Below, one piece after another: positions 1 to 64,000 of a stretch of DNA of 64,000 bases. A model generated the notes under the pieces. It searched no databases. It saw only the letters and a list, made by a program, of their open reading frames with translations, and had not been told where the DNA came from. The position numbers were made by a program, and so were the translations under genes. Within the stretch, counting starts at the first letter, position 1. Every line of letters starts with the position of its first letter. Source of the stretch: Limnohabitans sp. (GTDB taxonomy: Bacteria; Pseudomonadota; Gammaproteobacteria; Burkholderiales; Burkholderiaceae_C); assembly GCF_030158565.1 (NCBI RefSeq), contig NZ_JAOASQ010000029.1, positions 62,001 to 126,000 on the forward strand, read 5' to 3'.

Positions 1-30
1 TAAGCAAAACAGGGCGCCATTTGAGATAAA

Positions 31-81
31 GTGTCGGGTTAATCCGCCTTAAAAGGGCGGTTGAGCGAATCTGCCCGACAC
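31..81 (+). promoter_or_regulatory. Nested hairpin in the icd leader
   Basis: An outer 8-bp inverted repeat, GTGTCGGG at 31-38 and CCCGACAC at 74-81, encloses an inner hairpin, CCGCC at 44-48 with GGCGG at 56-60. The structure ends about 50 nt before the icd start codon, so it would sit in the 5' leader or overlap the promoter. I do not recognise a named RNA family. The first bases of the window show nothing else I can assign. Confidence 0.4.
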
Positions 82-130
82 ACCGCCGGGCACATATTCA
101 TTTTTCACATCCCTGATGACGAGACGACCC

Positions 131-2368
131 ATGGCAGCAGACAAATCCAAAATCATTTACACCCTGACCGACGAAGCCCCTTTGTTGGCCACCGCTTCTT
201 TCTTGCCGATCATCCGCACCTTCACCGCCTCGGCCGGTATCGAAGTGGCCGAGAGCGACATCTCGGTGGCCGGTCGTATCCTGGGTGAGTTTTCTGACCT
301 GCTGCCTGCCGAACAACGCGCGCCCAACAACCTGGCCGAGCTGGGCAAGCTGACCCTCAAGCCCGAAGCCAACATCATCAAGCTGCCCAACATCAGCGCT
401 TCGGTGGGTCAGTTGACCGCCGCCATCAAGGAACTGCAAGCCAAGGGTTACGCCCTGCCTGACTACCCCGAGAACCCCACCACCGACGAAGAAAAAGCCC
501 TCAAGGCCCGTTATTCCAAGTGCACCGGCTCGGCCGTGAACCCCGTTCTGCGTGAAGGCAACTCGGACCGCCGCGCGCCCCGCGCCGTGAAAGAGTTCGC
601 CCGCAAGAACCCCCACAGCATGGCCGAGTGGAGCCAGGCTTCGCGCTCGCACGTCTCGCACATGCACAACGGCGACTTCTACCACGGTGAAAAGTCCATG
701 ACCCTGGACCGCGCCCGCGACGTGAAGATGGAGCTGATCACCAAGAGCGGCAAAACCATCATCCTCAAACCCAAGGTTTCCCTGCTCGACCGTGAAGTCA
801 TTGACAGCATGTTCATGAGCAAGAAGGCGTTGGTCGAGTTCTACGAAAAGGAAATCGAAGACGCCCGCAAGACCGGTGTGATGTTCTCGCTGCACGTCAA
901 GGCGACCATGATGAAGGTCTCGCACCCCATCGTGTTCGGCCACTGCGTCAAGATCTTCTACAAGGAAGCCTTTGAAAAGCACGGCGACCTGTTCAAGGAA
1001 CTGGGCGTGAACGTCAACAACGGCATGGCCGATCTGTACAACAAGATCACCAGCTTGCCCCAGTCCAAGCAAGACGAAATCAAGCGTGACCTGCACGCCT
1101 GCCACGAACACCGCCCCGAGCTGGCCATGGTGGACTCGGCCAAGGGCATCACCAACTTCCACTCGCCCAACGACGTGATCGTGGACGCCTCCATGCCCGC
1201 CATGATCCGCAACGGCGGCAAGATGTGGGGCGCCGACGGCCGCCTGAAGGACGTGAAGGCCGTGATGCCCGAGTCGACCTTCGCCCGCATCTACCAGGAG
1301 ATCATCAACTTCTGCAAATGGCACGGCGCGTTCGACCCCAAGACCATGGGCACGGTGCCCAACGTCGGCCTGATGGCCCAGCAGGCCGAGGAATACGGCT
1401 CGCACGACAAGACCTTCGAGATCACCGAAGACGGCGTGGCCAACATCACCGACCTGGCCACCGGCGAAGTGCTGCTGAGCCAGGACGTGGAACAGGGCGA
1501 CATCTGGCGCATGTGCCAGGTCAAGGATGCCGCCATCCGCGACTGGGTCAAGCTGGCCGTGACCCGCGCGCGCAACTCGGGCATGCCGGTGGTGTTCTGG
1601 CTCGACCAGTACCGCCCGCACGAAGCGCAGCTGATCACCAAGGTCAAGATGTACCTGCACGAGCACAACACGGCCGGTCTGGACATCCAGATCATGAGCC
1701 AGGTGCGTGCCATGCGTTACACCCTGGAGCGCGTGGTGCGCGGCCTGGACACCATCAGCGCCACCGGCAACATCCTGCGCGACTACCTGACCGACCTGTT
1801 CCCGATCATGGAACTGGGCACCTCGGCCAAGATGCTGTCGGTGGTGCCTTTGATGGCCGGCGGCGGCATGTACGAAACCGGTGCCGGCGGCTCTGCGCCC
1901 AAGCACGTGCAACAGCTGGTGGAAGAAAACCACCTGCGCTGGGATTCGCTGGGTGAATTCCTGGCCCTGGCCGTGTCGCTGGAAGACCTGGGCCTGAAAA
2001 CCGGCAACAACAAGGCCAAGGTTTTGTCGGCCACGCTGGATGCCGCCACGGGCAAACTGCTGGACAACAACAAGAACCCCTCGCCCAAGACCGGTCAGCT
2101 CGACAACCGTGGCAGCCAGTTCTACCTGGCCATGTACTGGGCTCAGGAATTGGCTGCACAAACCGAAGACAAAGAGCTGGCAGCCCAGTTCGCGCCTTTG
2201 GCCAAGCAACTGACCGACAACGAGAAGAAGATCGTGGACGAGCTGAACGCCGTGCAAGGCAAGCCAGTCGACATCGGCGGCTACTACATGCCCGACCAAG
2301 CCAAGCTGGCCGCCATCATGCGCCCCAGCGCGACCTTCAACGCGGCCCTGGCCAGCGTCAAGGCCTGA
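131..2368 (+). CDS. icd: NADP-dependent isocitrate dehydrogenase, monomeric type
   Basis: Oxidative decarboxylation of isocitrate to 2-oxoglutarate with NADP, in the cytoplasmic TCA cycle. The 745-residue product has the length of the monomeric IDH family (about 740) and its N-terminal signature [14 protein letters not shown]. It also carries the conserved block with STDNR-like substrate residues around [20 protein letters not shown] at residues 138-160. The start at 131 is chosen over an in-frame ATG at 116 because family members begin a few residues before SKIIYT. Neither start has a strong Shine-Dalgarno sequence. The gene stands alone, with a structured leader upstream and a hairpin terminator downstream. 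The dimeric ICD family is unrelated in sequence and can be excluded. Confidence 0.96.
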
Positions 2369-2388
2369 TCGGTTAACCGGTCCTGAAA

Positions 2389-2420
2389 GCCACCCGAGCG
2401 CAAGCCCGGGTGGCTTTTTT
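2389..2420 (+). terminator. Rho-independent terminator of icd
   Basis: An 8-bp stem, GCCACCCG at 2389-2396 with CGGGTGGC at 2407-2414, is followed directly by six T residues. It lies 20 nt after the icd stop and before the convergent Hsp70 gene. Confidence 0.85.
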
Positions 2421-2438
2421 CATGGCCGCTTCGGTCTC

Positions 2439-3692
2439 TCAGCGGCTGTAAGCCAAGCCCGACGCCACGCCACCAAACAGATCGCCCTCGACCAGCGGCA
2501 CATCGGGAAAAGCGGTTTGCAAGGCGCGCTGAAACGTGCGCAACGCCGATGAACCACCGGTCAGGTAAATCGCGTTGATCTGGCTGTCGTTCAAACCGGC
2601 TGCCTCAACGCATTGGCGTGCACAAGCCACGGTGCGCTCCAGCAAGCCCGCCAAGTGCGCTTGCATGTCGGCCACACCCAGGGCCGCTTGCAGGCTGGGC
2701 TCGATCAAGGACAGGTCAATGCGCGTGTCCGCATCGGTGACCGAGCAACGGATCTTGGCCTGTTCCACCTCGTGGGCCATGAGGTGGCCGTGGCGCTCGG
2801 TCAGCACCTGCATCAATCGTTCGTGCAGGCGCGGGTCGCTGTAATTGCTGCGCAGGGTCTTGGCGTGCGCGATGGCTTTGGGCTGGTATTGCCAATGGAT
2901 CAGGTGCCAGGTCGACAAGTCAAAGAAAACCCGGCTGGGCACTTCGCGCAGCTCCGGCCCGAGGTGCCGGTAGCCCAAGAGCGGCATGACCTGTTCCAGG
3001 CTGAGTTTTTGGTCGTAGTCGGTCCCGCCAATGTGCACGCCCGTGGTGGCCAAAATATCGGCGCTGCGGTTGGCTTGCTGCATGCGCTCAGGCCCCAGGC
3101 GCACCACCGTGAAGTCCGAGGTGCCGCCGCCCAAGTCGACCACCAGCACGGTGCTGTCCTTCGTCAAGCGACGCTCGTAGTCCAGTGCCGCAGCGATGGG
3201 CTCCAGCTGAAACGACACCTCTTCAAAACCCACAGCCTGCGCCGCTTGGCGCAACGAGGTTTCGGCTTGCGCATCACGCTCGGCATCATCGTCCACAAAG
3301 TGCACGGGCCGGCCCATCACCACCCGTGTGGGCGCAAAGCCCAGCGAGGCTGCAGCGCGTTCGCGCAGCGTGGTCAAAAAAGTGCCGATGATGTCCTGAA
3401 AGCTGATTTGCTGGTGGCCAATCTGGGTGGTCTCCATCAGCAGTGGGCTGCCCAGCAGGCTTTTGAGCGAGCGCATCAAGCGGCCCTCGGTCCCCTCCAG
3501 GTAGTGGCCAACGGCATCGCGCCCAAAATGCGTGGTGCCGTCTTCGGCGTTGTAGAACACGGCCGTTGGCATGGCCAGGGCATCGCCCTCCAAAGCGATC
3601 AAGCGGGAGGTGCCCAGTGGGTCGGCCCAGGCCATGGCCGAATTGGAAGTGCCGAAATCAATGCCGAGCGTGCCGGGGTGCGATGAGGTCAT
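2439..3692 (-). CDS. Hsp70-family protein, YegD-like
   Basis: An actin-fold ATPase of the Hsp70 superfamily. At 417 residues it has the nucleotide-binding domain and little else, as in the YegD group, whose members lack the classical peptide-binding lid of DnaK. Visible motifs are the phosphate-1 loop LGIDFGTSNSAMAW near the N-terminus, phosphate-2 DLGGGTSDFTVVRL in the middle and the adenosine motif LTGGSSALRTF near the C-terminus. The start at 3692 gives MTSSHPGTLGIDFGTSNS. The frame stays open upstream, but that extension has no family similarity. The gene is convergent with icd and divergent from the DUF3297 gene. Its client or partner is unknown. Confidence 0.85.
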   Translation of the reverse strand: MTSSHPGTLGIDFGTSNSAMAWADPLGTSRLIALEGDALAMPTAVFYNAEDGTTHFGRDAVGHYLEGTEGRLMRSLKSLLGSPLLMETTQIGHQQISFQDIIGTFLTTLRERAAASLGFAPTRVVMGRPVHFVDDDAERDAQAETSLRQAAQAVGFEEVSFQLEPIAAALDYERRLTKDSTVLVVDLGGGTSDFTVVRLGPERMQQANRSADILATTGVHIGGTDYDQKLSLEQVMPLLGYRHLGPELREVPSRVFFDLSTWHLIHWQYQPKAIAHAKTLRSNYSDPRLHERLMQVLTERHGHLMAHEVEQAKIRCSVTDADTRIDLSLIEPSLQAALGVADMQAHLAGLLERTVACARQCVEAAGLNDSQINAIYLTGGSSALRTFQRALQTAFPDVPLVEGDLFGGVASGLAYSR

Positions 3693-3864
3693 GAGCAGGA
3701 GCGTGGCACGGGCTGTGCCGGGGAAAGCAAGGCATCGGTGTGAATGTGCCGATGCCGGTTTGAGGACCGGCGATTGTGCCAGCCCGCAGGCTGTTTTTCG
3801 CGCAGAGGGCGCTGCAAATCGTGGAAAATCGGAACCCGTTCGTATTCCACTTTCAAAGTCACCC

Positions 3865-4113
3865 ATGACCGAAGCCACACAGCGCCCTGAATTGCCCGAT
3901 CACCTGTCCATCGACCCGCGCAGCCCTTTCCACATCCGCGCCGTGTTCGAGCACGACATCGGCATCCGCTTCAACGGCAAGGACCGCAACGATGTGGAGG
4001 AGTACTGCATCAGCGAAGGCTGGGTGCGTGTGCCCGCCGGCAAAACGCTGGACCGCAAAGGTCAGCCCCTGCTGATCAAGATCAAGGGCAAGGTCGAGGC
4101 GTTCTACCGCTGA
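3865..4113 (+). CDS. DUF3297 family protein
   Basis: A small soluble protein of 82 residues, fully collinear with the DUF3297 family found in many proteobacteria. The pattern is an acidic N-terminus, then HLSIDPRSPFH, then a core ending KIKGKVEAFYR. No function is established. The ATG at 3865 is used because the family starts at MTEA-like sequence; an upstream extension is open but overlaps the Hsp70 gene on the other strand. The 3' end nearly abuts the convergent recQ. Confidence 0.8.
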   Translation: MTEATQRPELPDHLSIDPRSPFHIRAVFEHDIGIRFNGKDRNDVEEYCISEGWVRVPAGKTLDRKGQPLLIKIKGKVEAFYR

Positions 4114-4128
4114 TATTTTGGGGTGGCA

Positions 4129-6009
4129 TCACGCCGCCCCCTTGCACACCCGCAGCACCTGCTCGCCATAGGCTTCGAGCTTTTTCACGCCCAGCCCGCT
4201 GATGCCTTGCAGGTCGGCCAGACTTTGCGGTGCGTGCTCGGCAATGGCAGCCAGCGTGGCGTCGTGGAAGATCACATAGGCCGGCAGGTTGTGCTCTTTG
4301 GCCACTTCGGCACGCCAGGCCTTGAGGTTGATGTAGCGCACCATCGCGTCTTGGCCCAGGTTGGCTGCTGCCGGGCTGGGGGCGCTGCGTGAGCGGCTTT
4401 TCTTGTCGCTGCGCTGGCTGGTGCTTTCGCGCAGCTGCACCGGTACTTCGCCCTTGAGCACGGCGCGTGAGGCTTCGGTCAGGTGCAGGGTGCTGAACCC
4501 GTCCTCGGTGTGCACATGCAATGCGCCAATCGCGATCAGCTGGCGCATCACGGCGCGAAGTTGTTGTTCGCTGTATTCGGCACCCAGGCCAAACGTGCTG
4601 ATGCTTTCGTGGCCGCGCTGCACCACCTTGTCGGTCTTCTTGCCGCGCACGATGTCCATGGTGTGGCCCGCGCCAAAGCTGTGGCCGCTGATCTGGTGGG
4701 TGCGGTAGACGGTGGACAGCAGCTTGCGTGCGGCGTCGGTGCCGTCCCAAACCTCGGGGGGTTGAAGACAGTTGTCGCAGTTGCCGCAAAAGGGCATGTA
4801 CACACCTTGCGCCTCGTCGCTCTTGGCATAGGCTTCGCCAAAGTAACTCAGCAGCCGCACCCGGCGGCAGTCGGTGGCTTCGGCCAGGGCCAGCAACGCG
4901 TCCAGCTTGCCGCGCATGACCTGTTTGAATTCTTCTTCTGCCGGGCTCTCGTCGATCATGCGGCGCTGGTTGACCACGTCTTGCAGGCCATAGGCCATCC
5001 ACGCGTCCGACGCCAGGCCATCGCGCCCGGCGCGGCCCGTCTCCTGGTAGTAGCCTTCGATGTTTTTGGGCATGTCCAGGTGCGCCACAAAGCGCACATC
5101 GGGCTTGTCGATGCCCATGCCAAAGGCCACGGTGGCGACCATCACCACGCCCTCTTCGCGCAGGAATTCGTTCTGGTGGCGCTGGCGCACGGCCGCGTCC
5201 AGCCCCGCGTGGTAGGGCAGGGCATGGATGCCCGCTTCGCACAGCATGGCCGCGACCTCTTCGACCCGCTTGCGCGACTGGCAATAGACCACGCCCGCCT
5301 CTTCGGGGTGCTCGCGCTCGATGAAGCGCAGCAGCTGGGTGCTGGCGTCTTTTTTCTCGACGATGGTGTAGCGGATGTTGGGCCGGTCAAAGCTGCTGAT
5401 GAACAGCTCGGCGCTTTCCAGCTGCAGCCGCTCGACGATGTCGGCCCGCGTGAGCGCATCGGCCGTGGCCGTGAGCGCCACACGCGGCACGCTGGGGTAG
5501 CGCTCGTGCAGCACCGTGAGGCCCCGGTACTCGGGCCGAAAGTCGTGGCCCCATTGGCTCACGCAATGCGCTTCGTCAATGGCAAACAAGCTCAGCAGCC
5601 CGCGCTCGAGCAGCGAATCCATTTGCGCCAAAAAGCGCGAGGTGGTTACACGTTCGGGTGCGGCATACAGCAGCGTGATTTCGCCGCGCAATAAGCGGCG
5701 TTCGATGTCGCTGGCCTCTTCGCTGGTCAGGGTCGAGTTGAGAAACGCCGCACTCACACCCGCTTCGTGCAGCGCGCCCACCTGGTCGTGCATCAGCGCG
5801 ATCAGCGGCGAGACGACGACGGTGATGCCGTGGCCTGCCCGCTGGCGCGCAATGGCCGGGATTTGGTAGCACAGTGATTTGCCCCCGCCTGTCGGCATGA
5901 GCACCAGCGCATCGCCCCCGGCTGCCACATGGTCAATGATGGCTTGCTGCGGGCCGCGAAAGGCGTCGTAGCCAAATACTTCGCGCAGGATGGGGAGGTG
6001 AGGGGACAC
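4129..6009 (-). CDS. recQ: ATP-dependent DNA helicase RecQ
   Basis: A 3'-5' superfamily 2 helicase acting in recombination and replication-fork repair. The 626-residue product shows, in order, Walker [16 protein letters not shown] near residue 40, the DEAH box in [18 protein letters not shown] near 145, and conserved helicase motifs up to GRAGRDG near 330. The RecQ-Ct zinc site follows, with cysteines in [12 protein letters not shown] and CGNCDNC near 385-415. A C-terminal HRDC domain contains [19 protein letters not shown]. The start codon is GTG at 6009, giving [19 protein letters not shown], which matches the family N-terminus. It is divergent from queC across a region with a long inverted repeat. 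Confidence 0.95.
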
Positions 6010-6074
6010 GTGGGATGTGGCAGCTTTGTAGAGGTGGTGATTGTCCGCTATTGAGCGTGCGTTTTTGGCGGGTT

Positions 6075-6168
6075 TTGTGTGGGTGAGTGGGGGCGGGCAC
6101 CGGGTTCCTCATACGGCGGGGGTACGCCAAAATCGTCACCCTGTGCCCACCCCCACTCACCCACACAA
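6075..6168. repeat. 26-bp inverted repeat between recQ and queC
   Basis: The arms at 6075-6100 and 6143-6168 are reverse complements with one mismatch, separated by a 42-nt loop. The arms are purine/pyrimidine-skewed (GTGTGGGTGAGTGGGGG and complement). The repeat fills most of the 188-bp divergent intergenic region. No gene or recognised element lies in the loop. Confidence 0.8.
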
Positions 6169-6197
6169 GACCATGGACAGCGTTAACATCCCAGCCC

Positions 6198-6917
6198 ATG
6201 CACACCTCTGCCCTTGTTCTGTTTTCTGGTGGCCAAGACTCCACCACCTGCCTGGCCCATGCTTTGTTGCGTTACGAACGCGTTGAAACCCTCGCGTTTG
6301 ACTACGGCCAGCGCCACAAAGTGGAATTGGACGCCCGGCTGAACGTGCTGGCGGCCATCAAGGCGCGATTCCTGCAATGGGCTGCCAAGCTGGGCGAAGA
6401 CCACCTGCTGGATGCGGGCATCCTGGGCCAGATCAGCGAAACGTCTTTGACCCGAGACACGGCCATCGAGATGGAAAGCTCGGGCCTGCCCAACACCTTT
6501 GTGCCGGGACGCAACTTGCTGTTCCTGACCTTGGCGGCCGCTTTGGCCTACCGCCGGGGCTTGCAGGTCATCGTCACCGGCGTGTGCGAGACCGATTTTT
6601 CGGGCTACCCCGACTGCCGCGACGACACCATGAAGGCCATGCAGGTGGCCTTGTCGCTGGGCATGGACCGCAAGTTGTTGATCGAAACCCCACTCATGTG
6701 GATCGACAAGGCCCAGACCTGGCAGTTGGCGCACGATCTGGGCCAAAAGGCCGATGCACAAGGCGGCGGGCAAGCGCTGGTGGACCTGGTCGTGGAGCAC
6801 ACCCACACCTGCTACCTGGGCGACCGCAGCCAGCGCCACGACTGGGGGTATGGCTGCGGCCAGTGCCCGGCTTGCCAGCTCAGGGCGGCGGGCTTTGCGC
6901 GGTACGCCAAGACTTGA
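6198..6917 (+). CDS. queC: 7-cyano-7-deazaguanine synthase QueC
   Basis: Converts 7-carboxy-7-deazaguanine plus ammonia and ATP to preQ0, the precursor of queuosine in tRNA. The 239-residue protein starts [18 protein letters not shown], with the PP-loop SGGQDS at residues 9-14. It ends with the zinc-binding cysteine cluster [10 protein letters not shown]. The ATG at 6198 is chosen because it places the PP-loop at the usual distance from the N-terminus; no strong ribosome-binding site is visible. No other queuosine genes are nearby. A GC-rich dispersed hairpin follows the stop. Confidence 0.95.
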
Positions 6918-6937
6918 GCCTGGTCGTGCCCACATGG

Positions 6938-6959
6938 ACCCCGGGTCTTCGCCCGGGGT
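6938..6959. repeat. REP-like hairpin after queC
   Basis: ACCCCGGG and CCCGGGGT arms around TCTTCG form a perfect hairpin just after queC. A similar CCGGGTCTTCG core occurs at 49303. It probably acts as a transcription stop or mRNA stabiliser, although no T-run follows directly. Confidence 0.6.
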
Positions 6960-7009
6960 GACATTTTGAGCATCGCCCGAACTTGGTAAATACCACCTTA
7001 GGCTTTGAG

Positions 7010-7098
7010 CGTGTTACCCCGGATTTAGAACGTGTTACCCCGCACGGCTTGCATGTCATTCCGGACTGCTTGCATGTCATCCCGGACTTGATCCGGGA
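7010..7098. repeat. Tandem short repeats and a REP-like palindrome
   Basis: CGTGTTACCCCG occurs at 7010-7021 and 7031-7042. A 20-mer, GCTTGCATGTCATnCCGGAC, occurs at 7047-7066 and 7068-7087. The second copy runs into the palindrome CCCGGACTTGATCCGGG (7081-7097). This last element matches the dispersed hairpin at 31033-31054. Together with the hairpin at 6938 it occupies the whole gap between queC and the methionine synthase gene. Confidence 0.6.
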
Positions 7099-7139
7099 TC
7101 CATCAGGGTCTACCGCTGACCCTTTTTACAATACACCCC

Positions 7140-8186
<1,047 letters not shown>

Positions 8187-8199
8187 TCCTTTGCCCGAC

Positions 8200-8217
8200 A
8201 TCGTCTGAACAGACGAT
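8200..8217. promoter_or_regulatory. Acyl-CoA region palindrome, copy 1
   Basis: ATCGTC-TGAACA-GACGAT, a perfect 6+6 dyad with a 6-nt spacer. It lies 13 nt after the metH1 stop and 69 nt before the ATG of the CoA-transferase remnant. It is one of six copies of wTCGTC-N6-GACGAw in the 8-27 kb region. Confidence 0.75.
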
Positions 8218-8285
8218 GTGCAGCCGCTAGCGCTGCGGCACCATGACCCTCAGAACGCGCCCTCTGGCGCACAAGAGGTGGATGC

Positions 8286-8411
8286 ATGGCGGGACCGCTG
8301 ACAGGCATGAAGGTGATCGAGATGGCCGGGATCGGCCCGGGGCCGTTTTTGTGCCATGGTGCTGGCCGACCTGGGGGCCGATGTGGTGCGCGTTGGCAAG
8401 CAACAGATTGA
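8286..8411 (+). pseudogene. Remnant of a family III CoA-transferase / alpha-methylacyl-CoA racemase
   Basis: The first 21 codons (MAGPLTGMKVIEMAGIGPGPF) match the N-terminus of the AMACR/CaiB family. After a run of five T at 8346-8350 the match continues in the next frame as CAMVLADLGADVVRV. One extra base in that homopolymer therefore breaks the frame. The family normally has about 380 residues. Here similarity stops after about 40 codons and the enoyl-CoA hydratase gene begins, so most of the gene has been deleted. A ribosome-binding site (AGAGGT) and palindrome copy 1 remain upstream, suggesting the lost gene once headed this operon. Confidence 0.8.
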
Positions 8412-8420
8412 AAGCCCCCC

Positions 8421-9209
8421 ATGCAAGACATCCTCGATATCCAGCAAGACGGCGGCGTTCTGCGCCTGACCATGAACCGCCCCGAGCGGCTCAACGCTTT
8501 GAACCCCGCGCTGGCCACGGCATTGCGCGAGTGCTTTCAGGGCTTGTACCGGCGCACCGACATCCGCGTGGTCATCCTGCAAGGGGCGGGGCTCAGCTTT
8601 TGCGCGGGCCTGGACCTCAAAGAGCAACCCGGCCAGGACCTGGGCACCAGCGACATGCTGGCGGTGCAGTACAGCATCCGCGACATCATGCTGGCCATGC
8701 GGCGCTGCCCGCAGCCCATCATCAGCATCGTGCAGGGCGCGGCCAGTGGTGGCGGCTTTGCGCTGGCGCTGGCCTCCGACATCCGGCTGGCCACGCCCGA
8801 CGCCCGCATGAACGCTTCGTTCCTGCGCATCGGGCTCACGGGCTGCGACATGGGCGTGAGCTATTTCCTGCCGCGCATGGTGGGCAGTTCGGTGGCAGCG
8901 CAGTACCTGCTGACCGGTCGCTTCATGGACGCGGCGCGTGCACATGCCCTGGGGCTGGTGAGCACGGTGGCCCCCTTGAGCGAGCTGCAGCAGGAGGCGC
9001 AGGCCCTGGCTGAAGACATGCTGCGCACCACGCCGCTGGGGCTGCGCTTGACCAAAGAGGCCTTGGGTCTGAGTCTGGACATGGGCAGCCTCGAAGCCGT
9101 CATGGCCATGGAAGACCGCCAGCAGGTGCTGTGCACCCAGACTGAAGACTTTCAGGAAGGCCTGCAGGCCTTTTTGCAAAAACGCCCGCCGCACTACAGC
9201 GGTCAATGA
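8421..9209 (+). CDS. Enoyl-CoA hydratase/isomerase family protein
   Basis: A crotonase-fold enzyme of 262 residues, probably hydrating or isomerising an enoyl-CoA thioester in beta-oxidation. The oxyanion-hole segments are visible as FCAGLDLKEQPG near residue 65 and VQGAASGGGFALALASDIRLA near 105-125. A family-typical FLRIGLTGCDMGVSYFLPRM block follows. The substrate cannot be read from the sequence. The gene starts at the edge of the CoA-transferase remnant, with a poor ribosome-binding site. It is followed 29 nt later by the frameshifted SDR, and the two were probably one operon. This is the first of three crotonases in the region. Confidence 0.85.
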   Translation: MQDILDIQQDGGVLRLTMNRPERLNALNPALATALRECFQGLYRRTDIRVVILQGAGLSFCAGLDLKEQPGQDLGTSDMLAVQYSIRDIMLAMRRCPQPIISIVQGAASGGGFALALASDIRLATPDARMNASFLRIGLTGCDMGVSYFLPRMVGSSVAAQYLLTGRFMDAARAHALGLVSTVAPLSELQQEAQALAEDMLRTTPLGLRLTKEALGLSLDMGSLEAVMAMEDRQQVLCTQTEDFQEGLQAFLQKRPPHYSGQ

Positions 9210-9238
9210 TGCCTCACCGACACTTTGGAGAACACGCG

Positions 9239-10125
9239 ATGACACTGGACGATCTGATCTACAAACCCGGTTTGCTGGCGGGCCAGCGCGTGCTGGTCAC
9301 GGGCGGGGGCACGGGCCTGGGCCGCGTGATGAGCGAGGCCCTGCTGCTGCTCGGGGCTGAAATCCACATCTGCGGGCGACGTGGCGCGGTGGTCGAGCAA
9401 ACCGCCAGCGAGTTGATGGCCCAGCACGGCGACGCTTGGTGCCCTGGGTGTGCGACATCCGCAGCGACGAAGCGATCCAGGCCATGCTCGACAACATTTG
9501 GCAAACGCACGGCCCGCTGGACGGGCTCATCAACAACGCGGCGGGCAACTTTGTGAGCCGCACCGAAGACCTGTCGTCGCGGGCCTTTGATGCGATTGCC
9601 AACATCGTGTTCCGCGGCAGCTTCTACATGACGCTCGAATGCGGCAAGCGCTGGCTGGCCGAGGGGCGCAAAGCGTCGGTGATTTCCATCCTCACCACCT
9701 GGGTGTGGAACGGCTCGGCCTTCACCGTGCCTTCGGCCATGGCCAAGGCCGGGCTGCATGCCATGACCCAGTCGCTGGCGGTCGAGTGGGGCGGGCGCGG
9801 CATCCGCCTGAACGCCATCGCGCCCGGCCTGTTCCCGACCGAGGGCATGAGCGCGCGCCTGAACCCGGGCGGTGGCGAGCACAAGGCTGAGCGCAACCCG
9901 ATGGGCCGCACCGGCCGCATGCCTGAGCTGGCCAACCTGGCCGTGTTCCTGATGGGGCCTGGTTCGGAGTATCTCAACGGCCAGACGATCGCCATCGACG
10001 GTGCGCAGTACCAGGCCACGGGTGGCAACTTTGCACACTTGGTCAGCTGGAGCGATGCCGATTGGCAACACGCCCGCCAGAACATTGAAAAAACCAACGC
10101 GACCGACCGCCGCAAGCGGCTGTAG
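9239..10125 (+). pseudogene. SDR oxidoreductase, 2,4-dienoyl-CoA reductase-like, frameshifted
   Basis: The N-terminal part has the Rossmann motif LVTGGGTGLGR. The remainder, one frame earlier, has INNAAGNFVSRTEDLSSRAFD and SAMAKAGLHAMTQSLAVEWGGRGIRLNAIAPG. The change of frame falls near 9431-9440 (about codon 65) and is explained by loss of a single base. Joined, the two parts would give about 295 residues, the normal length. Pro replaces the Tyr of the usual SDR YxxxK motif (PSAMAK), as in 2,4-dienoyl-CoA reductase-like SDRs, so auxiliary beta-oxidation of unsaturated acyl-CoA is likely. GGAG stands 9 nt before the ATG at 9239. An assembly error is possible, because the rest is well conserved. 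Confidence 0.75.
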
Positions 10126-10183
10126 GAGCGACGCCCCCGTCGCGATGGTTTGTGCAGGATCGCGACGAGGGCGTCGCTCCTAC
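10122..10183. repeat. 25-bp inverted repeat (REP-like) between convergent genes
   Basis: The arms at 10122-10146 and 10159-10183 (GTAGGAGCGACGCCC... and complement) differ at one base and enclose a 12-nt loop. The left arm begins one base before the stop codon of the SDR, and the right arm ends 13 nt before the stop of the regulator gene. It would fold into a very stable hairpin in either transcript and so could end or protect both mRNAs. The GTAGGAGCGACGCCC type is typical of dispersed REP elements. Confidence 0.8.
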
Positions 10184-10196
10184 AAAAGAGGTGCCT

Positions 10197-12884
10197 TTAG
10201 CCGATCAGCCCCAGCCGCCGCGCAATCGCCACGGCCTGGGTGCGGCTGTGGGCGTCGAGCTTCATGTTGATGTTGCGCAAGTGGGTGCGCACTGTGCTGT
10301 CCGAGACGTAAAGTTTCTCCGCCATGGCGCTGTTGGAGTAGCCCTCCACCAGCAACTGCAACACCCGGATTTCCTTGCGCGTGAGGGGCTCCAGGGGGCC
10401 TTGGGCGGGCGCTGGCATTTTGTCCACATCGACCGGCAGCGGACCGAAGGCCTGCACCAAGCGTTGCAGGTAGTCGCCCATCAGCGGGTCGCGCACCGCA
10501 CGGCTGTTGTGCTGTGCCAGGCAGCGCTGCACCAGCGCACCCAGGGCAGGGCCCTCGTCGATGATCTGCCGCATGAAGCCTTCCTGGCAGGCCCATTGCA
10601 GCGCAGTGCCCAGCGTGGACAAGGCCGCCGGTGTGTCCCCCAAGCGCTGCAGCGCCAGTGCACGTAGCAGGCGCAAGCTCAGCACCCGGCGCTGGCGTGA
10701 GGCGGCCACGGCGGCGTCCAGTTCGGCATCCGCTTGCCGCAGGGCGCGTGCGGCGTCGCCAAAGGCGGTCTCCCAGCGGATGCGGGCCAGCGCCAGGTAT
10801 TCGATGTCGTTGGCCAGGAGGCGCTGGTCTTGTTCGCGTTGCCACACGGCGGGGTCATTGGCCCGTTCCAGCTCGTCGTGTGCGGCGCTGCCGTGGCCTT
10901 GCAGCAGCAACAGGCGTGCCCTTTCAAGTTTGGCGGTGGCCACCACACGCGGCAGTTTGCGCTGGTGGCCCAGGTATTCCAGCTCGGTGAGGGCTTGCCA
11001 CGCGGCGTCCACATCGCCCTGGATGAAGGCGATGCGCGAGCGCATGGCGTGGCTCAGGATCATGTGGTCGGGCAGCCCCACGTCGCGGGCCACCGGCAAA
11101 TAGACGTTGAGCAGGTGGTCCGCTTCATCGAGCGCGTTGGCTTCGTAGACGATGCTGGCGTACAGCACCCCGGCCCAGGCGTTGCCGTGGGTGTGCAGCA
11201 GGTTCACCGCGTGGGTGGCGTCCACCGCCAGCCGAAAGCGCGCACTGGCCTGGCGCAGGCGGCCTTGCTGCAAGTCCAGCAAGCCCTCGGTGGATTCGCT
11301 GTACATGCGGTTGAAGGTGCTGTTGTCGCTGTGCTGCTTTTTGGCCGCATCCAGCAACATTTGGGCTTGTTTGGGGTGTCCGGTCATGGCGGTGGTGTGG
11401 GCCATGGCATTTAACAATGTGGTGATGGCGAAACAGTTGCCCGCTGGCAAACAGTCCAGAGCTTTGCGACCAGCTGCAATGGCTTCTTCTTTTCGGTCCT
11501 GCATGGCCAGCAGCAGCGGACGCACACACATGGCATCGTTTTTGAAGCGTTCATCGTGCACGCCGCTGGCTTCTTGTTGCTCCAGCAAGTTCATGGCGCT
11601 GAAGGATCCGTGTGTGAAGCTTGTCGCCCAGATTGCGGCCATCACCAGACGCGGGCGCTGCCGCAGCTCGGCGGCAGGCAGGCTGCTGCACCAGCGGTAC
11701 AGCATGCGCATGCGGCCTTGCTCCAGAAAGTCTTCTGCATGTTGCTCCAGCAATTGCATGGCCAGCGGAAAGTCACCGCCTTCGATGGCGTGTTCGATCG
11801 CGGGCACCGGGCGACCTTGTGATTCGTACCAGCCCGAGGCCGCCAAGTGCAGCCGGGCCACATCGTCCGCAAACTCTTTGTGCAACTGCTGGCGCAGGTG
11901 GTCGGCAAACAGGCTGTGGTATCGCCAGGTGGGCAGCTCGCTGGCCACGGGCGTCAAAAACAGGTGGTCGGTGTCCAGCTGTTGCAAGAGGGCTGCGCAA
12001 TCGGCATGGGGGTTGAGTGCCGCGCACACCGAGGCGTCGAGTTGCCTGAGGATGCTGGTGCGCAGCAAAAAACGGCGGATGTGAGCAGGTTGGCGGGCCA
12101 GCACATCTTCGGCCAGGTAGTCGGCCACAGCCCGGTTGGAGCCCGAAAATCGCGTCACAAAATCTTCCGGATCGACCGCGCCGTCCAGCGCCATGGCCGC
12201 CAGCCAGAGGGCGGCGACCCAGCCTTCGGTTTTTTCGTGCAGGCGAAACAGCTGGTCGGCGCTGAGTTTGTGGGGGTGCGGGCGCTGCTCAAAAAACCGA
12301 GCAGTGTCTTGCAGGCTGAAGCGCAGACGCTCGGCGTCGATCTCGATCAATTGCCCACGCACCCGCAATCGCGCCAGGCCAATCTGCGGCAGGCCGCGCG
12401 AGCCAATCACCAGCAAGCCTTGGCGCGGCAGGTTGTGCGCAATCTCGCGCACGATGCTCAGCAGCGATGCCTCGTGGATGGCTTCGAATTCGTCCAGAAA
12501 CAGTGCAAATGGTGTGTCGATGCGCGACAAGGCTTGCACCGTGTCGTTGCCCGGCAGGCCCAGTTGCCGCACGGCGGTGTCCAGGCAGTTCAGAAAACGC
12601 GAGACGTCGTTGTCGGCCCGGTCCAGTGTCAGCCAAGCGGTGGCCACGCCTGCATCTTCCAGGCGCACACGCGCTTGCATCATGGCGGTGGTCTTGCCAA
12701 AACCAGCCGGGGCGCGCACCAGCACCAGTTGTCCTGCACCCCGGCAGATCGTCTCGCAAAGGCCTGCACGCGCCACCTGCGAGGCGTCGTGTGCGGGCGG
12801 ATTGAACTTGCTTTCCAGCCCCAGCGTGATCGAACTCGCTGAAACGGGGGGTGTCAGGTTGTCGGGTTCGAATGGGGCGGGCAT
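10197..12884 (-). CDS. LuxR-family transcriptional regulator, MalT/AlkS-like STAND ATPase
   Basis: A large 895-residue signal-transduction ATPase with a DNA-binding C-terminus. Walker A is APAGFGKTT at residues 58-66. A Walker B-like FALFLDEFEAIHE follows near 130. The middle is a long helical, TPR-like sensor region. The last 65 residues are a LuxR helix-turn-helix, LTRKEIRVLQLLVEGYSNSAMAEKLYVSDSTVRTHL. This architecture and length match MalT, AlkS and AcoK. It is divergent from fadB, and one of the six acyl-CoA-region palindromes lies between them, 126 nt upstream of its start. That makes it the obvious candidate to control the neighbouring catabolic genes, perhaps in response to an acyl-CoA or a hydrocarbon derivative as AlkS does. 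This role is inference. Confidence 0.85.
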   Translation of the reverse strand: MPAPFEPDNLTPPVSASSITLGLESKFNPPAHDASQVARAGLCETICRGAGQLVLVRAPAGFGKTTAMMQARVRLEDAGVATAWLTLDRADNDVSRFLNCLDTAVRQLGLPGNDTVQALSRIDTPFALFLDEFEAIHEASLLSIVREIAHNLPRQGLLVIGSRGLPQIGLARLRVRGQLIEIDAERLRFSLQDTARFFEQRPHPHKLSADQLFRLHEKTEGWVAALWLAAMALDGAVDPEDFVTRFSGSNRAVADYLAEDVLARQPAHIRRFLLRTSILRQLDASVCAALNPHADCAALLQQLDTDHLFLTPVASELPTWRYHSLFADHLRQQLHKEFADDVARLHLAASGWYESQGRPVPAIEHAIEGGDFPLAMQLLEQHAEDFLEQGRMRMLYRWCSSLPAAELRQRPRLVMAAIWATSFTHGSFSAMNLLEQQEASGVHDERFKNDAMCVRPLLLAMQDRKEEAIAAGRKALDCLPAGNCFAITTLLNAMAHTTAMTGHPKQAQMLLDAAKKQHSDNSTFNRMYSESTEGLLDLQQGRLRQASARFRLAVDATHAVNLLHTHGNAWAGVLYASIVYEANALDEADHLLNVYLPVARDVGLPDHMILSHAMRSRIAFIQGDVDAAWQALTELEYLGHQRKLPRVVATAKLERARLLLLQGHGSAAHDELERANDPAVWQREQDQRLLANDIEYLALARIRWETAFGDAARALRQADAELDAAVAASRQRRVLSLRLLRALALQRLGDTPAALSTLGTALQWACQEGFMRQIIDEGPALGALVQRCLAQHNSRAVRDPLMGDYLQRLVQAFGPLPVDVDKMPAPAQGPLEPLTRKEIRVLQLLVEGYSNSAMAEKLYVSDSTVRTHLRNINMKLDAHSRTQAVAIARRLGLIG

Positions 12885-13009
12885 GAAGGCAGGTCAGGGC
12901 AAACCAGTGGGATCAAAGGGGGATTAAAAAGGCAAATTCCATTATGAGCCCAGCAGCTGGGCAGCCACGGTCACCGGTTTGTCATGCACAAGCTCAAACC
13001 CGCCCTGAT

Positions 13010-13027
13010 TTCGTCGCTTAAGACGAT
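13010..13027. promoter_or_regulatory. Acyl-CoA region palindrome, copy 2
   Basis: TTCGTC-GCTTAA-GACGAT, in the divergent region between the LuxR regulator and fadB, 67 nt before the fadB start codon. It would lie inside a longer reading of fadB from 12984, which supports the start at 13095. Confidence 0.75.
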
Positions 13028-13094
13028 GCCACGCCAGTGGCAACTTTTTAGACTGAAGCCAAGACGGTACCGTGCCGCCATCAGGAGAGTTGCA

Positions 13095-15248
<2,154 letters not shown>

Positions 15249-15266
15249 ACACCAGGAGACACATCC

Positions 15267-16049
15267 ATGAAACTCGATTCACAAGTGACCGCCGTCATCA
15301 CCGGCGGGGCCTCGGGCCTGGGCGCGGCTACGGCGAGGCAACTGGCCAGCCATGGCGTCAAGGTGGCCTTGTTTGACCTGAACGAGGCGCAGGGCGAAGC
15401 CCTGGCCCAAGAGCTGGGGGGCATCTTTTGCAAAGTCGATGTGACCTCCGAAGAGCAGGTCGATGCCGGGTTTGCCAAAGCGCGTGCGGCGCTGGGCCAG
15501 GAGCGCATCCTGGTCAATTGCGCAGGCACGGGCAACGCCATCAAGACGGCCAGCCGCGACAAAGCCACGGGCGAAATCCGGTCCTTCCCCACCGCCAACT
15601 TTGACCGCATCATCCAGATCAACCTGGTGGGCACTTTCCGCTGCATTGCCAAGTCGGCCGCAGGTATGCTGACCCTCACGCCGCAAGAAGACGGTGAGCG
15701 CGGCGTGATCATCAACACCGCCTCGGTGGCCGCCCAAGACGGCCAGATGGGCCAGGCCAGCTACTCGGCCAGCAAGGCGGGCATCGTGGGCATGACGCTG
15801 CCCATTGCCCGCGACCTGATGGGCGACGGCATCCGCGTCAACACCATCTTGCCCGGCATCTTCAACACCCCGCTGCTGCAAGCCGCGCCCGACAACGTCA
15901 AGGCCGCGCTGGCCGCGACCGTGCCTTTCCCCAAACGCCTGGGCGAGCCGCCCGAATACGCCCACCTGGCCGAAACCCTGATCACCAACCGCTACCTCAA
16001 CGGCGAGTGCATCCGCATCGACGGGGCCATCCGCATGGCACCGCGCTGA
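15267..16049 (+). CDS. 3-hydroxyacyl-CoA dehydrogenase type II (SDR family)
   Basis: A 260-residue short-chain dehydrogenase resembling HSD17B10/FadB2-type 3-hydroxyacyl-CoA dehydrogenases, which often accept short or branched acyl-CoAs. It has ITGGASGLGAATARQL near residue 11, VNCAGTGNAIKTASRDK near 85 and catalytic YSASKAG near 164. The C-terminus INTASVAAQDGQ...GIRVNTILPGIFNTPLL is typical of that subgroup. AGGAGA precedes the ATG. It duplicates the dehydrogenase activity of FadB, so the two may serve different chain types. It probably shares a transcript with fadB. Confidence 0.9.
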   Translation: MKLDSQVTAVITGGASGLGAATARQLASHGVKVALFDLNEAQGEALAQELGGIFCKVDVTSEEQVDAGFAKARAALGQERILVNCAGTGNAIKTASRDKATGEIRSFPTANFDRIIQINLVGTFRCIAKSAAGMLTLTPQEDGERGVIINTASVAAQDGQMGQASYSASKAGIVGMTLPIARDLMGDGIRVNTILPGIFNTPLLQAAPDNVKAALAATVPFPKRLGEPPEYAHLAETLITNRYLNGECIRIDGAIRMAPR

Positions 16050-16088
16050 GCCGCGCACCCCGCTTTCTGTCGCTCCGCTTTGCCCAAA

Positions 16089-16106
16089 ATCGTCTGTTCT
16101 GACGAT
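16089..16106. promoter_or_regulatory. Acyl-CoA region palindrome, copy 3
   Basis: ATCGTC-TGTTCT-GACGAT, a perfect dyad 60 nt upstream of the thiolase start. It implies a separate promoter for the thiolase-transporter operon. Confidence 0.75.
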
Positions 16107-16166
16107 GTGGGTGGGCGGGTGTGGACACCAGAATGACCTTCATTGGCCAACTTTCGGGAATACAAC

Positions 16167-17345
16167 ATGTCTGAAGCATTCATCGTTGCCGCCACCCGCA
16201 CCGCAGGCGGGCGCCGGGGCGGGCGCCTGTCCGGCTGGCATCCGGTTGATCTGGCGGCGCAGGTCCTGAACGACTTGGTGGACCGCACCGGGGCCGATCC
16301 GGCGCTGATCGAGGACGTGTTCATGGGTTGCGTGAGCCAGGTGGGCGAGCAATCCACCAACGTGGCGCGCAATGCGGTGCTGGCCTCGCGCCTGCCCGAG
16401 TCGGTGCCCGGCACCTCGATTGACCGGCAGTGCGGCTCGTCGCAACAGGCGGTGCACTTTGCGGCCCAGGCCGTCATGTCGGGCGCGATGGACATCGTGA
16501 TCGCGGCGGGCGTCGAGTCCATGACGCGGGTGCCCATGTTCAGCCCGTCTGCGCTGGCCTCCAAGGCCGGCATGGGTTCTTACCAAAGCGATTGGGTCAA
16601 CCAGCGTTACAACAACGTGGCCTTCAGCCAGTTTGTGGGCGCCGAGATGATGGCCCGCAAATACGGTCTGAGCAAAGACGAGCTGGACCGTTACGCCTTG
16701 CTGAGCCACCAGCGTGCCCTGGCCGCGACCCAGGCGGGCGCATTCAAGAACGAAATTTTGCCCGTGGCGGTGCGCACCGCAGACGGGTCCGCATCGGGCG
16801 AAATGCACACGGCTGACGAAGGCATCCGCGCCGAAGCGTCGCTGGAGAGCATCCAGAGTGTCAAATTGCTGCAAGAAGGCGGCGTCATCACCGCTGCCAA
16901 TGCCAGCCAAATTTGCGACGGCGCGACCGGGGTGATGATCGTCAACGAGCGGGGCCTGAAGGCCTTGGACGTGCAGCCCCTGGCCCGCATCCACCACATG
17001 ACCATGATCGGCCACGACCCGGTCATCATGCTCGAAGCCCCCATCCCGGCCACCGAGCGGGCCCTGAAAAAAGCGGGCATGAAGATCGACGAGATCGACC
17101 TGTACGAGGTCAACGAAGCCTTTGCCTCGGTGCCGCTGGCCTGGCTCAAGGCGCTGGGGGCCGACCCGGCGCGCCTGAACGTCAACGGCGGTGCGATCGC
17201 GCTGGGTCACCCGCTGGGTGCTTCGGGCACCAAGCTCATGACCACCCTCGTGCACGCGCTGGCTCAGCGCGGCAAGCGCTACGGCCTGCAGACCATGTGC
17301 GAAGGCGGCGGCATGGCCAACGTGACCATCATCGAGCGCCTGTGA
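16167..17345 (+). CDS. fadA: Acetyl-CoA C-acyltransferase (3-ketoacyl-CoA thiolase)
   Basis: Thiolytic cleavage of 3-ketoacyl-CoA, the last step of beta-oxidation. The 392-residue thiolase has the nucleophilic cysteine in SIDRQCGSSQQAVHFA near residue 89. The histidine is in GGAIALGHPLGASGTK near 347 and the second cysteine in MCEGGGMANV near 378. The ATG at 16167 has a GGGAA-type ribosome-binding site. The stop codon shares one base with the ATG of the next gene, an ABC transporter ATPase (TGATG). The thiolase is thus translationally tied to an uptake system, suggesting that import and degradation of the same acid are coupled. Confidence 0.93.
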   Translation: MSEAFIVAATRTAGGRRGGRLSGWHPVDLAAQVLNDLVDRTGADPALIEDVFMGCVSQVGEQSTNVARNAVLASRLPESVPGTSIDRQCGSSQQAVHFAAQAVMSGAMDIVIAAGVESMTRVPMFSPSALASKAGMGSYQSDWVNQRYNNVAFSQFVGAEMMARKYGLSKDELDRYALLSHQRALAATQAGAFKNEILPVAVRTADGSASGEMHTADEGIRAEASLESIQSVKLLQEGGVITAANASQICDGATGVMIVNERGLKALDVQPLARIHHMTMIGHDPVIMLEAPIPATERALKKAGMKIDEIDLYEVNEAFASVPLAWLKALGADPARLNVNGGAIALGHPLGASGTKLMTTLVHALAQRGKRYGLQTMCEGGGMANVTIIERL

Positions 17346-18148
17346 TGCACAGCGGCGTGCCTGAATCCGGCCAGCCCCTGCTCAGCATTTCAGGTGTCAC
17401 GGTCCGCTTTGGCGGCATCGTGGCCCTGGACGGGGTGTCGTTCGATGTGCATCGGGGCGAGATTTGTGCCCTGATTGGCCCCAACGGCGCGGGCAAAAGC
17501 ACCTTGTTCAATTGCCTCTCGCGCCTGTATGTGTGCGACAGCGGCACCATCGCCTGGAACGGCCAAGCGCTCAACCAGCTGCCGCGCCACCGCATGGCCG
17601 GTCTGGGCATCGGCCGCACCTTCCAGAACCTGGCGCTGTTCAAAACCATGACCGTGCGTGAAAACGTGCTCGTCGGCAGCCACAGCCAGCACCATGCGGG
17701 CTTTTTGCGCAATGCGTTTCGCCTGCCCGGTGTGGCGCAGGTGGAAGCGCTAGCGGCGGCCAAGGCCGATGAACTGATCGAATTTTTGGGCCTGCAGGCC
17801 GAGGCCCACCGTGTGGTGGGCGACTTGCCTTTTGGCACGCAAAAGCGGGTCGAGTTGGCACGCGCCCTGGCCTCGCAGCCGCAGTTGCTGCTGCTCGACG
17901 AGCCCGCTTGCGGCTTGAACCACGAAGAACTGCACAGCTTGGGTGCGCTGATCCGCGACATCCGCGACCGCCTGAAGGTCACGGTGCTGCTGGTAGAGCA
18001 CCACATGGGCCTGGTCATGGGCATCTCGGACCGGGTAGTGGCCCTGAATTTTGGCAAGAAGATCGCCGAGGGCACGCCTGCGCAGGTGCGCCAGCACCCC
18101 GAGGTGATCCGTGCCTACTTGGGCGAATCAGAGGAAACCGCATCATGA
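17345..18148 (+). CDS. livG: Branched-chain-type ABC transporter ATP-binding protein LivG
   Basis: The first ATPase subunit of a HAAT-family (Liv) importer. Its 267 residues carry Walker A GPNGAGKST near residue 45 and a Q-loop in GIGRTFQNLALF. The signature region is unusual: PFGTQKRVELARALA in place of LSGGQ. Walker B is LLLLDEPACGLN. It overlaps the thiolase by one base and livF by four (ATGA). In this context the substrate is probably a carboxylic or fatty acid rather than an amino acid, since the system is embedded among CoA ligase and beta-oxidation genes. That is inference. Confidence 0.9.
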   Translation: MHSGVPESGQPLLSISGVTVRFGGIVALDGVSFDVHRGEICALIGPNGAGKSTLFNCLSRLYVCDSGTIAWNGQALNQLPRHRMAGLGIGRTFQNLALFKTMTVRENVLVGSHSQHHAGFLRNAFRLPGVAQVEALAAAKADELIEFLGLQAEAHRVVGDLPFGTQKRVELARALASQPQLLLLDEPACGLNHEELHSLGALIRDIRDRLKVTVLLVEHHMGLVMGISDRVVALNFGKKIAEGTPAQVRQHPEVIRAYLGESEETAS

Positions 18149-18861
18149 GCACGTTGCTGGAAGTGCGCGACCTGCATGCGCGTTATGGAAACACCCAAGT
18201 GCTGCACGGTCTGAACCTGGATGTGGCCGAGGGCCAGGTCACGGCCTTGCTGGGCGCCAACGGTGCGGGCAAGACCACCACCTTGCGGGCGCTGTGCCAG
18301 CTGATGGTGCAGACCACCGGCAGCATCACCCTCGAGGGCGTGGCCTTGAACAGCCGCAACACCGAACAGATCGCCCGCCTGGGTGTGGGCCATGTGCCCG
18401 ATGGGCGCGGCACCTTCATGGCGCTGAGCACCGAAGAAAACCTGCGCCTGGGCGCTTTCAGCCGCGCCAGCCGAGAGGGCTTGGCGCAGGACATGGACAA
18501 GGTCTACGGCTACTTTCCCCGGCTGCGTGAGCGGGCCAGCCAGCAGGCGGGCACCTTGTCGGGCGGTGAACAACAAATGCTGGCGATTGGCCGCGCCCTG
18601 ATGGGCAGGCCCCGTTTGTTGTTGCTGGATGAGCCCTCGTTTGGTTTGGCCCCGCTGGTGGTCAAGGACATTTTTGCCATCATGCGGCGCATCAACCAGG
18701 AGGAAAAAGTTTCCATCCTGTTGGTCGAGCAAAACGCCAAGCTGGCGCTGGACATTGCCGACACCGCTTACCTGCTGGAAACCGGACGCGTGGTGTTGCA
18801 CGGCTCGTCCAGTGACATGCGCAGCAACGATGCGGTGCGCCGCGCCTATCTGGGCGAATAA
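18145..18861 (+). CDS. livF: Branched-chain-type ABC transporter ATP-binding protein LivF
   Basis: The second ATPase of the Liv-type importer, 238 residues. It has Walker A GANGAGKTT near residue 37, the family motif VPDGRGTFMALSTEENLRLGAF, signature LSGGEQQMLAIGRALM and Walker B LLLLDEPSFGLAP. The C-terminus ends VRRAYLGE, as LivF proteins do. It overlaps livG by ATGA and is 11 nt before the permease gene livH. Confidence 0.93.
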   Translation: MSTLLEVRDLHARYGNTQVLHGLNLDVAEGQVTALLGANGAGKTTTLRALCQLMVQTTGSITLEGVALNSRNTEQIARLGVGHVPDGRGTFMALSTEENLRLGAFSRASREGLAQDMDKVYGYFPRLRERASQQAGTLSGGEQQMLAIGRALMGRPRLLLLDEPSFGLAPLVVKDIFAIMRRINQEEKVSILLVEQNAKLALDIADTAYLLETGRVVLHGSSSDMRSNDAVRRAYLGE

Positions 18862-18872
18862 GGGATTGACCG

Positions 18873-19745
18873 ATGAATGAATTGCTGCACCAAACACTCT
18901 CGGGCCTGGCCACTGGCGGTATTTATGCCAGTGTGGCGCTGGCCCTGGTGATGATTTACCAAGCCACACACCACATCAATTTCGCGCAAGGCGAGATGGC
19001 CATGTTCTCCACCTTTCTGGCCTGGATGCTGCTGGACGCGGGGCTGCCGTATTGGGGGGCTTTTGCCTTGACGGTGCTGCTGTCTTTTGTGCTGGCGGCA
19101 GCCATCGAGTTTGCGGTCATTCGGCCCATGCACAAGGCGCCGGAGTTGTCGGTGGTGGTGGTCTTCATCGGCTTGCTGGTGATCTTCCACAGCCTGGCGG
19201 GCTGGCTGTTTGGTTACACCATCAAGACCTTCCCCAGTCCTTTTCCGGCAGGGGCCTGGTATGGCTCGCAGCTCATGTCGGCGCACGAGGTGGGGGCCAT
19301 TTTTGTGGCGCTGGTCATGGTGGCTTTGCTGTTTTCGTTTTTCCGTTTCACACCGCTGGGCTTGGCCATGCGGGCTGCCGCGCAAAACGCCAACTCGTCA
19401 CGCTTGGTGGGCATTTCGGTCGGGCGCATGCTGATGCTGGGCTGGGGCCTGGCCGGCGCCATTGGCGCCGTGGCCGGGATGATGGTGGCCCCTGTGGTGT
19501 TTCTGGACCCCAACATGATGACCGGCGTTTTGCTCTATGCCTTTGCCGGTGCGCTGATTGGTGGCATCGACAACCCGGTGGGCGCGGTCTTGGGCGGCTT
19601 CATTGTGGGCGTGCTGGAAAACCTGATGGGCAGCTATGTGGTGGGCACCGAGCTCAAACTGACGGTGGCGCTGGTGCTGATCGTGGGGGTGTTGATCGTG
19701 CGGCCCTCGGGCCTGCTCGGCAAAAAAATTGTGACGAGGGTCTGA
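18873..19745 (+). CDS. livH: Branched-chain-type ABC transporter permease LivH
   Basis: An inner-membrane permease of 290 residues with about eight hydrophobic segments. It begins with the family pattern LLHQTLSGLATGGIYASVALALVMIYQ and has the conserved NFAQGEMAMFSTF. It contains the EAA-like region GLAMRAAAQNANSSRLVGI near residue 165. Two glycine-rich segments follow, and it ends RPSGLLGKKIVTRV. It is co-transcribed with livF and livM. Confidence 0.92.
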   Translation: MNELLHQTLSGLATGGIYASVALALVMIYQATHHINFAQGEMAMFSTFLAWMLLDAGLPYWGAFALTVLLSFVLAAAIEFAVIRPMHKAPELSVVVVFIGLLVIFHSLAGWLFGYTIKTFPSPFPAGAWYGSQLMSAHEVGAIFVALVMVALLFSFFRFTPLGLAMRAAAQNANSSRLVGISVGRMLMLGWGLAGAIGAVAGMMVAPVVFLDPNMMTGVLLYAFAGALIGGIDNPVGAVLGGFIVGVLENLMGSYVVGTELKLTVALVLIVGVLIVRPSGLLGKKIVTRV

Positions 19746-19748
19746 ACC

Positions 19749-20756
19749 ATGAAACCGAGTGCGACCCTGAACGCCTCTTTGCCGACGGCCATTGCCGGTT
19801 TGTCTGAGCGCACCGTCAAAGCCGGTTTGCTGGTGCTGCTGATCCTGGCCGTAGGCCTGGCCTTTGTGGCCAAAGGCTACCAGCTGTTCCAGGCCACCAT
19901 GGTGGTGGCCTATGCGATCGCGCTGGTGGGCCTGAACATGCTGACCGGCTACAACGGCCAGATTTCGCTGGGCCACGGGGCCTTCTTTGCGCTGGGGGCC
20001 TATGTCACCGGCATCTTGATGGAACACGCCGCTGTGCCTTATTGGGCCACGTTGCCTACAGCGGCTGTGGTGTGTTTGTTGGTGGGTTACCTGTTTGGTC
20101 GACCCGCGCTCAAGCTCGAAGGCCTGTACCTGGCGCTCGCCACCTTTGCGCTCGGCGTGGCCATGCCGCAGTTGCTGAAATACAAACACCTCGAAGCCTG
20201 GACCGGTGGTGTGCAAGGCATTGTCTTGATGAAGCCCGATGCGCCTTGGGGTCTGCCGCTCACGCAAGACCAATGGCTGTACCTGTTTGCCCTGGCGGTG
20301 GCGGTGGTGATGTTCTGGATCGCGCACAACCTGCTGCAAAGCGGCACGGGCCGGGCCATGCGGGCCATCCGCGACCATGCCATGGCAGCCGAAGCCATGG
20401 GTGTGGACAACCGGCACTACAAGTCCATGACCTTTGGCGTGTCGGCTGCTTACACCGGCGTGGGCGGCGCCCTGTCGGCGATTGCGGTGCAGTTTGTCTC
20501 GCCCGATTCGTTCACCCTGTTCTTGTCCATCTCTTTGCTGGTGGGCATTGTGGTGGGTGGCGTGGGCACGCTGTGGGGCGCTTTGTATGGCGCCATCTTC
20601 ATCATGTTCGTGCCCAACCTGGCCGAAAAAGTCTCCAAGGCCGCGCCTTGGGCGGTGTATGGCGTGGTGCTGATCTTGTTGATGTTTGTCATGCCCGGCG
20701 GCGTGGTGGGTTTGCTGCGCAAGCTGCAGGCCTGGCGTGCTGCCCGAAGCCATTGA
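19749..20756 (+). CDS. livM: Branched-chain-type ABC transporter permease LivM
   Basis: The second permease, 335 residues, with multiple membrane segments. It shows the LivM motif LNMLTGYNGQISLGHGAFFALGAY near residue 60 and the coupling-helix region GRAMRAIRDHAMAAEAMGVD near 200. A further YKSMTFGVSAAYTGVGGALSA block follows. It begins 3 nt after livH. With LivG, LivF and LivH it forms a complete translocator; the binding protein is encoded two genes further on. Confidence 0.92.
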   Translation: MKPSATLNASLPTAIAGLSERTVKAGLLVLLILAVGLAFVAKGYQLFQATMVVAYAIALVGLNMLTGYNGQISLGHGAFFALGAYVTGILMEHAAVPYWATLPTAAVVCLLVGYLFGRPALKLEGLYLALATFALGVAMPQLLKYKHLEAWTGGVQGIVLMKPDAPWGLPLTQDQWLYLFALAVAVVMFWIAHNLLQSGTGRAMRAIRDHAMAAEAMGVDNRHYKSMTFGVSAAYTGVGGALSAIAVQFVSPDSFTLFLSISLLVGIVVGGVGTLWGALYGAIFIMFVPNLAEKVSKAAPWAVYGVVLILLMFVMPGGVVGLLRKLQAWRAARSH

Positions 20757-20771
20757 TTTCTTGGAGACCCC

Positions 20772-21572
20772 ATGGCCGATGAACACCCGATCCTGCTGGA
20801 GCGCCAAGGCGATGTGGCCTGGCTGCGCCTGAACATCCCGCAACGCCTGAATCCTTTGGCGCAAACGTTGCAAGTGGCCCTGCGCGAGCAATTGGCCGCC
20901 CTGCGCGAAGACCGCTCGGTGCGGGCGCTGGTCATCACCGGCGTGGGCAAGGCCTTTTGCGTGGGGGCTGATTTGGGCAGCATGCGGCCGCCTTCTGACC
21001 AAAGCCTGGGCGAGCAAACGGCCGACGCGATGGAGGCCCTGTCCAACCGCCTGATCGAAGACATCCGCAGCTTGCCTTTTCCGGTGGTGAGCGCGGTCAA
21101 CGGCCCTTGCGCGGGCGCGGGTGTGGGTGTGGCGCTGGCCGCCGACGTGGTGGTGGCGGCGCAGTCGGCTTACTTTTATTTGCCCTTCATGCCGCGTCTG
21201 GGCATCGTGCCGGACCTGGGCAGCACCTGGTTTTTGCAGCGCTCGGCTGGGCGTGCACGGGCTGTGGGCCTGAGCTTGCTGGGCGATCGTTTGCCTGCCC
21301 AGCAGGCCCTGGACTGGGGTTTGATCTGGGCTTGTGTCCAAGATGATCAACTGGCTGAACAGGCCCAAGCGCTGGCACAGCGTCTGGCGCAGTTGCCCGC
21401 CCATGCGGCGCAGGAAATCCGGCGCACCTACGACCACGCCGAAAGTGCCAGCTTGCAAGCGCAGCTGTACTACGAGGCCTCGCGCCAGCGCGAGCTGATC
21501 GATCGGCCCGAATTTTCTGAAGGTGTGCGGGCTTTCCTGGAAAAACGCGAGCCCAAGTTCCCGCCGCGCTGA
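20772..21572 (+). CDS. Enoyl-CoA hydratase/isomerase family protein
   Basis: The second crotonase of the region, 266 residues. The oxyanion-hole segments are FCVGADLGSMRP near residue 70 and VNGPCAGAGVGVALAADVVVAA near 110. The conserved LGIVPDLGSTWFLQR block follows, with Asp in the usual PaaG/isomerase position. An active-site role in isomerisation (PaaG-like) is therefore as likely as hydration. TTGGAGA lies just upstream of the ATG. It closes the thiolase-liv operon, 15 nt after livM. Confidence 0.85.
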   Translation: MADEHPILLERQGDVAWLRLNIPQRLNPLAQTLQVALREQLAALREDRSVRALVITGVGKAFCVGADLGSMRPPSDQSLGEQTADAMEALSNRLIEDIRSLPFPVVSAVNGPCAGAGVGVALAADVVVAAQSAYFYLPFMPRLGIVPDLGSTWFLQRSAGRARAVGLSLLGDRLPAQQALDWGLIWACVQDDQLAEQAQALAQRLAQLPAHAAQEIRRTYDHAESASLQAQLYYEASRQRELIDRPEFSEGVRAFLEKREPKFPPR

Positions 21573-21584
21573 GGCCTTTGCAAT

Positions 21585-21602
21585 ATCGTCAGTTCCGACG
21601 AT
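21585..21602. promoter_or_regulatory. Acyl-CoA region palindrome, copy 4
   Basis: ATCGTC-AGTTCC-GACGAT, 12 nt after the crotonase stop and 111 nt before the binding-protein gene. It is the most distant copy from its start codon. Confidence 0.7.
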
Positions 21603-21713
21603 GCTCTGTACTGGGCAGCTTTCTACGATGGCATGGACTCTGGCGTCATGCTTCTTTGACGGGTTGTGATGCTGGGGTTCGATTTCTTTTCTTCATAAAA
21701 ATCAGGAGACAAC

Positions 21714-22940
21714 ATGTCCAAATCTTTTGATGCCGGTCTGCGCCGGTCCCTCAAACTCGGTGCCGGCATGTTGCTGGCCAGCGCTTTCCCCTTGGTGTCG
21801 CATGCCCAGAAAAAATACGACCCCGGTGCCAGCGATACCGAAATCAAGCTCGGCAACCTGAACCCGTATTCCGGCCCCGCCTCGGCCTACGGCACGGTGG
21901 GCAAAGCCATGCAGGCCTACTTTGACAAGGTCAATGCCACAGGCGGCGTGAATGGCCGCAAGATCAACTTCATGACGTTGGACGATGCCTACAACCCGGC
22001 CAAGTCGGTGGAGCAGACCCGCAAGCTGGTCGAGCAAGACGAGGTGCTGCTCATGTTCGGCTCGTTGGGCACGGCGCAAAACATCGCGGTGCAGCGTTAC
22101 CTCAACGCCAAAAAAATCCCCCAGCTGTTCATCAACACGGGCGCCACCCGCTTTGGCGACCCCAAGACCAACCCCTGGACTATGGGCTGGCAGCCCACCT
22201 ACCAGGCCGAAGGCCGCTTGTATGCCAAGCACATTCTGCAGACCAAGCCCAACGCCAAAATTGGTGTGCTGATGCAAAACGACGACTTCGGTAAGGACTA
22301 CATGAAGGGCCTGCTCGATGGGCTGGGCGACAAGGCCAAGACCATGGTCACCCAGCACCTGACTTACGAGGTGAGCGACCCCACGATCGACAGCCAGATG
22401 GTGACGCTCAAGTCCGCAGGCTGCGATGTGTTCGTGAGCATCACCACACCCAAGTTCGCGGCCCAGGCGATTCGCAAAGCTGCTGAGATCGGTTGGAAGC
22501 CCACCCAGTACCTGGTGAGCGTGTCGCAGTCGGCCAGTTCCGTGCTCAAGCCTGCGGGGCTTGAAAACGCGGTGGGCATCATCTCTTCCACCTACTTGCT
22601 GACCCCCTTGGACCCTGCGGCTGCGGGCAACAAGGACGCGGCCGAATACGCCGCGACCATGAAGCAGTACTACCCATCGGGCGACCCTGAAGATACCCTC
22701 AATGCCAACGGCTATTCGACAGCCGCAACCATGGTGCAGGTGCTGCGCATGGCGGGCGACAACCTCACGCGCGAAAACATCATGAAGCAGGCGGCCAACA
22801 TGAATTTCACACCGCCCATGTTGTACCCCGGCATCGACATCAAGACCACGCCCGACGATTTCTTCCCGATCCAGAAGAAGGCACTGCAACGCTTCAACGG
22901 CAAGACCTACGAAACCATCCTTCAGGCCACCGCCGGTTGA
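21714..22940 (+). CDS. Liv-type ABC transporter substrate-binding protein
   Basis: A periplasmic binding protein of 408 residues (Peripla_BP_6 family) for the Liv-type importer encoded just upstream. A signal peptide is visible: LRRSLKLGAGMLLASAFPLVSHAQ. The mature part begins with KLGNLNPYSGPASAYGTVG. It also has NYSG-like and DDAYNPAKSVEQTRKLVEQDEVLLMFGSLGT motifs typical of amide/organic-acid binders. AGGAGA precedes the ATG. A separate palindrome upstream suggests strong independent expression, as usual for binding proteins. The ligand is unknown; an acid later activated by the adjacent CoA ligase is the best guess. Confidence 0.9.
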   Translation: MSKSFDAGLRRSLKLGAGMLLASAFPLVSHAQKKYDPGASDTEIKLGNLNPYSGPASAYGTVGKAMQAYFDKVNATGGVNGRKINFMTLDDAYNPAKSVEQTRKLVEQDEVLLMFGSLGTAQNIAVQRYLNAKKIPQLFINTGATRFGDPKTNPWTMGWQPTYQAEGRLYAKHILQTKPNAKIGVLMQNDDFGKDYMKGLLDGLGDKAKTMVTQHLTYEVSDPTIDSQMVTLKSAGCDVFVSITTPKFAAQAIRKAAEIGWKPTQYLVSVSQSASSVLKPAGLENAVGIISSTYLLTPLDPAAAGNKDAAEYAATMKQYYPSGDPEDTLNANGYSTAATMVQVLRMAGDNLTRENIMKQAANMNFTPPMLYPGIDIKTTPDDFFPIQKKALQRFNGKTYETILQATAG

Positions 22941-22951
22941 TGTGTCCAAGG

Positions 22952-22974
22952 CGGGAAGCCTGAATGGCTTCCCG
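22952..22974 (+). promoter_or_regulatory. Intercistronic hairpin
   Basis: CGGGAAGCC and GGCTTCCCG form a perfect 9-bp stem with a 5-nt loop between the binding protein and the CoA ligase. No T-run follows. It more likely stabilises or attenuates the binding-protein mRNA than fully terminates it, as seen in many importer operons. Confidence 0.6.
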
Positions 22975-22998
22975 TCGTTCAAAATCCAGGAGACCTTT

Positions 22999-24639
<1,641 letters not shown>

Positions 24640-24652
24640 TTTCACGCTTCAG

Positions 24653-24681
24653 AAAAATGGCCGCTTGGTGCGGCCATTTTT
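24653..24681. terminator. Bidirectional rho-independent terminator
   Basis: AAAAATGGCCGC at 24653-24664 pairs with GCGGCCATTTTT at 24670-24681 around TTGGT. The A and T tracts serve both the CoA ligase and the convergent alcohol dehydrogenase. Confidence 0.9.
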
Positions 24682-24695
24682 AATCCCACACGGAT

Positions 24696-25805
24696 TCAGA
24701 AAATGATCATGCCCCGGGCATTGCGTCCTTGAGCCAGGTCGTCAAAGGCCTGAGGGGCTTCTGCCAGTGTGTAACGGTGGGTGATGAGTTCGTCCAGTTT
24801 CAGCTTGCCACTGCTGTAGAGCGACATCAGGCGCGGGAAGTCTTCGCGTGGTCGTGCAGACCCGTAGTAGCTGCCTTTGAGTGTTTTTTCTTCCAGCGTG
24901 AGCGAAACGGTTTTGAGCGTGGTGGTGTCTTGCATGCCTGCAACGCCAACAACCACGGCGGTGCCGCCTTTGCGCAAGGCGCCATAAGCCTGCGCCACCA
25001 CGCTGCCCAGGCCCACGCACTCAAACGCATAGTCTGCGCCGCCACCGGTCAGCTTTTTCAAGGTCTTGACCAGGTTGTCCTCCGCCGCTGCATTGACCGT
25101 GTGGGTGGCACCAAACAAGCGGGCCATGGCCAGTTTGTGATCCGAGCGGTCAACTGCAATGACCATGGCCGCGCCCGCGATGGCACAACCCTGAATGGCG
25201 TTCAGGCCCACCCCTCCGGCACCGAAGACCACGGCGATCGAGCCCGCCGTCAGCTTGGCTGTGTTGACCACAGCCCCCACGCCGGTCATGACACCACAGC
25301 TGATGAGGGCACAACAGTCCATGGGAATGTCGGGTCGATCCACCTTGATCACATTGTCCATGTGCAGCGTGGCGTACTCGGACATCACGCCGCAGCCGCA
25401 CAAAATGTTCAAGGGCAGACCTGCCATGTCGTGGGTGCGGACGGTGCCGTCGGGCAAGGTGAATGCTGTACGGGCATTCTGGTCGCACAGTTGCGGCTGG
25501 CCCGTCATGCAATACCGGCAATGCCCGCACATGCTGACAAAAGACGTGATCACGCGGTCACCGACTGCCAGCCCTTTGACGCCTTCGCCCAAGGCCACGA
25601 CATGACCTGCGCCTTCATGACCGAGCACGACCGGGGGTGGCAGCGGAATGATGCCTTTGGCGGTCGACAAGTCGCTGTGGCATACGCCACAGGCTTGCAT
25701 CTTGATCATCACCTCGCCATGCTGCGGGGGGTCGACCCAGATGTCTTCAACGGTGACGGTGCCCGTGTTGTCGCGGGCAATGACGGCGCGTGATTTTTGT
25801 CGCAT
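24696..25805 (-). CDS. Zinc-dependent alcohol dehydrogenase, class III-like MDR
   Basis: A medium-chain dehydrogenase of 369 residues. The catalytic-zinc region is CGVCHSD near residue 38 with GHEGAGHV near 63. The structural-zinc cysteines are CGHCRYCMTGQPQLC near 93-107. The nucleotide-binding loop is VFGAGGVGLNAIQG near 190. It resembles the class III/NDMA-dependent group rather than simple ethanol dehydrogenases. It probably oxidises an alcohol that feeds the same acyl pathway with the aldehyde dehydrogenase at 26801. A palindrome copy lies 74 nt upstream of its start. Confidence 0.88.
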   Translation of the reverse strand: MRQKSRAVIARDNTGTVTVEDIWVDPPQHGEVMIKMQACGVCHSDLSTAKGIIPLPPPVVLGHEGAGHVVALGEGVKGLAVGDRVITSFVSMCGHCRYCMTGQPQLCDQNARTAFTLPDGTVRTHDMAGLPLNILCGCGVMSEYATLHMDNVIKVDRPDIPMDCCALISCGVMTGVGAVVNTAKLTAGSIAVVFGAGGVGLNAIQGCAIAGAAMVIAVDRSDHKLAMARLFGATHTVNAAAEDNLVKTLKKLTGGGADYAFECVGLGSVVAQAYGALRKGGTAVVVGVAGMQDTTTLKTVSLTLEEKTLKGSYYGSARPREDFPRLMSLYSSGKLKLDELITHRYTLAEAPQAFDDLAQGRNARGMIIF

Positions 25806-25878
25806 GGGGTTCTCGCTGATGAGGGTATGCAGGCGCTAGGGTGCCTCGAATATTTTCAGCAGTGCGGCTGGCGATAGC

Positions 25879-25896
25879 ATCGTCGCTTGCGACGAA
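25879..25896. promoter_or_regulatory. Acyl-CoA region palindrome, copy 5
   Basis: ATCGTC-GCTTGC-GACGAA, located 73 nt upstream of the alcohol dehydrogenase start and 3 nt from the stop of the crotonase gene. The last base deviates from the perfect dyad. Confidence 0.7.
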
Positions 25897-25899
25897 TTC

Positions 25900-26667
25900 T
25901 CAATCTTGCTGACGTGCACGCAGTCTGACGGCGCTGCTGCTATCGGACAGTGAGGCCGCGCTCAGTTGTCGGGCCCATGCCTGACTGCGCTGCTGCTCCA
26001 GGACCAGGGCCTCGCCCATGGGCAATTTGTAGCCGTCCCCAATCAGGCGTTTGTAGGCTTGTGCCATCTCCGGGGGCGCCGTGGCGATGTCCTTGGCCAA
26101 AGCGAAGGTTTGTTCATCCAAGGTGTCGTTGGGGACGCATCGGTTGATCAGCCCCCAGCGTTCTGCCTGGGCTGCACCCATGAAGTTGCCACTCATGGAC
26201 AACTCCATGGCCCTGGCCTGACCGACAAGTCGACTCAACTTCTGTGAAAGCCCCCATCCTGGCAAGACGCCCATTCGCACATGGGTGTCGGCAAACCGGG
26301 CGCTGCTGCTGGCCAGAACCATGTCGCAAGCCAATGCCAGCTCCAAACCACCCGTGACGGCCACACCCTGAACGGCTGCGATGGTGGGCCAGGGCATGGC
26401 CGCCAGAGCGGCCACCGGATCGTTGTGCAGTCCCGAAAGCGGCAGCCCATGTGTGGACAGCTCTTTCAGGTCCAGTCCTGCGCAAAATGTCTGATTCGCG
26501 CCTCTCAACACCAGCACGCGAACGCGGCTGTCTTTGGCCAGCTGTTGCAACAACTGCACCAGCGCCTCACGCAGCGCACTGTTCAGTGCGTTCATGACCT
26601 CGGGCCGATTCAAGGTCACCGTGGCGATGCCGTGTTCGGATTGCTCCAGCAAAAGAATGTTTGACAT
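25900..26667 (-). CDS. Enoyl-CoA hydratase/isomerase family protein
   Basis: The third crotonase of the region, 255 residues. The oxyanion-hole segments are FCAGLDLKELSTHG near residue 63 and VQGVAVTGGLELALACDMVLAS near 100. MGVLPGWGLSQKLSRLVG follows, with features of EchA-type hydratases. The start at 26667 (MSNILLLEQSEHG) is chosen because the crotonase fold begins there; upstream open sequence would cross the palindrome. It is divergent from the aldehyde dehydrogenase and followed by the alcohol dehydrogenase 94 nt later on the same strand. Base composition looks less GC-rich than in the operons to the left. Confidence 0.85.
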   Translation of the reverse strand: MSNILLLEQSEHGIATVTLNRPEVMNALNSALREALVQLLQQLAKDSRVRVLVLRGANQTFCAGLDLKELSTHGLPLSGLHNDPVAALAAMPWPTIAAVQGVAVTGGLELALACDMVLASSSARFADTHVRMGVLPGWGLSQKLSRLVGQARAMELSMSGNFMGAAQAERWGLINRCVPNDTLDEQTFALAKDIATAPPEMAQAYKRLIGDGYKLPMGEALVLEQQRSQAWARQLSAASLSDSSSAVRLRARQQD

Positions 26668-26724
26668 CGTGAATCCTGTGGTGTTCGTGAAGGACCCAGT
26701 GTGCAGGACATTCAGCCTTTCAAA

Positions 26725-26742
26725 TTCGTCGATTTGGACGAC
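26725..26742. promoter_or_regulatory. Acyl-CoA region palindrome, copy 6
   Basis: TTCGTC-GATTTG-GACGAC, midway between divergent genes: 57 nt from the crotonase start and 58 nt from the aldehyde dehydrogenase start. It could control both. It is the weakest copy, with one half-site ending in C. Confidence 0.65.
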
Positions 26743-26800
26743 GTTCAAAAAAATCGGGGCGCACAAAATGACCCATCTCTTCATTTGAAAAGAAAAGACC

Positions 26801-28216
26801 ATGGTTTCATACCGCATGCTGATCAACGGCCAGTTGGTAGACAGTCCGCAAACGCTTGACGTGTTGAACCCCGCAACCGAGGCGGTTTTGGCGACTGTGC
26901 CCGATTGCAGCATGGATCAATTGGATGCGGCCGTGGCAGCTGCCCGCCGCGCACAGCCTGCTTGGGCCGCTCAGGGCATCGAGGCGCGCCGCTTGCTGTT
27001 GCGCGAGATGATCCGTCGCATTGAGCCACGCGTCGCGCAATTGTCAGAACTTCTGACACAGGAGCAGGGCAAGCCTTTGACCATGGCCGCAGGTGAACTC
27101 AAAAGCATGCTGCGGTTCATGAAAGGGCTGAGTGAACAGACTTTGCCGGAATCGGTCAACGAGGACAGCGCGGTTCGTCGCAGTGTGACCCGGCGCATTC
27201 CGTTGGGCGTTGTTGCTGCTTTGTCGCCCTGGAATTTTCCGGCGTTGCTGTCCTGGTGGAAAGTCGTTCCGGCTTTGCTGACGGGCAATACGGTGGTGCT
27301 CAAGCCTTCGCCCATGACGCCTTTGACAGTTTTATCCATCGCCGAATGGATGGTCGATCTGTTCCCCCCTGGTGTGCTCAATGTGATCGTGGGCGGGGAT
27401 GCGTTGGGCCCACGCCTGACGTCTCATCCGGGCATAGACAAGGTCAGTTTCACAGGGTCGACAGAGACCGGGCGTCGGGTCATGGCCGCAGGGGCCAGCA
27501 CGCTCAAACGCCTGACGCTGGAGTTGGGGGGCAACGATGCGGCCATTGTGTTGCCAGATGTTGACCTGGCTAAAGCCGTGCCTCAGTTGTTCTGGTCAGC
27601 CTTTGCCAACAGTGGGCAGGTGTGCGTGGCGACCAAACGCCTGTATGTTCATCGTGATATCTACCAAGCCTTTGCCCAGGCGTTTGTGGCCTATGCGGCA
27701 ACAATCAAAGTCGGACCTGGGCTGGATGCCAGCACACAGCTGGGGCCCGTGCAAAACAAACCGCAATACCTGCGCGTGCGCGCACTCATTGAGCACAGCC
27801 GTCAGGCGGGCCATCCCATCTTGTTTGAAGGCGACATCCCTGAGGGACCGGGGTATTTTGTGCCTGTCACGGTGTTCGATAACCCTCCGGATGACAGCCG
27901 TGTTGTGGCAGAAGAAGCATTTGGCCCAGTCCTGCCATTGCTGAGTTTTGATACGGTGGATGAAGCCATCCGCCGGGCCAATGCGTCCAGCTACGGTTTG
28001 GCCGGTTCTGTCTGGACGCGTAACCTCAATGAGGCCATCGACATTGCGCAAAGGTTGGAGACAGGCAATGTGTACATCAACGAATCGTTCTATCTTTCAC
28101 CCAATGCGCCTTTTGCCGGTCACAAACAGTCAGGCTTTGGTGTCGAAATGGGGGAGGACGGCCTTTTGAGCTTCACGCAACCGCAAACCTTGATGATTCG
28201 CCAGGATCTGTTTTGA
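26801..28216 (+). CDS. NAD(P)-dependent aldehyde dehydrogenase
   Basis: Oxidises an aldehyde to the acid. The 471-residue protein has SPWNFPALLSWWKVVPALLTGNTVVLKPS near residue 145, the nucleotide site FTGSTETGRRV near 217 and catalytic glutamate in LELGGNDAAI near 240. The catalytic cysteine is in NSGQVCVATKR near 274, and the C-terminal motif is ANASSYGLAGSVWT. It is closest in pattern to the succinate-semialdehyde/benzaldehyde-type branch, so the exact substrate is uncertain. With the alcohol dehydrogenase it could convert an alcohol to an acid for the CoA ligase. It is only 11 nt from the end of the convergent phosphatase gene. Confidence 0.88.
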   Translation: MVSYRMLINGQLVDSPQTLDVLNPATEAVLATVPDCSMDQLDAAVAAARRAQPAWAAQGIEARRLLLREMIRRIEPRVAQLSELLTQEQGKPLTMAAGELKSMLRFMKGLSEQTLPESVNEDSAVRRSVTRRIPLGVVAALSPWNFPALLSWWKVVPALLTGNTVVLKPSPMTPLTVLSIAEWMVDLFPPGVLNVIVGGDALGPRLTSHPGIDKVSFTGSTETGRRVMAAGASTLKRLTLELGGNDAAIVLPDVDLAKAVPQLFWSAFANSGQVCVATKRLYVHRDIYQAFAQAFVAYAATIKVGPGLDASTQLGPVQNKPQYLRVRALIEHSRQAGHPILFEGDIPEGPGYFVPVTVFDNPPDDSRVVAEEAFGPVLPLLSFDTVDEAIRRANASSYGLAGSVWTRNLNEAIDIAQRLETGNVYINESFYLSPNAPFAGHKQSGFGVEMGEDGLLSFTQPQTLMIRQDLF

Positions 28217-28227
28217 GCAGACCTTGC

Positions 28228-28971
28228 TCATGCTGCTTGTAGCAACATGCGCTGCAATTCCAGCAATTCTTGAGGCGTCAGTCCGATCGCACCGTGCAGG
28301 TACTCGCGCATGCCACCGTGCTGCGCGTCCACCGCCTCAAAGGCCGCATGCAAAAACTCCGGCTGCACTTGCCAGAGCACCTTCATCACATGGGCGTGGC
28401 CTTGGCCTTCCAGGCTGGGGTCGCGCCGGTACAGCTGGTTGGTGAGTAAATAGTCGTGCTCGATGGTGTCACGCTCAACGCCCAGCGCTGACAACAGCAG
28501 CGCTGCCGCAAAACCCGTGCGGTCTTTGCCTGCCGTGCAGTGAAACACCTGTGGTGTGGGCTGCTCCAGCAGATGCTTCATGAACCGCCCATACGTGCCT
28601 GCGTTGCGGTTCACAAAATCGCGGTAGGTCTCGCGCATCAGCTCCACCGTCTCTTCGGTGGTGGGCACGATGCCTTGGGCCACCAGCGCCTGCATGCGGG
28701 CGATCACGGTGGGCTCGATGGTCAGGGCCACACGCTGCACGCCCGGGATGTCGTAAGGCGTGGCGGTGTATTCGGCCACCCCCCGAAAGTCCAGACTGTG
28801 GCTCACCCCCAAGGCCTGCAAACGCGCCACATCGGCATCGCTCAGCCCCGCCAGATGGTCCGAGCGGAACACCTGACCACGGCGTACGCGTTGGCCGTTT
28901 GTCGTCGGGTAGCCGCCGACATCGCGGAAGTTGGAGGCGCCTTGCAGCAGAGCGGGGGTTACCGGGGTCAT
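28228..28971 (-). CDS. Tyrosine-specific protein phosphatase family (LpdP-like)
   Basis: A 247-residue phosphatase of the Y_phosphatase3 family, with the P-loop FHCTAGKDRTGFAAALLLSALG near residue 145 carrying catalytic Cys and Arg (CX5R). The family N-terminal block ASNFRDVGGYPTTNGQRVRRG is present. Related enzymes act on phosphotyrosine and on phosphoinositides. The ATG at 28971 is used, but an in-frame ATG at 29001 (METSFLHDAP) is also possible. Neither has a clear ribosome-binding site. It is divergent from the sensor kinase gene. Confidence 0.85.
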   Translation of the reverse strand: MTPVTPALLQGASNFRDVGGYPTTNGQRVRRGQVFRSDHLAGLSDADVARLQALGVSHSLDFRGVAEYTATPYDIPGVQRVALTIEPTVIARMQALVAQGIVPTTEETVELMRETYRDFVNRNAGTYGRFMKHLLEQPTPQVFHCTAGKDRTGFAAALLLSALGVERDTIEHDYLLTNQLYRRDPSLEGQGHAHVMKVLWQVQPEFLHAAFEAVDAQHGGMREYLHGAIGLTPQELLELQRMLLQAA

Positions 28972-29112
28972 GGGGGCATCGTGGAGAAAAGAAGTCTCCA
29001 TTGTCGTTGCCCCGCAGCGGCCAGCTTGTTGCTGCAGGCGACAAACCCCGCTTGGCCAAGGTGAAAGTGCGGGCATGCCCCTTTTGTGGCACACCGCTTG
29101 CTTGTCTTGGGC

Positions 29113-30321
29113 ATGCACCTCGATTTGAACCCGCTCCAACCCGTCGGCCCGGGGGTCTCCAGCGCCTGGCGTGACCCCTTGGGCCTCATGCTGGCCTCCA
29201 CAGGCGAGGGCGTGTTCGGGGTCGATCTGGAGGGGCTGTGTGTTTTCATCAACCCGGCCGGGGCCCGCATGATCGGTTTTGAACCGCAACAGGTGCTGGG
29301 GCAAAACATGCATGTGCTGACACACCATTCCCATGGTGATGGCGCGCATTACCCCATGGACGACTGCCCCATTTACAACGCCTTTCGGCGCGGCGAGCCC
29401 TGCCGCATCGACAGCGAAGTGTTCTGGCGCGCAGACGGCAGCAGCTTCCCGGTGGAGTATTCGAGTTACCCCGTCTTTGACCAGGGGCAGGTGCGTGGTG
29501 CGGTGGTCACGTTTGTGGACATCACCGAGCGCAAGCGGGCCGAAGACGCTTTGCACCAGGCCAAAAACGAACTGGAGGCGCGGGTGACCGAGCGCACCCG
29601 TGCGCTGGAAACGGCTTTGCAGCAGTTGCGTGAATTGGCCGCTTGGTCCGAGGCTGTGCGCGAAGAAGAGCGCACCCGCATTGCCCGCGAGGTGCACGAC
29701 GAATTGGGCAGCTTGCTGGTGGCCCTGAAGATGGATGTGGGTTGGCTGGACAAGCGCTTGTCCGAGCAAGAGCAGCGGGCCTTTGAGGAGGCGCAAAGCA
29801 TGCGTGAAAAGATGCGTGGCAAATGCCAGAACATGAGCCGCTTGATCGAAAACGCCGTGGTCAACGTGGGCCGCATCATCACCGACTTGCGCCCCAGCAT
29901 CCTGGACCACCAGGGCCTGTGGGGGGCGCTGGAGTGGCAGGCGCAGGAGTTTGTGCAGTCGGCTGAACAACAACTCAAATGGTGCATGGAGGTCAACGAG
30001 CAGCGGGCGTTGCCCGAGCCCATGGCCATGGCCGTGTTCCGCATTTTTCAGGAAATGCTGAGCAACGTGGGCCGCCACGCTCAGGCCCGCACGGTGGATG
30101 TGGACATGGTCGAGCGCGAGGGCTGGCTGCACTTGTCCGTGGAAGACGATGGCTGCGGTGCCTTGCCACAGGTGTTTGAGTCACCGCAGGCCTACGGCAT
30201 CCTGGGCATGCGTGAGCGGGCGCGGCACTTTGGCGGCGTGATCGACATCGACAGCCAACCCGGCAGGGGCACCCGCATGCGGCTGTCCATGCCCTTGCCC
30301 GTTCTTGAGACTGCGCCATGA
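29113..30321 (+). CDS. PAS-domain sensor histidine kinase, NarX/DesK-type (HisKA_3)
   Basis: A soluble two-component kinase of 402 residues with no membrane segment. A PAS domain (GVFGVDLEGLCVFINPAGARMIGFEPQ, then PAC-like FVDITERKRAED) occupies residues 20-145. A short coiled-coil linker follows. The phosphoacceptor is H195 in EERTRIAREVHDELGSLLVALK. The ATPase core has FRIFQEMLSNVGRHAQA (N box) and DDGCGALP and GILGMRERA (G boxes). A GTG start at 29086 is also open; the ATG at 29113 is preferred without strong evidence. The gene overlaps the response regulator by ATGA. The signal is unknown. Confidence 0.88.
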   Translation: MHLDLNPLQPVGPGVSSAWRDPLGLMLASTGEGVFGVDLEGLCVFINPAGARMIGFEPQQVLGQNMHVLTHHSHGDGAHYPMDDCPIYNAFRRGEPCRIDSEVFWRADGSSFPVEYSSYPVFDQGQVRGAVVTFVDITERKRAEDALHQAKNELEARVTERTRALETALQQLRELAAWSEAVREEERTRIAREVHDELGSLLVALKMDVGWLDKRLSEQEQRAFEEAQSMREKMRGKCQNMSRLIENAVVNVGRIITDLRPSILDHQGLWGALEWQAQEFVQSAEQQLKWCMEVNEQRALPEPMAMAVFRIFQEMLSNVGRHAQARTVDVDMVEREGWLHLSVEDDGCGALPQVFESPQAYGILGMRERARHFGGVIDIDSQPGRGTRMRLSMPLPVLETAP

Positions 30322-30977
30322 GCGCGACAGTGCGCGTGCTGCTGGGCGACGACCACAAGATCGTGCGCGAAGGCCTGAAGATGGTGCTGGCCGATGACCC
30401 TTTGCTGCAAGTGGTGGCCGAAGCCGATACCGGCCCCGGCGTGTTGGACGCCGTGCAACAACTGCAAGGCCCGCAGGGCATCGACGTGGTCCTGCTCGAC
30501 ATCGCCATGCCGGGCATGGACGGGCTGGATGTGTTGCAGATCCTGCGTCGGGACTGGCCCGGCTTACCAGTGCTGATGCTCAGCACCTATCCGGAGAAAC
30601 AATATGCGGTGCGTTGCATCCAATTGGGGGCCTCGGGTTACCTGAACAAAAGCACCGATCCCGATGACCTGATGGCGGCGCTGCGGCGTGTGGCGGCAGG
30701 CGGCATGCACGTCACGCCCACCACGGCCGAGGCGCTGGCCAGCCTGGTGAGCCAGGGCTGCACCAAAAGCGGGATTGAACTGCTCTCGCACCGTGAGCAC
30801 CAGGTCTACCTTTTGTTGACGCAAGGCCACACCGTGACCGAAATTGGTGCGCAATTGAGTTTGGCCCCTAACACGGTGAGCACTTACCGTGCACGCATCC
30901 TGGAAAAGACGGGCACCAAGAACGATGTGGAACTGGCTTTGTACGCACAAAAAGTGACTTTGTCGTCCCGGGCGTAG
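30318..30977 (+). CDS. Response regulator, NarL/FixJ family
   Basis: Partner of the adjacent kinase, 219 residues. The receiver domain has the acidic pair DDH at 11-13, phosphorylatable D61 in VVLLDIAMPGMDGL and a conserved lysine in YLNKSTDPDD. The C-terminal LuxR helix-turn-helix is LLSHREHQVYLLLTQGHTVTEIGAQLSLAPNTVSTYRARI near 150-200. It overlaps the kinase gene by ATGA. Target genes are unknown; the adjacent cyanate operon has a sigma-54 promoter, which this class of regulator does not activate. Confidence 0.92.
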   Translation: MSATVRVLLGDDHKIVREGLKMVLADDPLLQVVAEADTGPGVLDAVQQLQGPQGIDVVLLDIAMPGMDGLDVLQILRRDWPGLPVLMLSTYPEKQYAVRCIQLGASGYLNKSTDPDDLMAALRRVAAGGMHVTPTTAEALASLVSQGCTKSGIELLSHREHQVYLLLTQGHTVTEIGAQLSLAPNTVSTYRARILEKTGTKNDVELALYAQKVTLSSRA

Positions 30978-31054
30978 ACCCGGGGTCCATCGTCCAGCGC
31001 GGTCGTTTGCAAACGCCAGCGCCGCGCAGTGGATCCCGGATCAGAGTCCGGGAT
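30967..31054. repeat. REP-like hairpins after the response regulator
   Basis: CCCGGG arms occur at 30967-30972 and 30979-30984. A second hairpin, ATCCCGGA at 31033-31040 with TCCGGGAT at 31047-31054, matches the palindrome at 7081. The first overlaps the end of the response regulator gene. These begin a 338-bp gene-free stretch (30978-31315). The rest of that stretch holds a terminator-like hairpin, an 18-bp palindrome and a sigma-54 promoter. Confidence 0.6.
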
Positions 31055-31147
31055 GACCGCAGCGACAGCTTCGCCCTGACATTTTCAAACTTCACAGGTC
31101 CGGGTCCACCGCAGCAGATGGGTGCTTGAACGCCAGTCGGGGCTGAA

Positions 31148-31183
31148 GCCACCGATCGCAAGCCGGTGGCGTCGGGGTTTTTT
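31148..31183 (+). terminator. Terminator-like hairpin upstream of the cyanate operon
   Basis: GCCACCG at 31148-31154 pairs with CGGTGGC at 31164-31170. A run of six T follows at 31178-31183 after a 7-nt gap. It may insulate the cyanate operon from the two-component genes. The gap before the T-run weakens the call. Confidence 0.5.
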
Positions 31184-31200
31184 GTAGGGCCAGCCCTACA
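31183..31200. promoter_or_regulatory. 18-bp palindrome upstream of the cyanate promoter
   Basis: TGTAGGGC-CA-GCCCTACA is a perfect dyad ending 65 nt before the sigma-54 promoter. Its position suits an activator or repressor site, but similar TGTAGGGC sequences also occur as dispersed REP elements in related bacteria, so the role is open. Confidence 0.4.
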
Positions 31201-31265
31201 CCGCGTCGACAAGCGCGGCACGAAATGAAGCTTTGCGCGCTCAATGGCATGCCCAAGCTGTTTTC

Positions 31266-31281
31266 TGGCCCGCAGCTTGCA
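31266..31281 (+). promoter_or_regulatory. Sigma-54 (-24/-12) promoter of the cyanate operon
   Basis: TGGCCCGCAGCTTGCA has the invariant GG at 31267-31268 and GC at 31279-31280 with exact spacing. It differs from the TGGCACG-N4-TTGCA consensus at one base. The predicted transcription start is about 25 nt before the ATG at 31316. Control by RpoN and an NtrC-type activator under nitrogen limitation is the natural reading for a cyanate operon. Confidence 0.75.
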
Positions 31282-31315
31282 TGGAGACAGACATCTTCAA
31301 CCCCGTGAGGCCGCC

Positions 31316-32722
31316 ATGTCTGAATTCTTTGATCCGTACAACGCCGACCGCCCCTTGATGCTCAAGTGCAGCTGCGGCCGTGACCATTCACCTGCAGACC
31401 ACCACGCCGAGGTGGCCGCCGATGCCGCCGCCGCCCAGCTGCGTGCCCGCTCGGAAACCGCTGAGTTCGAGGCCTACAGCCAGGAGTTCATCGAAGCCAC
31501 CTTGGTCAAATCGCTGTTCCCGCAAGATGAAGAGCGCCGCATGTTCTTGCGCGCCGTAGGCAAGAAAACCGCCATGGCCGCCATTGCCAGCGTGTTGCCC
31601 GTGGCCAGCTTGCAGGCCATGGCGCAAAGCAAAGGCCCACTGGAAAAAACCAAGCTCAAGATCGGCTTCATTCCAATCACCTGCGCCACGCCACTCATCA
31701 TGGCGCACCCCTTGGGCTTTTACCAAAAGCAAGGCTTGGAAGTCGAAGTCACCAAAACCGCAGGGTGGGCTTTGGTGCGCGACAAGATGATCAACAAGGA
31801 ATACGACGCCTCGCATTTCCTCTCGCCCATGCCTCTGGCCATCAGCATGGGGCTGGGCTCGAATGCCACGCCCATGAACGTGGCCACGGTGCAAAACGTC
31901 AACGGCCAGGCCATCACACTGGCCATGAAGCACAAAGACAACCGCGACCCCAAAAACTGGAAGGGCTTCAAGTTTGGCGTGCCCTTTGACTACTCGATGC
32001 ACAACTTTTTGCTGCGCTACTACCTGGCCGAAAACGGCATCAACCCCGACACCGATGTGCAGATCCGCGTGATCCCACCCGCTGAGATGGTGGCCAACTT
32101 GCGTGCGGGGAACATCGACGGTTTCCTGGGCCCCGATCCGTTCAACCAGCGTGCGGTGTTTGACGAAGTCGGCTTCATCCACATCCTGACCAAAGACTTG
32201 TGGAATGGTCACCCTTGCTGCGCCTTTGGTACCAGCACCGAGTTCATTCAAAAGAACCCCAACACCTTTGCTGCGCTGTACCGCGCTGTGCTCACGGCTG
32301 CGGCCATGGCGCGTCAAGCCGACAACCGTGAGTTGATCGCCAAGGTGATCGCACCTGCGCAGTACCTGAACCAGCCGGAAGCCGTGCTCAATCAGGTGCT
32401 GACAGGCAAGTTTGCCGACGGTCTGGGCAAAGTCATGAACGTGCCCGACCGCGCTGACTTTGACCCCATGCCTTGGCAGAGCATGGCGGTGTGGATGCTC
32501 ACGCAAATGAAGCGCTGGGGTTATGTGAAGGGCGATGTGAACTACAAACAAATCGCCGAAAAGGTGTTCCTGATCACCGATGCGCGCAAGCACATGAAAG
32601 ACCTGGGCCAGCCCTTCACCGCAGGCCCTGCCTATGCCAAGCACACCATCATGGGCAAGCCCTTTGATGCCGCCAAGCCTGAGGAATACCTCAAGAGCTT
32701 TGCGATCAACAAGATGGGTTGA
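31316..32722 (+). CDS. Cyanate/nitrate-type ABC transporter substrate-binding protein
   Basis: A binding protein of the NrtA/CmpA/CynA group, 468 residues. An unusual N-terminal stretch of about 75 residues contains the cysteine motif LKCSCGRDHS. It precedes a twin-arginine-like signal, ERRMFLRAVGKKTAMAAIASVLPVASLQAMAQ. The mature part begins LKIGFIPITCATPLIMAHPLGFYQKQGLEVEV and has the family block GFLGPDPFNQRAVFDEVGF. The ATG at 31316 is supported by GAGG upstream and by the sigma-54 promoter lying just before it. Cyanate as substrate is inferred from the cyanase gene in the same operon; nitrate or bicarbonate binders look alike. Confidence 0.85.
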   Translation: MSEFFDPYNADRPLMLKCSCGRDHSPADHHAEVAADAAAAQLRARSETAEFEAYSQEFIEATLVKSLFPQDEERRMFLRAVGKKTAMAAIASVLPVASLQAMAQSKGPLEKTKLKIGFIPITCATPLIMAHPLGFYQKQGLEVEVTKTAGWALVRDKMINKEYDASHFLSPMPLAISMGLGSNATPMNVATVQNVNGQAITLAMKHKDNRDPKNWKGFKFGVPFDYSMHNFLLRYYLAENGINPDTDVQIRVIPPAEMVANLRAGNIDGFLGPDPFNQRAVFDEVGFIHILTKDLWNGHPCCAFGTSTEFIQKNPNTFAALYRAVLTAAAMARQADNRELIAKVIAPAQYLNQPEAVLNQVLTGKFADGLGKVMNVPDRADFDPMPWQSMAVWMLTQMKRWGYVKGDVNYKQIAEKVFLITDARKHMKDLGQPFTAGPAYAKHTIMGKPFDAAKPEEYLKSFAINKMG

Positions 32723-32727
32723 TCCAC

Positions 32728-33594
32728 ATGAAGACCTCTCACCTCAATTTGCGAGCGGCCATGGTGTCGCTGCTCATGTTCCTGGTGTTTCTGGGCGCGT
32801 GGCAACTGTCGGCCACCGCACCGTCGGTGGCCGGTGCGTCCAAGGCGGGCATGACGGCCGATGAAATCGAGTACCAGAAGATGATGGGCAAGGACCCGGG
32901 TGCGGTCAAAAGCATGGGCTTTCCGCCGCCGCTCGAAGTGGGCAAAGCCATCGTCGGGCATCTGTCGGATCCGTTTTATGACAAAGGCCCCAACGACAAG
33001 GGCATTGGCATTCAACTGGCGCATTCGCTGGGCCGCGTGGGCTTGGGTTTTTTGCTGGCCGTGCTGGTGGCGCTGCCCGTGGGTTTCATGATTGGCATGT
33101 CGCCGCTCATGCGCAAAGCGTTTGACCCCTTTGTGCAGGTGCTCAAGCCCATCAGCCCCTTGGCCTGGATGCCCTTGGCGCTGTACACGCTGAAAGACTC
33201 GGAGGTCAGCGGCATTTTCGTGATCTTCATCTGCTCGGTCTGGCCCATGCTGATCAACACCGCCTTTGGTGTGGCTGCGGTCAAACGTGACTGGCTCAAC
33301 GTGGCGAGCACGCTGGAAGTGCGTCCTTTGCGCAAAGCGTTTCAGGTGATCTTGCCAGCGGCGGCGCCGACCATCGTCACCGGCATGCGCATCAGCATGG
33401 GCATCGCCTGGCTGGTGATCGTGGCAGCCGAAATGTTGGTGGGCGGCACTGGCGTGGGTTACTTCGTGTGGAACGAGTGGAACAACCTGTCTCTGGTCAA
33501 TGTGATCTTTGCGGTGCTGGTGATTGGTGTGGTCGGCATGTTGCTGGACCTGGCTTTTGCCCAAGTGCAAAAGGCGGTGACCTATGTGGAGTGA
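32728..33594 (+). CDS. Cyanate/nitrate-type ABC transporter permease
   Basis: An inner-membrane permease of the NrtB/SsuC type, 288 residues, with one N-terminal and about five further membrane segments. The coupling EAA-like motif is near NVASTLEVRPLRKAFQVILPAAAPTIVTGMRIS. The family insertion after the first helix, about 70 soluble residues, is present. It starts 5 nt after the binding-protein stop. The ATPase gene overlaps its end by 11 nt. Confidence 0.88.
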   Translation: MKTSHLNLRAAMVSLLMFLVFLGAWQLSATAPSVAGASKAGMTADEIEYQKMMGKDPGAVKSMGFPPPLEVGKAIVGHLSDPFYDKGPNDKGIGIQLAHSLGRVGLGFLLAVLVALPVGFMIGMSPLMRKAFDPFVQVLKPISPLAWMPLALYTLKDSEVSGIFVIFICSVWPMLINTAFGVAAVKRDWLNVASTLEVRPLRKAFQVILPAAAPTIVTGMRISMGIAWLVIVAAEMLVGGTGVGYFVWNEWNNLSLVNVIFAVLVIGVVGMLLDLAFAQVQKAVTYVE

Positions 33595-34459
33595 AACCAC
33601 TGAACGCGAGCTGATCGCGCCTTTGCCCACCGACATTTTTGCACCCCAACCCAAGGCCAAAGCCATGAACGCTTTCCTCAAAATTGAAAAACTGGGCAAG
33701 TCCTACCAAAGCGAAAAGCCGGTTTTTGCAGACGTGAACTTCACCATCGACAAGGGTGAGTTTGTTTGCATCATCGGCCACTCGGGCTGCGGCAAGACCA
33801 CCATCCTTAACGTGTTGGCTGGCCTGGATACGGCCAGTGAGGGTCACGCTTTCATGGACGGCCGCGAGATCGCAGGCCCCAGCCTGGAACGCGGTGTGGT
33901 GTTCCAAAGCCACGCGCTCATGCCTTGGCTCACCGTGCGGCAAAACATCGCGTTTGCCGTCAAGTCCAAATGGCCTGAATGGAAGACGCCGCAAATCAAT
34001 GTGCATGTGGAAAAGCATGTCGGCATGGTGGGTTTGTTGCACGCCATCGACAAAAAACCGAGCCAGCTGTCGGGCGGCATGAAGCAGCGCGTGGGCATCG
34101 CCCGGGCCTTTGCCATCCAGCCCAAGATGCTGTTGCTCGACGAGCCCTTTGGTGCACTCGATGCGCTCACGCGCGGCACGATTCAGGACGAACTGATGAG
34201 CATCGTGCGCCAGACGCAGCAGACGGTCTTCATGATCACGCACGACGTGGACGAAGCGATTTTGTTGTCGGACCGCATCTTGCTCATGAGCAACGGCAAC
34301 GAGTCGGGTGGCAGTTATGTGCCCGGTGGATTGGCCGAAGTGGTGGTCAACCCGCTGCCGCGCGAACGCACCCGCGCCCAGCTGCACCACCTGCCCGGCT
34401 ACTACGACATGCGCAACCACATCGTCGATTTTTTGGTGTCACGCGCCAAAGCACATTGA
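33584..34459 (+). CDS. Cyanate/nitrate-type ABC transporter ATP-binding protein
   Basis: The ATPase of the importer, 291 residues, NrtD/SsuB type. It has Walker A GHSGCGKTT near residue 65, a Q-loop in VVFQSHALMPWLTVR, signature LSGGMKQRVGIARAFA and Walker B LLLLDEPFGALDAL. The H-loop is in FMITHDVDEAI. The first ATG (33584) overlaps the permease gene. An in-frame ATG at 33665 directly before the conserved domain is an alternative. Confidence 0.9.
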   Translation: MWSETTERELIAPLPTDIFAPQPKAKAMNAFLKIEKLGKSYQSEKPVFADVNFTIDKGEFVCIIGHSGCGKTTILNVLAGLDTASEGHAFMDGREIAGPSLERGVVFQSHALMPWLTVRQNIAFAVKSKWPEWKTPQINVHVEKHVGMVGLLHAIDKKPSQLSGGMKQRVGIARAFAIQPKMLLLDEPFGALDALTRGTIQDELMSIVRQTQQTVFMITHDVDEAILLSDRILLMSNGNESGGSYVPGGLAEVVVNPLPRERTRAQLHHLPGYYDMRNHIVDFLVSRAKAH

Positions 34460-34505
34460 ATTGTTTCATCCCTGATTTTTCATCAACCCCCTCAAGAGGT
34501 CTTTC

Positions 34506-34949
34506 ATGAACCGTTTAGAAGTCACCGAAAAAATCATCTCCACCAAAGTGGCCAAAGGCATCAAGTGGAGCGACGTCGCCGAGAAAGTCGGCCTGTCCAA
34601 AGAATGGGTCACCGCTGGGTGCCTGGGCCAAATGACCTTTGACGCCAAGCAAGCCAAAGTCATCGGCAAGATCTTTGGCTTGACGGCCGACGAGATCAAA
34701 TGGCTGCAAGTCGTGCCCTACAAAGGCTCCCTGCCCAGCCAGGTGCCCACTGACCCGCTGATCTACCGCTGGTACGAAATCGTGAGCGTGTACGGCACCA
34801 CCATCAAAGAACTGATCCACGAAGAGTTCGGCGACGGCATCATGAGCGCCATCGACTTCAGCATGGACATCGTGCGCCAGCCCGACCCCAAAGGCGACCG
34901 CGTGAACGTGGTGCTGTCGGGCAAATTCTTGCCTTACAAGCAGTATTGA
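34506..34949 (+). CDS. cynS: Cyanate hydratase (cyanase)
   Basis: Decomposes cyanate with bicarbonate to ammonia and carbon dioxide, supplying nitrogen and removing a toxin. The 147-residue product aligns throughout with CynS. The catalytic Arg88, Glu91 and Ser114 sit in YRWYEIVS and MSAIDFSMD, the counterparts of E. coli Arg96, Glu99 and Ser122. AGAGGT precedes the ATG. It is the last gene of the sigma-54-driven operon. No carbonic anhydrase (cynT) or CynR regulator is nearby, unlike in E. coli. Confidence 0.96.
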   Translation: MNRLEVTEKIISTKVAKGIKWSDVAEKVGLSKEWVTAGCLGQMTFDAKQAKVIGKIFGLTADEIKWLQVVPYKGSLPSQVPTDPLIYRWYEIVSVYGTTIKELIHEEFGDGIMSAIDFSMDIVRQPDPKGDRVNVVLSGKFLPYKQY

Positions 34950-34971
34950 GCTGCTTGCCCTGCGGGGCACC

Positions 34972-35008
34972 AAAAAGCCGTGGTGAACATCGTCCACCAC
35001 GGCTTTTT
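34972..35008. terminator. Bidirectional rho-independent terminator
   Basis: AAAAAGCCGTGGTG at 34972-34985 pairs perfectly with CACCACGGCTTTTT at 34995-35008 around a 9-nt loop. It ends both the cyanate operon and the convergent rubredoxin operon. Confidence 0.93.
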
Positions 35009-35020
35009 GCTGTGGGCAGA

Positions 35021-36316
35021 TCAGTGCAAGGACAAAGGCAGCGAAGTGGTTTTCACGCGCACCACCGCATCGCGCACGGTGTAAGGCTGGGCGCAGGGCT
35101 GCTCGGCGTTGTCCGGCCAATGCGCCTCGCGCTGGCAAGCACAGACCAAGGCGGCTGTCAGCGTTTGGGCTTGGCGCAAGATCGGCTCGATGAAGCGGCT
35201 GGACTGGCCGTTCACGCTGATGCAGTCGCCCAGGGCGTAGATGTGGGGCATGCTGGTTTGCAGGGTTTGCGCATCCACGGCGATGCCGTTTTGCCAGTCC
35301 AGCCCCGCGCTGCGCGCCAAGCGGGTGGGCGTGACCAAACCGGTGGCAGCAATCACCTGATCGGCCAGCACGACTTGCCCGTCGCTGGTGCGCAGTTGGT
35401 ACTGCGCGCCTTGGCGCTGCAAGTCTTGCAGTTGCATTGCGCCCATGAAGTGGATGGGCAAGCCAGACCAAGCGGCCAGCAAGGGCTCGCCCGCTTGGTC
35501 GGCTGGCCAGCGGGCCAGGGGCCGCGCTTGGGTGTCGATGAGTGTCACGCGGTGTCCGCCCAGGGCCAAGTCGTTGGCCAATTCGCTGCCAATCAAACCG
35601 GCCCCCACGATGGCCACATGCTGGGGCTTGGCACCCAGCGCGGCTTGAAAGCGCTGGTAAGCCTGCAGGTGGTTGATGCGCCAGCACAGGTCGGCGCGCA
35701 AGGGCGCAGGCAATGCGGCTTCGGCCCCATGTGCCAGTACCAGTTGGGCGTAAGGCACGGGCCCATGGGTGGTGCGCAGCGTGCGGCTTTCGGTGCAGAT
35801 GTGCAGCGCTTGCGTGTGCGCCAACAGCCGCACTTGCCAGCGCGCTGCGGCCTCGGCGCCGGTTTCCTTCACCATCGTTTGGGGCTTGATGTGTCGTGCC
35901 ATGGCCACCGACAGCAGGGGTTTGTCGTACACGTCTCCAGCGCAAGCCGTGACCAAGGTGATGGGGGTGTTGGGCAATTGGGCGCGCAGGTTTTGCACCA
36001 GTTGCCAGCCTGCCTTGCCCGCCCCCACCACCACGATGCCGGGCGCTGAGCGTGGGGCCGACAAGTGCGCGCTGGCTTGGCAAGTTGCGCTGTTTTTGAG
36101 GGCGCTCAGGTCTGGCGCCACATAAAACTCAAAGTCTGACTTGGTCACGCCGCACAAAGGGCATGCCCAGTCCTCGGGGATGTCGGCAAAGCGCGTGCCC
36201 GCCAGCAGGCCGCTGTCGGGGTCGCCTTCTTCTTCGTTGTAGATGTAGCCGCAGGCGTGGCAAATGTAGAGCTGCCAAGCCGCGTCGGCGGGCAGCACAA
36301 GTGGGGTGTCGTTCAT
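35021..36316 (-). CDS. Rubredoxin-rubredoxin reductase fusion
   Basis: A 431-residue electron-transfer flavoprotein. Residues 1-65 are a rubredoxin with iron ligands C19, C22, C52 and C55 (CHACGY, CPLCGV). The rest is a FAD/NAD(P)H-dependent reductase with [18 protein letters not shown] near 93, a second Rossmann motif [21 protein letters not shown] near 235 and the FAD motif IYALGDC near 370. Such fusions pass electrons from NAD(P)H to an oxygenase or to oxygen and peroxide defence. The gene overlaps the upstream flavoprotein gene by ATGA, so that protein is a likely partner. No AlkB-type hydroxylase is present in the window. Confidence 0.9.
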
Positions 36317-37455
36317 GCGGGCATCTCCTGGGCGCTCAGTCGGGTCATCTCTTTGCGCAAATGCTTGATGGCGGGCGTGACGATGGCCACAAACTGCGCT
36401 TCGCGCACACGGCGCTGCACTTCAGACTGCATCAGGTAACCCCGCGCGCCTTGGTGCATCAAGGCCGAGTTGGCAGCGCGCAAGGACAGTTCGGCCCCGT
36501 GGCTGCGGGCGTCCAGCACGTTGATGAAATAGTCGGTCGAGGTGTCGAAAGGCGTTTCGGCCAGCTTCATGATGCGGGCCACCAGCGCGTCCAATTCGGC
36601 TTGCAAATCGGCCGGCCGGTCTTCGAGGTATTGGTTCACATGGCCCAATTGGCCTTCGACGGTCCACATGCTGTCGATGGCACCCTGAACAATGCCGGCC
36701 GCCATGCCGCACTGCAGTAGCACAAAGCCGCCGCGAATGCGCGCGATCAAGGGCTTGGCTGGGTCGGCCACCAGATCGTCGCTGCCAACGAACAGGTCTT
36801 TGCAATGCACACTGAATGTGCCGGTGCCTTCCATGCCCGAGAACTCGGGGCAGGCTTTGAGCGTGACCCCAGGCGCATCGCAGCGCAGCATGAACATGAT
36901 CTCGCGGCTGGCCCCCACATCGTTCGTCGCCACGGCAGCAATTGCGCCGAAGTAATGGTCGGCGGCCAGGTTGCTGACCCAGGGCAGGGTGCCGTTGATG
37001 CGGTAACCGCCCTCAACGGGTGTGGCCTTGAGCAGCAAGGCTTCGATTTGCGCGAAGCTTTTCATCGGGTTGGACAAGCCGGTGCCGCCCAGCGTGTCGC
37101 CGCGCACATGGCGCGCCAGGCGTTCGCCTTGCAGCGCCGGATTGCCCGAAGCCTGCATGTACAGCCCGGCCACGGATTGGCACCACATCATGAAACCTGT
37201 GGCCCCACACACCTTCGATGCTTCGGCCATGGCCGCAATGGCCAGGCCATAGTCGCCCGGTGTGCCGTCGGCTTTGGGCAAGTGGGCGCTCATGGCCCCT
37301 GCGGTTGCCAGCTGTTTCAGCACGGACTCGGGGTAGGTGCCTCGGTCAATTGCATAGGCCTGTTGCGCCAAGGGTCCTTGGGCGATGGCACGTACCGCGC
37401 TGAGGAGCGGGATGGAAGGGGTGGCCAGTACAGGGGGCAGGTTGGCGGGATTCAT
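36313..37455 (-). CDS. Acyl-CoA dehydrogenase-fold flavoprotein (monooxygenase-like possible)
   Basis: A 380-residue protein of the acyl-CoA dehydrogenase superfamily. It has an N-terminal helical domain ([23 protein letters not shown]), a middle beta domain ([25 protein letters not shown]) and a C-terminal helical domain. The YEG-type catalytic glutamate context of classical dehydrogenases is not seen. The DszC/SfnB-like group, which are flavin-dependent oxygenases of organosulfur compounds, is therefore a reasonable alternative. The start at 37455 has GGAG 6 nt upstream. Coupling to a rubredoxin reductase and an OsmC protein under a sigma-54 promoter also fits a sulfur- or nitrogen-scavenging oxygenase, but the substrate is unknown. 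Confidence 0.75.
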
Positions 37456-37547
37456 AAAAAGCTCCAATGGGGGGCGCTCTTGATCAGAGCGGGGGCTGAA
37501 CGGGGATGAATGCTTCAACAGGTGCGGCTTGCGCCTGTTGCACCGCT

Positions 37548-38108
37548 TCAGGCCATCGAGATTTCGAAGGGGATCGGGTTGCGCATGCTGTTGGCCACGG
37601 GCGAGTAAAAGTTGGCGTGTTGCACGATCTCGTCCAGCACTTCGCGTGGTGCGTCACCTTCGACCAGCACCTTCACGCGGATGGCCTGAAAGCCCATTTG
37701 GTGTGGCGTCATCTCCAGTGCACCGCCCGCCCCCCAGGCTGCGGGGTTGCCAATGTCGCCTTCCAGAAAGACTTCGAGTTTGCTGAGCTTGACGCCCTTC
37801 CAGGTGGCCACGGCGGTCACGCCCACGGCGATGCATCCGCCCAGGCCCGACAGCACGATCTCGCCGGGTGCTGGGGCGGTGTCTTCGCCAAACAGGTGCA
37901 GCGGCTCGTCCACCACCACGGTGTGCTTGTCGCCAACAGAAGACAAGGAGCGGTACTGGCCTTCCATGACGGTGTGAACCTTGTTGGTGCCGCGCCGCGC
38001 CGGGTTGGCTTTGCCGCCTGCGGCAAATGTGGCCAGGCCTTGGGCGTCGATGGGGCGCAAACAGGCTTTGACGGTGGTGGGGGTGTCGAGGGTGGCAGCT
38101 TCGGTCAT
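37548..38108 (-). CDS. OsmC family protein with a single cysteine
   Basis: A 186-residue OsmC/Ohr-fold protein. The first conserved cysteine is C92 in LSGLGGCIAVGVTAVA. The second position of Ohr/OsmC, normally H-x-x-C-P, reads HANFYSPVANSM, so it has no cysteine. Classic thiol peroxidase chemistry is therefore unlikely to proceed through a C-C pair. AAGGA precedes the ATG at 38108. It is the first gene behind a consensus sigma-54 promoter, followed 92 nt later by the flavoprotein gene. A small hairpin (37516-37540) stands in the gap. Confidence 0.85.
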   Translation of the reverse strand: MTEAATLDTPTTVKACLRPIDAQGLATFAAGGKANPARRGTNKVHTVMEGQYRSLSSVGDKHTVVVDEPLHLFGEDTAPAPGEIVLSGLGGCIAVGVTAVATWKGVKLSKLEVFLEGDIGNPAAWGAGGALEMTPHQMGFQAIRVKVLVEGDAPREVLDEIVQHANFYSPVANSMRNPIPFEISMA

Positions 38109-38172
38109 GGCAAATCCTTGGGCGTTGAGGGTTGAAAAACAGGGCATCCAGCGATGCCTGTGCCCATGACTT

Positions 38173-38188
38173 TGCAAAGGCCGTGCCA
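38173..38188 (-). promoter_or_regulatory. Sigma-54 (-24/-12) promoter of the OsmC operon
   Basis: On the minus strand the site reads TGGCACGGCCTTTGCA, a full match to TGGCACG-N4-TTGCA. It lies 65 nt upstream of the OsmC start codon and about 135 nt downstream of a dyad, next to an enhancer-binding protein gene. Confidence 0.88.
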
Positions 38189-38321
38189 GGGATGGGGGTG
38201 GGCAGTTGATTGCGTGTTTGAAGCACGCAAGTGCTTGATATGAAAGGATTTTCAGCTGCCAAGATGCTGCAAGCCGTGCGCCCTCACCACCGCTCTTGGA
38301 TGCCGTGGACCCAGGGTTTGG

Positions 38322-38352
38322 ACATTGTGTTGACAATGTGTAAACACAATGT
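38322..38352. promoter_or_regulatory. Candidate upstream activator site
   Basis: ACATTGTGTT at 38322-38331 and AACACAATGT at 38343-38352 form a perfect 10-bp dyad separated by 11 nt. Its centre is about 150 nt upstream of the sigma-54 promoter, the usual distance for enhancer-binding proteins. It lies just past the stop codon of that regulator gene. It is much more AT-rich than the surroundings. Confidence 0.65.
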
Positions 38353-38356
38353 ACGG

Positions 38357-40015
38357 TCAGCGCAAACCGGCTTTGCGCAGGCGGTAGGCAAACTGCCGCA
38401 AAGTCAACCCCAAGCTCTGGGCGGCGCGAGACTGGTTGCCCTGGTGTTGCGCCAGGGCTTGCTGCAAGACCTGCACCGTGTGGGAGTGCGCGTTTTCGTA
38501 AGCCCGCACGCCCAGCGACGCCGTGCCAGCGGGTTCGGGTGCTCGATGCTGTCCAGCGGGCAATGGCGTGGAGGGCATCATTGCCGGTGACATGGTCGGT
38601 GCCATGGCTGGCGTGGCCCAGGCTTGCGGCAAATAGGGCTGCAATTGCTCGGGTGTGAGCAAGGTTTGATCGGCCAACAGCACCATGCGCTCGATGCAGT
38701 TGCCCAACTCGCGGATGTTGCCGGGCCAAGGATGCTGCGTCAGCGTGTCCAGCGCCTCGGGGCTGAGGTACACGTTTTTCTGGTGCGCCTGGTTGGCGCG
38801 GTTCACAAAGTGCAAGGCCAGCTCGCGGATGTCGCCGGGGCGCTCGGCCAGCGATGGCAGCCGGATCGGGATCACGTTCAGGCGGTAGTACAGGTCTTGC
38901 CGAAAGCGCCCGGCTTGCACTTCGGCCGCCAGGTCGCGGTTGGTGGCCGCCACCAGGCGTACATTGACTTGGACTTCGCGCTGGCTGCCCAGCCGCACCA
39001 CGGTACCTTCTTGCAAGGTGCGCAGCAGCTTGGACTGCAAGGTCAAGGGCAGCTCCCCGATTTCGTCCAAAAAAATGGTGCCACCGTGTGCCTGCTCGAA
39101 CCAGCCGGGCCGGGCCTGGTTGGCCCCGGTGAAGGCACCACGCTCATGGCCAAACAGCTCCGACTCGAACAAGGTGTCCGGAATCGCTGAGCAATTGACC
39201 TTGATGAACGGCTGCGTTGATCGCGGGCTGGCCAGGTGCACGGCCCGCGCAAACAGCTCTTTGCCCGTGCCTGACTGGCCCAGCAGCAGCACCGTGGCTT
39301 GCGATTGCGATACCCGCTCCAACTCGGACAAAGCCTGCAACAAAGGGGGCGAGCTGCCGATCAGCCCATACCGTGCGGCATGTGTGCTGAGCGCCTGCGA
39401 CAAGGCCGCGTTGCGCGCCCGCAAGTGCCGTGTCTGCTCATTGACCAACTGCTCCATGTGCAGCACCTGCCCCGCCAAAGTGGCCAGCACTTTCAGCACG
39501 GCCAAGTCGTCGTTTAAATGCCGCTGACGGCTGCGGATGCGGTGGCAACCGAGCACGCCCACGGTGCTGGTGCCCAAGGTGATGGGCAAGGCCAGATACG
39601 CCACGGTCTCGTTGGGAAACTGCACTGGGCTGACCGAGCGGAACAAAAACAGCGGCTCGTGCGCAATGTCCTGAACAATCGAAGGCAAGCCGCTTTGCAG
39701 TACCCGCCCGGTGATGCCTTCGCCTTCGGCATACACCCCCCGTCGCATTTCCATGGCCGTCAAGCCATAGGCGAGGCGAATCGATGCGGTGTGACTTGAC
39801 GGATGTGGATCGCCAGGGACAGGGGTGTCGCGTAGCACCACGCGCCCCCGGTTCAAGCCCAGCAACTCACTCATCAAATGCAGCATCTCGCGCAGCACCT
39901 CGCCCGAAGACAGGCTGCGCCCCACCCATTTCATGACCTCGCGCATGAGCAACAGCTCTTGCTCGCGCCAGTGCGCATCGGTCGGGGAGGGGGCTGAAAT
40001 GGGGGCGGTGGGCAT
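38357..40015 (-). CDS. Sigma-54-dependent enhancer-binding protein, GAF-AAA-Fis
   Basis: A 552-residue transcriptional activator. A GAF sensor domain covers about residues 25-180. The AAA+ domain has Walker A LGQSGTGKE near 246-253, the sigma-54 contact loop GAFTGA at 293-298 and Walker B GGTIFLDEIGELPL. A proline/methionine-rich linker follows. The C-terminal Fis-type helix-turn-helix is QSRAAQSLGLTLRQFAYRLRKAG. The domain order is that of NifA and FhlA-like activators. Its gene lies immediately upstream, in the same direction, of a dyad and a consensus sigma-54 promoter, so it most likely activates the OsmC operon. The effector sensed by the GAF domain is unknown. Confidence 0.88.
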   Translation of the reverse strand: MPTAPISAPSPTDAHWREQELLLMREVMKWVGRSLSSGEVLREMLHLMSELLGLNRGRVVLRDTPVPGDPHPSSHTASIRLAYGLTAMEMRRGVYAEGEGITGRVLQSGLPSIVQDIAHEPLFLFRSVSPVQFPNETVAYLALPITLGTSTVGVLGCHRIRSRQRHLNDDLAVLKVLATLAGQVLHMEQLVNEQTRHLRARNAALSQALSTHAARYGLIGSSPPLLQALSELERVSQSQATVLLLGQSGTGKELFARAVHLASPRSTQPFIKVNCSAIPDTLFESELFGHERGAFTGANQARPGWFEQAHGGTIFLDEIGELPLTLQSKLLRTLQEGTVVRLGSQREVQVNVRLVAATNRDLAAEVQAGRFRQDLYYRLNVIPIRLPSLAERPGDIRELALHFVNRANQAHQKNVYLSPEALDTLTQHPWPGNIRELGNCIERMVLLADQTLLTPEQLQPYLPQAWATPAMAPTMSPAMMPSTPLPAGQHRAPEPAGTASLGVRAYENAHSHTVQVLQQALAQHQGNQSRAAQSLGLTLRQFAYRLRKAGLR

Positions 40016-40111
40016 GCTTTGCAGGCAAGCAAGCTTTGGACCAGGGGGGCGATGGCCAAGCAATGTGGCAACCTGGCCGATGGGTTTGAATTTCACCCGG
40101 TTAAAATCCAG

Positions 40112-40213
40112 CCTTCCCCAAGGAGCGTTGCAGCCTGCCTCTACCCATGAGCATGCAGGTCAGGCTTGGGGCCTTCAATTCCTGATTGTTTTGCACAACG
40201 ACGCTCACCTGTA
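40112..40213 (+). ncRNA. S-adenosylhomocysteine (SAH) riboswitch
   Basis: The leader has the P1 stem CCCCAAG (40116-40122) with CTTGGGG (40165-40171). The conserved core GGAGCGTTGCAGCC follows the 5' strand of P1. The downstream pseudoknot strand CAACGACGCTCACC lies near 40196-40209. Order and sequence match SAH riboswitches found before metH and ahcY in beta- and gammaproteobacteria. It would turn on metH2 when SAH accumulates. The downstream element ends close to the ribosome-binding site AAGGTGAG at 40218-40225. Confidence 0.85.
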
Positions 40214-40229
40214 AGCCCAAGGTGAGCCT

Positions 40230-42980
40230 GTGTCTGTTGTCGCGTCTTCCATCGTGTCTGTTCCCCCCATGAAGTTGTCCGGTCTGGAGCCTGTCTCCAT
40301 CGGCGAGGGGTCGCTGTTCGTCAACGTGGGTGAGCGCACCAACGTGACCGGCTCCAAGGCCTTTGCCCGCATGATCTTGAACGGCGAGTACGAGCAGGCT
40401 TTGGCCGTGGCGCGTCAGCAGGTCGAAAACGGTGCGCAGGTGATCGACGTGAACATGGACGAAGCCATGCTCGACAGCCAGGCGGCCATGGTGCGGTTTT
40501 TGAACCTGATGGCCGGGGAGCCCGACATCGCCCGCGTGCCGGTGATGGTGGATTCGAGCAAATGGACGGTGATCGAAGCCGGTCTGCGCTGCATCCAGGG
40601 CAAGGGCATCGTCAACTCGATCAGCATGAAAGAGGGCGTGGAAGAGTTCAAACGCCAGGCCAAGCTGGTCAAGCGCTATGGTGCAGCCGCCGTGGTGATG
40701 GCGTTTGACGAAAAAGGCCAGGCCGACACCTACGAACGCAAGATCGAAATTTGCGAGCGCGCTTACCGTGTGCTGGTCGATGAGGTGGACTTCCCGCCCG
40801 AAGACATCATTTTTGACCCCAACATTTTTGCCATCGCCACCGGCATCGAAGAGCACAACAACTACGCGGTGGACTTCATCGAAGCCACGCGCTGGATCAA
40901 GCAACACCTGCCGGGCGCCAAGGTGTCGGGCGGCGTGTCCAACGTGTCTTTCAGCTTCCGAGGCAACGACCCGGTGCGCGAAGCGATCCACACCGTGTTC
41001 CTGTACCACGCCATTCAGGCGGGCATGGACATGGGCATCGTCAACGCGGGCATGGTCGGTGTGTACGACGACCTGGAGCCCACGCTGCGCGAGCGTGTCG
41101 AAGACGTGGTGCTCAATCGCCGCCCTGACGCAGGCGAGCGCTTGGTCGAAGTCGCCGACAGCGCCAAAGGCGCAGCCAAAGACGAGTCCACCAAACTGGC
41201 CTGGCGCGGCACATCCGATGCGCCTGTGGGCGTGGCGCAGCGCCTGAGTCATTCGCTGGTGCACGGCATCACCGACTTCATTACCGAGGACACCGAAGAG
41301 GCCTACCGCGAAATTTTGGCCAAGGGTGGCCGCCCACTGCATGTGATCGAAGGCCCGCTGATGGACGGCATGAACGTGGTCGGTGACCTGTTCGGCCAGG
41401 GCAAGATGTTCTTGCCGCAGGTGGTCAAGAGCGCCCGCGTGATGAAGCAGGCCGTGGCGCATTTGCTGCCCTACATCGAGGCCGAAAAACTCGCCAAGGA
41501 AGCGGCGGGCGAAGACGTGAAGGCCAAGGGCAAGATCGTGATCGCCACCGTCAAGGGCGACGTGCACGACATCGGCAAGAACATTGTCACGGTGGTCTTG
41601 CAGTGCAACAACTTTGAAGTGGTGAACATGGGCGTGATGGTGCCCTGCCACGAAATCTTGGCCAAGGCCAAAGAAGAAAACGCCGACATCATTGGCCTGT
41701 CGGGCCTGATCACGCCCAGCCTGGAAGAGATGCAGTACGTGGCCGCTGAGATGGAAAAAGACCCGTACTTCCGCGAGCGCCAGATGCCGCTGCTGATCGG
41801 CGGTGCCACCTGCAGTCGCGTGCACACCGCTGTGAAGATCGCGCCCAACTACTCAGGCCCTGTCGTCTATGTGCCCGATGCCTCGCGCAGCGTGAGCGTG
41901 GCACAAGGCCTCTTGTCTGAGCAAGCCGCCAACTACATCGCCGAGCTGAACGCCGACTACGCCAAGGTGCGCGAGCAGCACGCCAATAAAAAGCAGACCC
42001 CCATGTGGACGCTGGCGCAGGCCCGCGCCAACAAGACGCCGATCGATTGGTCGCAAGGCGTACCCGCTGCGCCCAAGTTCACAGGTCGGCGCGTGTTCAA
42101 GAACTACGACTTGGCCGAGATCGCGCAATACATCGACTGGGGTCCGTTCTTTCAGACCTGGGATTTGGCCGGGCCTTTCCCCGCCATCCTCGACGACGAG
42201 GTGGTGGGCGAGCAGGCGCGCAAGGTGTATGCCGATGGCCAGGCCATGCTGCAAAAAATCATCGACGGCCGCTGGGTCACGGCCAACGCCGTGCTGGGGC
42301 TGTACCCCGCCAACAGCGTTCATGATGACGACATCGCGCTCTACACCGACGAGTCGCGCCAGCAGGTCGCCATGACCTGGCGCGGCCTGCGTCAGCAGAC
42401 CGAAAAGCACATGATCGACGGGGTCATGCGCCCCAGCCGCTGCCTCGCCGACTTCGTCGCACCGCAAGGCACAGCACCAGACCATGTGGGCGTGTTCGCT
42501 GTCACCGCAGGCATTGGCGCCGACAAACGTGCCGCCGCTTTTGAAGCCGCGCACGACGACTACAGCGCCATCATGCTCAAGTCACTGGCCGACCGCCTGG
42601 CCGAAGCGCTGGCCGAGTGCCTGCACAAAAAAGTGCGCACCGACCTGTGGGGTTACGCGTCAACCGAGGCGCTGAGCAACGAAGACCTGATCGCCGAAAA
42701 ATACCAGGGCATCCGCCCCGCACCCGGCTACCCCGCTTGCCCCGACCACAGCGCCAAACAGGCCATGTTCGACTTGTTGCAATGCGAAGACATCGGCATG
42801 GGCCTGACCGAAAGCCTGGCCATGACGCCTGCAGCCAGCGTGAGCGGCTTTTACATCGCGCACCCCGAGGCGCAGTATTTCAACGTCGGCAAAGTGGGCG
42901 ATGACCAGGTGCAAGACCTCGCGCAGCGCAGCGGCGTGGAAGTCAAAGACCTGCAACGCCTGTTGGCCCCCAACCTGTAA
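40230..42980 (+). CDS. metH2: Methionine synthase, pterin/cobalamin/activation half (split MetH)
   Basis: The large half of cobalamin-dependent methionine synthase, 916 residues. The methyltetrahydrofolate-binding domain starts [16 protein letters not shown] near residue 30. The cobalamin module has the lower-ligand motif [21 protein letters not shown] near 440 and [13 protein letters not shown]. The C-terminal AdoMet activation domain ends with [15 protein letters not shown] near 830. GTG at 40230 is chosen over ATG at 40269 because AAGGTGAG lies 5 nt before it. The homocysteine-binding domain is absent and encoded by metH1 at 7140. An SAH riboswitch sits in its leader. Confidence 0.94.
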
Positions 42981-42985
42981 ACACC

Positions 42986-44056
42986 ATGCAACACATCTGG
43001 ACGGCTTGCGGCCACCAACACCTGAGCCCCAACGAGCGGGGTTGGCTGGTGCCCAGTCCAGACTATTGGCGGCTGTGGCTGCAGCGCCCTGAAATGGCGC
43101 TGGTGCCCGAGTCGTGCAAGGAAGAAATTCGCTTGCACAAAGCGCTGCTGGAGGCGCCGCTGATGCAGGTTGCCCCCGCGAGTCTCAAAGCCTTCAAGGA
43201 CGAAGATGCGCGCGAAAACTACGCGCTGTTCTTGCGTTTCCGCGACGATGTGGAAAACGCAGGTTCGCTGGAGTCGGCCTACATGGGCTGGATGAAAAGC
43301 GGTCACATCCAGCTGCCGCCCTTGTTCATCGATCTGGTGGTGCAGGCCATCGTGTGCCAGGTGCTCAGCGACGTGGACGATGCCTGGGTCTGGCGTGCCG
43401 CCGAGCTGCTGTTCAGACGCCAACGCATCACCGTGCGCGATGGCCGTGTGCTGTCGGGCGACAGCGACACGCTCGACACCTTGCAAGCCACCGGTGGCCT
43501 GGGCGAGATGGGCCGCTTGTTGATGGAAGGCGGTGCGCCGCTCAAGGCGGTTGATGTGAAGGTGCTGCACCAGGACAACGAAGATCGTTACCTGACGCAG
43601 CGCGAAGGCCTCGGCCGCTATGCCTTCTTGCTCGACATGACGCACGAAATCCAGAACGAATTGCCGCACGGCTTGATCTTGAAAATGGTCAATGCCCGCT
43701 CAGGCCTCAAAGCCCTGGCCACCGTGCTGAGCCGCTGGGTGCAACATTTCCTGGGTCTGTCGGTCAAGATCGAGCCGGTGCAAAAAGTCGATGACCCAGC
43801 TTGGCGCTGGCATGTGGGCCTGGACGTTACGGCCACCGCTTTGCTCAATGATTTGTACCAAGGCCATGAGCTGGACGCCCAACGGCAGCAACAACTCATC
43901 AGCCTGTTCACGCTGCGTTTTGACCACCCGCAAGACATGCGTGCCGAGGTGCAAGGCAAGCCGGTTTATTTGGGCCTGGCCATGAATGATCAGAGTTTGC
44001 TCAAACTCAAACCGCAAAACCTCTTGCTCAATTTGCCTTTGGCCGCTTCGGTCTGA
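42986..44056 (+). CDS. Conserved protein, DUF6352-like
   Basis: A soluble protein of 356 residues, rich in Trp near the start (IWTACGHQHLSPNERGWLVPSPDYWRLWL). It looks like the DUF6352 family, which I recall only from betaproteobacteria; no function is known. No catalytic motif or membrane segment is visible. It follows metH2 by 5 nt, so it is probably translated from the SAH-regulated transcript and may relate to methionine or folate metabolism. Confidence 0.65.
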   Translation: MQHIWTACGHQHLSPNERGWLVPSPDYWRLWLQRPEMALVPESCKEEIRLHKALLEAPLMQVAPASLKAFKDEDARENYALFLRFRDDVENAGSLESAYMGWMKSGHIQLPPLFIDLVVQAIVCQVLSDVDDAWVWRAAELLFRRQRITVRDGRVLSGDSDTLDTLQATGGLGEMGRLLMEGGAPLKAVDVKVLHQDNEDRYLTQREGLGRYAFLLDMTHEIQNELPHGLILKMVNARSGLKALATVLSRWVQHFLGLSVKIEPVQKVDDPAWRWHVGLDVTATALLNDLYQGHELDAQRQQQLISLFTLRFDHPQDMRAEVQGKPVYLGLAMNDQSLLKLKPQNLLLNLPLAASV

Positions 44057-44071
44057 GTGCGGCCCCGCGCA

Positions 44072-44710
44072 TCACCAGCGCAAGCAGCGTGACCCCAAGA
44101 CAGCGCCCAGCAGGCCGACAGCGACGATGCCCGCCACGTACCAGAGGCTGAAAAAAGCAAAGCTGGTTTCGGTGCAATGCAAAGAGTAAATGCTGGCCGC
44201 CAGGCTGCCAGCCATCACCCCGGCTATGGCACCGGTCAGCGCAGGGCGTGTGGGGGCCAGTTGGTCCAGGGCCCAGAGCAAAGCGCCCAGCACCGGCAAG
44301 GACAAGAGCGCAATATTGACCGAGCACACTTGCCACGAAGCGCCCATCCACTGTGCGCTCCGCTCAGCTGCATCGGCTTGCCAGGACTGCACCAGCCCCA
44401 GGCTGAGCATGGCCAGCCACGACAAGCCCAGCCCCGTCCAGGTGTGCCCGGCCTTCATGCCAGGGCGTGACAGGCGCAACAAACCATAGACGCTGAACCC
44501 CATCAAGGACAGCAGCCACAGCATCTTGACGATGAAGGCCGGGCGCATGGACATCTCCTGAAGTTGGGGGTTGATGCCCCACAGGCCGGCCATCAGCGCG
44601 GCACAGGCCAGGCCACCGATCAGCACCGGGCGTGTCAGTTGTTGCCGCGCAGGCAAGCGGGTTTGCAGCGTGTCGCTGGCCAGCAAACCGATCAGGTCTT
44701 GTGTTTTCAT
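44072..44710 (-). CDS. nrsF: NrsF-type anti-sigma factor (DUF1109)
   Basis: An inner-membrane protein of 212 residues with about six hydrophobic segments, of the DUF1109/NrsF family that holds ECF sigma factors inactive. Two conserved cysteines are visible, C129 (SWQVCSVNIALLSLP) and C179 (YSLHCTETSFAFFSLWY). They correspond to the pair reported as needed for metal sensing in Caulobacter NrsF. The gene overlaps the sigma factor gene by ATGA. It is probably released by copper or another metal stress. Confidence 0.87.
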   Translation of the reverse strand: MKTQDLIGLLASDTLQTRLPARQQLTRPVLIGGLACAALMAGLWGINPQLQEMSMRPAFIVKMLWLLSLMGFSVYGLLRLSRPGMKAGHTWTGLGLSWLAMLSLGLVQSWQADAAERSAQWMGASWQVCSVNIALLSLPVLGALLWALDQLAPTRPALTGAIAGVMAGSLAASIYSLHCTETSFAFFSLWYVAGIVAVGLLGAVLGSRCLRW

Positions 44711-45267
44711 TTTTGAACTCCCCATTTCGCCATCAAGGTTTTCAGGCCCCGATGGATGTTGACTTTGACCGAGGCTTCGCTTTGTCCGGTGCGCTCGGCG
44801 GTTTCGCTGATTGAAAGTCCCTGCAAGCGTGTGTGTTCGATGGCCTCACGCTGCTTGGCAGGCAGCTCGGCCAGCACCTGTTCCAGATCGCGCTGGGTAT
44901 CGCTGGCCTCGTGTTCACCTTCCACCAGCAATGTTTCGCTCCAGTCATCGATGTCCTCATGCAAGCTTTCGCGGCGACCGTGCGCACGCAAGTGGTCCAC
45001 CCATTTGTAGCGTGCAATCGCATACGCCCAGGCCGTCAGCGGCTGATCGCTTTGGTAGGTGTGGCGCTTTTGGTGGATGGCCATCAGGATTTCTTGCACC
45101 AGGTCCTCGACATCGCTCAGGCGTGATTGCAGACGGTTTCGCAAAAAGCCGCGCAGGTAGCCACTGAGCAAGGTCAGTGCACGTTCATAGCAAGCGCTGT
45201 CTCCGTTCAGAGACCGCATCCAAAGGCCATGCAATTGGGTTTCGAGGGTGGCCAGGCTTTCGCTCAT
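44707..45267 (-). CDS. ECF RNA polymerase sigma factor, SigF type
   Basis: An ECF sigma factor of 186 residues. Region 2 has DVEDLVQEILMAIHQKRHTYQSDQPLTAWAYAIARYKWVDHLR and region 4 has LPAKQREAIEHTRLQGLSISETAERTGQSEASVKVNIHRGLK. It is coupled to an NrsF gene and divergent from a bufferin operon, the same arrangement of partners as the Caulobacter SigF regulon. A promoter motif shared with the bufferin operon lies directly upstream, so it probably activates its own gene. The predicted transcript start falls very near the start codon. Confidence 0.9.
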   Translation of the reverse strand: MSESLATLETQLHGLWMRSLNGDSACYERALTLLSGYLRGFLRNRLQSRLSDVEDLVQEILMAIHQKRHTYQSDQPLTAWAYAIARYKWVDHLRAHGRRESLHEDIDDWSETLLVEGEHEASDTQRDLEQVLAELPAKQREAIEHTRLQGLSISETAERTGQSEASVKVNIHRGLKTLMAKWGVQK

Positions 45268-45275
45268 GTCGTGAG

Positions 45276-45301
45276 TTCGTGTTGGGAGTCGAAAAAGTTA
45301 C
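45276..45301 (-). promoter_or_regulatory. ECF promoter of the sigma-nrsF operon
   Basis: On the minus strand GTAAC (45301-45297) and CGAA (45279-45276) are separated by 17 nt. The same pattern stands on the opposite strand before the bufferin gene. It resembles the GTAACC-N16-CGAA motif I recall for Caulobacter SigF. Confidence 0.7.
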
Positions 45302-45335
45302 AGATACAAAAAGAAACAAGTCCGTCTGGTTTTAC

Positions 45336-45361
45336 GTAACTTTGGAATGCATTGAGGCGGA
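45336..45361 (+). promoter_or_regulatory. ECF promoter of the bufferin operon
   Basis: GTAAC at 45336-45340 and CGGA at 45358-45361 are separated by 17 nt, and both promoters continue GTAACTTT. It lies about 85 nt upstream of the bufferin start codon. Confidence 0.7.
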
Positions 45362-45447
45362 TTACACCATGACCGCCACGGACAAGGAGCACTTCGACAT
45401 CGTGTTCGAGCAGTCACTTCCAACCTTTCAACTTCTGGAGATTTTTC

Positions 45448-45762
45448 ATGAACAAGCAACAACTGATCACCCTCGCTTTGGGTTCCGCATTCGCCGCTGT
45501 GGCCGCATTGCCCGCACAAGCCGCTGGCAACCCCTTTGCTGCCAAGACCCTGGACGCTGGCTACCAAGTCGCTCAGGCCGACATGAAGGCCAAAGACGGC
45601 AAATGCGGCGAAGCCAAGTGCGGCGCTGACAAAAAAGGCGCAACCAAGGCCAAAGACGGCAAGTGCGGCGAAGCCAAGTGCGGTGCCGACAAGAAAGCCA
45701 AAGAAGGCTCTTGCGGTGGCGACAAAAAGAAAGACGCTTCTTGCGGCGCCAAGAAGTCTTGA
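45448..45762 (+). CDS. bufA: Bufferin / HvfA-family RiPP metallophore precursor
   Basis: A precursor peptide of 104 residues with a Sec signal peptide (MNKQQLITLALGSAFAAVAALPAQA). The core is Lys/Cys/Gly-rich: KDGKCGEAKCGADKK occurs twice, followed by EGSCGGDKKK and ASCGAKK. These KCG units match the EGKCG-type motifs of HvfA/bufferin precursors, whose cysteines are turned into thiooxazole or oxazolone-thioamide groups by a DUF692 enzyme and then bind copper in the periplasm. GGAG lies 7 nt before the ATG. It is the first gene of a four-gene operon with an ECF promoter. The exact modification here is inferred. Confidence 0.9.
   Translation: MNKQQLITLALGSAFAAVAALPAQAAGNPFAAKTLDAGYQVAQADMKAKDGKCGEAKCGADKKGATKAKDGKCGEAKCGADKKAKEGSCGGDKKKDASCGAKKS
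45586..45705 (+). repeat. Tandem 60-bp duplication in the bufferin core
   Basis: Two 60-bp units (45586-45645 and 45646-45705) encode nearly identical 20-residue blocks starting KAKDGKCGEAKCG. They differ mainly at silent positions, and a shorter, diverged third unit follows. This shows recent expansion of the number of modifiable cysteines. Confidence 0.85.
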
Positions 45763-45848
45763 TCCAAGGCTGAACTCGTCGGCGAATGTCCTGCACACCG
45801 CGCTGTGCCGAGCATTCGCTGACGCCCCATTTCTACAAGGCGATGAAC

Positions 45849-46709
45849 ATGGCTCTTACACCTTTGAATCCAGCCGGTCTGGGCTTTCGCCGCGAGCTGA
45901 TCCCGGCATTGCAACAAGCGGTGCCACCCGAGATTGGCTTTTTTGAAATCGCCCCCGAAAACTGGGCCGGTATGGGCGGGCGATCGGCCCATACCTTGCG
46001 CGCCTTCACCGAGCGCCACCCTTTTGTGTGCCACGGCCTGTCGCTGTCACTGGGCGGCCCCGGTGCACTCGACGAAACCCTGCTGCGCCGCACCCGCGAC
46101 TTCATGCGCACGCACGGCATCACCCTGTTCACCGAACACCTGTCTTGGTGCGCTGACGACAGCCACCTGTATGACTTGTTGCCGATTCCCATGACCGAAG
46201 AAGCAGTCCGCTACACCGCCGAGCGCATCGCTCGCGCACAAGACATTCTGGGCATGCGCATCGGCGTGGAAAACGCGTCCACCTACATCGCCCCGCCCGG
46301 TGCCGAAATGACCGAAGCCGAATTCGTGCGTGCCGTGGTTGAGCAAGCCGACTGCCTGCTGCACCTGGACGTGAACAACATCTACGTCAACAGCCGCAAC
46401 TTTGGCTTTGACCCGCACGCCTACCTGCGCCAACTGCCGCTGGAGCGCACCTGCTATGTGCATGTGGCGGGCCACTATGTGGAAGACGATGGCCTGCTCG
46501 TGGACACCCACGGCAGCGATGTGATCGACCCCGTCTGGCAATTGCTGAGCGAAGCCTATGCCCACATCGGTCACGCCGTGCCCACCTGCCTGGAGCGCGA
46601 CTTCAACATCCCCGATCTGCCCACGATCACGCAAGAGGTGGCGCAGATCACGCGCTTGCAGCAAGCCGCTTTTGGCGAGCAAGCCACCCCACAGCGGCGG
46701 GTGGCCTGA
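45849..46709 (+). CDS. bufB: DUF692 multinuclear non-heme iron oxidase (bufferin maturase)
   Basis: A TIM-barrel MNIO enzyme of 286 residues that modifies cysteines of the precursor. Typical metal-binding blocks are visible: CHGLSLSLGG near residue 60, EHLSW near 98, GVENASTY near 142 and LHLDVNNIYVNSRNFG near 180. HVAGH near 208, DTHGSDV near 221 and LERDFNIP near 255 complete the set. ATG at 45849 is chosen over 45843 because AAGG has better spacing to it. It ends overlapping the DUF2063 gene (TGATG). Confidence 0.92.
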   Translation: MALTPLNPAGLGFRRELIPALQQAVPPEIGFFEIAPENWAGMGGRSAHTLRAFTERHPFVCHGLSLSLGGPGALDETLLRRTRDFMRTHGITLFTEHLSWCADDSHLYDLLPIPMTEEAVRYTAERIARAQDILGMRIGVENASTYIAPPGAEMTEAEFVRAVVEQADCLLHLDVNNIYVNSRNFGFDPHAYLRQLPLERTCYVHVAGHYVEDDGLLVDTHGSDVIDPVWQLLSEAYAHIGHAVPTCLERDFNIPDLPTITQEVAQITRLQQAAFGEQATPQRRVA

Positions 46710-47443
46710 TGCTGGCGTTCCAAGAATTTCAGCACGCGCTGGCCGCTCACCTGCGCGACCCGCACCACATGCGCCGGCCAGCCGGTGTGCCCGCCCGTCG
46801 CATGGCGGTTTACAACGAGCTGCTGTTCAACAATGTGTGTGGTTTCGTGGACAGCTGCTTTCCGGTATGCCGACAGCTGCTGGGCGAGTCGCGCTGGCGC
46901 AGGCTGTGCCGCACCTTCTACCGCGACTGGCCCTCGCACACACCCTGGTTTCGCGAGATCCCGCGTGAGTTTGTGCGCTACCTCCAAGAGGCCCACATCG
47001 CCCAGCCGCTGCCGCGCTGGCTGGCCGATCTGGCCCATTACGAATGGGCCGAGCTCGCGGTCGATGTGATGGACGTCACGCCCGTGGTGCACCAGCCGCA
47101 GGGCGACTTGATGCAAAGTCGCGTGGTGCTCAACCCGGCGCGTGTCGATGTGGCCAGCGAATGGCCCGTGCACCGCATCGGCCCGGCCTGGCAACCGCGC
47201 CAGACCGAGCCGACCTTTCTGGTCGTCTTTCGCGACGCCGAGCACCAAGTGCAGTTCAGTGAAATCAATGCCGTCACCGCCCGCGTGCTGGCGCTGCTGG
47301 ACGAAGGCCGCACCGGACAAGAGGCGTTTGAACAACTGGCCCATGAGATGGCCCACCCGGACCCGCAAGCCCTGATGGGCTTTGGGCTGCAACTGCTCAC
47401 CAGCCTGCGCGAGCAAGGCCTTGTTTTAGGAGCACAACCATGA
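46709..47443 (+). CDS. bufC: DUF2063 partner protein (BufC/HvfC)
   Basis: The RiPP recognition partner of the DUF692 enzyme, 244 residues. The N-terminal DUF2063 domain has FQHALAAHLRDPH and RRMAVYNELLFNNVCGFVDSCFPVCRQLLG near residues 30-55. The C-terminal half is the domain thought to present the precursor leader. It is translationally coupled at both ends: TGATG with bufB and ATGA with the DoxX gene. Confidence 0.9.
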   Translation: MLAFQEFQHALAAHLRDPHHMRRPAGVPARRMAVYNELLFNNVCGFVDSCFPVCRQLLGESRWRRLCRTFYRDWPSHTPWFREIPREFVRYLQEAHIAQPLPRWLADLAHYEWAELAVDVMDVTPVVHQPQGDLMQSRVVLNPARVDVASEWPVHRIGPAWQPRQTEPTFLVVFRDAEHQVQFSEINAVTARVLALLDEGRTGQEAFEQLAHEMAHPDPQALMGFGLQLLTSLREQGLVLGAQP

Positions 47444-47937
47444 ACCGCTTTACATACTTGGCCCGTCAAGGCCTCAACACACTTGACCATATGGGCCTGT
47501 GGATCGGCCTGCTCAGCGTTCGCCTGTTGCTGGCTTGGGAGTTTGGTGAAGCCGGTTTTGAAAAGCTGCACGGCAGCAACTGGTTTGCCGACATTCAGGA
47601 CCAATTTCCCTGGCCCTTCAAGCTGATCCCGGCCGACATCAACTGGGCGCTGGCCACGGGCTTCGAAGTTGTTGGTGCCATCGCCTTGTTGGTGGGCTTG
47701 GGCACGCGATTTTTCTCGGCTTCACTCATTGTGCTGACCACCGTAGCCATGCTCAGCGTGCACTGGCCCGAGTCCTGGTCCACCCTGGGGGAGTTGTGGC
47801 AAGGCTATGCCCTGACCGATAAAGGCCACGGCAACTTCAAGCTGCCCCTGATCTACATCGCCATGCTGCTGCCCCTGGTGTTCGTGGGGCCGGGGCGCTT
47901 GTCGCTGGATGCGCTGGTGCGCAAACTTTGGCCTTGA
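47440..47937 (+). CDS. DoxX family membrane protein (BufD/HvfD)
   Basis: A four-helix membrane protein of the DoxX family, 165 residues, with LLSVRLLLAWEFGEAGFEKLHGSNWF near the start. DoxX genes are regular members of bufferin/HvfA operons, probably acting in quinone-linked or export steps; the role is not settled. AGGAG precedes the ATG. It is the last gene of the operon before the YnjB-like gene. Confidence 0.87.
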   Translation: MNRFTYLARQGLNTLDHMGLWIGLLSVRLLLAWEFGEAGFEKLHGSNWFADIQDQFPWPFKLIPADINWALATGFEVVGAIALLVGLGTRFFSASLIVLTTVAMLSVHWPESWSTLGELWQGYALTDKGHGNFKLPLIYIAMLLPLVFVGPGRLSLDALVRKLWP

Positions 47938-47990
47938 ATGGTCTACAGTCGGTGGGGTGCGTCTTGTGGCGCGTTCCATCGCTGTACCCC

Positions 47991-49238
47991 ATGTCCCAAT
48001 TTATCAACCTCAGCCAGTCAGGGTTTCAAGCCGCCGTTTCACAAGGCATCGGTCGCAGGCAGCTTTTGCTGTTGGGCGCAGCCGCACTGAGCCCGTCAAT
48101 CGTTCACGCTGCCAGCAGCTGGCCCGACACCGTGCGCGCTGCACGCGGCCAAACCGTTTACTTCAACGCCTGGGCGGGCAGCGAGCGCATCAACGCTTAC
48201 CTGCAATGGGCGGCCGGCGAGTTGCAGCGCGACTTTGGCGTCAAGTTGCAGCACGTCAAGATCAGCGACGCGGCCGATGTGGTCAAGCGCGTTCGCGCCG
48301 AAAAGCAAGCGGGGCGCAAAGACACCGAAGGCACGGTGGACCTCATCTGGATCAATGGCGAAAACTTTGCAGCCATGAAACGCGATGCTTTGTTGTCTGC
48401 GCCCTTTGCTCAAACCCTGCCCAACTTCCAGTGGGTGGACACAGCCGGCAAGCCCACCACGCTGGTGGATTTTTCGGTGCCCACCGACGGGCTCGAGTCG
48501 CCCTGGGGCATGGCGCAGCTCACGTTTTTTGCCGATGCCAAACGCCTGCCCCAACTGCCGCAAAGCATGGCCGAACTGCTGGCCCTGGCCCGCAGCCAAC
48601 CGGGGCGCATCACCTACCCGCGCCCGCCCAACTTCCATGGCACCACCTTCGTCAAGCAGGCCCTGATCGAGCACGCGCCGGATGTGAAAGTGCTGGCCCA
48701 GCCCGTGACGGCTGCCGCACTGGAAGCGCAAGCCGCGCCGCTGTGGCGCTTTTTGGATGCGCTGCATCCGCACCTGTGGCGCGGGGGCAAACAGTTCCCG
48801 CAAAACTCGGCCGCGCAGCGTCAGATGATGGCCGACGGTGAGTTGCTGCTGGCCTTGACTTTCAACCCCAACGAAGCGGCCAACGAGATCGCCGCCAAGC
48901 GCCTGAGCGCCACGGTGCAAAGCTGGCAGTTCGCCAAAGGCACCATTGGCAACACGCACTTTGTGGCCATCCCCTACAACGCGCCCAGCAAAGCGGGCGC
49001 ACAAGTCGTGGCCAACTTTTTGCTCTCGCCCGCCGCGCAAGCTCGCAAGGCCGACATCGATGTGTGGGGTGACCCCACCGTGCTCGATGTGGCGCGCCTG
49101 CCTGCCGCTGACCGCGCACGCTTTCAGTCCACGCCCCACGCCGGGCAAGTGCGCCAAAGCGCTCCGGCCTTGCCCGAACCCCATGCCTCGTGGGTCGAGG
49201 CGCTTGAAAAAGAATGGACCCGCCGCTACGGAGTGTGA
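47991..49238 (+). CDS. ynjB: YnjB-like ABC transporter substrate-binding protein
   Basis: A periplasmic binding protein of 415 residues related to YnjB and more distantly to thiamine- and sulfate-type binders. A twin-arginine signal, IGRRQLLLLGAAALSPSIVHAA, ends near residue 42. The mature part begins VYFNAWAGSERINAYLQWAAGEL and has LIWINGENFAAMKRDALL. The ATG at 47991 gives the signal peptide its normal place. The permease and ATPase for it lie after two inserted genes. The ligand of YnjBCD systems has not been established. Confidence 0.85.
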   Translation: MSQFINLSQSGFQAAVSQGIGRRQLLLLGAAALSPSIVHAASSWPDTVRAARGQTVYFNAWAGSERINAYLQWAAGELQRDFGVKLQHVKISDAADVVKRVRAEKQAGRKDTEGTVDLIWINGENFAAMKRDALLSAPFAQTLPNFQWVDTAGKPTTLVDFSVPTDGLESPWGMAQLTFFADAKRLPQLPQSMAELLALARSQPGRITYPRPPNFHGTTFVKQALIEHAPDVKVLAQPVTAAALEAQAAPLWRFLDALHPHLWRGGKQFPQNSAAQRQMMADGELLLALTFNPNEAANEIAAKRLSATVQSWQFAKGTIGNTHFVAIPYNAPSKAGAQVVANFLLSPAAQARKADIDVWGDPTVLDVARLPAADRARFQSTPHAGQVRQSAPALPEPHASWVEALEKEWTRRYGV

Positions 49239-49302
49239 CACGTCGCTGCGCAAAAAACGGTCATTCCGAATTTAAAGCGCGTCATGCCTGGCACGCTTCA
49301 TT

Positions 49303-49330
49303 GTCATCCCGGGTCTTCGCGCGGGATGAC
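49303..49330. repeat. REP-like hairpin
   Basis: GTCATCCCG and CGGGATGAC around GGTCTTCGCG form a perfect 9-bp stem. It is related to the elements at 6938, 7081 and 31033. It lies between ynjB and the TonB-like gene, where it may reduce read-through. Confidence 0.65.
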
Positions 49331-49443
49331 GACAGCAGGGCCGTCCCTTCAGCACCCCTTAGGGTTAACATCAGCGCTCACCAATATGGTTAGCCCACGC
49401 AGACCGCGCCGCTTCTGGCCCTGCCCTGCACCCCCGGCCCTTC

Positions 49444-50304
49444 ATGCCCCGCAAGCATTCTTTTCCTGCCGTTCTTTTCACGCTGGCCTTGCACTCGCTG
49501 GCTTTGGCGTGGGCCATGGGCTGGGTCTTCAAACCTTCGGATACGCCACCCCTGCCTAAAACCAAAACCACGGTGGTGTCTCTGAACCTGCTCAAGCCAA
49601 CGGACCTGCCGCAGCGCGAGCCCATCCAGCGCAAGCCCATCACCGCCCCGACCCAGCAACCCGCCCCGGCTTTGCCGCCGGTCACCACCACGCCCGCAGC
49701 GCCAACCACCCAGCCCAATGCGCCCCGCGCCACCATGGCCGCACCCCCGCCGCCCACGGCCGAAGAATGGGCCTTTGCCGCCGGTTACACCAACAAGAAC
49801 AGCAAGGGCTACCGCTACAGCTGGGGCCAGCAAGTGCGCAGCATGATGGGCACCGCCGTGGAAGGCCCCGACCAAGGCTTTGTGCGCTTTCGCATCGAGA
49901 TCGCACCCAACGGCACGCTGGTGCAACTGCAAACGCTGTGGACCACCTCGCCCGTGGCCGAAAAACTGGCGCGTCAGGCCATACACAACATGCCCCCGCT
50001 GCCGCCCACACCCACCGGCAAACCGCTGGTGTTTGAGAAAACCATTTCGTTTTCGCCCTTCGCCAGCGATGGCCCGCCGCTGTACAAAGACGATTGCCTG
50101 CCCGACCCGCCGGTGTTCCGCAACCCCTTTGCCTGGGACGGCAAATCGCCGCAAGTGGCCCAAGCCCCGGTGCAGGCGGCACTGCCCGATCCGCAAGCGC
50201 TGGCCGACTGCTTGCGCCAACTGCCCAAAGACTCGATCGAGGCCGAAAGTGCCCACGACCGCAGGCTGATGGAGCAATGGGGCTCTGGTCAACTCAAGCG
50301 CTGA
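49444..50304 (+). CDS. TonB-like energy transducer family protein
   Basis: A 286-residue protein with an N-terminal membrane anchor (VLFTLALHSLALAWAMGWVF). A Pro/Lys/Thr-rich spacer covers about residues 45-105. A C-terminal domain has TonB-like features (GFVRFRIEIAPNGTLVQLQTLWTTSPVAEKLARQAIHNMPPLPPTP). The usual TonB YP motif is not seen, and an extra C-terminal 60 residues contain two cysteines. ExbB and ExbD are not nearby. It sits between ynjB and the membrane protein gene on the same strand, suggesting an envelope role with the transporter. Confidence 0.75.
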   Translation: MPRKHSFPAVLFTLALHSLALAWAMGWVFKPSDTPPLPKTKTTVVSLNLLKPTDLPQREPIQRKPITAPTQQPAPALPPVTTTPAAPTTQPNAPRATMAAPPPPTAEEWAFAAGYTNKNSKGYRYSWGQQVRSMMGTAVEGPDQGFVRFRIEIAPNGTLVQLQTLWTTSPVAEKLARQAIHNMPPLPPTPTGKPLVFEKTISFSPFASDGPPLYKDDCLPDPPVFRNPFAWDGKSPQVAQAPVQAALPDPQALADCLRQLPKDSIEAESAHDRRLMEQWGSGQLKR

Positions 50305-50348
50305 ATTTCTCCGATACTCAAGTCACCACACCCGAATAGACAACCACC

Positions 50349-51131
50349 ATGACTTCACGCATTTTTGAATTTGGCCAAACGCTGCCCGGCTACGACGTGC
50401 CGGTGCTCAACGAACGCGCGGTGCGGGCGAGTGCGGGCATCTTGTTTTTTGTGGCCATGGTCACCTTCATGCAGGCGCTGCTGCTGGGCAACTTCAAACC
50501 CACACAGGTGTTTGTGGTGGCCTTCCTGATCGAGTTTGGCATCCGCTTGTTCGTCAACCCGCGTTGGGCTCCGGCCATGATCGTGGGCCAGTGGGCGGTG
50601 CGCGGCCAAATGCCCGAATACGTGGGTGCGCCGCAAAAACGCTTCGCCTGGAGCATCGGTCTGGCGCTGGGCTTGTCCATGTTTTATTTGATCGTGGTGC
50701 AAGGTGTGATCGGCCCCATCAACATGCTGGTCTGCGGCACCTGTTTGCTCTTGCTGTTTTTGGAGTCGGCCTTTGGCATTTGTGTGGGCTGCAAACTGCA
50801 CGACCTGTTGCGTCCCGAAAAAGCCCAGCTGTGCCCCGGTGGCGCATGCGCCTACACACCGCCCGCAGGGGCCGGTGGGCAGTGGGGCCACTTGGCTTTG
50901 CTGGTGGTGTTTGCGCTGGTCATGGTCGGTGTGGGGCGTTGGGTCAGCCACGGGCCTGATGTGCGCGGCATGCACCACCCCAGCATGCACGGGCAGGGCA
51001 CGGTGCAGCCAGCCTTGCAGCCTGAGCAAGCCCCCGCATCCGGGGCCGACGCCGAGCGCTGCAAGGTGCCCGAGTTTGCCAAAGCCATGGGCCACGAAAC
51101 CATCTGGAAACAGCACAACGGTTGCCTGTGA
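50349..51131 (+). CDS. DUF4395 family membrane protein
   Basis: An integral membrane protein of 260 residues with the DUF4395 fold: NERAVRASAGILFFVAMVTFMQALL, then VFVVAFLIEFGIRLFVNPRWAPAMIVGQW, then GICVGCKLHDLL. About five hydrophobic segments are visible. A periplasmic or cytoplasmic tail of about 60 residues is His/Met/Cys-containing (MHHPSMHGQG, ERCKVPEF). The tail and the CVGC motif suggest metal or thiol chemistry. Its stop overlaps the GTG of the permease gene, so it is translationally coupled to the transporter. Confidence 0.8.
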   Translation: MTSRIFEFGQTLPGYDVPVLNERAVRASAGILFFVAMVTFMQALLLGNFKPTQVFVVAFLIEFGIRLFVNPRWAPAMIVGQWAVRGQMPEYVGAPQKRFAWSIGLALGLSMFYLIVVQGVIGPINMLVCGTCLLLLFLESAFGICVGCKLHDLLRPEKAQLCPGGACAYTPPAGAGGQWGHLALLVVFALVMVGVGRWVSHGPDVRGMHHPSMHGQGTVQPALQPEQAPASGADAERCKVPEFAKAMGHETIWKQHNGCL

Positions 51132-52813
51132 GCGCCTTGGCCCTTTTCGCTGCGTGGCTGCTGGCGCTGATCGCGGCCGTGCCCATTGGCGCGGCGCTGT
51201 GGGCGGTGGGCGCGCAAATGCTCGATGCCGCCGCGTGGCAAGCCCTGTGGGCCGACCCGCAAATTGGGCGTGCTTGGGGCATGACCTTGTGGACCGGTTT
51301 GGCCTCGACCGTGTTGGCGTGGATCACGGTGGCGCATGTGCTGGCCAGCGGCTTCATCCGCCAACAACTGGGGCGCTGGCTGTCGCATCTGCCTGCCTTG
51401 CTGGCCACGCCGCACGCGGCCATGGCCATCGGGCTGGTGCTGTGGCTCTCGCCCAGCGGCTGGGCGCTGCGGCTGGTGTCGCCGGGCATCACCGGCTTTG
51501 ACGCACCGCCGCACTGGTTCACCACACAAGACCCGTGGGGCCTGGGCCTGATCCTGGCGCTGTGGCTCAAAGAGGTGCCGTTTTTGCTGTGGGTGGCCGC
51601 CACCCAAATGCAGCGCGAAGACCTGCGCCGCCGATGGCAAGCTGAATACGCCCTCGCCCAAACCCTGGGCCGCACCCCCGCGCAAGCCTTTGCGCAAATC
51701 ATCTGGCCGCAACTGGCCCCGCGCCTGCGCTGGCCGCTGCTGGCGGTGCTGGCCTATGGCCTCACGGTGGTCGACATGGCGCTCATCATCGGCCCCGCCA
51801 CGCCGCCCACCTTGGCGGTGCTGGCCTGGCAATGGTTGAGCGACGCCGACCTGATCACGCAATCGCAAGGCGTAGCGGCAGCGGGGTGGTTGACGGGCAC
51901 GGTGTTGGTGGCGGGTGTGTTCACGGTGGTGGCTTTGCGAGTGGTCGCAGCTTTGCGGAAATTCGCTAGCAGGGGCTTGCGCCTACAAACAGCCGAAGAC
52001 CAGGCTGCTGTGTTTCATCGTGGGCGGCTACCCCTGCGGCCGAATGTCGTTTGGACGCTGATCCTCACCACATACGCCGCCGTCTGGTTCGCTTTGACCG
52101 TGGGCAGTGTTTCAGGCGTGTGGCCTTTCCCCAATGTGTGGCCCGAGTTGTGGACGCTGGGTGCCTGGCAACAAGTGGCCAGCAGCGCGCACACCGTGTG
52201 GACCACGCTGGGCCTGGGCGTAGCGTCGGCCAGTGTGTGTTTGTTGTGGTCGGTGCCTTGGCTGGAGTTGGCCCCGCGCCGCTGGCAGCAGGCCTTGCAA
52301 CCCTGGCTTTTGTTGCCGCTGGTTTTGCCTTCGGTGCTGTGGGTGGTGGGCTTGTACAGCCTGGCGCTGCACACACGGCTTGAAGGCCAATGGCTGGGCC
52401 TGAGCCTGGCGCACGCGGTCATGGTCTTGCCCTATGTGCTGCTGGCGCTGGTGCCCGCCTACCAAGCGGTGGACCCGCGCCAAGCCGCGCTGGTGGCCAG
52501 CTTGGGCCACGGCCGCTGGGTGTATCTGTGGCGCGTGAAATGGCCTTTGCTAAAACGCGCCATCGCATCGGCCTGGGCCGTGGGCTTTGCGGTCAGCGTG
52601 GCGCAATACCTGCCCACGCTTTACGTGGGCGCGGGCCGTTTTGCCACTGTCACCACTGAAGCCGTCACCTTGGCCGCGGGCGCGCAACGCTCGCTCATGA
52701 GCGCCTACGCCGCGCTGCAAATGCTCTTGCCCATAGCAGCCTTTGCGCTGGCCGCGTGGCTGGGCAGGCCGCGCCGATTTGAGAAGATCGCCCCCATGAA
52801 AGCCACACCATGA
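51128..52813 (+). CDS. ynjC: YnjC-like ABC transporter permease, two-module
   Basis: A permease of 561 residues made of two fused binding-protein-dependent modules, as in YnjC and ThiP. EAA-type coupling regions occur near EYALAQTLGRTPAQAFAQIIWPQLAPRL (about residue 178) and AALVASLGHGRWVYLWRVKWPLL (about 455). Around 12 membrane segments are visible. GTG at 51128 overlaps the DUF4395 stop (GTGA); an in-frame TTG at 51122 is less likely. The next gene starts within its last four bases. Confidence 0.88.
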   Translation: MSALALFAAWLLALIAAVPIGAALWAVGAQMLDAAAWQALWADPQIGRAWGMTLWTGLASTVLAWITVAHVLASGFIRQQLGRWLSHLPALLATPHAAMAIGLVLWLSPSGWALRLVSPGITGFDAPPHWFTTQDPWGLGLILALWLKEVPFLLWVAATQMQREDLRRRWQAEYALAQTLGRTPAQAFAQIIWPQLAPRLRWPLLAVLAYGLTVVDMALIIGPATPPTLAVLAWQWLSDADLITQSQGVAAAGWLTGTVLVAGVFTVVALRVVAALRKFASRGLRLQTAEDQAAVFHRGRLPLRPNVVWTLILTTYAAVWFALTVGSVSGVWPFPNVWPELWTLGAWQQVASSAHTVWTTLGLGVASASVCLLWSVPWLELAPRRWQQALQPWLLLPLVLPSVLWVVGLYSLALHTRLEGQWLGLSLAHAVMVLPYVLLALVPAYQAVDPRQAALVASLGHGRWVYLWRVKWPLLKRAIASAWAVGFAVSVAQYLPTLYVGAGRFATVTTEAVTLAAGAQRSLMSAYAALQMLLPIAAFALAAWLGRPRRFEKIAPMKATP

Positions 52814-53529
52814 CCGACACCCCACAAGATGCCCTGCACGACGGTCTACACGTTCACATCGAACGCTTGGGCAGCGCGCATCACGCGATGGTGAGCGGCC
52901 TGCGCCTAGCCGTGCCGCCCGGCGAAATCCTCACGCTCATGGGCCCGAGCGGCTGCGGCAAAAGTTCGGTGCTGGCCGCCATCGCGGGCACGCTGGCCAG
53001 CGTGTCCGAAGGGCTGCAGCCCCTGCAATTGCAAGGCTCGGTGCAACTCAATGGCCGCGAACTTGCGCACCTGCCCACCCACCAACGCGGCGTGGGCCTG
53101 GTGTTTCAAGACGCCTTGCTCTTCCCGCACATGACGGTGGCCGAGAACCTGCTGTTTGCCGTGCCCGCCTGTGACAACAGGGGCAGCAGTAGCACCCACG
53201 CGCAGCGCCAAGCCCGCGTGCAACAAGCGCTGCAAGAAGCCGAGCTGAGCGGCATGGGCGAGCGCGACCCGTCCACGCTCTCGGGTGGGCAGCGTGCGCG
53301 GGTGGCGCTCATGCGCGCCTTGTTGGCCGAGCCGCAAGCGCTGCTGCTCGACGAGCCGTTTTCCAAACTCGACGCCGCCTTGCGCGCCCAGCTGCGCCCG
53401 TGGGTGTTTGCGCATGTGCGCGAGCGGCGCATCCCGGTGGTGCTGGTCACGCACGACGAACAAGACGTGGCCGACTCGCAGCGCGTGGTGCACTTGCGCG
53501 CCGCCGAAGAAAGCCACACCCATGTTTGA
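52810..53529 (+). CDS. ynjD: YnjD-like ABC transporter ATP-binding protein
   Basis: The ATPase of the YnjBC-like importer, 239 residues. It has Walker A GPSGCGKSS near residue 44, a Q-loop in LVFQDALLFPHMTV, signature LSGGQRARVALMRALL and Walker B LLLDEPFSKLDAA. The H-loop is in LVTHDEQDVADS. It overlaps ynjC by ATGA and the following gene by 8 nt. Confidence 0.9.
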   Translation: MTDTPQDALHDGLHVHIERLGSAHHAMVSGLRLAVPPGEILTLMGPSGCGKSSVLAAIAGTLASVSEGLQPLQLQGSVQLNGRELAHLPTHQRGVGLVFQDALLFPHMTVAENLLFAVPACDNRGSSSTHAQRQARVQQALQEAELSGMGERDPSTLSGGQRARVALMRALLAEPQALLLDEPFSKLDAALRAQLRPWVFAHVRERRIPVVLVTHDEQDVADSQRVVHLRAAEESHTHV

Positions 53530-54127
53530 CCGCCACGCCCAAACCCTCTTGCGCCCCGCGCTCAACGCCGCCGCACGCGGCTTGGTGCACGCAGGCATTA
53601 GCGCCGACGCGCTGACCTGGCTGGGCTTTGCCATCGGCATGGCCGCCGCCGTGGCCATCGCGCTGCAAGCGTGGTGGTGGGGCTTGGCGCTGCTGCTGGC
53701 CTCGCGCTTGCTCGACGGCCTGGACGGCAGCGTGGCCCGCCTGACCCAGCCCACCGACGCGGGCGGCTTCCTCGACATCGCACTCGACTTCGTGTTCTAC
53801 GCCGCCATCCCCCTGGCCTTTGCGGTGGCCAACCCCGCCACCAACGCCCTGCCCGCCGCCGCCCTGCTGGCCAGTTTCATCGGCACCGGCAGCAGCTTTT
53901 TGGCGTTCGCCGCACTGGCCGAAAAACGCGGCCTGACGGACACCGCCTTGCCGGGCAAAAGCTTTTACTTCTTGGGCGGCCTGACCGAAGCCACCGAGAC
54001 CATCACCGTCTTCGCCGCCATGTGCATCTGGCCTGAGCACTTTGCGGTGTTGGCTTATGGGTTTGCTGGGTTGTGTGCCATCACCACGGGGATGCGGGTG
54101 AGGTGGGGGTATGGGGGATTGCGGTGA
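53522..54127 (+). CDS. ynjF: CDP-alcohol phosphatidyltransferase family protein (YnjF-like)
   Basis: A membrane enzyme of 201 residues that moves a phospho-alcohol from a CDP donor. The diagnostic motif is complete: DGLDGSVAR then GGFLDIALD near residues 65-88, which holds the four metal-binding Asp. Six membrane segments are expected. Conservation of this gene beside ynjBCD, as in E. coli, suggests a shared pathway, but neither the alcohol nor the transported ligand is known. It ends the operon at a hairpin. Confidence 0.88.
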   Translation: MFDRHAQTLLRPALNAAARGLVHAGISADALTWLGFAIGMAAAVAIALQAWWWGLALLLASRLLDGLDGSVARLTQPTDAGGFLDIALDFVFYAAIPLAFAVANPATNALPAAALLASFIGTGSSFLAFAALAEKRGLTDTALPGKSFYFLGGLTEATETITVFAAMCIWPEHFAVLAYGFAGLCAITTGMRVRWGYGGLR

Positions 54128-54139
54128 ATACGCCGCTTA

Positions 54140-54162
54140 TTCACCGCACTATTTGCGGTGAA
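54140..54162. terminator. Hairpin after the ynj operon
   Basis: TTCACCGCA and TGCGGTGAA form a perfect 9-bp stem with a 5-nt loop, 12 nt after the ynjF stop. No T-run follows, so it is a possible terminator only. The bases overlapping the ynjF stop repeat the GCGGTGAAT sequence. Confidence 0.5.
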
Positions 54163-54194
54163 TGGTGAATCTCAACGCCACAATAAGCAAGATT

Positions 54195-54289
54195 GCGCGA
54201 CACAATGGCTTGCAAGCGCGACACTTTTCGCGACATAATGACAGCCAATACTGTCGCTTTTGGTGGCCCTGAATGCCCTGAGCGCGACA
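54195..54289. promoter_or_regulatory. Iterated CGCGACA sites upstream of the Fic gene
   Basis: CGCGACA occurs at 54196-54202, 54217-54223, 54229-54235 and 54283-54289. An inverted TGTCGC lies at 54252-54257. Three of the copies continue A/T-rich toward AATG. The cluster ends 25 nt before the Fic-family ATG and is much more AT-rich than the neighbours. It looks like an operator array, perhaps for autoregulation by the winged-helix part of the same protein. Confidence 0.55.
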
Positions 54290-54313
54290 AATGATCCCTC
54301 AACAAGCCACCCC

Positions 54314-55756
54314 ATGCCTCGCATCACCCCCGCCCACGAATTGCAACTGATCGAATCCATCGTGGCCGCGCACCCTGGCGGGATCGGCATTGCCGAGATT
54401 GAGTTGGCTATGGCGCAGCGTCAGGGCGGTGCGCTGAACCGCCGCACTTTGCAGCGCCGCTTGCTCAAACTGATCGATGCGCAGCGGATCGCGTCTGAGG
54501 GGCAAAGCATTGCGCTGGTTTACAAGCCGGTGACGCTGGCTTGGGCGCAGCTTCCGGGCGAGCGCGTCAGTGCCCCTGTGGGCGTGGCCGAGGCGGAGCC
54601 CGATCTGCCGGTTTCGCCAGCGGGTGCCAGCATCCGTGAACGGGTCCGTCAGCCGCTGATGCACCGCCGCCCGGTGGGTTATCGGCGTGAGTTTTTGGAG
54701 GCGTATCAGCCGGGCGTCACGTTTTATTTGCCAGCCGCGCTGCGCAGCCAGCTGCACGAGATGGGCCGCACACCCGGCAACGAACGACCCGCAGGCACCT
54801 ACGCCCGCGACATCTTGAGCCGTTTGCTGGTGGATTTGTCGTGGGCTTCGTCGCGGCTGGAGGGCAACACTTACAGCCGCCTGGACACGCAAAACCTGAT
54901 CGAGCATGGGCAGGCCGCGCAGGGCAAGGACGCCATCGAAACGCAGATGATCCTGAACCACAAAGCCGCCATCGAGATGCTCATTGAGGATATGGACGAG
55001 GACACCAACGAGGTGGGCTTTGATGCCTTTACGTTCAAAAATCTGCATGCCGTGTTGTCGCAAGATTTGATGCGCGACCCGCAGGCCAGTGGCCGGTTGC
55101 GTCGGCGCTTGGTGGAGATTTCGGGCACGGTGTTTCACCCCGCCGCCATGCCCCAGGTGATTGAAGACTGCTTTGCGCTGCTGCTGAGCAAAGCCGCCGC
55201 CATTCCCGATCCGTTTGAGCAGGCGTTTTTCCTCATGGTGCAACTGCCGTATTTGCAGCCGTTTGAAGATGTGAACAAACGCGTGTCGCGCATAGGCGCC
55301 AACTTGTCGCTGATTCAGCACAACCTGTGCCCTTTGTCCTTCATCGACGTGCCCGAGCGGGCGTACATCGAAGGCACTTTGGGCGTGTATGAACTCAACG
55401 AGGTCGATTTGTTGCGCGACGTGTTTGTGTGGGCGTATGAGCGTTCGTGTCAGCGTTATCTGGCCATCACCCAAACCATGGTCGAGCCGAACCCCCTCAA
55501 AATCAAATACCGCGAAGCGCTGATTCAGGCCGTGCAGGCGGTGGTCAAGGGCCTGCAAGCGCCAAGCCCAGAGGTGCTGGCCCCTGTGGTGGCGCGCATG
55601 CAGGTGCCCGCAGCAGACCAAGACGCGTTTACCCGCATGCTGGCCGAGGCGCTGCACCAGTTGCACGAAGGCAGCGTGGCCCGTTACCGGCTGCGTCGCT
55701 CTGAATATCTGGCTTGGCAGTTGGCTTTCTCGGGTGAGCGGGGCGACACGCCGTAA
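54314..55756 (+). CDS. Fic-family protein lacking the catalytic histidine
   Basis: A 480-residue protein. Residues 1-75 resemble a winged helix-turn-helix (IAEIELAMAQRQGGALNRRTLQRRLLKLID). A Fic domain follows. The inhibitory helix motif S-x-R-L-E-G-N is present as SSRLEGNTYS near residue 178. The active-site loop reads LQPFEDVNKRVSR near 314, where canonical Fic has HPFxDGNGRxxR; Gln replaces the catalytic His. AMP transfer by the usual mechanism is therefore unlikely. A related subfamily with the same LQPFEDVNKR loop seems widespread. The frame extends upstream to 54260, but that start has no support. Confidence 0.8.
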   Translation: MPRITPAHELQLIESIVAAHPGGIGIAEIELAMAQRQGGALNRRTLQRRLLKLIDAQRIASEGQSIALVYKPVTLAWAQLPGERVSAPVGVAEAEPDLPVSPAGASIRERVRQPLMHRRPVGYRREFLEAYQPGVTFYLPAALRSQLHEMGRTPGNERPAGTYARDILSRLLVDLSWASSRLEGNTYSRLDTQNLIEHGQAAQGKDAIETQMILNHKAAIEMLIEDMDEDTNEVGFDAFTFKNLHAVLSQDLMRDPQASGRLRRRLVEISGTVFHPAAMPQVIEDCFALLLSKAAAIPDPFEQAFFLMVQLPYLQPFEDVNKRVSRIGANLSLIQHNLCPLSFIDVPERAYIEGTLGVYELNEVDLLRDVFVWAYERSCQRYLAITQTMVEPNPLKIKYREALIQAVQAVVKGLQAPSPEVLAPVVARMQVPAADQDAFTRMLAEALHQLHEGSVARYRLRRSEYLAWQLAFSGERGDTP

Positions 55757-55859
55757 CTTTTTGCCGCGCCACACCGAACTGCAAGTTCATCCGGGTTATC
55801 GTTCACTGCCATTGGCCGTTTCCAACGCACACCATCGGCCACTCAGGAGTTCCCCTTTC

Positions 55860-58025
55860 ATGCGCCTTCGTCAAATTGTTTTGCTGCTCTTGCTGGCGCT
55901 GGCCATCGGTGCGTTTGTCGCGCTGGACCTCGGGCGCTACTTGAGCTTTGAGCAGCTCAAAGCCAGCCAGGCCAGTTTTGCGCAGCTGCACGCCGAGCAG
56001 CCGTTCACGGTGGCGGTGGTGTATTTCTTGATTTATGTGCTGGCCACGGCGTTGTCGTTTCCGGGCGCGACCATCATCACGCTGGCGGGGGGGGCGGTGT
56101 TTGGGCTGTGGCAGGGTTTGCTGATCGTGTCGTTTGCGTCCACCGTGGGCGCGACCTTGGCGTTTTTGGCGTCGCGCTTTTTGTTGCGCGATTGGGTGGA
56201 GGCGCGCTTTGGTCAGCGCCTGGCCGACATCAATGCAGGCGTGGACCGCGAGGGCGGTTTTTACCTGTTCACTTTGCGGCTGATCCCGGTCGTGCCGTTC
56301 TTCTTGATCAACTTGCTCATGGGCCTCACGCGCATGAAGGTGTGGACGTATTACTGGGTCAGCCAATTGGGCATGTTGGCAGGCACGGCAGTGTATGTGA
56401 ACGCGGGCACCCAGCTGGCGCAGCTCGATTCGGTGAAAGGCATTTTGAGCCCCGCGCTTTTGGGGAGCTTTGTGCTGCTGGGCATCTTCCCGCTGATCGC
56501 GCGGCGCATCGTGGCCGCTGCGCAAAAGCGCAAGGTCTATGCCCGCTGGGCCTACCAGCGCCCCAAGACCTTTGACCGCAACCTGATCGTCATCGGTGGC
56601 GGGGCGGGTGGTTTGGTCAGCGCCTACATCGCTGCAGCCGTCAAGGCCAAGGTCACGCTGATCGAAGCGCACAAGATGGGCGGCGACTGTTTGAACTATG
56701 GCTGTGTGCCCAGCAAGGCCTTGATCAAAAGCGCCAAGCTGGCCCACCAGATGCGCCACGCGTCGAACTACGGCCTGAGCGATGCGGCCCCGAGCTTCAG
56801 CTTCAAAGCGGTCATGCAGCGCGTGCACGACGTGATCAAAGCCATCGAGCCGCACGACAGCATTGAGCGTTACACCGGCTTGGGTGTGGAGGTGTTGCAG
56901 GGCTACGGCAAGTTGGTGAACCCGTGGACTGTGGAAGTGGCGTTGAACGACGGCACGACACAAAGGCTGACCGCCCGCAGCATCGTGATCGCCGCCGGAG
57001 CCCGTCCCTTTGTGCCGCCACTGCCCGGCTTGGACGATGTGGGCTACGTGACCAGCGACACGCTGTGGGACGAGTTTTCGAAGCTCGATGAAGTGCCCAA
57101 GCGCCTGGTGGTGTTGGGCGGCGGGCCCATCGGTTGCGAGCTGGCACAAAGCTTTGCGCGACTGGGCTCACACGTCACGCAAGTGGAAATGGGCGCACGC
57201 CTCATGGTGCGCGAAGACGTCGAGGTCAGCGAACTCGCCAAAGCTTCGCTGGAGGCCGACGGCGTGCAGGTGCTCACCGGCCACAAGGCGCTGCGCTGCG
57301 AGATGGTCAATGGCGACAAGACCCTGGTGGTGGAACACGCCGGTGCAGAAAAGCGCATCGTGTTTGACCAGCTGCTGTGCGCCGTGGGCCGCGTAGCGCG
57401 TTTGCAAGGTTATGGCCTGGAAGACTTGGGCATCCCCACACAGCGCACCGTGCAGACCAACGAATACCTTCAAACCATCTACCCCAACATCTACGCTGCA
57501 GGCGATGTGGCGGGCCCGTTCCAGTTCACCCACACCGCAGCGCACCAAGCTTGGTACGCGGCCGTCAACGCGCTGTTTGGGGAGTGGAGGCTGTTCAAGG
57601 CCGACTACTCGGTCATTCCGTGGGCCACCTTCATCGACCCCGAGGTGGCGCGGGTGGGCCTGAATGAGCAAGAAGCGAAAGAGAAGAACATCGCCTATGA
57701 AGTGACCCAATACAACATCGACGACCTCGACCGCGCCATTGCAGACAGTGAGGCCCACGGATTTGTGAAGGTGCTCACTGTGCCGGGCAAAGACAAAATT
57801 TTGGGCGTGACCATCGTGGGCGCACACGCGGCAGATTTGCTGGCCGAGTACGTGCTGGCCATGAAGCACGGCCTGGGCCTGAACAAAATCCTGGGCACCA
57901 TCCACACCTACCCCACGATGGCCGAAGCCAACAAATACGCGGCGGGCGAATGGAAGCGTGCGCACGCGCCGCAACGCTTGCTGGCTTGGGTGAAGAAGTA
58001 CCACGACTTCAAGCGCGGAGCCTGA
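55860..58025 (+). CDS. TVP38/TMEM64 (VTT) membrane domain fused to an FAD-dependent disulfide oxidoreductase
   Basis: A 721-residue fusion. Residues 1-225 form a VTT/DedA-like membrane domain with FPGATIITLAGGAVFG and LRLIPVVPFFLINLLMGLTRM. From about 237 comes a mercuric reductase/lipoamide dehydrogenase-like module. It has VIGGGAGGLVSAYIAAAV, the redox pair GGDCLNYGCVPSK, a second NAD-binding motif VLGGGPIGCELAQSFARLG and a dimerisation domain with HTYPTMAEANKY. The substrate is unknown; coupling to a membrane thiol or quinone carrier is plausible. AGGAG precedes the ATG at 55860. The gene is 2 nt before the DUF3047 gene. Confidence 0.88.
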   Translation: MRLRQIVLLLLLALAIGAFVALDLGRYLSFEQLKASQASFAQLHAEQPFTVAVVYFLIYVLATALSFPGATIITLAGGAVFGLWQGLLIVSFASTVGATLAFLASRFLLRDWVEARFGQRLADINAGVDREGGFYLFTLRLIPVVPFFLINLLMGLTRMKVWTYYWVSQLGMLAGTAVYVNAGTQLAQLDSVKGILSPALLGSFVLLGIFPLIARRIVAAAQKRKVYARWAYQRPKTFDRNLIVIGGGAGGLVSAYIAAAVKAKVTLIEAHKMGGDCLNYGCVPSKALIKSAKLAHQMRHASNYGLSDAAPSFSFKAVMQRVHDVIKAIEPHDSIERYTGLGVEVLQGYGKLVNPWTVEVALNDGTTQRLTARSIVIAAGARPFVPPLPGLDDVGYVTSDTLWDEFSKLDEVPKRLVVLGGGPIGCELAQSFARLGSHVTQVEMGARLMVREDVEVSELAKASLEADGVQVLTGHKALRCEMVNGDKTLVVEHAGAEKRIVFDQLLCAVGRVARLQGYGLEDLGIPTQRTVQTNEYLQTIYPNIYAAGDVAGPFQFTHTAAHQAWYAAVNALFGEWRLFKADYSVIPWATFIDPEVARVGLNEQEAKEKNIAYEVTQYNIDDLDRAIADSEAHGFVKVLTVPGKDKILGVTIVGAHAADLLAEYVLAMKHGLGLNKILGTIHTYPTMAEANKYAAGEWKRAHAPQRLLAWVKKYHDFKRGA

Positions 58026-58027
58026 GC

Positions 58028-58789
58028 ATGGCAGGGCACCTCAGTGCATTCGCTGCCGCTGGGCTCTTGGCCTTGAGCGCCCACGCCACATCGCCCTTGT
58101 CTTTGTCAGGTCCGCTGTTGCCGTTCACGAGCCAGCACAGCGCCAACACCCCAGGCTGGCGCTTTGTGGGCTTGTCCAACAAACCCGAGATCGGTGCCAC
58201 GCGTTTTGAGCTGGGGCAAGTCGATGGCGTGGCCGGTGTGCAGATGCGCACCAACCAGTCGTATGGCACCTGGGCGCACGACTGGCGGGGCACCGCAGGC
58301 ACGTTGCAATGGCGCTGGCGTCTGGACCAAGCCTTGAGCGGTGGCCTGCGGCCTGCCGATTTGCGGCGCAAAGACGGCGATGACGCCGCGCTCAAAGTTT
58401 GTGTGATGTTTGACCATGCGCTCGATCGCGTGCCCTTTGGCGAACGCACGCTGCTGCGTGTGGCGCGCTCGGTGAGCGGCGAGAACCTGCCCGCCGCCAC
58501 CGTGTGTTATCTGTGGGACCCGCTGCAAGCCAACGGCACCTCAGCCGCCAACCCTTACAGCCGCCGCGTGCGCTATGTGGTGGTGCAAGGCACCGGCGCA
58601 CCACTCCAGCAGTGGCTCAGCGAATCCCGCGATGTGGCGCAAGACTTCCTCACGCTGTTTGGCGATGAACTGCCTGCAGGCAGTGCCAAAACAGCGGTGC
58701 CCTCCGTCAGCGCGTTGGTGATCGGCGCGGACAGCGACAACACGAAAGCGCGCAGCAACGGCTGGGTCGCGCAGCTTCAGTGGCGCTGA
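58028..58789 (+). CDS. DUF3047 family exported protein
   Basis: A 253-residue protein with a signal peptide (MAGHLSAFAAAGLLALSAHA). The DUF3047 pattern is visible: WAHDWRGTAGTLQWRWRLDQ near residue 80, VCVMFDHALDRVPFGER near 122, YVVVQ and the C-terminal VIGADSDNTKARSNGWVAQLQW. Function unknown; the domain looks beta-rich. It is in an operon with the VTT-oxidoreductase fusion. Confidence 0.8.
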   Translation: MAGHLSAFAAAGLLALSAHATSPLSLSGPLLPFTSQHSANTPGWRFVGLSNKPEIGATRFELGQVDGVAGVQMRTNQSYGTWAHDWRGTAGTLQWRWRLDQALSGGLRPADLRRKDGDDAALKVCVMFDHALDRVPFGERTLLRVARSVSGENLPAATVCYLWDPLQANGTSAANPYSRRVRYVVVQGTGAPLQQWLSESRDVAQDFLTLFGDELPAGSAKTAVPSVSALVIGADSDNTKARSNGWVAQLQWR

Positions 58790-58865
58790 AACGCTTGCGT
58801 GCGCGTCACGTCTGTCGCACGCGAAGCCACCCAAGCCAGCGTGTGGCTGTTGACCAACCTGCACT

Positions 58866-61196
58866 TCAGGTTTTCAACACCACCGGCTCGATGGCCTGGC
58901 CTGCGGCCATGACGTGGCCAATGATGGCGGTGTGTGCATAACCGGCCGCCTGCAGCGCTGCCACGCAGGCGTCGGCCTGTTCAGCAGGCACGCTGGCCAG
59001 CAGGCCGCCAGCGGTTTGCGGGTCAAACAGCAGGGGGTAACGGGCGTCTTGCACAAACTCTTCGGCGTTGCGCAGGGCGCGACGCAAGCGCACATTGGCG
59101 GGCTGCAGCGAGCTGACGATGCCCGCCTTGACGCATTCCACCGCGCCGTCCATCAACGGCAGGGCGCTCAGTTGAAGCTCGGCGTCCACACCCGAGGGGC
59201 GCGTCATCTCGACCAGATGGCCCAGCAGGCCAAAGCCGGTCAGGTCGGTGCAGGCGGTGGCGCCATAAGCGCTCAGGATTTGCGCGCCCACCTGGTTGGA
59301 CATGAGCATGGACTGCATGGCCCCATCGATCCAGCGGCCACGCGCTGCACCGCGGGCATGGGCTGCAAACAAGGTGCCGGTGCCGATCGGCTTGGTCAGC
59401 ACCAGCAGGTCGCCCGCTTGCATGCCGCCTTTGCGCATGACCTGGGCCATCTTTTCGTCGATCAGGCCGTTGATGGCAAAGCCCAGGGCCAGCTCGCGGC
59501 CCTCGCCGGTGTGGCCACCGACCAAGCTGCAACCGGCGGCGTTGAGCACTTCCACCGCGCCGCCCATCATTTGCAGCAACAGGTCTTCGACCTTGGCTTC
59601 CAGCCCCGGGGGCACGGTGCACACCGCGGTGGCGGTCTGCGGCTCGCCGCCCATGGCAAAGATGTCGCCCAGCGCGTGGTTGGCCGCCACCTTGCCAAAC
59701 AGATAGGGGTCGTCGATGAAGGCGCGAAAGAAGTCCACCGTTTGCACTACAGCTTTGCCCGCAGGCACTTTGACCACGGCCGCATCGTCGGGCTCGTGCA
59801 GGCCGATCAGCACATCCTGGCGTGCGACCGGCTGCAAGCTGCCCAGCGCCCGCGACAAGATGTTGGCACCCACCTTGGCCCCGCAGCCGCCGCAGCGCAT
59901 GGCGATGGCCGACAGCGCTTGCAAGGATTCTTCGCTGCTCAGTTGCATGCCCTGTCGGCCCGAAGCTGGAGCACGCCAGGCCGAGAAAGCCTGCGTCAGC
60001 AAGGCCCACAGCGAGGCTGTGCGTGGCTGTGCCATCGGTGCATATTCGTTGAAGCGCCGCATAAACTGGCGGTCGATGCTGTCTTTCCAGCGCCATACCC
60101 AGCCACCGGCAAAGCCCAGTGGGCCGCGCGAAGCGACCGCGTAGCGGTTGCCGGTCGAGATCAAGGCCAGCCAACGGCGTTGCGGCGTGTAGGGCTGCAG
60201 GGCTTGGCCGCGCAAGCTGCGCCGCAAGTTGCGCGCCAGAGGCTTGGCCATGCGCACGGCGAACACACCGGCTTTTTCGAGCGGGCGCTCGGAAAAGCAG
60301 GCGATGTCGCCCGCTGCAAAAATTTTCGGATCGGTCAGCGTTTGCAATTGCGCATTGACCTGGATGAAGCCGTTCGCGTCGAGTGCCAGGCCGGTGCTTT
60401 GCAACCAGGCCGGGCCGCCCGCTTGCGTGACCCACATGGTTTCGTCGGCGTCAAAGGTGCGCCCGTTTTTGGTGTGCAGGCAACCGGGTGAGACTTGCAC
60501 CACCTCTGCGCCGGTGTGCACTTCGACATTGCGCTCGCGCAGCACACGCACAAAGCGCGCGCGCACACCGCTGTTGTGGGTGGGCAGCAGCGTGTCCGAG
60601 GCGGTCAGCAGCACGAAGTTGAGGTCTTCCGGGTTGCGCCCCAGGGCTTTGAGTTCATGGCGCAAACGGTATTGCATGGCCAGCAGCAGCTCCACGCCGC
60701 CTGCGCCACCGCCGACCACGGCCACCGTCATGCGGCCACGCCACTCGCGCACTTTGACCAGCAACTGCAGCCAGCGCTGGTTGAACTGGGCAATCGGCTT
60801 GACCGGCACGGCCAAGGCTTGCGCACCTTCGATCTGCTGGACTTGCGGGGTCGAGCCAATGTTGATCGACAACAGGTCGTAAGCCACAGGCGGGCGGTGG
60901 CGGCAAATCACTTGTTGGTTTTGCCGGTCGATGCCGATCACCTCGTCGCGGTAAAGGCGTGCGCCGGTCGCTGCGGCCAGTCGGCCCAGGTCGATGTGCA
61001 CGTCGTCAAAGCTGTAGTGTCCGGCCACATAGCCGGGCAGCATGCCCGAGTAAGGCGTGTCGGTGTCGGTGCAGATGACGGTGATGCGCAAGCCCGGCTC
61101 GGGCTTCATGGCGAACATGCGCAGCACGCCCACATGGCTGTGGCCACCGCCCACCAGCACCAGGTCGCGCAGCACGGGTTGTTCAGAAGATTGCAT
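58866..61196 (-). CDS. selD: Bifunctional FAD-dependent oxidoreductase / selenide, water dikinase (SelD)
   Basis: A 776-residue fusion. The N-terminal 400 residues are an NDH-2-like flavoprotein (LVLVGGGHSHVGVLRMF near 12, VAVVGGGAGGVELLLAM near 160, IFAAGDIACF near 292). The C-terminal part is SelD, which makes selenophosphate from selenide and ATP. Its catalytic Cys and Lys are in RCGGCGAKVGA near 433-442, followed by QTVDFFRAFIDDPYLFGKVAANHALGDIFAMGG. Cys stands where some SelD have Sec. It begins directly after the SenB-like stop codon with no gap, so the selenophosphate may be meant for selenosugar synthesis as well as tRNA or protein selenation. Confidence 0.92.
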   Translation of the reverse strand: MQSSEQPVLRDLVLVGGGHSHVGVLRMFAMKPEPGLRITVICTDTDTPYSGMLPGYVAGHYSFDDVHIDLGRLAAATGARLYRDEVIGIDRQNQQVICRHRPPVAYDLLSINIGSTPQVQQIEGAQALAVPVKPIAQFNQRWLQLLVKVREWRGRMTVAVVGGGAGGVELLLAMQYRLRHELKALGRNPEDLNFVLLTASDTLLPTHNSGVRARFVRVLRERNVEVHTGAEVVQVSPGCLHTKNGRTFDADETMWVTQAGGPAWLQSTGLALDANGFIQVNAQLQTLTDPKIFAAGDIACFSERPLEKAGVFAVRMAKPLARNLRRSLRGQALQPYTPQRRWLALISTGNRYAVASRGPLGFAGGWVWRWKDSIDRQFMRRFNEYAPMAQPRTASLWALLTQAFSAWRAPASGRQGMQLSSEESLQALSAIAMRCGGCGAKVGANILSRALGSLQPVARQDVLIGLHEPDDAAVVKVPAGKAVVQTVDFFRAFIDDPYLFGKVAANHALGDIFAMGGEPQTATAVCTVPPGLEAKVEDLLLQMMGGAVEVLNAAGCSLVGGHTGEGRELALGFAINGLIDEKMAQVMRKGGMQAGDLLVLTKPIGTGTLFAAHARGAARGRWIDGAMQSMLMSNQVGAQILSAYGATACTDLTGFGLLGHLVEMTRPSGVDAELQLSALPLMDGAVECVKAGIVSSLQPANVRLRRALRNAEEFVQDARYPLLFDPQTAGGLLASVPAEQADACVAALQAAGYAHTAIIGHVMAAGQAIEPVVLKT

Positions 61197-62174
61197 TCAA
61201 TGGGTCCAGAGATCCTGCACCCAGCGGTGCAGCGCAGAGCGTTCGGCTTGCGGTTCAAACAGTGTGGCGCGTTTGACACACAGAGCCGTCAAGTGTGACA
61301 GCAAGCCACCGAACGAGTTTTGATTTGATCGGCATTGCTGCAACAAATCGGCCAGTGCGGGGGCATCGCCCACCTCGAACACGCCGGGGTAATTGTCGCC
61401 GAGCATGCCCAGGTTGCCGTCAATGCGCGAGGCCAGCACCGGGGTGCCGCTGCGCAGGGCTTCCATCAGCACATGGGCGCCGCCTTCCATGCGGCTGGTG
61501 TGCACCAGCAGGTGGGCGCGCTGGATGCGCTGCAAGGTCGCGGCATGGGGCAGGCCGCCCAGCCAGCGGTACCGCGGGCATTGTGTTTGTGTCTCGTGTG
61601 CGGCCTGGCCCAGTGCCGGGTCGAGCGCCTGGCCGATGTGGTCGATGAAGATGTCCGGCCGCGTGCGCAGCTGCTGTGCAGCGGCCATCAGTGTGCGTGG
61701 GTCTTTTTCATCGCGCATGTGGCCGACCATCACCACGCGCAGATGGCGTGCGGTTTTGACCAGGGTCTGCCGTGAACGACCGGAGGCCACGATGACCCGT
61801 GTCTTGCTGTGATGCACTTGGGGCAGCGCTTGCAGGCCTTGGCTTTGCAGCACGACCAGGCTGTGGGCTTGGGTCAGAGCGGCTTGCGCTGCCGCATCGT
61901 GCTGGATGTCGCGGTACAAGTCGGTGCCGGTGAGCACCAGGCCCAGGCCTTTGGGGCCGCGCTGATCGAACCAAGCTTGCACGGCCGCAGCAGAGCGTCG
62001 CGCATGCAGGGCCAGCATGATGTCGTCTTGCGCGGCTTGTGCGTCGGGCCACTCGCGCACGATGCGCACCGTGTGGGGTGCCAGCAGGCTTTTCCAGCGT
62101 TGGGCGGTTTGCCAGTTGCCATTGTTGGCGTCGGCCAAGGCAGGGCTGACAATGAGCACACGGAGTTTTTGCAT
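61197..62174 (-). CDS. senB: Selenosugar synthase SenB-like glycosyltransferase (TIGR04348)
   Basis: A GT4-fold protein of 325 residues. The family start is LRVLIVSPALADANNGNWQTAQRWKSLL. VVLTGTDLYRD-like GLVLTGTDLYRD lies near residue 80. HLLVHTSRMEGGAHVLMEALRSGTPVLASRIDGN near 225-255 is the nucleotide-sugar region. SenB joins selenophosphate to a UDP-sugar to make a selenosugar in selenoneine biosynthesis. It sits directly before selD. The third enzyme, SenA (an EgtB-like selenoneine synthase), is not in the window. Confidence 0.8.
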   Translation of the reverse strand: MQKLRVLIVSPALADANNGNWQTAQRWKSLLAPHTVRIVREWPDAQAAQDDIMLALHARRSAAAVQAWFDQRGPKGLGLVLTGTDLYRDIQHDAAAQAALTQAHSLVVLQSQGLQALPQVHHSKTRVIVASGRSRQTLVKTARHLRVVMVGHMRDEKDPRTLMAAAQQLRTRPDIFIDHIGQALDPALGQAAHETQTQCPRYRWLGGLPHAATLQRIQRAHLLVHTSRMEGGAHVLMEALRSGTPVLASRIDGNLGMLGDNYPGVFEVGDAPALADLLQQCRSNQNSFGGLLSHLTALCVKRATLFEPQAERSALHRWVQDLWTH

Positions 62175-62211
62175 CGCCGGTTTATACCTGAACGGTTTCA
62201 GAGGCTGAGCC

Positions 62212-63426
62212 TCAGTGCCTGCGGGCCCGAAGCGTCAGGTGCTGTGTCAGCCACAGGGCAGAGGCCCCCAGCACGCTGGCCAGCAGCAGCCACCACAAAG
62301 CCAGCGCATAGCCCTTGTCCGGCGACCACAGCAAACCCACGGCCAGTGGCGCGGCTGCACGGGCCAGTGCAATCGGCAGGCCGAGCAAACCGTTGAGCTG
62401 GCCCACATGGGCCCGGCTCACGTATTGCGCCATGGCCGTGCCTTTGACGATGGTGTTCATGCCATTGCCCAGGCCGTACAGCACCACGAACACCACCGCG
62501 GCCACTGGCTGCAAGCCGCCCACGATCAGGACCAGCAGACCCAAGGGGATCAAAGTGGGGATCCAGCGGTTGGCGGTGTGCACATCCCAATAGCGCTCAC
62601 ACACAAACAGCAAGAGCCGCCCCAGCACTTGGATCACACCAATGGCCGCAGGGATGGCGATCACCCAGGCCGGGGGCAAGTGGGCCTCTTGCAGCAAGGC
62701 GATCATGTGGGCAGGCAAGGCCGAGGTGACCGCCATCATGAACAGCGTGAACACGGCCAGCAGCCAAAACGGGGCCTGGCGCAGGTGGGTTCTGACCGAC
62801 ACGGGTCGGGGTTCGTGTGGCCCGGTGCGCTGGATGCCGCGTCGGGCACCTTGCAACAGCCAGGCATGCAAGGGGGCACACAGCAGCAGCTGCAAAGCCG
62901 CCAATGCCCACAGGGCGTGGCGCCAGCCCCACAGGTCCATCCACCATGAAAACAGTGGGATGAACACGGTGCTGGCCAGCCCACCCAAAAACGTCAGCGT
63001 GATGATGGCGCGGCGAAAGTCTTGCGCAAAGCGCCGGGTGACCACCGCAAAGGCGGGCGTGTACAGCGTGGCGGCCAAGCCCAGACCCAGCCAGATCCAG
63101 ACCGCGTAAAAACCGTTGACGCTTTGCACTTGGCTGTGCGCGATCAGACCCAGACCGACCCAGACAGAGCCCACGGTCATGACCCTGCATTCATGCCCCT
63201 GGTCGATCCAGCGGCCCACCAGATAAGCCATCAGGCCCTCGGCCAGCAAGGCCAGACTGAAGGCCAGTGACGATTGCGCACGGCTCATGCCCAGCTCAGC
63301 CTCCAGCGGGGTCATCAGCAAAGAGAAGGTGTAGAACACGCTGCCCCAAGTGATGAGCTGGGGCAAGGACAAGCAGACGCTGAAGGGGCCCAAGGCCTGC
63401 GGCGATGGACGGCTGAAAAAACGCAT
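62212..63426 (-). CDS. Major facilitator superfamily transporter
   Basis: An inner-membrane transporter of 404 residues with about 12 hydrophobic segments. It carries an MFS loop motif in LVGRWIDQGHECRVMTVGSV near residue 65 and a second half beginning near 210. ATG at 63426 (MRFFSRPSPQALGPF) is chosen; a longer frame exists but lacks membrane-protein character. It lies 37 nt upstream of the SenB-like gene on the same strand, so it may be part of that operon. The substrate is unknown. Confidence 0.82.
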   Translation of the reverse strand: MRFFSRPSPQALGPFSVCLSLPQLITWGSVFYTFSLLMTPLEAELGMSRAQSSLAFSLALLAEGLMAYLVGRWIDQGHECRVMTVGSVWVGLGLIAHSQVQSVNGFYAVWIWLGLGLAATLYTPAFAVVTRRFAQDFRRAIITLTFLGGLASTVFIPLFSWWMDLWGWRHALWALAALQLLLCAPLHAWLLQGARRGIQRTGPHEPRPVSVRTHLRQAPFWLLAVFTLFMMAVTSALPAHMIALLQEAHLPPAWVIAIPAAIGVIQVLGRLLLFVCERYWDVHTANRWIPTLIPLGLLVLIVGGLQPVAAVVFVVLYGLGNGMNTIVKGTAMAQYVSRAHVGQLNGLLGLPIALARAAAPLAVGLLWSPDKGYALALWWLLLASVLGASALWLTQHLTLRARRH

Positions 63427-63508
63427 GCACGCATTATCGCGAGCGGGGTGCTGCAACAGCGCGCATTCAAGACAGTGCGCCAGGCCTGCAGGCCAAAAGC
63501 CTTGAGGC

Positions 63509-64000
63509 TCAGTGTTCCTTGAGCACGCGCCGGTATTGCACCGCTTCGGCCACATGGGCGGCCTCGATGGTGGCACTGCCCGCCAGGTCCGCGATGGTGC
63601 GGGCCACTTTGAGGCTGCGGTGCGTGCTGCGCCCGCTCCAGCCCAGTTGGGCGGCGGCTTTTTGCAGCAAGGCGCTGGCCTTGTCGCTCAAGCGCGATTG
63701 CGCATCGATGGCCTGGCCTTGCAAGTCCGCGTTGGCACAGCCTTGCCGGGCCAGCGCGAAGTTGCGCGCCGCCAGACTGCGTGCGGCGATGGCTCCGGTG
63801 CTCTCGCCCGCTGGCGCTGTCAGCAAGTCGGTGGCGGGCAGGCTGGGCACTTCGATGTGCAGATCGATCCGGTCCAGCAGCGGCCCGCTGAGCTTGCCTT
63901 GGTAGCGGCTGATCTGGTCGGGCGAGCAGCGACACGCCCGCGTGGGGCTGCCCAGATAACCGCAAGGGCAGGGGTTCATGGCCGCGATCAGCTGGAACCG
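63509..64000 (-). CDS. comM: YifB-family Mg-chelatase-like AAA ATPase (ComM), C-terminal part
   Basis: Only the last 163 codons are inside the window; the gene continues past the right edge. The visible part reads RFQLIAAMNPCPCGYLG, then DQISRYQGKLSGPLLDRIDLHIEVP. The C-terminal Mg_chelatase_C domain follows (SHRSLKV-type STHRSLKVARTIADLAGSATIEAAHVAEAVQYRR). ComM is a branch-migration helicase acting in natural transformation. The four cysteines CPCGYLGSPTRACRCSPDQ are typical. Confidence 0.93.
   Translation of the reverse strand, partial: RFQLIAAMNPCPCGYLGSPTRACRCSPDQISRYQGKLSGPLLDRIDLHIEVPSLPATDLLTAPAGESTGAIAARSLAARNFALARQGCANADLQGQAIDAQSRLSDKASALLQKAAAQLGWSGRSTHRSLKVARTIADLAGSATIEAAHVAEAVQYRRVLKEH

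What the first reader, a model, noticed from the sequence alone, without database searches (positions are those of the whole stretch)
8200..26742. Six copies of one 18-bp palindrome define an acyl-CoA regulon
wTCGTC-N6-GACGAw occurs at 8200, 13010, 16089, 21585, 25879 and 26725, each in an intergenic gap and each before an acyl-CoA gene or operon. Five lie 57-73 nt from a start codon and one 111 nt. The spacer is always 6 nt while its sequence varies, as expected for a protein dimer site. I saw no copy in the rest of the window. The sites tie together the CoA-transferase remnant, fadB, thiolase-liv, the binding protein-CoA ligase operon, the alcohol dehydrogenase and the divergent crotonase/aldehyde dehydrogenase pair. 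No TetR, GntR or MerR gene is in the region. The AlkS/MalT-like LuxR gene beside copy 2 is the local candidate, but a distant regulator is possible.
Basis: partly seen in the sequence, partly recalled or inferred. Interest (0 to 1): 0.78.

Follow-up and report, generated by a model that had tools for sequence, protein, structure and literature searches.

The report
A LuxR-type activator's acyl-CoA regulon
Six copies of a short DNA palindrome in a freshwater bacterium mark promoters that a neighbouring MalT-like regulator most likely switches on together to take up and break down a carboxylic acid; most related bacteria with this regulator carry the same sites at the same distance from the promoter, while those without it lack the site at the matching promoter.

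Summary
TCGTC-N6-GACGA is present at all six places; five match the 18-mer exactly and 26725 misses its last base. Two corrections apply. The spacer is not free: its centre is AA/TT in all six and in none of the genome's nine other arm matches. A -10-like hexamer also lies a fixed 21-22 nt beyond the site: in all seven window promoters and in 34 of 36 non-redundant promoters; the commonest single offset holds 22, against at most 8 in 2000 shuffles. That centres the site near -42.5, over the -35, where a class II activator binds.

The regulator is very probably the MalT-like LuxR (LAL) gene at 10197-12884. Upstream of thiolase orthologues the site is present in 10 of 11 genomes with this regulator and 0 of 16 without it. 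Of 90 genus genomes, only the four with a close orthologue have more than one refined site. One 52% homologue has no site near it (G358).

It is a new regulon and operator for a known regulator type. Effector and substrate are unknown; nothing was tested at the bench.

The parts
8200..8217 (+). operator copy 1, ATCGTCTGAACAGACGAT, before the CoA-transferase remnant / enoyl-CoA hydratase genes
   Evidence: corresponding site in G070, G067, G104
8239..8244 (+). -10-like hexamer CACCAT, 21 nt beyond copy 1
8286..8420 (+). CoA-transferase (CaiB family III) remnant: N-terminus only, then frame lost; intact ~1.1 kb gene in G070
   Evidence: three-frame reading; intact relative L099:10039-11124 is CoA_transf_3
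8421..9209 (+). enoyl-CoA hydratase (ECH1)
   Evidence: Pfam ECH_1
9436..10125 (+). SDR, best NCBIfam match 2,4-dienoyl-CoA reductase (below cut-off); start not settled
10197..12884 (-). MalT-like LuxR (LAL) regulator, 895 aa: P-loop NTPase region, MalT TPR region, C-terminal GerE HTH; most likely the protein that binds the sites
   Evidence: Pfam TPR_MalT and GerE above cut-off; MalT structure 8bob E 2.4e-39; co-occurrence
13010..13027 (-). operator copy 2, before fadB, between luxR and fadB
13049..13054 (+). -10-like hexamer TAGACT for fadB, 21 nt beyond copy 2
13095..15248 (+). fadB (enoyl-CoA hydratase / 3-hydroxyacyl-CoA dehydrogenase)
   Evidence: NCBIfam NF008727 above cut-off
15267..16049 (+). 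SDR dehydrogenase (3-hydroxyacyl-CoA/3-oxoacyl type)
   Evidence: Pfam; NCBIfam matches below cut-off
16089..16106 (-). operator copy 3, before thiolase-liv operon
16129..16134 (+). -10-like hexamer CAGAAT, 22 nt beyond copy 3
16167..17345 (+). acetyl-CoA C-acyltransferase (thiolase)
   Evidence: Pfam, NCBIfam NF005077 above cut-off
17342..20756 (+). livG, livF, livH, livM: branched-chain-amino-acid-type ABC transporter
   Evidence: Pfam, livG and livM, livF and livH; conserved in relatives
20772..21572 (+). enoyl-CoA hydratase/isomerase (ECH2)
21585..21602 (-). operator copy 4, before the binding protein-CoA ligase operon
21624..21629 (+). -10-like hexamer TACGAT, 21 nt beyond copy 4
21714..22940 (+). 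periplasmic binding protein of the liv-type transporter
   Evidence: Pfam Peripla_BP_6
23002..24639 (+). acyl-CoA ligase, passes the cut-off of NCBIfam NF005426 (3-(methylthio)propionyl-CoA ligase)
24696..25805 (-). zinc alcohol dehydrogenase
   Evidence: Pfam
25852..25857 (-). -10-like hexamer GAAAAT for the alcohol dehydrogenase, 21 nt beyond copy 5
25879..25896 (-). operator copy 5, before the alcohol dehydrogenase
25900..26667 (-). crotonase (ECH3)
26698..26703 (-). -10-like hexamer CACACT for ECH3, 21 nt from copy 6
26725..26742 (-). operator copy 6 (last letter off consensus), shared by the divergent ECH3 and aldehyde dehydrogenase promoters
26764..26769 (+). -10-like hexamer CAAAAT for the aldehyde dehydrogenase, 21 nt from copy 6
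26801..28216 (+). aldehyde dehydrogenase
   Evidence: Pfam Aldedh 504.7 bits

Best explanation
The six palindromes are operators of one local regulon. The protein that reads them is most likely the MalT-like LuxR (LAL) gene at 10197-12884. As a dimer, or as an ATP- and inducer-driven oligomer, its LuxR-type helix-turn-helix would bind wTCGTC-NN(AA/TT)NN-GACGAw centred near -42.5, in place of a -35 hexamer, and recruit sigma-70 RNA polymerase to the weak -10 that lies 21-22 nt further on (class II activation). The inducer is probably the imported acid, its CoA ester or an alcohol precursor. It would then switch on uptake (liv ABC transporter, binding protein), activation (CoA ligase, CoA-transferase where intact), alcohol and aldehyde oxidation (ADH, ALDH) and beta-oxidation (hydratases, FadB, SDR, thiolase) together. 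Shown here: the sites, the A/T centre, the fixed -10 spacing, the conservation, and the dependence on the regulator gene. Inferred: direct binding, activation rather than repression, inducer and substrate.
For: (a) Sites beyond chance: 5 exact in the window against 0 in 100 shuffles; six clustered in 18.5 kb, with only chance-level arm matches elsewhere in the genome. (b) AA/TT centre in 6 of 6 window sites; in 20 regions around LuxR-gene homologues, window included, 50 of 59 arm matches are AA/TT, 7 AT/TA and 2 other, where about 9-14% A/T-A/T would be expected from base composition of three of the regions. (c) Presence test: of 90 genus genomes the four with an orthologue of 90% or more have 5, 4, 4 and 5 refined sites, all within about 15 kb of the gene; 7 of the other 86 have one site each and 79 none. 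In 399 order genomes, 9 of 9 with a homologue of 45% or more have a site against 70 of 390 others; for two or more sites, 7 of 9 against 9 of 390. (d) Orthologous-promoter test: thiolase orthologues, 10 of 11 with the regulator have the site (at least 11 of 12 letters) within 300 bp upstream, 0 of 16 without it (Fisher 1.3e-6; with the four Limnohabitans counted once, 7 of 8 against 0 of 16, 2.3e-5). (e) Promoter architecture: NANNNT hexamer at offset 21 or 22 in 34 of 36 non-redundant promoters (22 at offset 21, 12 at offset 22), against at most 8 at any one offset in 2000 shuffles; in 24 further sites not used to find this, 21 have it at 20-23 nt on one side or the other, against 5 of 29 chance motif matches scored the same way. 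At those 34 promoters the best TTGACA match 16-18 nt before the -10 has 5 letters in one, 4 in four and 1-3 in twenty-nine, so no good -35 is present in most. (f) The regulator lies inside the cluster, divergent from fadB, and has the LAL domains. (g) The recognition helix is T-[VI]-R-[TS]-H-L-R in all 16 homologues of 40% or more that I aligned and T-V-K in the four most distant, which have no AA/TT-centred site in their regions.
Against: No binding or expression data. G358, with a 52% homologue, has no site within 15 kb of that gene or before its thiolase; its only refined site is before a CoA ligase-hydratase pair on another contig. Site and regulator could be inherited together as one gene cluster; the LuxR-minus thiolase orthologues argue against that as the whole reason, but their surroundings were not studied. 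The genomes are related, so the Fisher values overstate independence. Order searches scored only the two best LuxR candidates per genome, so a few LuxR-minus labels could be wrong; two LuxR-minus thiolase genomes are fragmentary (G081, 77% complete; G401, 410 contigs). Operators of MalT itself are decanucleotides in direct repeat, not a palindrome (PMC6099782, passages read).
Confidence: 0.86

Rival explanations
1. A distant TetR-, GntR- or MerR-type regulator (for example FadP, the TetR regulator predicted for fatty acid degradation in Comamonadaceae) binds the sites and represses the operons.
For: An inverted repeat before acyl-CoA genes is typical of such repressors (general knowledge); FadP is described for Comamonadaceae (PMC5343134, passages read).
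Against: A genus- or family-wide regulator would give sites in most genus genomes; more than one site is seen only in the 4 of 90 with the close LuxR orthologue, and orthologous thiolase promoters without the LuxR gene lack the site in 16 of 16. The site sits at -42.5 with a fixed -10, an activator place, in 34 of 36 promoters. I did not look for FadP or its motif in this genome.
Confidence: 0.07
2. The sites are read by the other LuxR-type protein in the window, the NarL-like response regulator at 30318-30977.
For: It has a receiver domain and a LuxR-type HTH and lies 3.6 kb from copy 6.
Against: By tblastn over the fetched regions it was found only in G104 besides the window; regions of G070, G067, G138 and others with sites show no match. 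It is preceded by a histidine kinase and followed by a gene that looks NrtA-like by eye.
Confidence: 0.02
3. The LuxR-type protein binds the sites but represses, with release by inducer.
For: A site over the -35 can also block polymerase; at least one LAL protein represses (SCO6993, PMC9628970, title and start of abstract in the search listing only).
Against: The position of a -35 is taken by the end of the site and only one of 34 promoters has a 5-of-6 TTGACA there, so a strong promoter to repress is not evident; AlkS is an activator (PMC8784404, passages read) and so is MalT (PMC6099782, passages read).
Confidence: 0.08
4. The palindromes are not operators but a repeat or chance feature of this cluster.
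For: All refined sites of the window's genome lie within 18.5 kb of one contig.
Against: Flanks differ, the centre varies within limits, and orthologous and non-orthologous promoters in several other genera carry the site at the same distance to a -10.
Confidence: 0.01

Closest known systems
MalT (E. coli), prototype of the LAL (large ATP-binding LuxR) regulators
   Same: Size (895 aa against a 903-position model), NTPase region, MalT TPR region and C-terminal GerE HTH; activator (PMC6099782, passages read).
   Different: Below the cut-off of the MalT equivalog (336 against 537 bits). The operator here is a single palindrome, while MalT uses two decanucleotides in direct repeat (PMC6099782, passages read). 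The targets are acyl-CoA genes, not maltose genes.
AlkS of Pseudomonas putida GPo1 / Alcanivorax
   Same: LuxR/MalT-type activator of alkane catabolism with an inverted-repeat operator upstream of the promoter (PMC8784404, passages read); here alcohol and aldehyde dehydrogenases and a CoA ligase are among the targets.
   Different: No alkane monooxygenase was seen among the window genes scanned; the operator there is a 20-bp inverted repeat. AlkS sequence and operator letters were not compared here.
LuxR of Vibrio fischeri and the lux box
   Same: LuxR-type HTH and a palindrome of about 20 bp at -42.5 overlapping the -35 (recalled; the paper searched for it, PMC5601948, did not give the position).
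   Different: Different sensing domain and palindrome letters (recalled); no quorum signal synthase was looked for.
FadP, PsrA, LiuR and LiuQ regulons of Proteobacteria
   Same: Control of fatty acid or branched-chain acyl-CoA degradation (PMC5343134, passages read).
   Different: TetR (FadP, LiuQ) or MerR (LiuR) proteins; this regulon belongs to a LuxR/MalT-type protein found in few species (6 of 90 genus genomes at E 1e-40; 11 of 399 order genomes at E 1e-100).
TeiR/TesR of Comamonas testosteroni
   Same: LuxR-type regulator of a catabolic cluster (PMC6678751, passages read). LuxR-type proteins that I call TeiR-like by size and context lie near the same box in G182, G373 and G333.
   Different: About 417 aa without the MalT region; that they are TeiR orthologues is recalled resemblance, not tested.

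Membership tests
LAL (MalT-type) LuxR regulators | C-terminal LuxR-type (GerE) HTH | tested here: met
   PF00196 60.2 bits against cut-off 23.5, residues 833-888
LAL (MalT-type) LuxR regulators | N-terminal ATP-binding region with Walker A and B | tested here: inconclusive
   APAGFGKTT can be read in the protein and aligns with MalT's SPAGYGKTT; FLDE follows at 130-133. But the classical GxxxxGK[ST] pattern has no match and Pfam NTPase models stay below their cut-offs
LAL (MalT-type) LuxR regulators | About 800-900 aa with MalT-like TPR region | tested here: met
   895 aa, PF17874 119.2 bits against cut-off 45
MalT itself (equivalog) | Score above the NCBIfam MalT cut-off; maltose targets | tested here: not met
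   335.8 against 537 bits; targets are acyl-CoA genes
Class II activator site | Operator centred near -41.5/-42.5 overlapping the -35, fixed spacing to the -10 | tested here: met
   -10-like hexamer at offset 21/22 in 34 of 36 promoters, all seven window promoters; few good -35 hexamers; transcription starts themselves not mapped
Class II activator site | Activation shown in vivo or in vitro | not testable with these tools
   needs bench work
FadP/PsrA-type fatty acid regulon | Motif linked to a TetR regulator | tested here: inconclusive
   the motif follows the LuxR gene, which speaks against it, but FadP and its motif were not searched for
AlkS-type alkane regulon | Alkane monooxygenase among the targets | tested here: not met
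   none among the window genes scanned

The most novel reading that the evidence does not exclude
TCGTC-NN(A/T)(A/T)NN-GACGA at -42.5 is a common operator of LuxR-type activators of CoA-linked catabolism in Burkholderiales. It is read by MalT-like LAL proteins of several acyl-CoA clusters and also by the smaller TeiR/TesR-like LuxR proteins of another catabolic cluster, whose operator is not known to me. One sequence change in the recognition helix (R to K in TVRTHLR) separates proteins that use it from those that do not, and a 43% homologue (G438, contig 1) uses a sister box with GGAT centre. If so, operators and regulons of many uncharacterised catabolic LuxR proteins can be read from sequence.
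Probability: 0.35. Interest if true: 0.62.

Novelty: new member of a known kind. Interest (0 to 1): 0.52.

Why it matters
MalT-like LuxR proteins are large and widespread, and most have no known operator (general knowledge). Here one of them gets an operator with promoter phase, a set of target genes and a negative control from genomes without it, so binding, inducer and substrate can be tested directly, for example in Limnohabitans sp. T6-5 or T6-20, whose genomes carry the system. It also shows how a freshwater genus may control an optional carboxylic-acid pathway that only a few of its species carry (4 of 90 genomes with the close orthologue).

Tried and rejected
Rejected: distant TetR-type control (the motif follows the LuxR gene); the NarL-like response regulator at 30318 (not conserved with the sites in the fetched regions); chance; free spacer. 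A direction given by the AA/TT centre: most promoters have TT on the coding strand, but the window's CoA-transferase, ADH and ECH3 sites and some others have AA, so the centre does not set direction. Autoregulation of luxR: no -10 at 21-22 nt on the luxR side of copy 2, so no class II control of luxR by this rule; G128's luxR side has a TATACT only at 28 nt.

Led nowhere: the three most distant homologues from the genome collection (26-30% identity; Chloroflexi, Spirochaetaceae, Thermoleophilia) show no site with perfect arms and AA/TT centre (the Thermoleophilia locus has two arm matches with other centres). The substrate could not be fixed: the CoA ligase passes the 3-(methylthio)propionyl-CoA ligase cut-off, its best solved relatives are an 'AMP-binding domain protein' (6ihk, 6ijb) and a long-chain acyl-CoA synthetase, and the binding protein matches only general Leu/Ile/Val-type proteins. 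Five G182/G373 cluster proteins gave no steroid family above its cut-off (two no match, one 423 bits against 825 for BaiCD, one amidohydrolase below cut-off, one isocitrate lyase). Literature searches for the motif letters or a LAL regulon of this kind found nothing (open-access PMC papers, listings only; one search was badly posed, as 'palindrom' cannot match as a whole word; one search asked for four spellings of the motif and found no paper).

Counting choices: one search counts the 52% homologue G358 as having a site because of one on another contig, counts G438's second gene (AT centre) as having the site, and counts G207's TA-centred match without -10 as none. In one search, 48 rows became 45 (three luxR-direction rows dropped) and then 36 (rows with 70% or more identity over 50 nt collapsed); the 48 rows were picked by me from the site list, not all sites. 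Of the 24 further sites, six are from genomes without the MalT-like regulator (G182 three, G373 two, G187 one); the three failures are G128 4732, G438 contig 13 and G187. The first version of the thiolase upstream test ignored strand and is replaced.


Full report
Observation. Five copies match wTCGTCN6GACGAw exactly and the shuffles give none. The sixth at 26725 has perfect arms with one outer letter off. The gaps to start codons are 57-73 nt and once 111 nt. In the whole 3.05-Mb genome, TCGTCN6GACGA occurs at 15 places, six of them here. The reversed control pattern gives nine, the same number as the remaining matches, so those nine are at chance level. None of the nine has an AA/TT centre (letters), while all six window sites do. 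Five of the nine lie in an ORF that passed a crude coding filter; four were not resolved. With one mismatch in the refined motif four further places appear, control 1; they were not followed.

The genes. The sites stand before a CoA-transferase remnant plus enoyl-CoA hydratase, fadB-SDR, thiolase-livGFHM-hydratase, binding protein-CoA ligase, alcohol dehydrogenase, and the divergent crotonase and aldehyde dehydrogenase. The CoA-transferase keeps only its N-terminus here; G070 has a whole gene at that place. Two relatives, G104 and G138, also carry an acyl-CoA dehydrogenase in the cluster; in G104 it is divergent from the ADH with a site between. So the pathway looks like uptake, CoA activation and beta-oxidation of a carboxylic acid, with an alcohol/aldehyde entry. 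Which acid is not known.

The candidate regulator. The 895-aa protein at 10197-12884 has the MalT TPR region and a LuxR-type HTH above Pfam cut-offs and aligns with the MalT structure 8bob (E 2.4e-39). It is not MalT itself (336 against 537 bits). Named relatives are Limnohabitans sp. T6-5 and T6-20 and a Comamonadaceae MAG (90-92%), another Comamonadaceae MAG (78%) and an Aquabacterium MAG (58%). All five have sites in their loci, before the same kinds of genes.

Does the motif follow the regulator? In 90 genus genomes, the four with an orthologue of 90% or more have 5, 4, 4 and 5 refined sites, each within about 15 kb of the gene; seven others have one site each and 79 none. Two further genus genomes have distant homologues (40% and 28%); the 40% one has one off-consensus site (ATCGTCGGAACGGACGAG) before a gene that resembles the CoA ligase at 27%, the 28% one none. 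In 399 order genomes, all nine with homologues of 45% or more have a refined site, against 70 of 390 others; two or more sites, 7 of 9 against 9 of 390. Two of those nine others, G182 and G373, are discussed below. The two more distant homologues at E 1e-100 (G207, G247) have none.

Orthologous promoters. Thiolase orthologues were found in 27 genomes (5 of 90 genus genomes; 23 of 399 order genomes; the window's genome is in both). Within 300 bp upstream (266 in one), 10 of the 11 with the LuxR gene have the site (nine perfect at 12 of 12, one 11 of 12) and none of the 16 without it exceeds 9 of 12. Counting the four Limnohabitans as one, it is 7 of 8 against 0 of 16. The exception, G358 (52% homologue), has its one refined site before a CoA ligase-hydratase pair on another contig. 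Of five refined sites far from the regulator in carriers that I fetched, four lie before pathway-type genes: that one, binding protein-binding protein-CoA ligase (G438), SDR-CoA ligase (G402), and a DctP-type binding protein beside a hydratase (G328); the fifth (G438 contig 13) does not.

Promoter architecture. Sequences downstream of 48 site-gene pairs that I picked were lined up on the site. A -10-like hexamer starts 21 or 22 nt beyond the 18-mer. After dropping three luxR-direction rows and collapsing near-duplicates, 34 of 36 have A at position 2 and T at position 6 there; the single offset 21 holds 22, and no offset in 2000 shuffles holds more than 8. Taking the hexamer as -12 to -7, the site is centred at -42.5 or -43.5 and covers the start of the -35, which is the class II activator place (the term and the LuxR precedent are recalled). 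Good -35 hexamers are rare there: best TTGACA match 5 letters in one, 4 in four, 1-3 in twenty-nine of the 34; this is slightly above shuffled sequence. In 24 further sites, 21 have the hexamer at 20-23 nt on one side or the other, against 5 of 29 chance motif matches scored the same way. Copy 6 has a fitting -10 on both sides, so one palindrome could serve both divergent genes.

Specificity. Sixteen homologues read T-[VI]-R-[TS]-H-L-R in the recognition helix. Four read T-V-K (26-37% identical), and these have no AA/TT-centred site in their regions (G207 has one TA- and one TG-centred match). Of the sixteen, G358's is the one without a site in its region, and a second G438 gene (43%) has three sites with an AT centre near it instead. 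This fits the HTH of this protein reading the box, but the sixteen are related by descent.

A possible second user. G182 has three refined sites in 30 kb, with a 417-aa LuxR-type protein among them and no MalT-like homologue at E 1e-100. G373 and G333 have related proteins (35-47%) with boxes within 1.4 to 33 kb of one or two of them, mostly with the same -10 phase; a second such gene in G182 has no box nearby, and two further ones in G373 only one-mismatch matches. They resemble TeiR/TesR of Comamonas testosteroni in kind; identity with it was not tested, and the steroid nature of the clusters was not confirmed.

Judgement. It is ordinary in kind (a LuxR/MalT-type catabolic activator) and new in its operator, phase and target set as far as the searches reach (open-access PMC papers only, listings). 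Direct binding, inducer and substrate remain to be shown.

Noticed in passing
8286-8420: CoA-transferase remnant: only the N-terminus of a family III CoA-transferase is left and its frame is lost; an intact copy exists at this place in G070.
   Followed up: partly
L105-L107 (G182), L113, L114, L180, L181 (G373), L174 (G333): A 417-aa-type LuxR protein (TeiR/TesR-like in kind, by recall) lies near the same box, mostly with the same -10 phase, in three genomes; a second such gene in G182 has no box nearby.
   Followed up: partly
L087, L088 (G438 contig 1): A 43% homologue of the regulator has three sites with the same arms but an AT centre (GGATGC/GGATAC), perhaps a sister operator.
   Followed up: partly
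26698-26769: One palindrome with a fitting -10 at exactly 21 nt on both sides, for two divergent genes.
   Followed up: yes
7140-8186: The homocysteine S-methyltransferase part of methionine synthase is a gene of its own (Pfam); in G070 a large second gene that looks by eye like the rest lies about 18 kb away.
   Followed up: no
G000:C63:34942-34959 and many genus genomes: ATCGTCATCATTGACGAA recurs in genus genomes; in the window's genome it lies inside a long reading frame that looks by eye like an amino acid decarboxylase: probably a coding-sequence match, not an operator.
   Followed up: partly
29086-32722: Histidine kinase, NarL-like response regulator and a gene that looks NrtA-like by eye next to the cluster; among the regions searched they were found beside it only in G104.
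   Followed up: no
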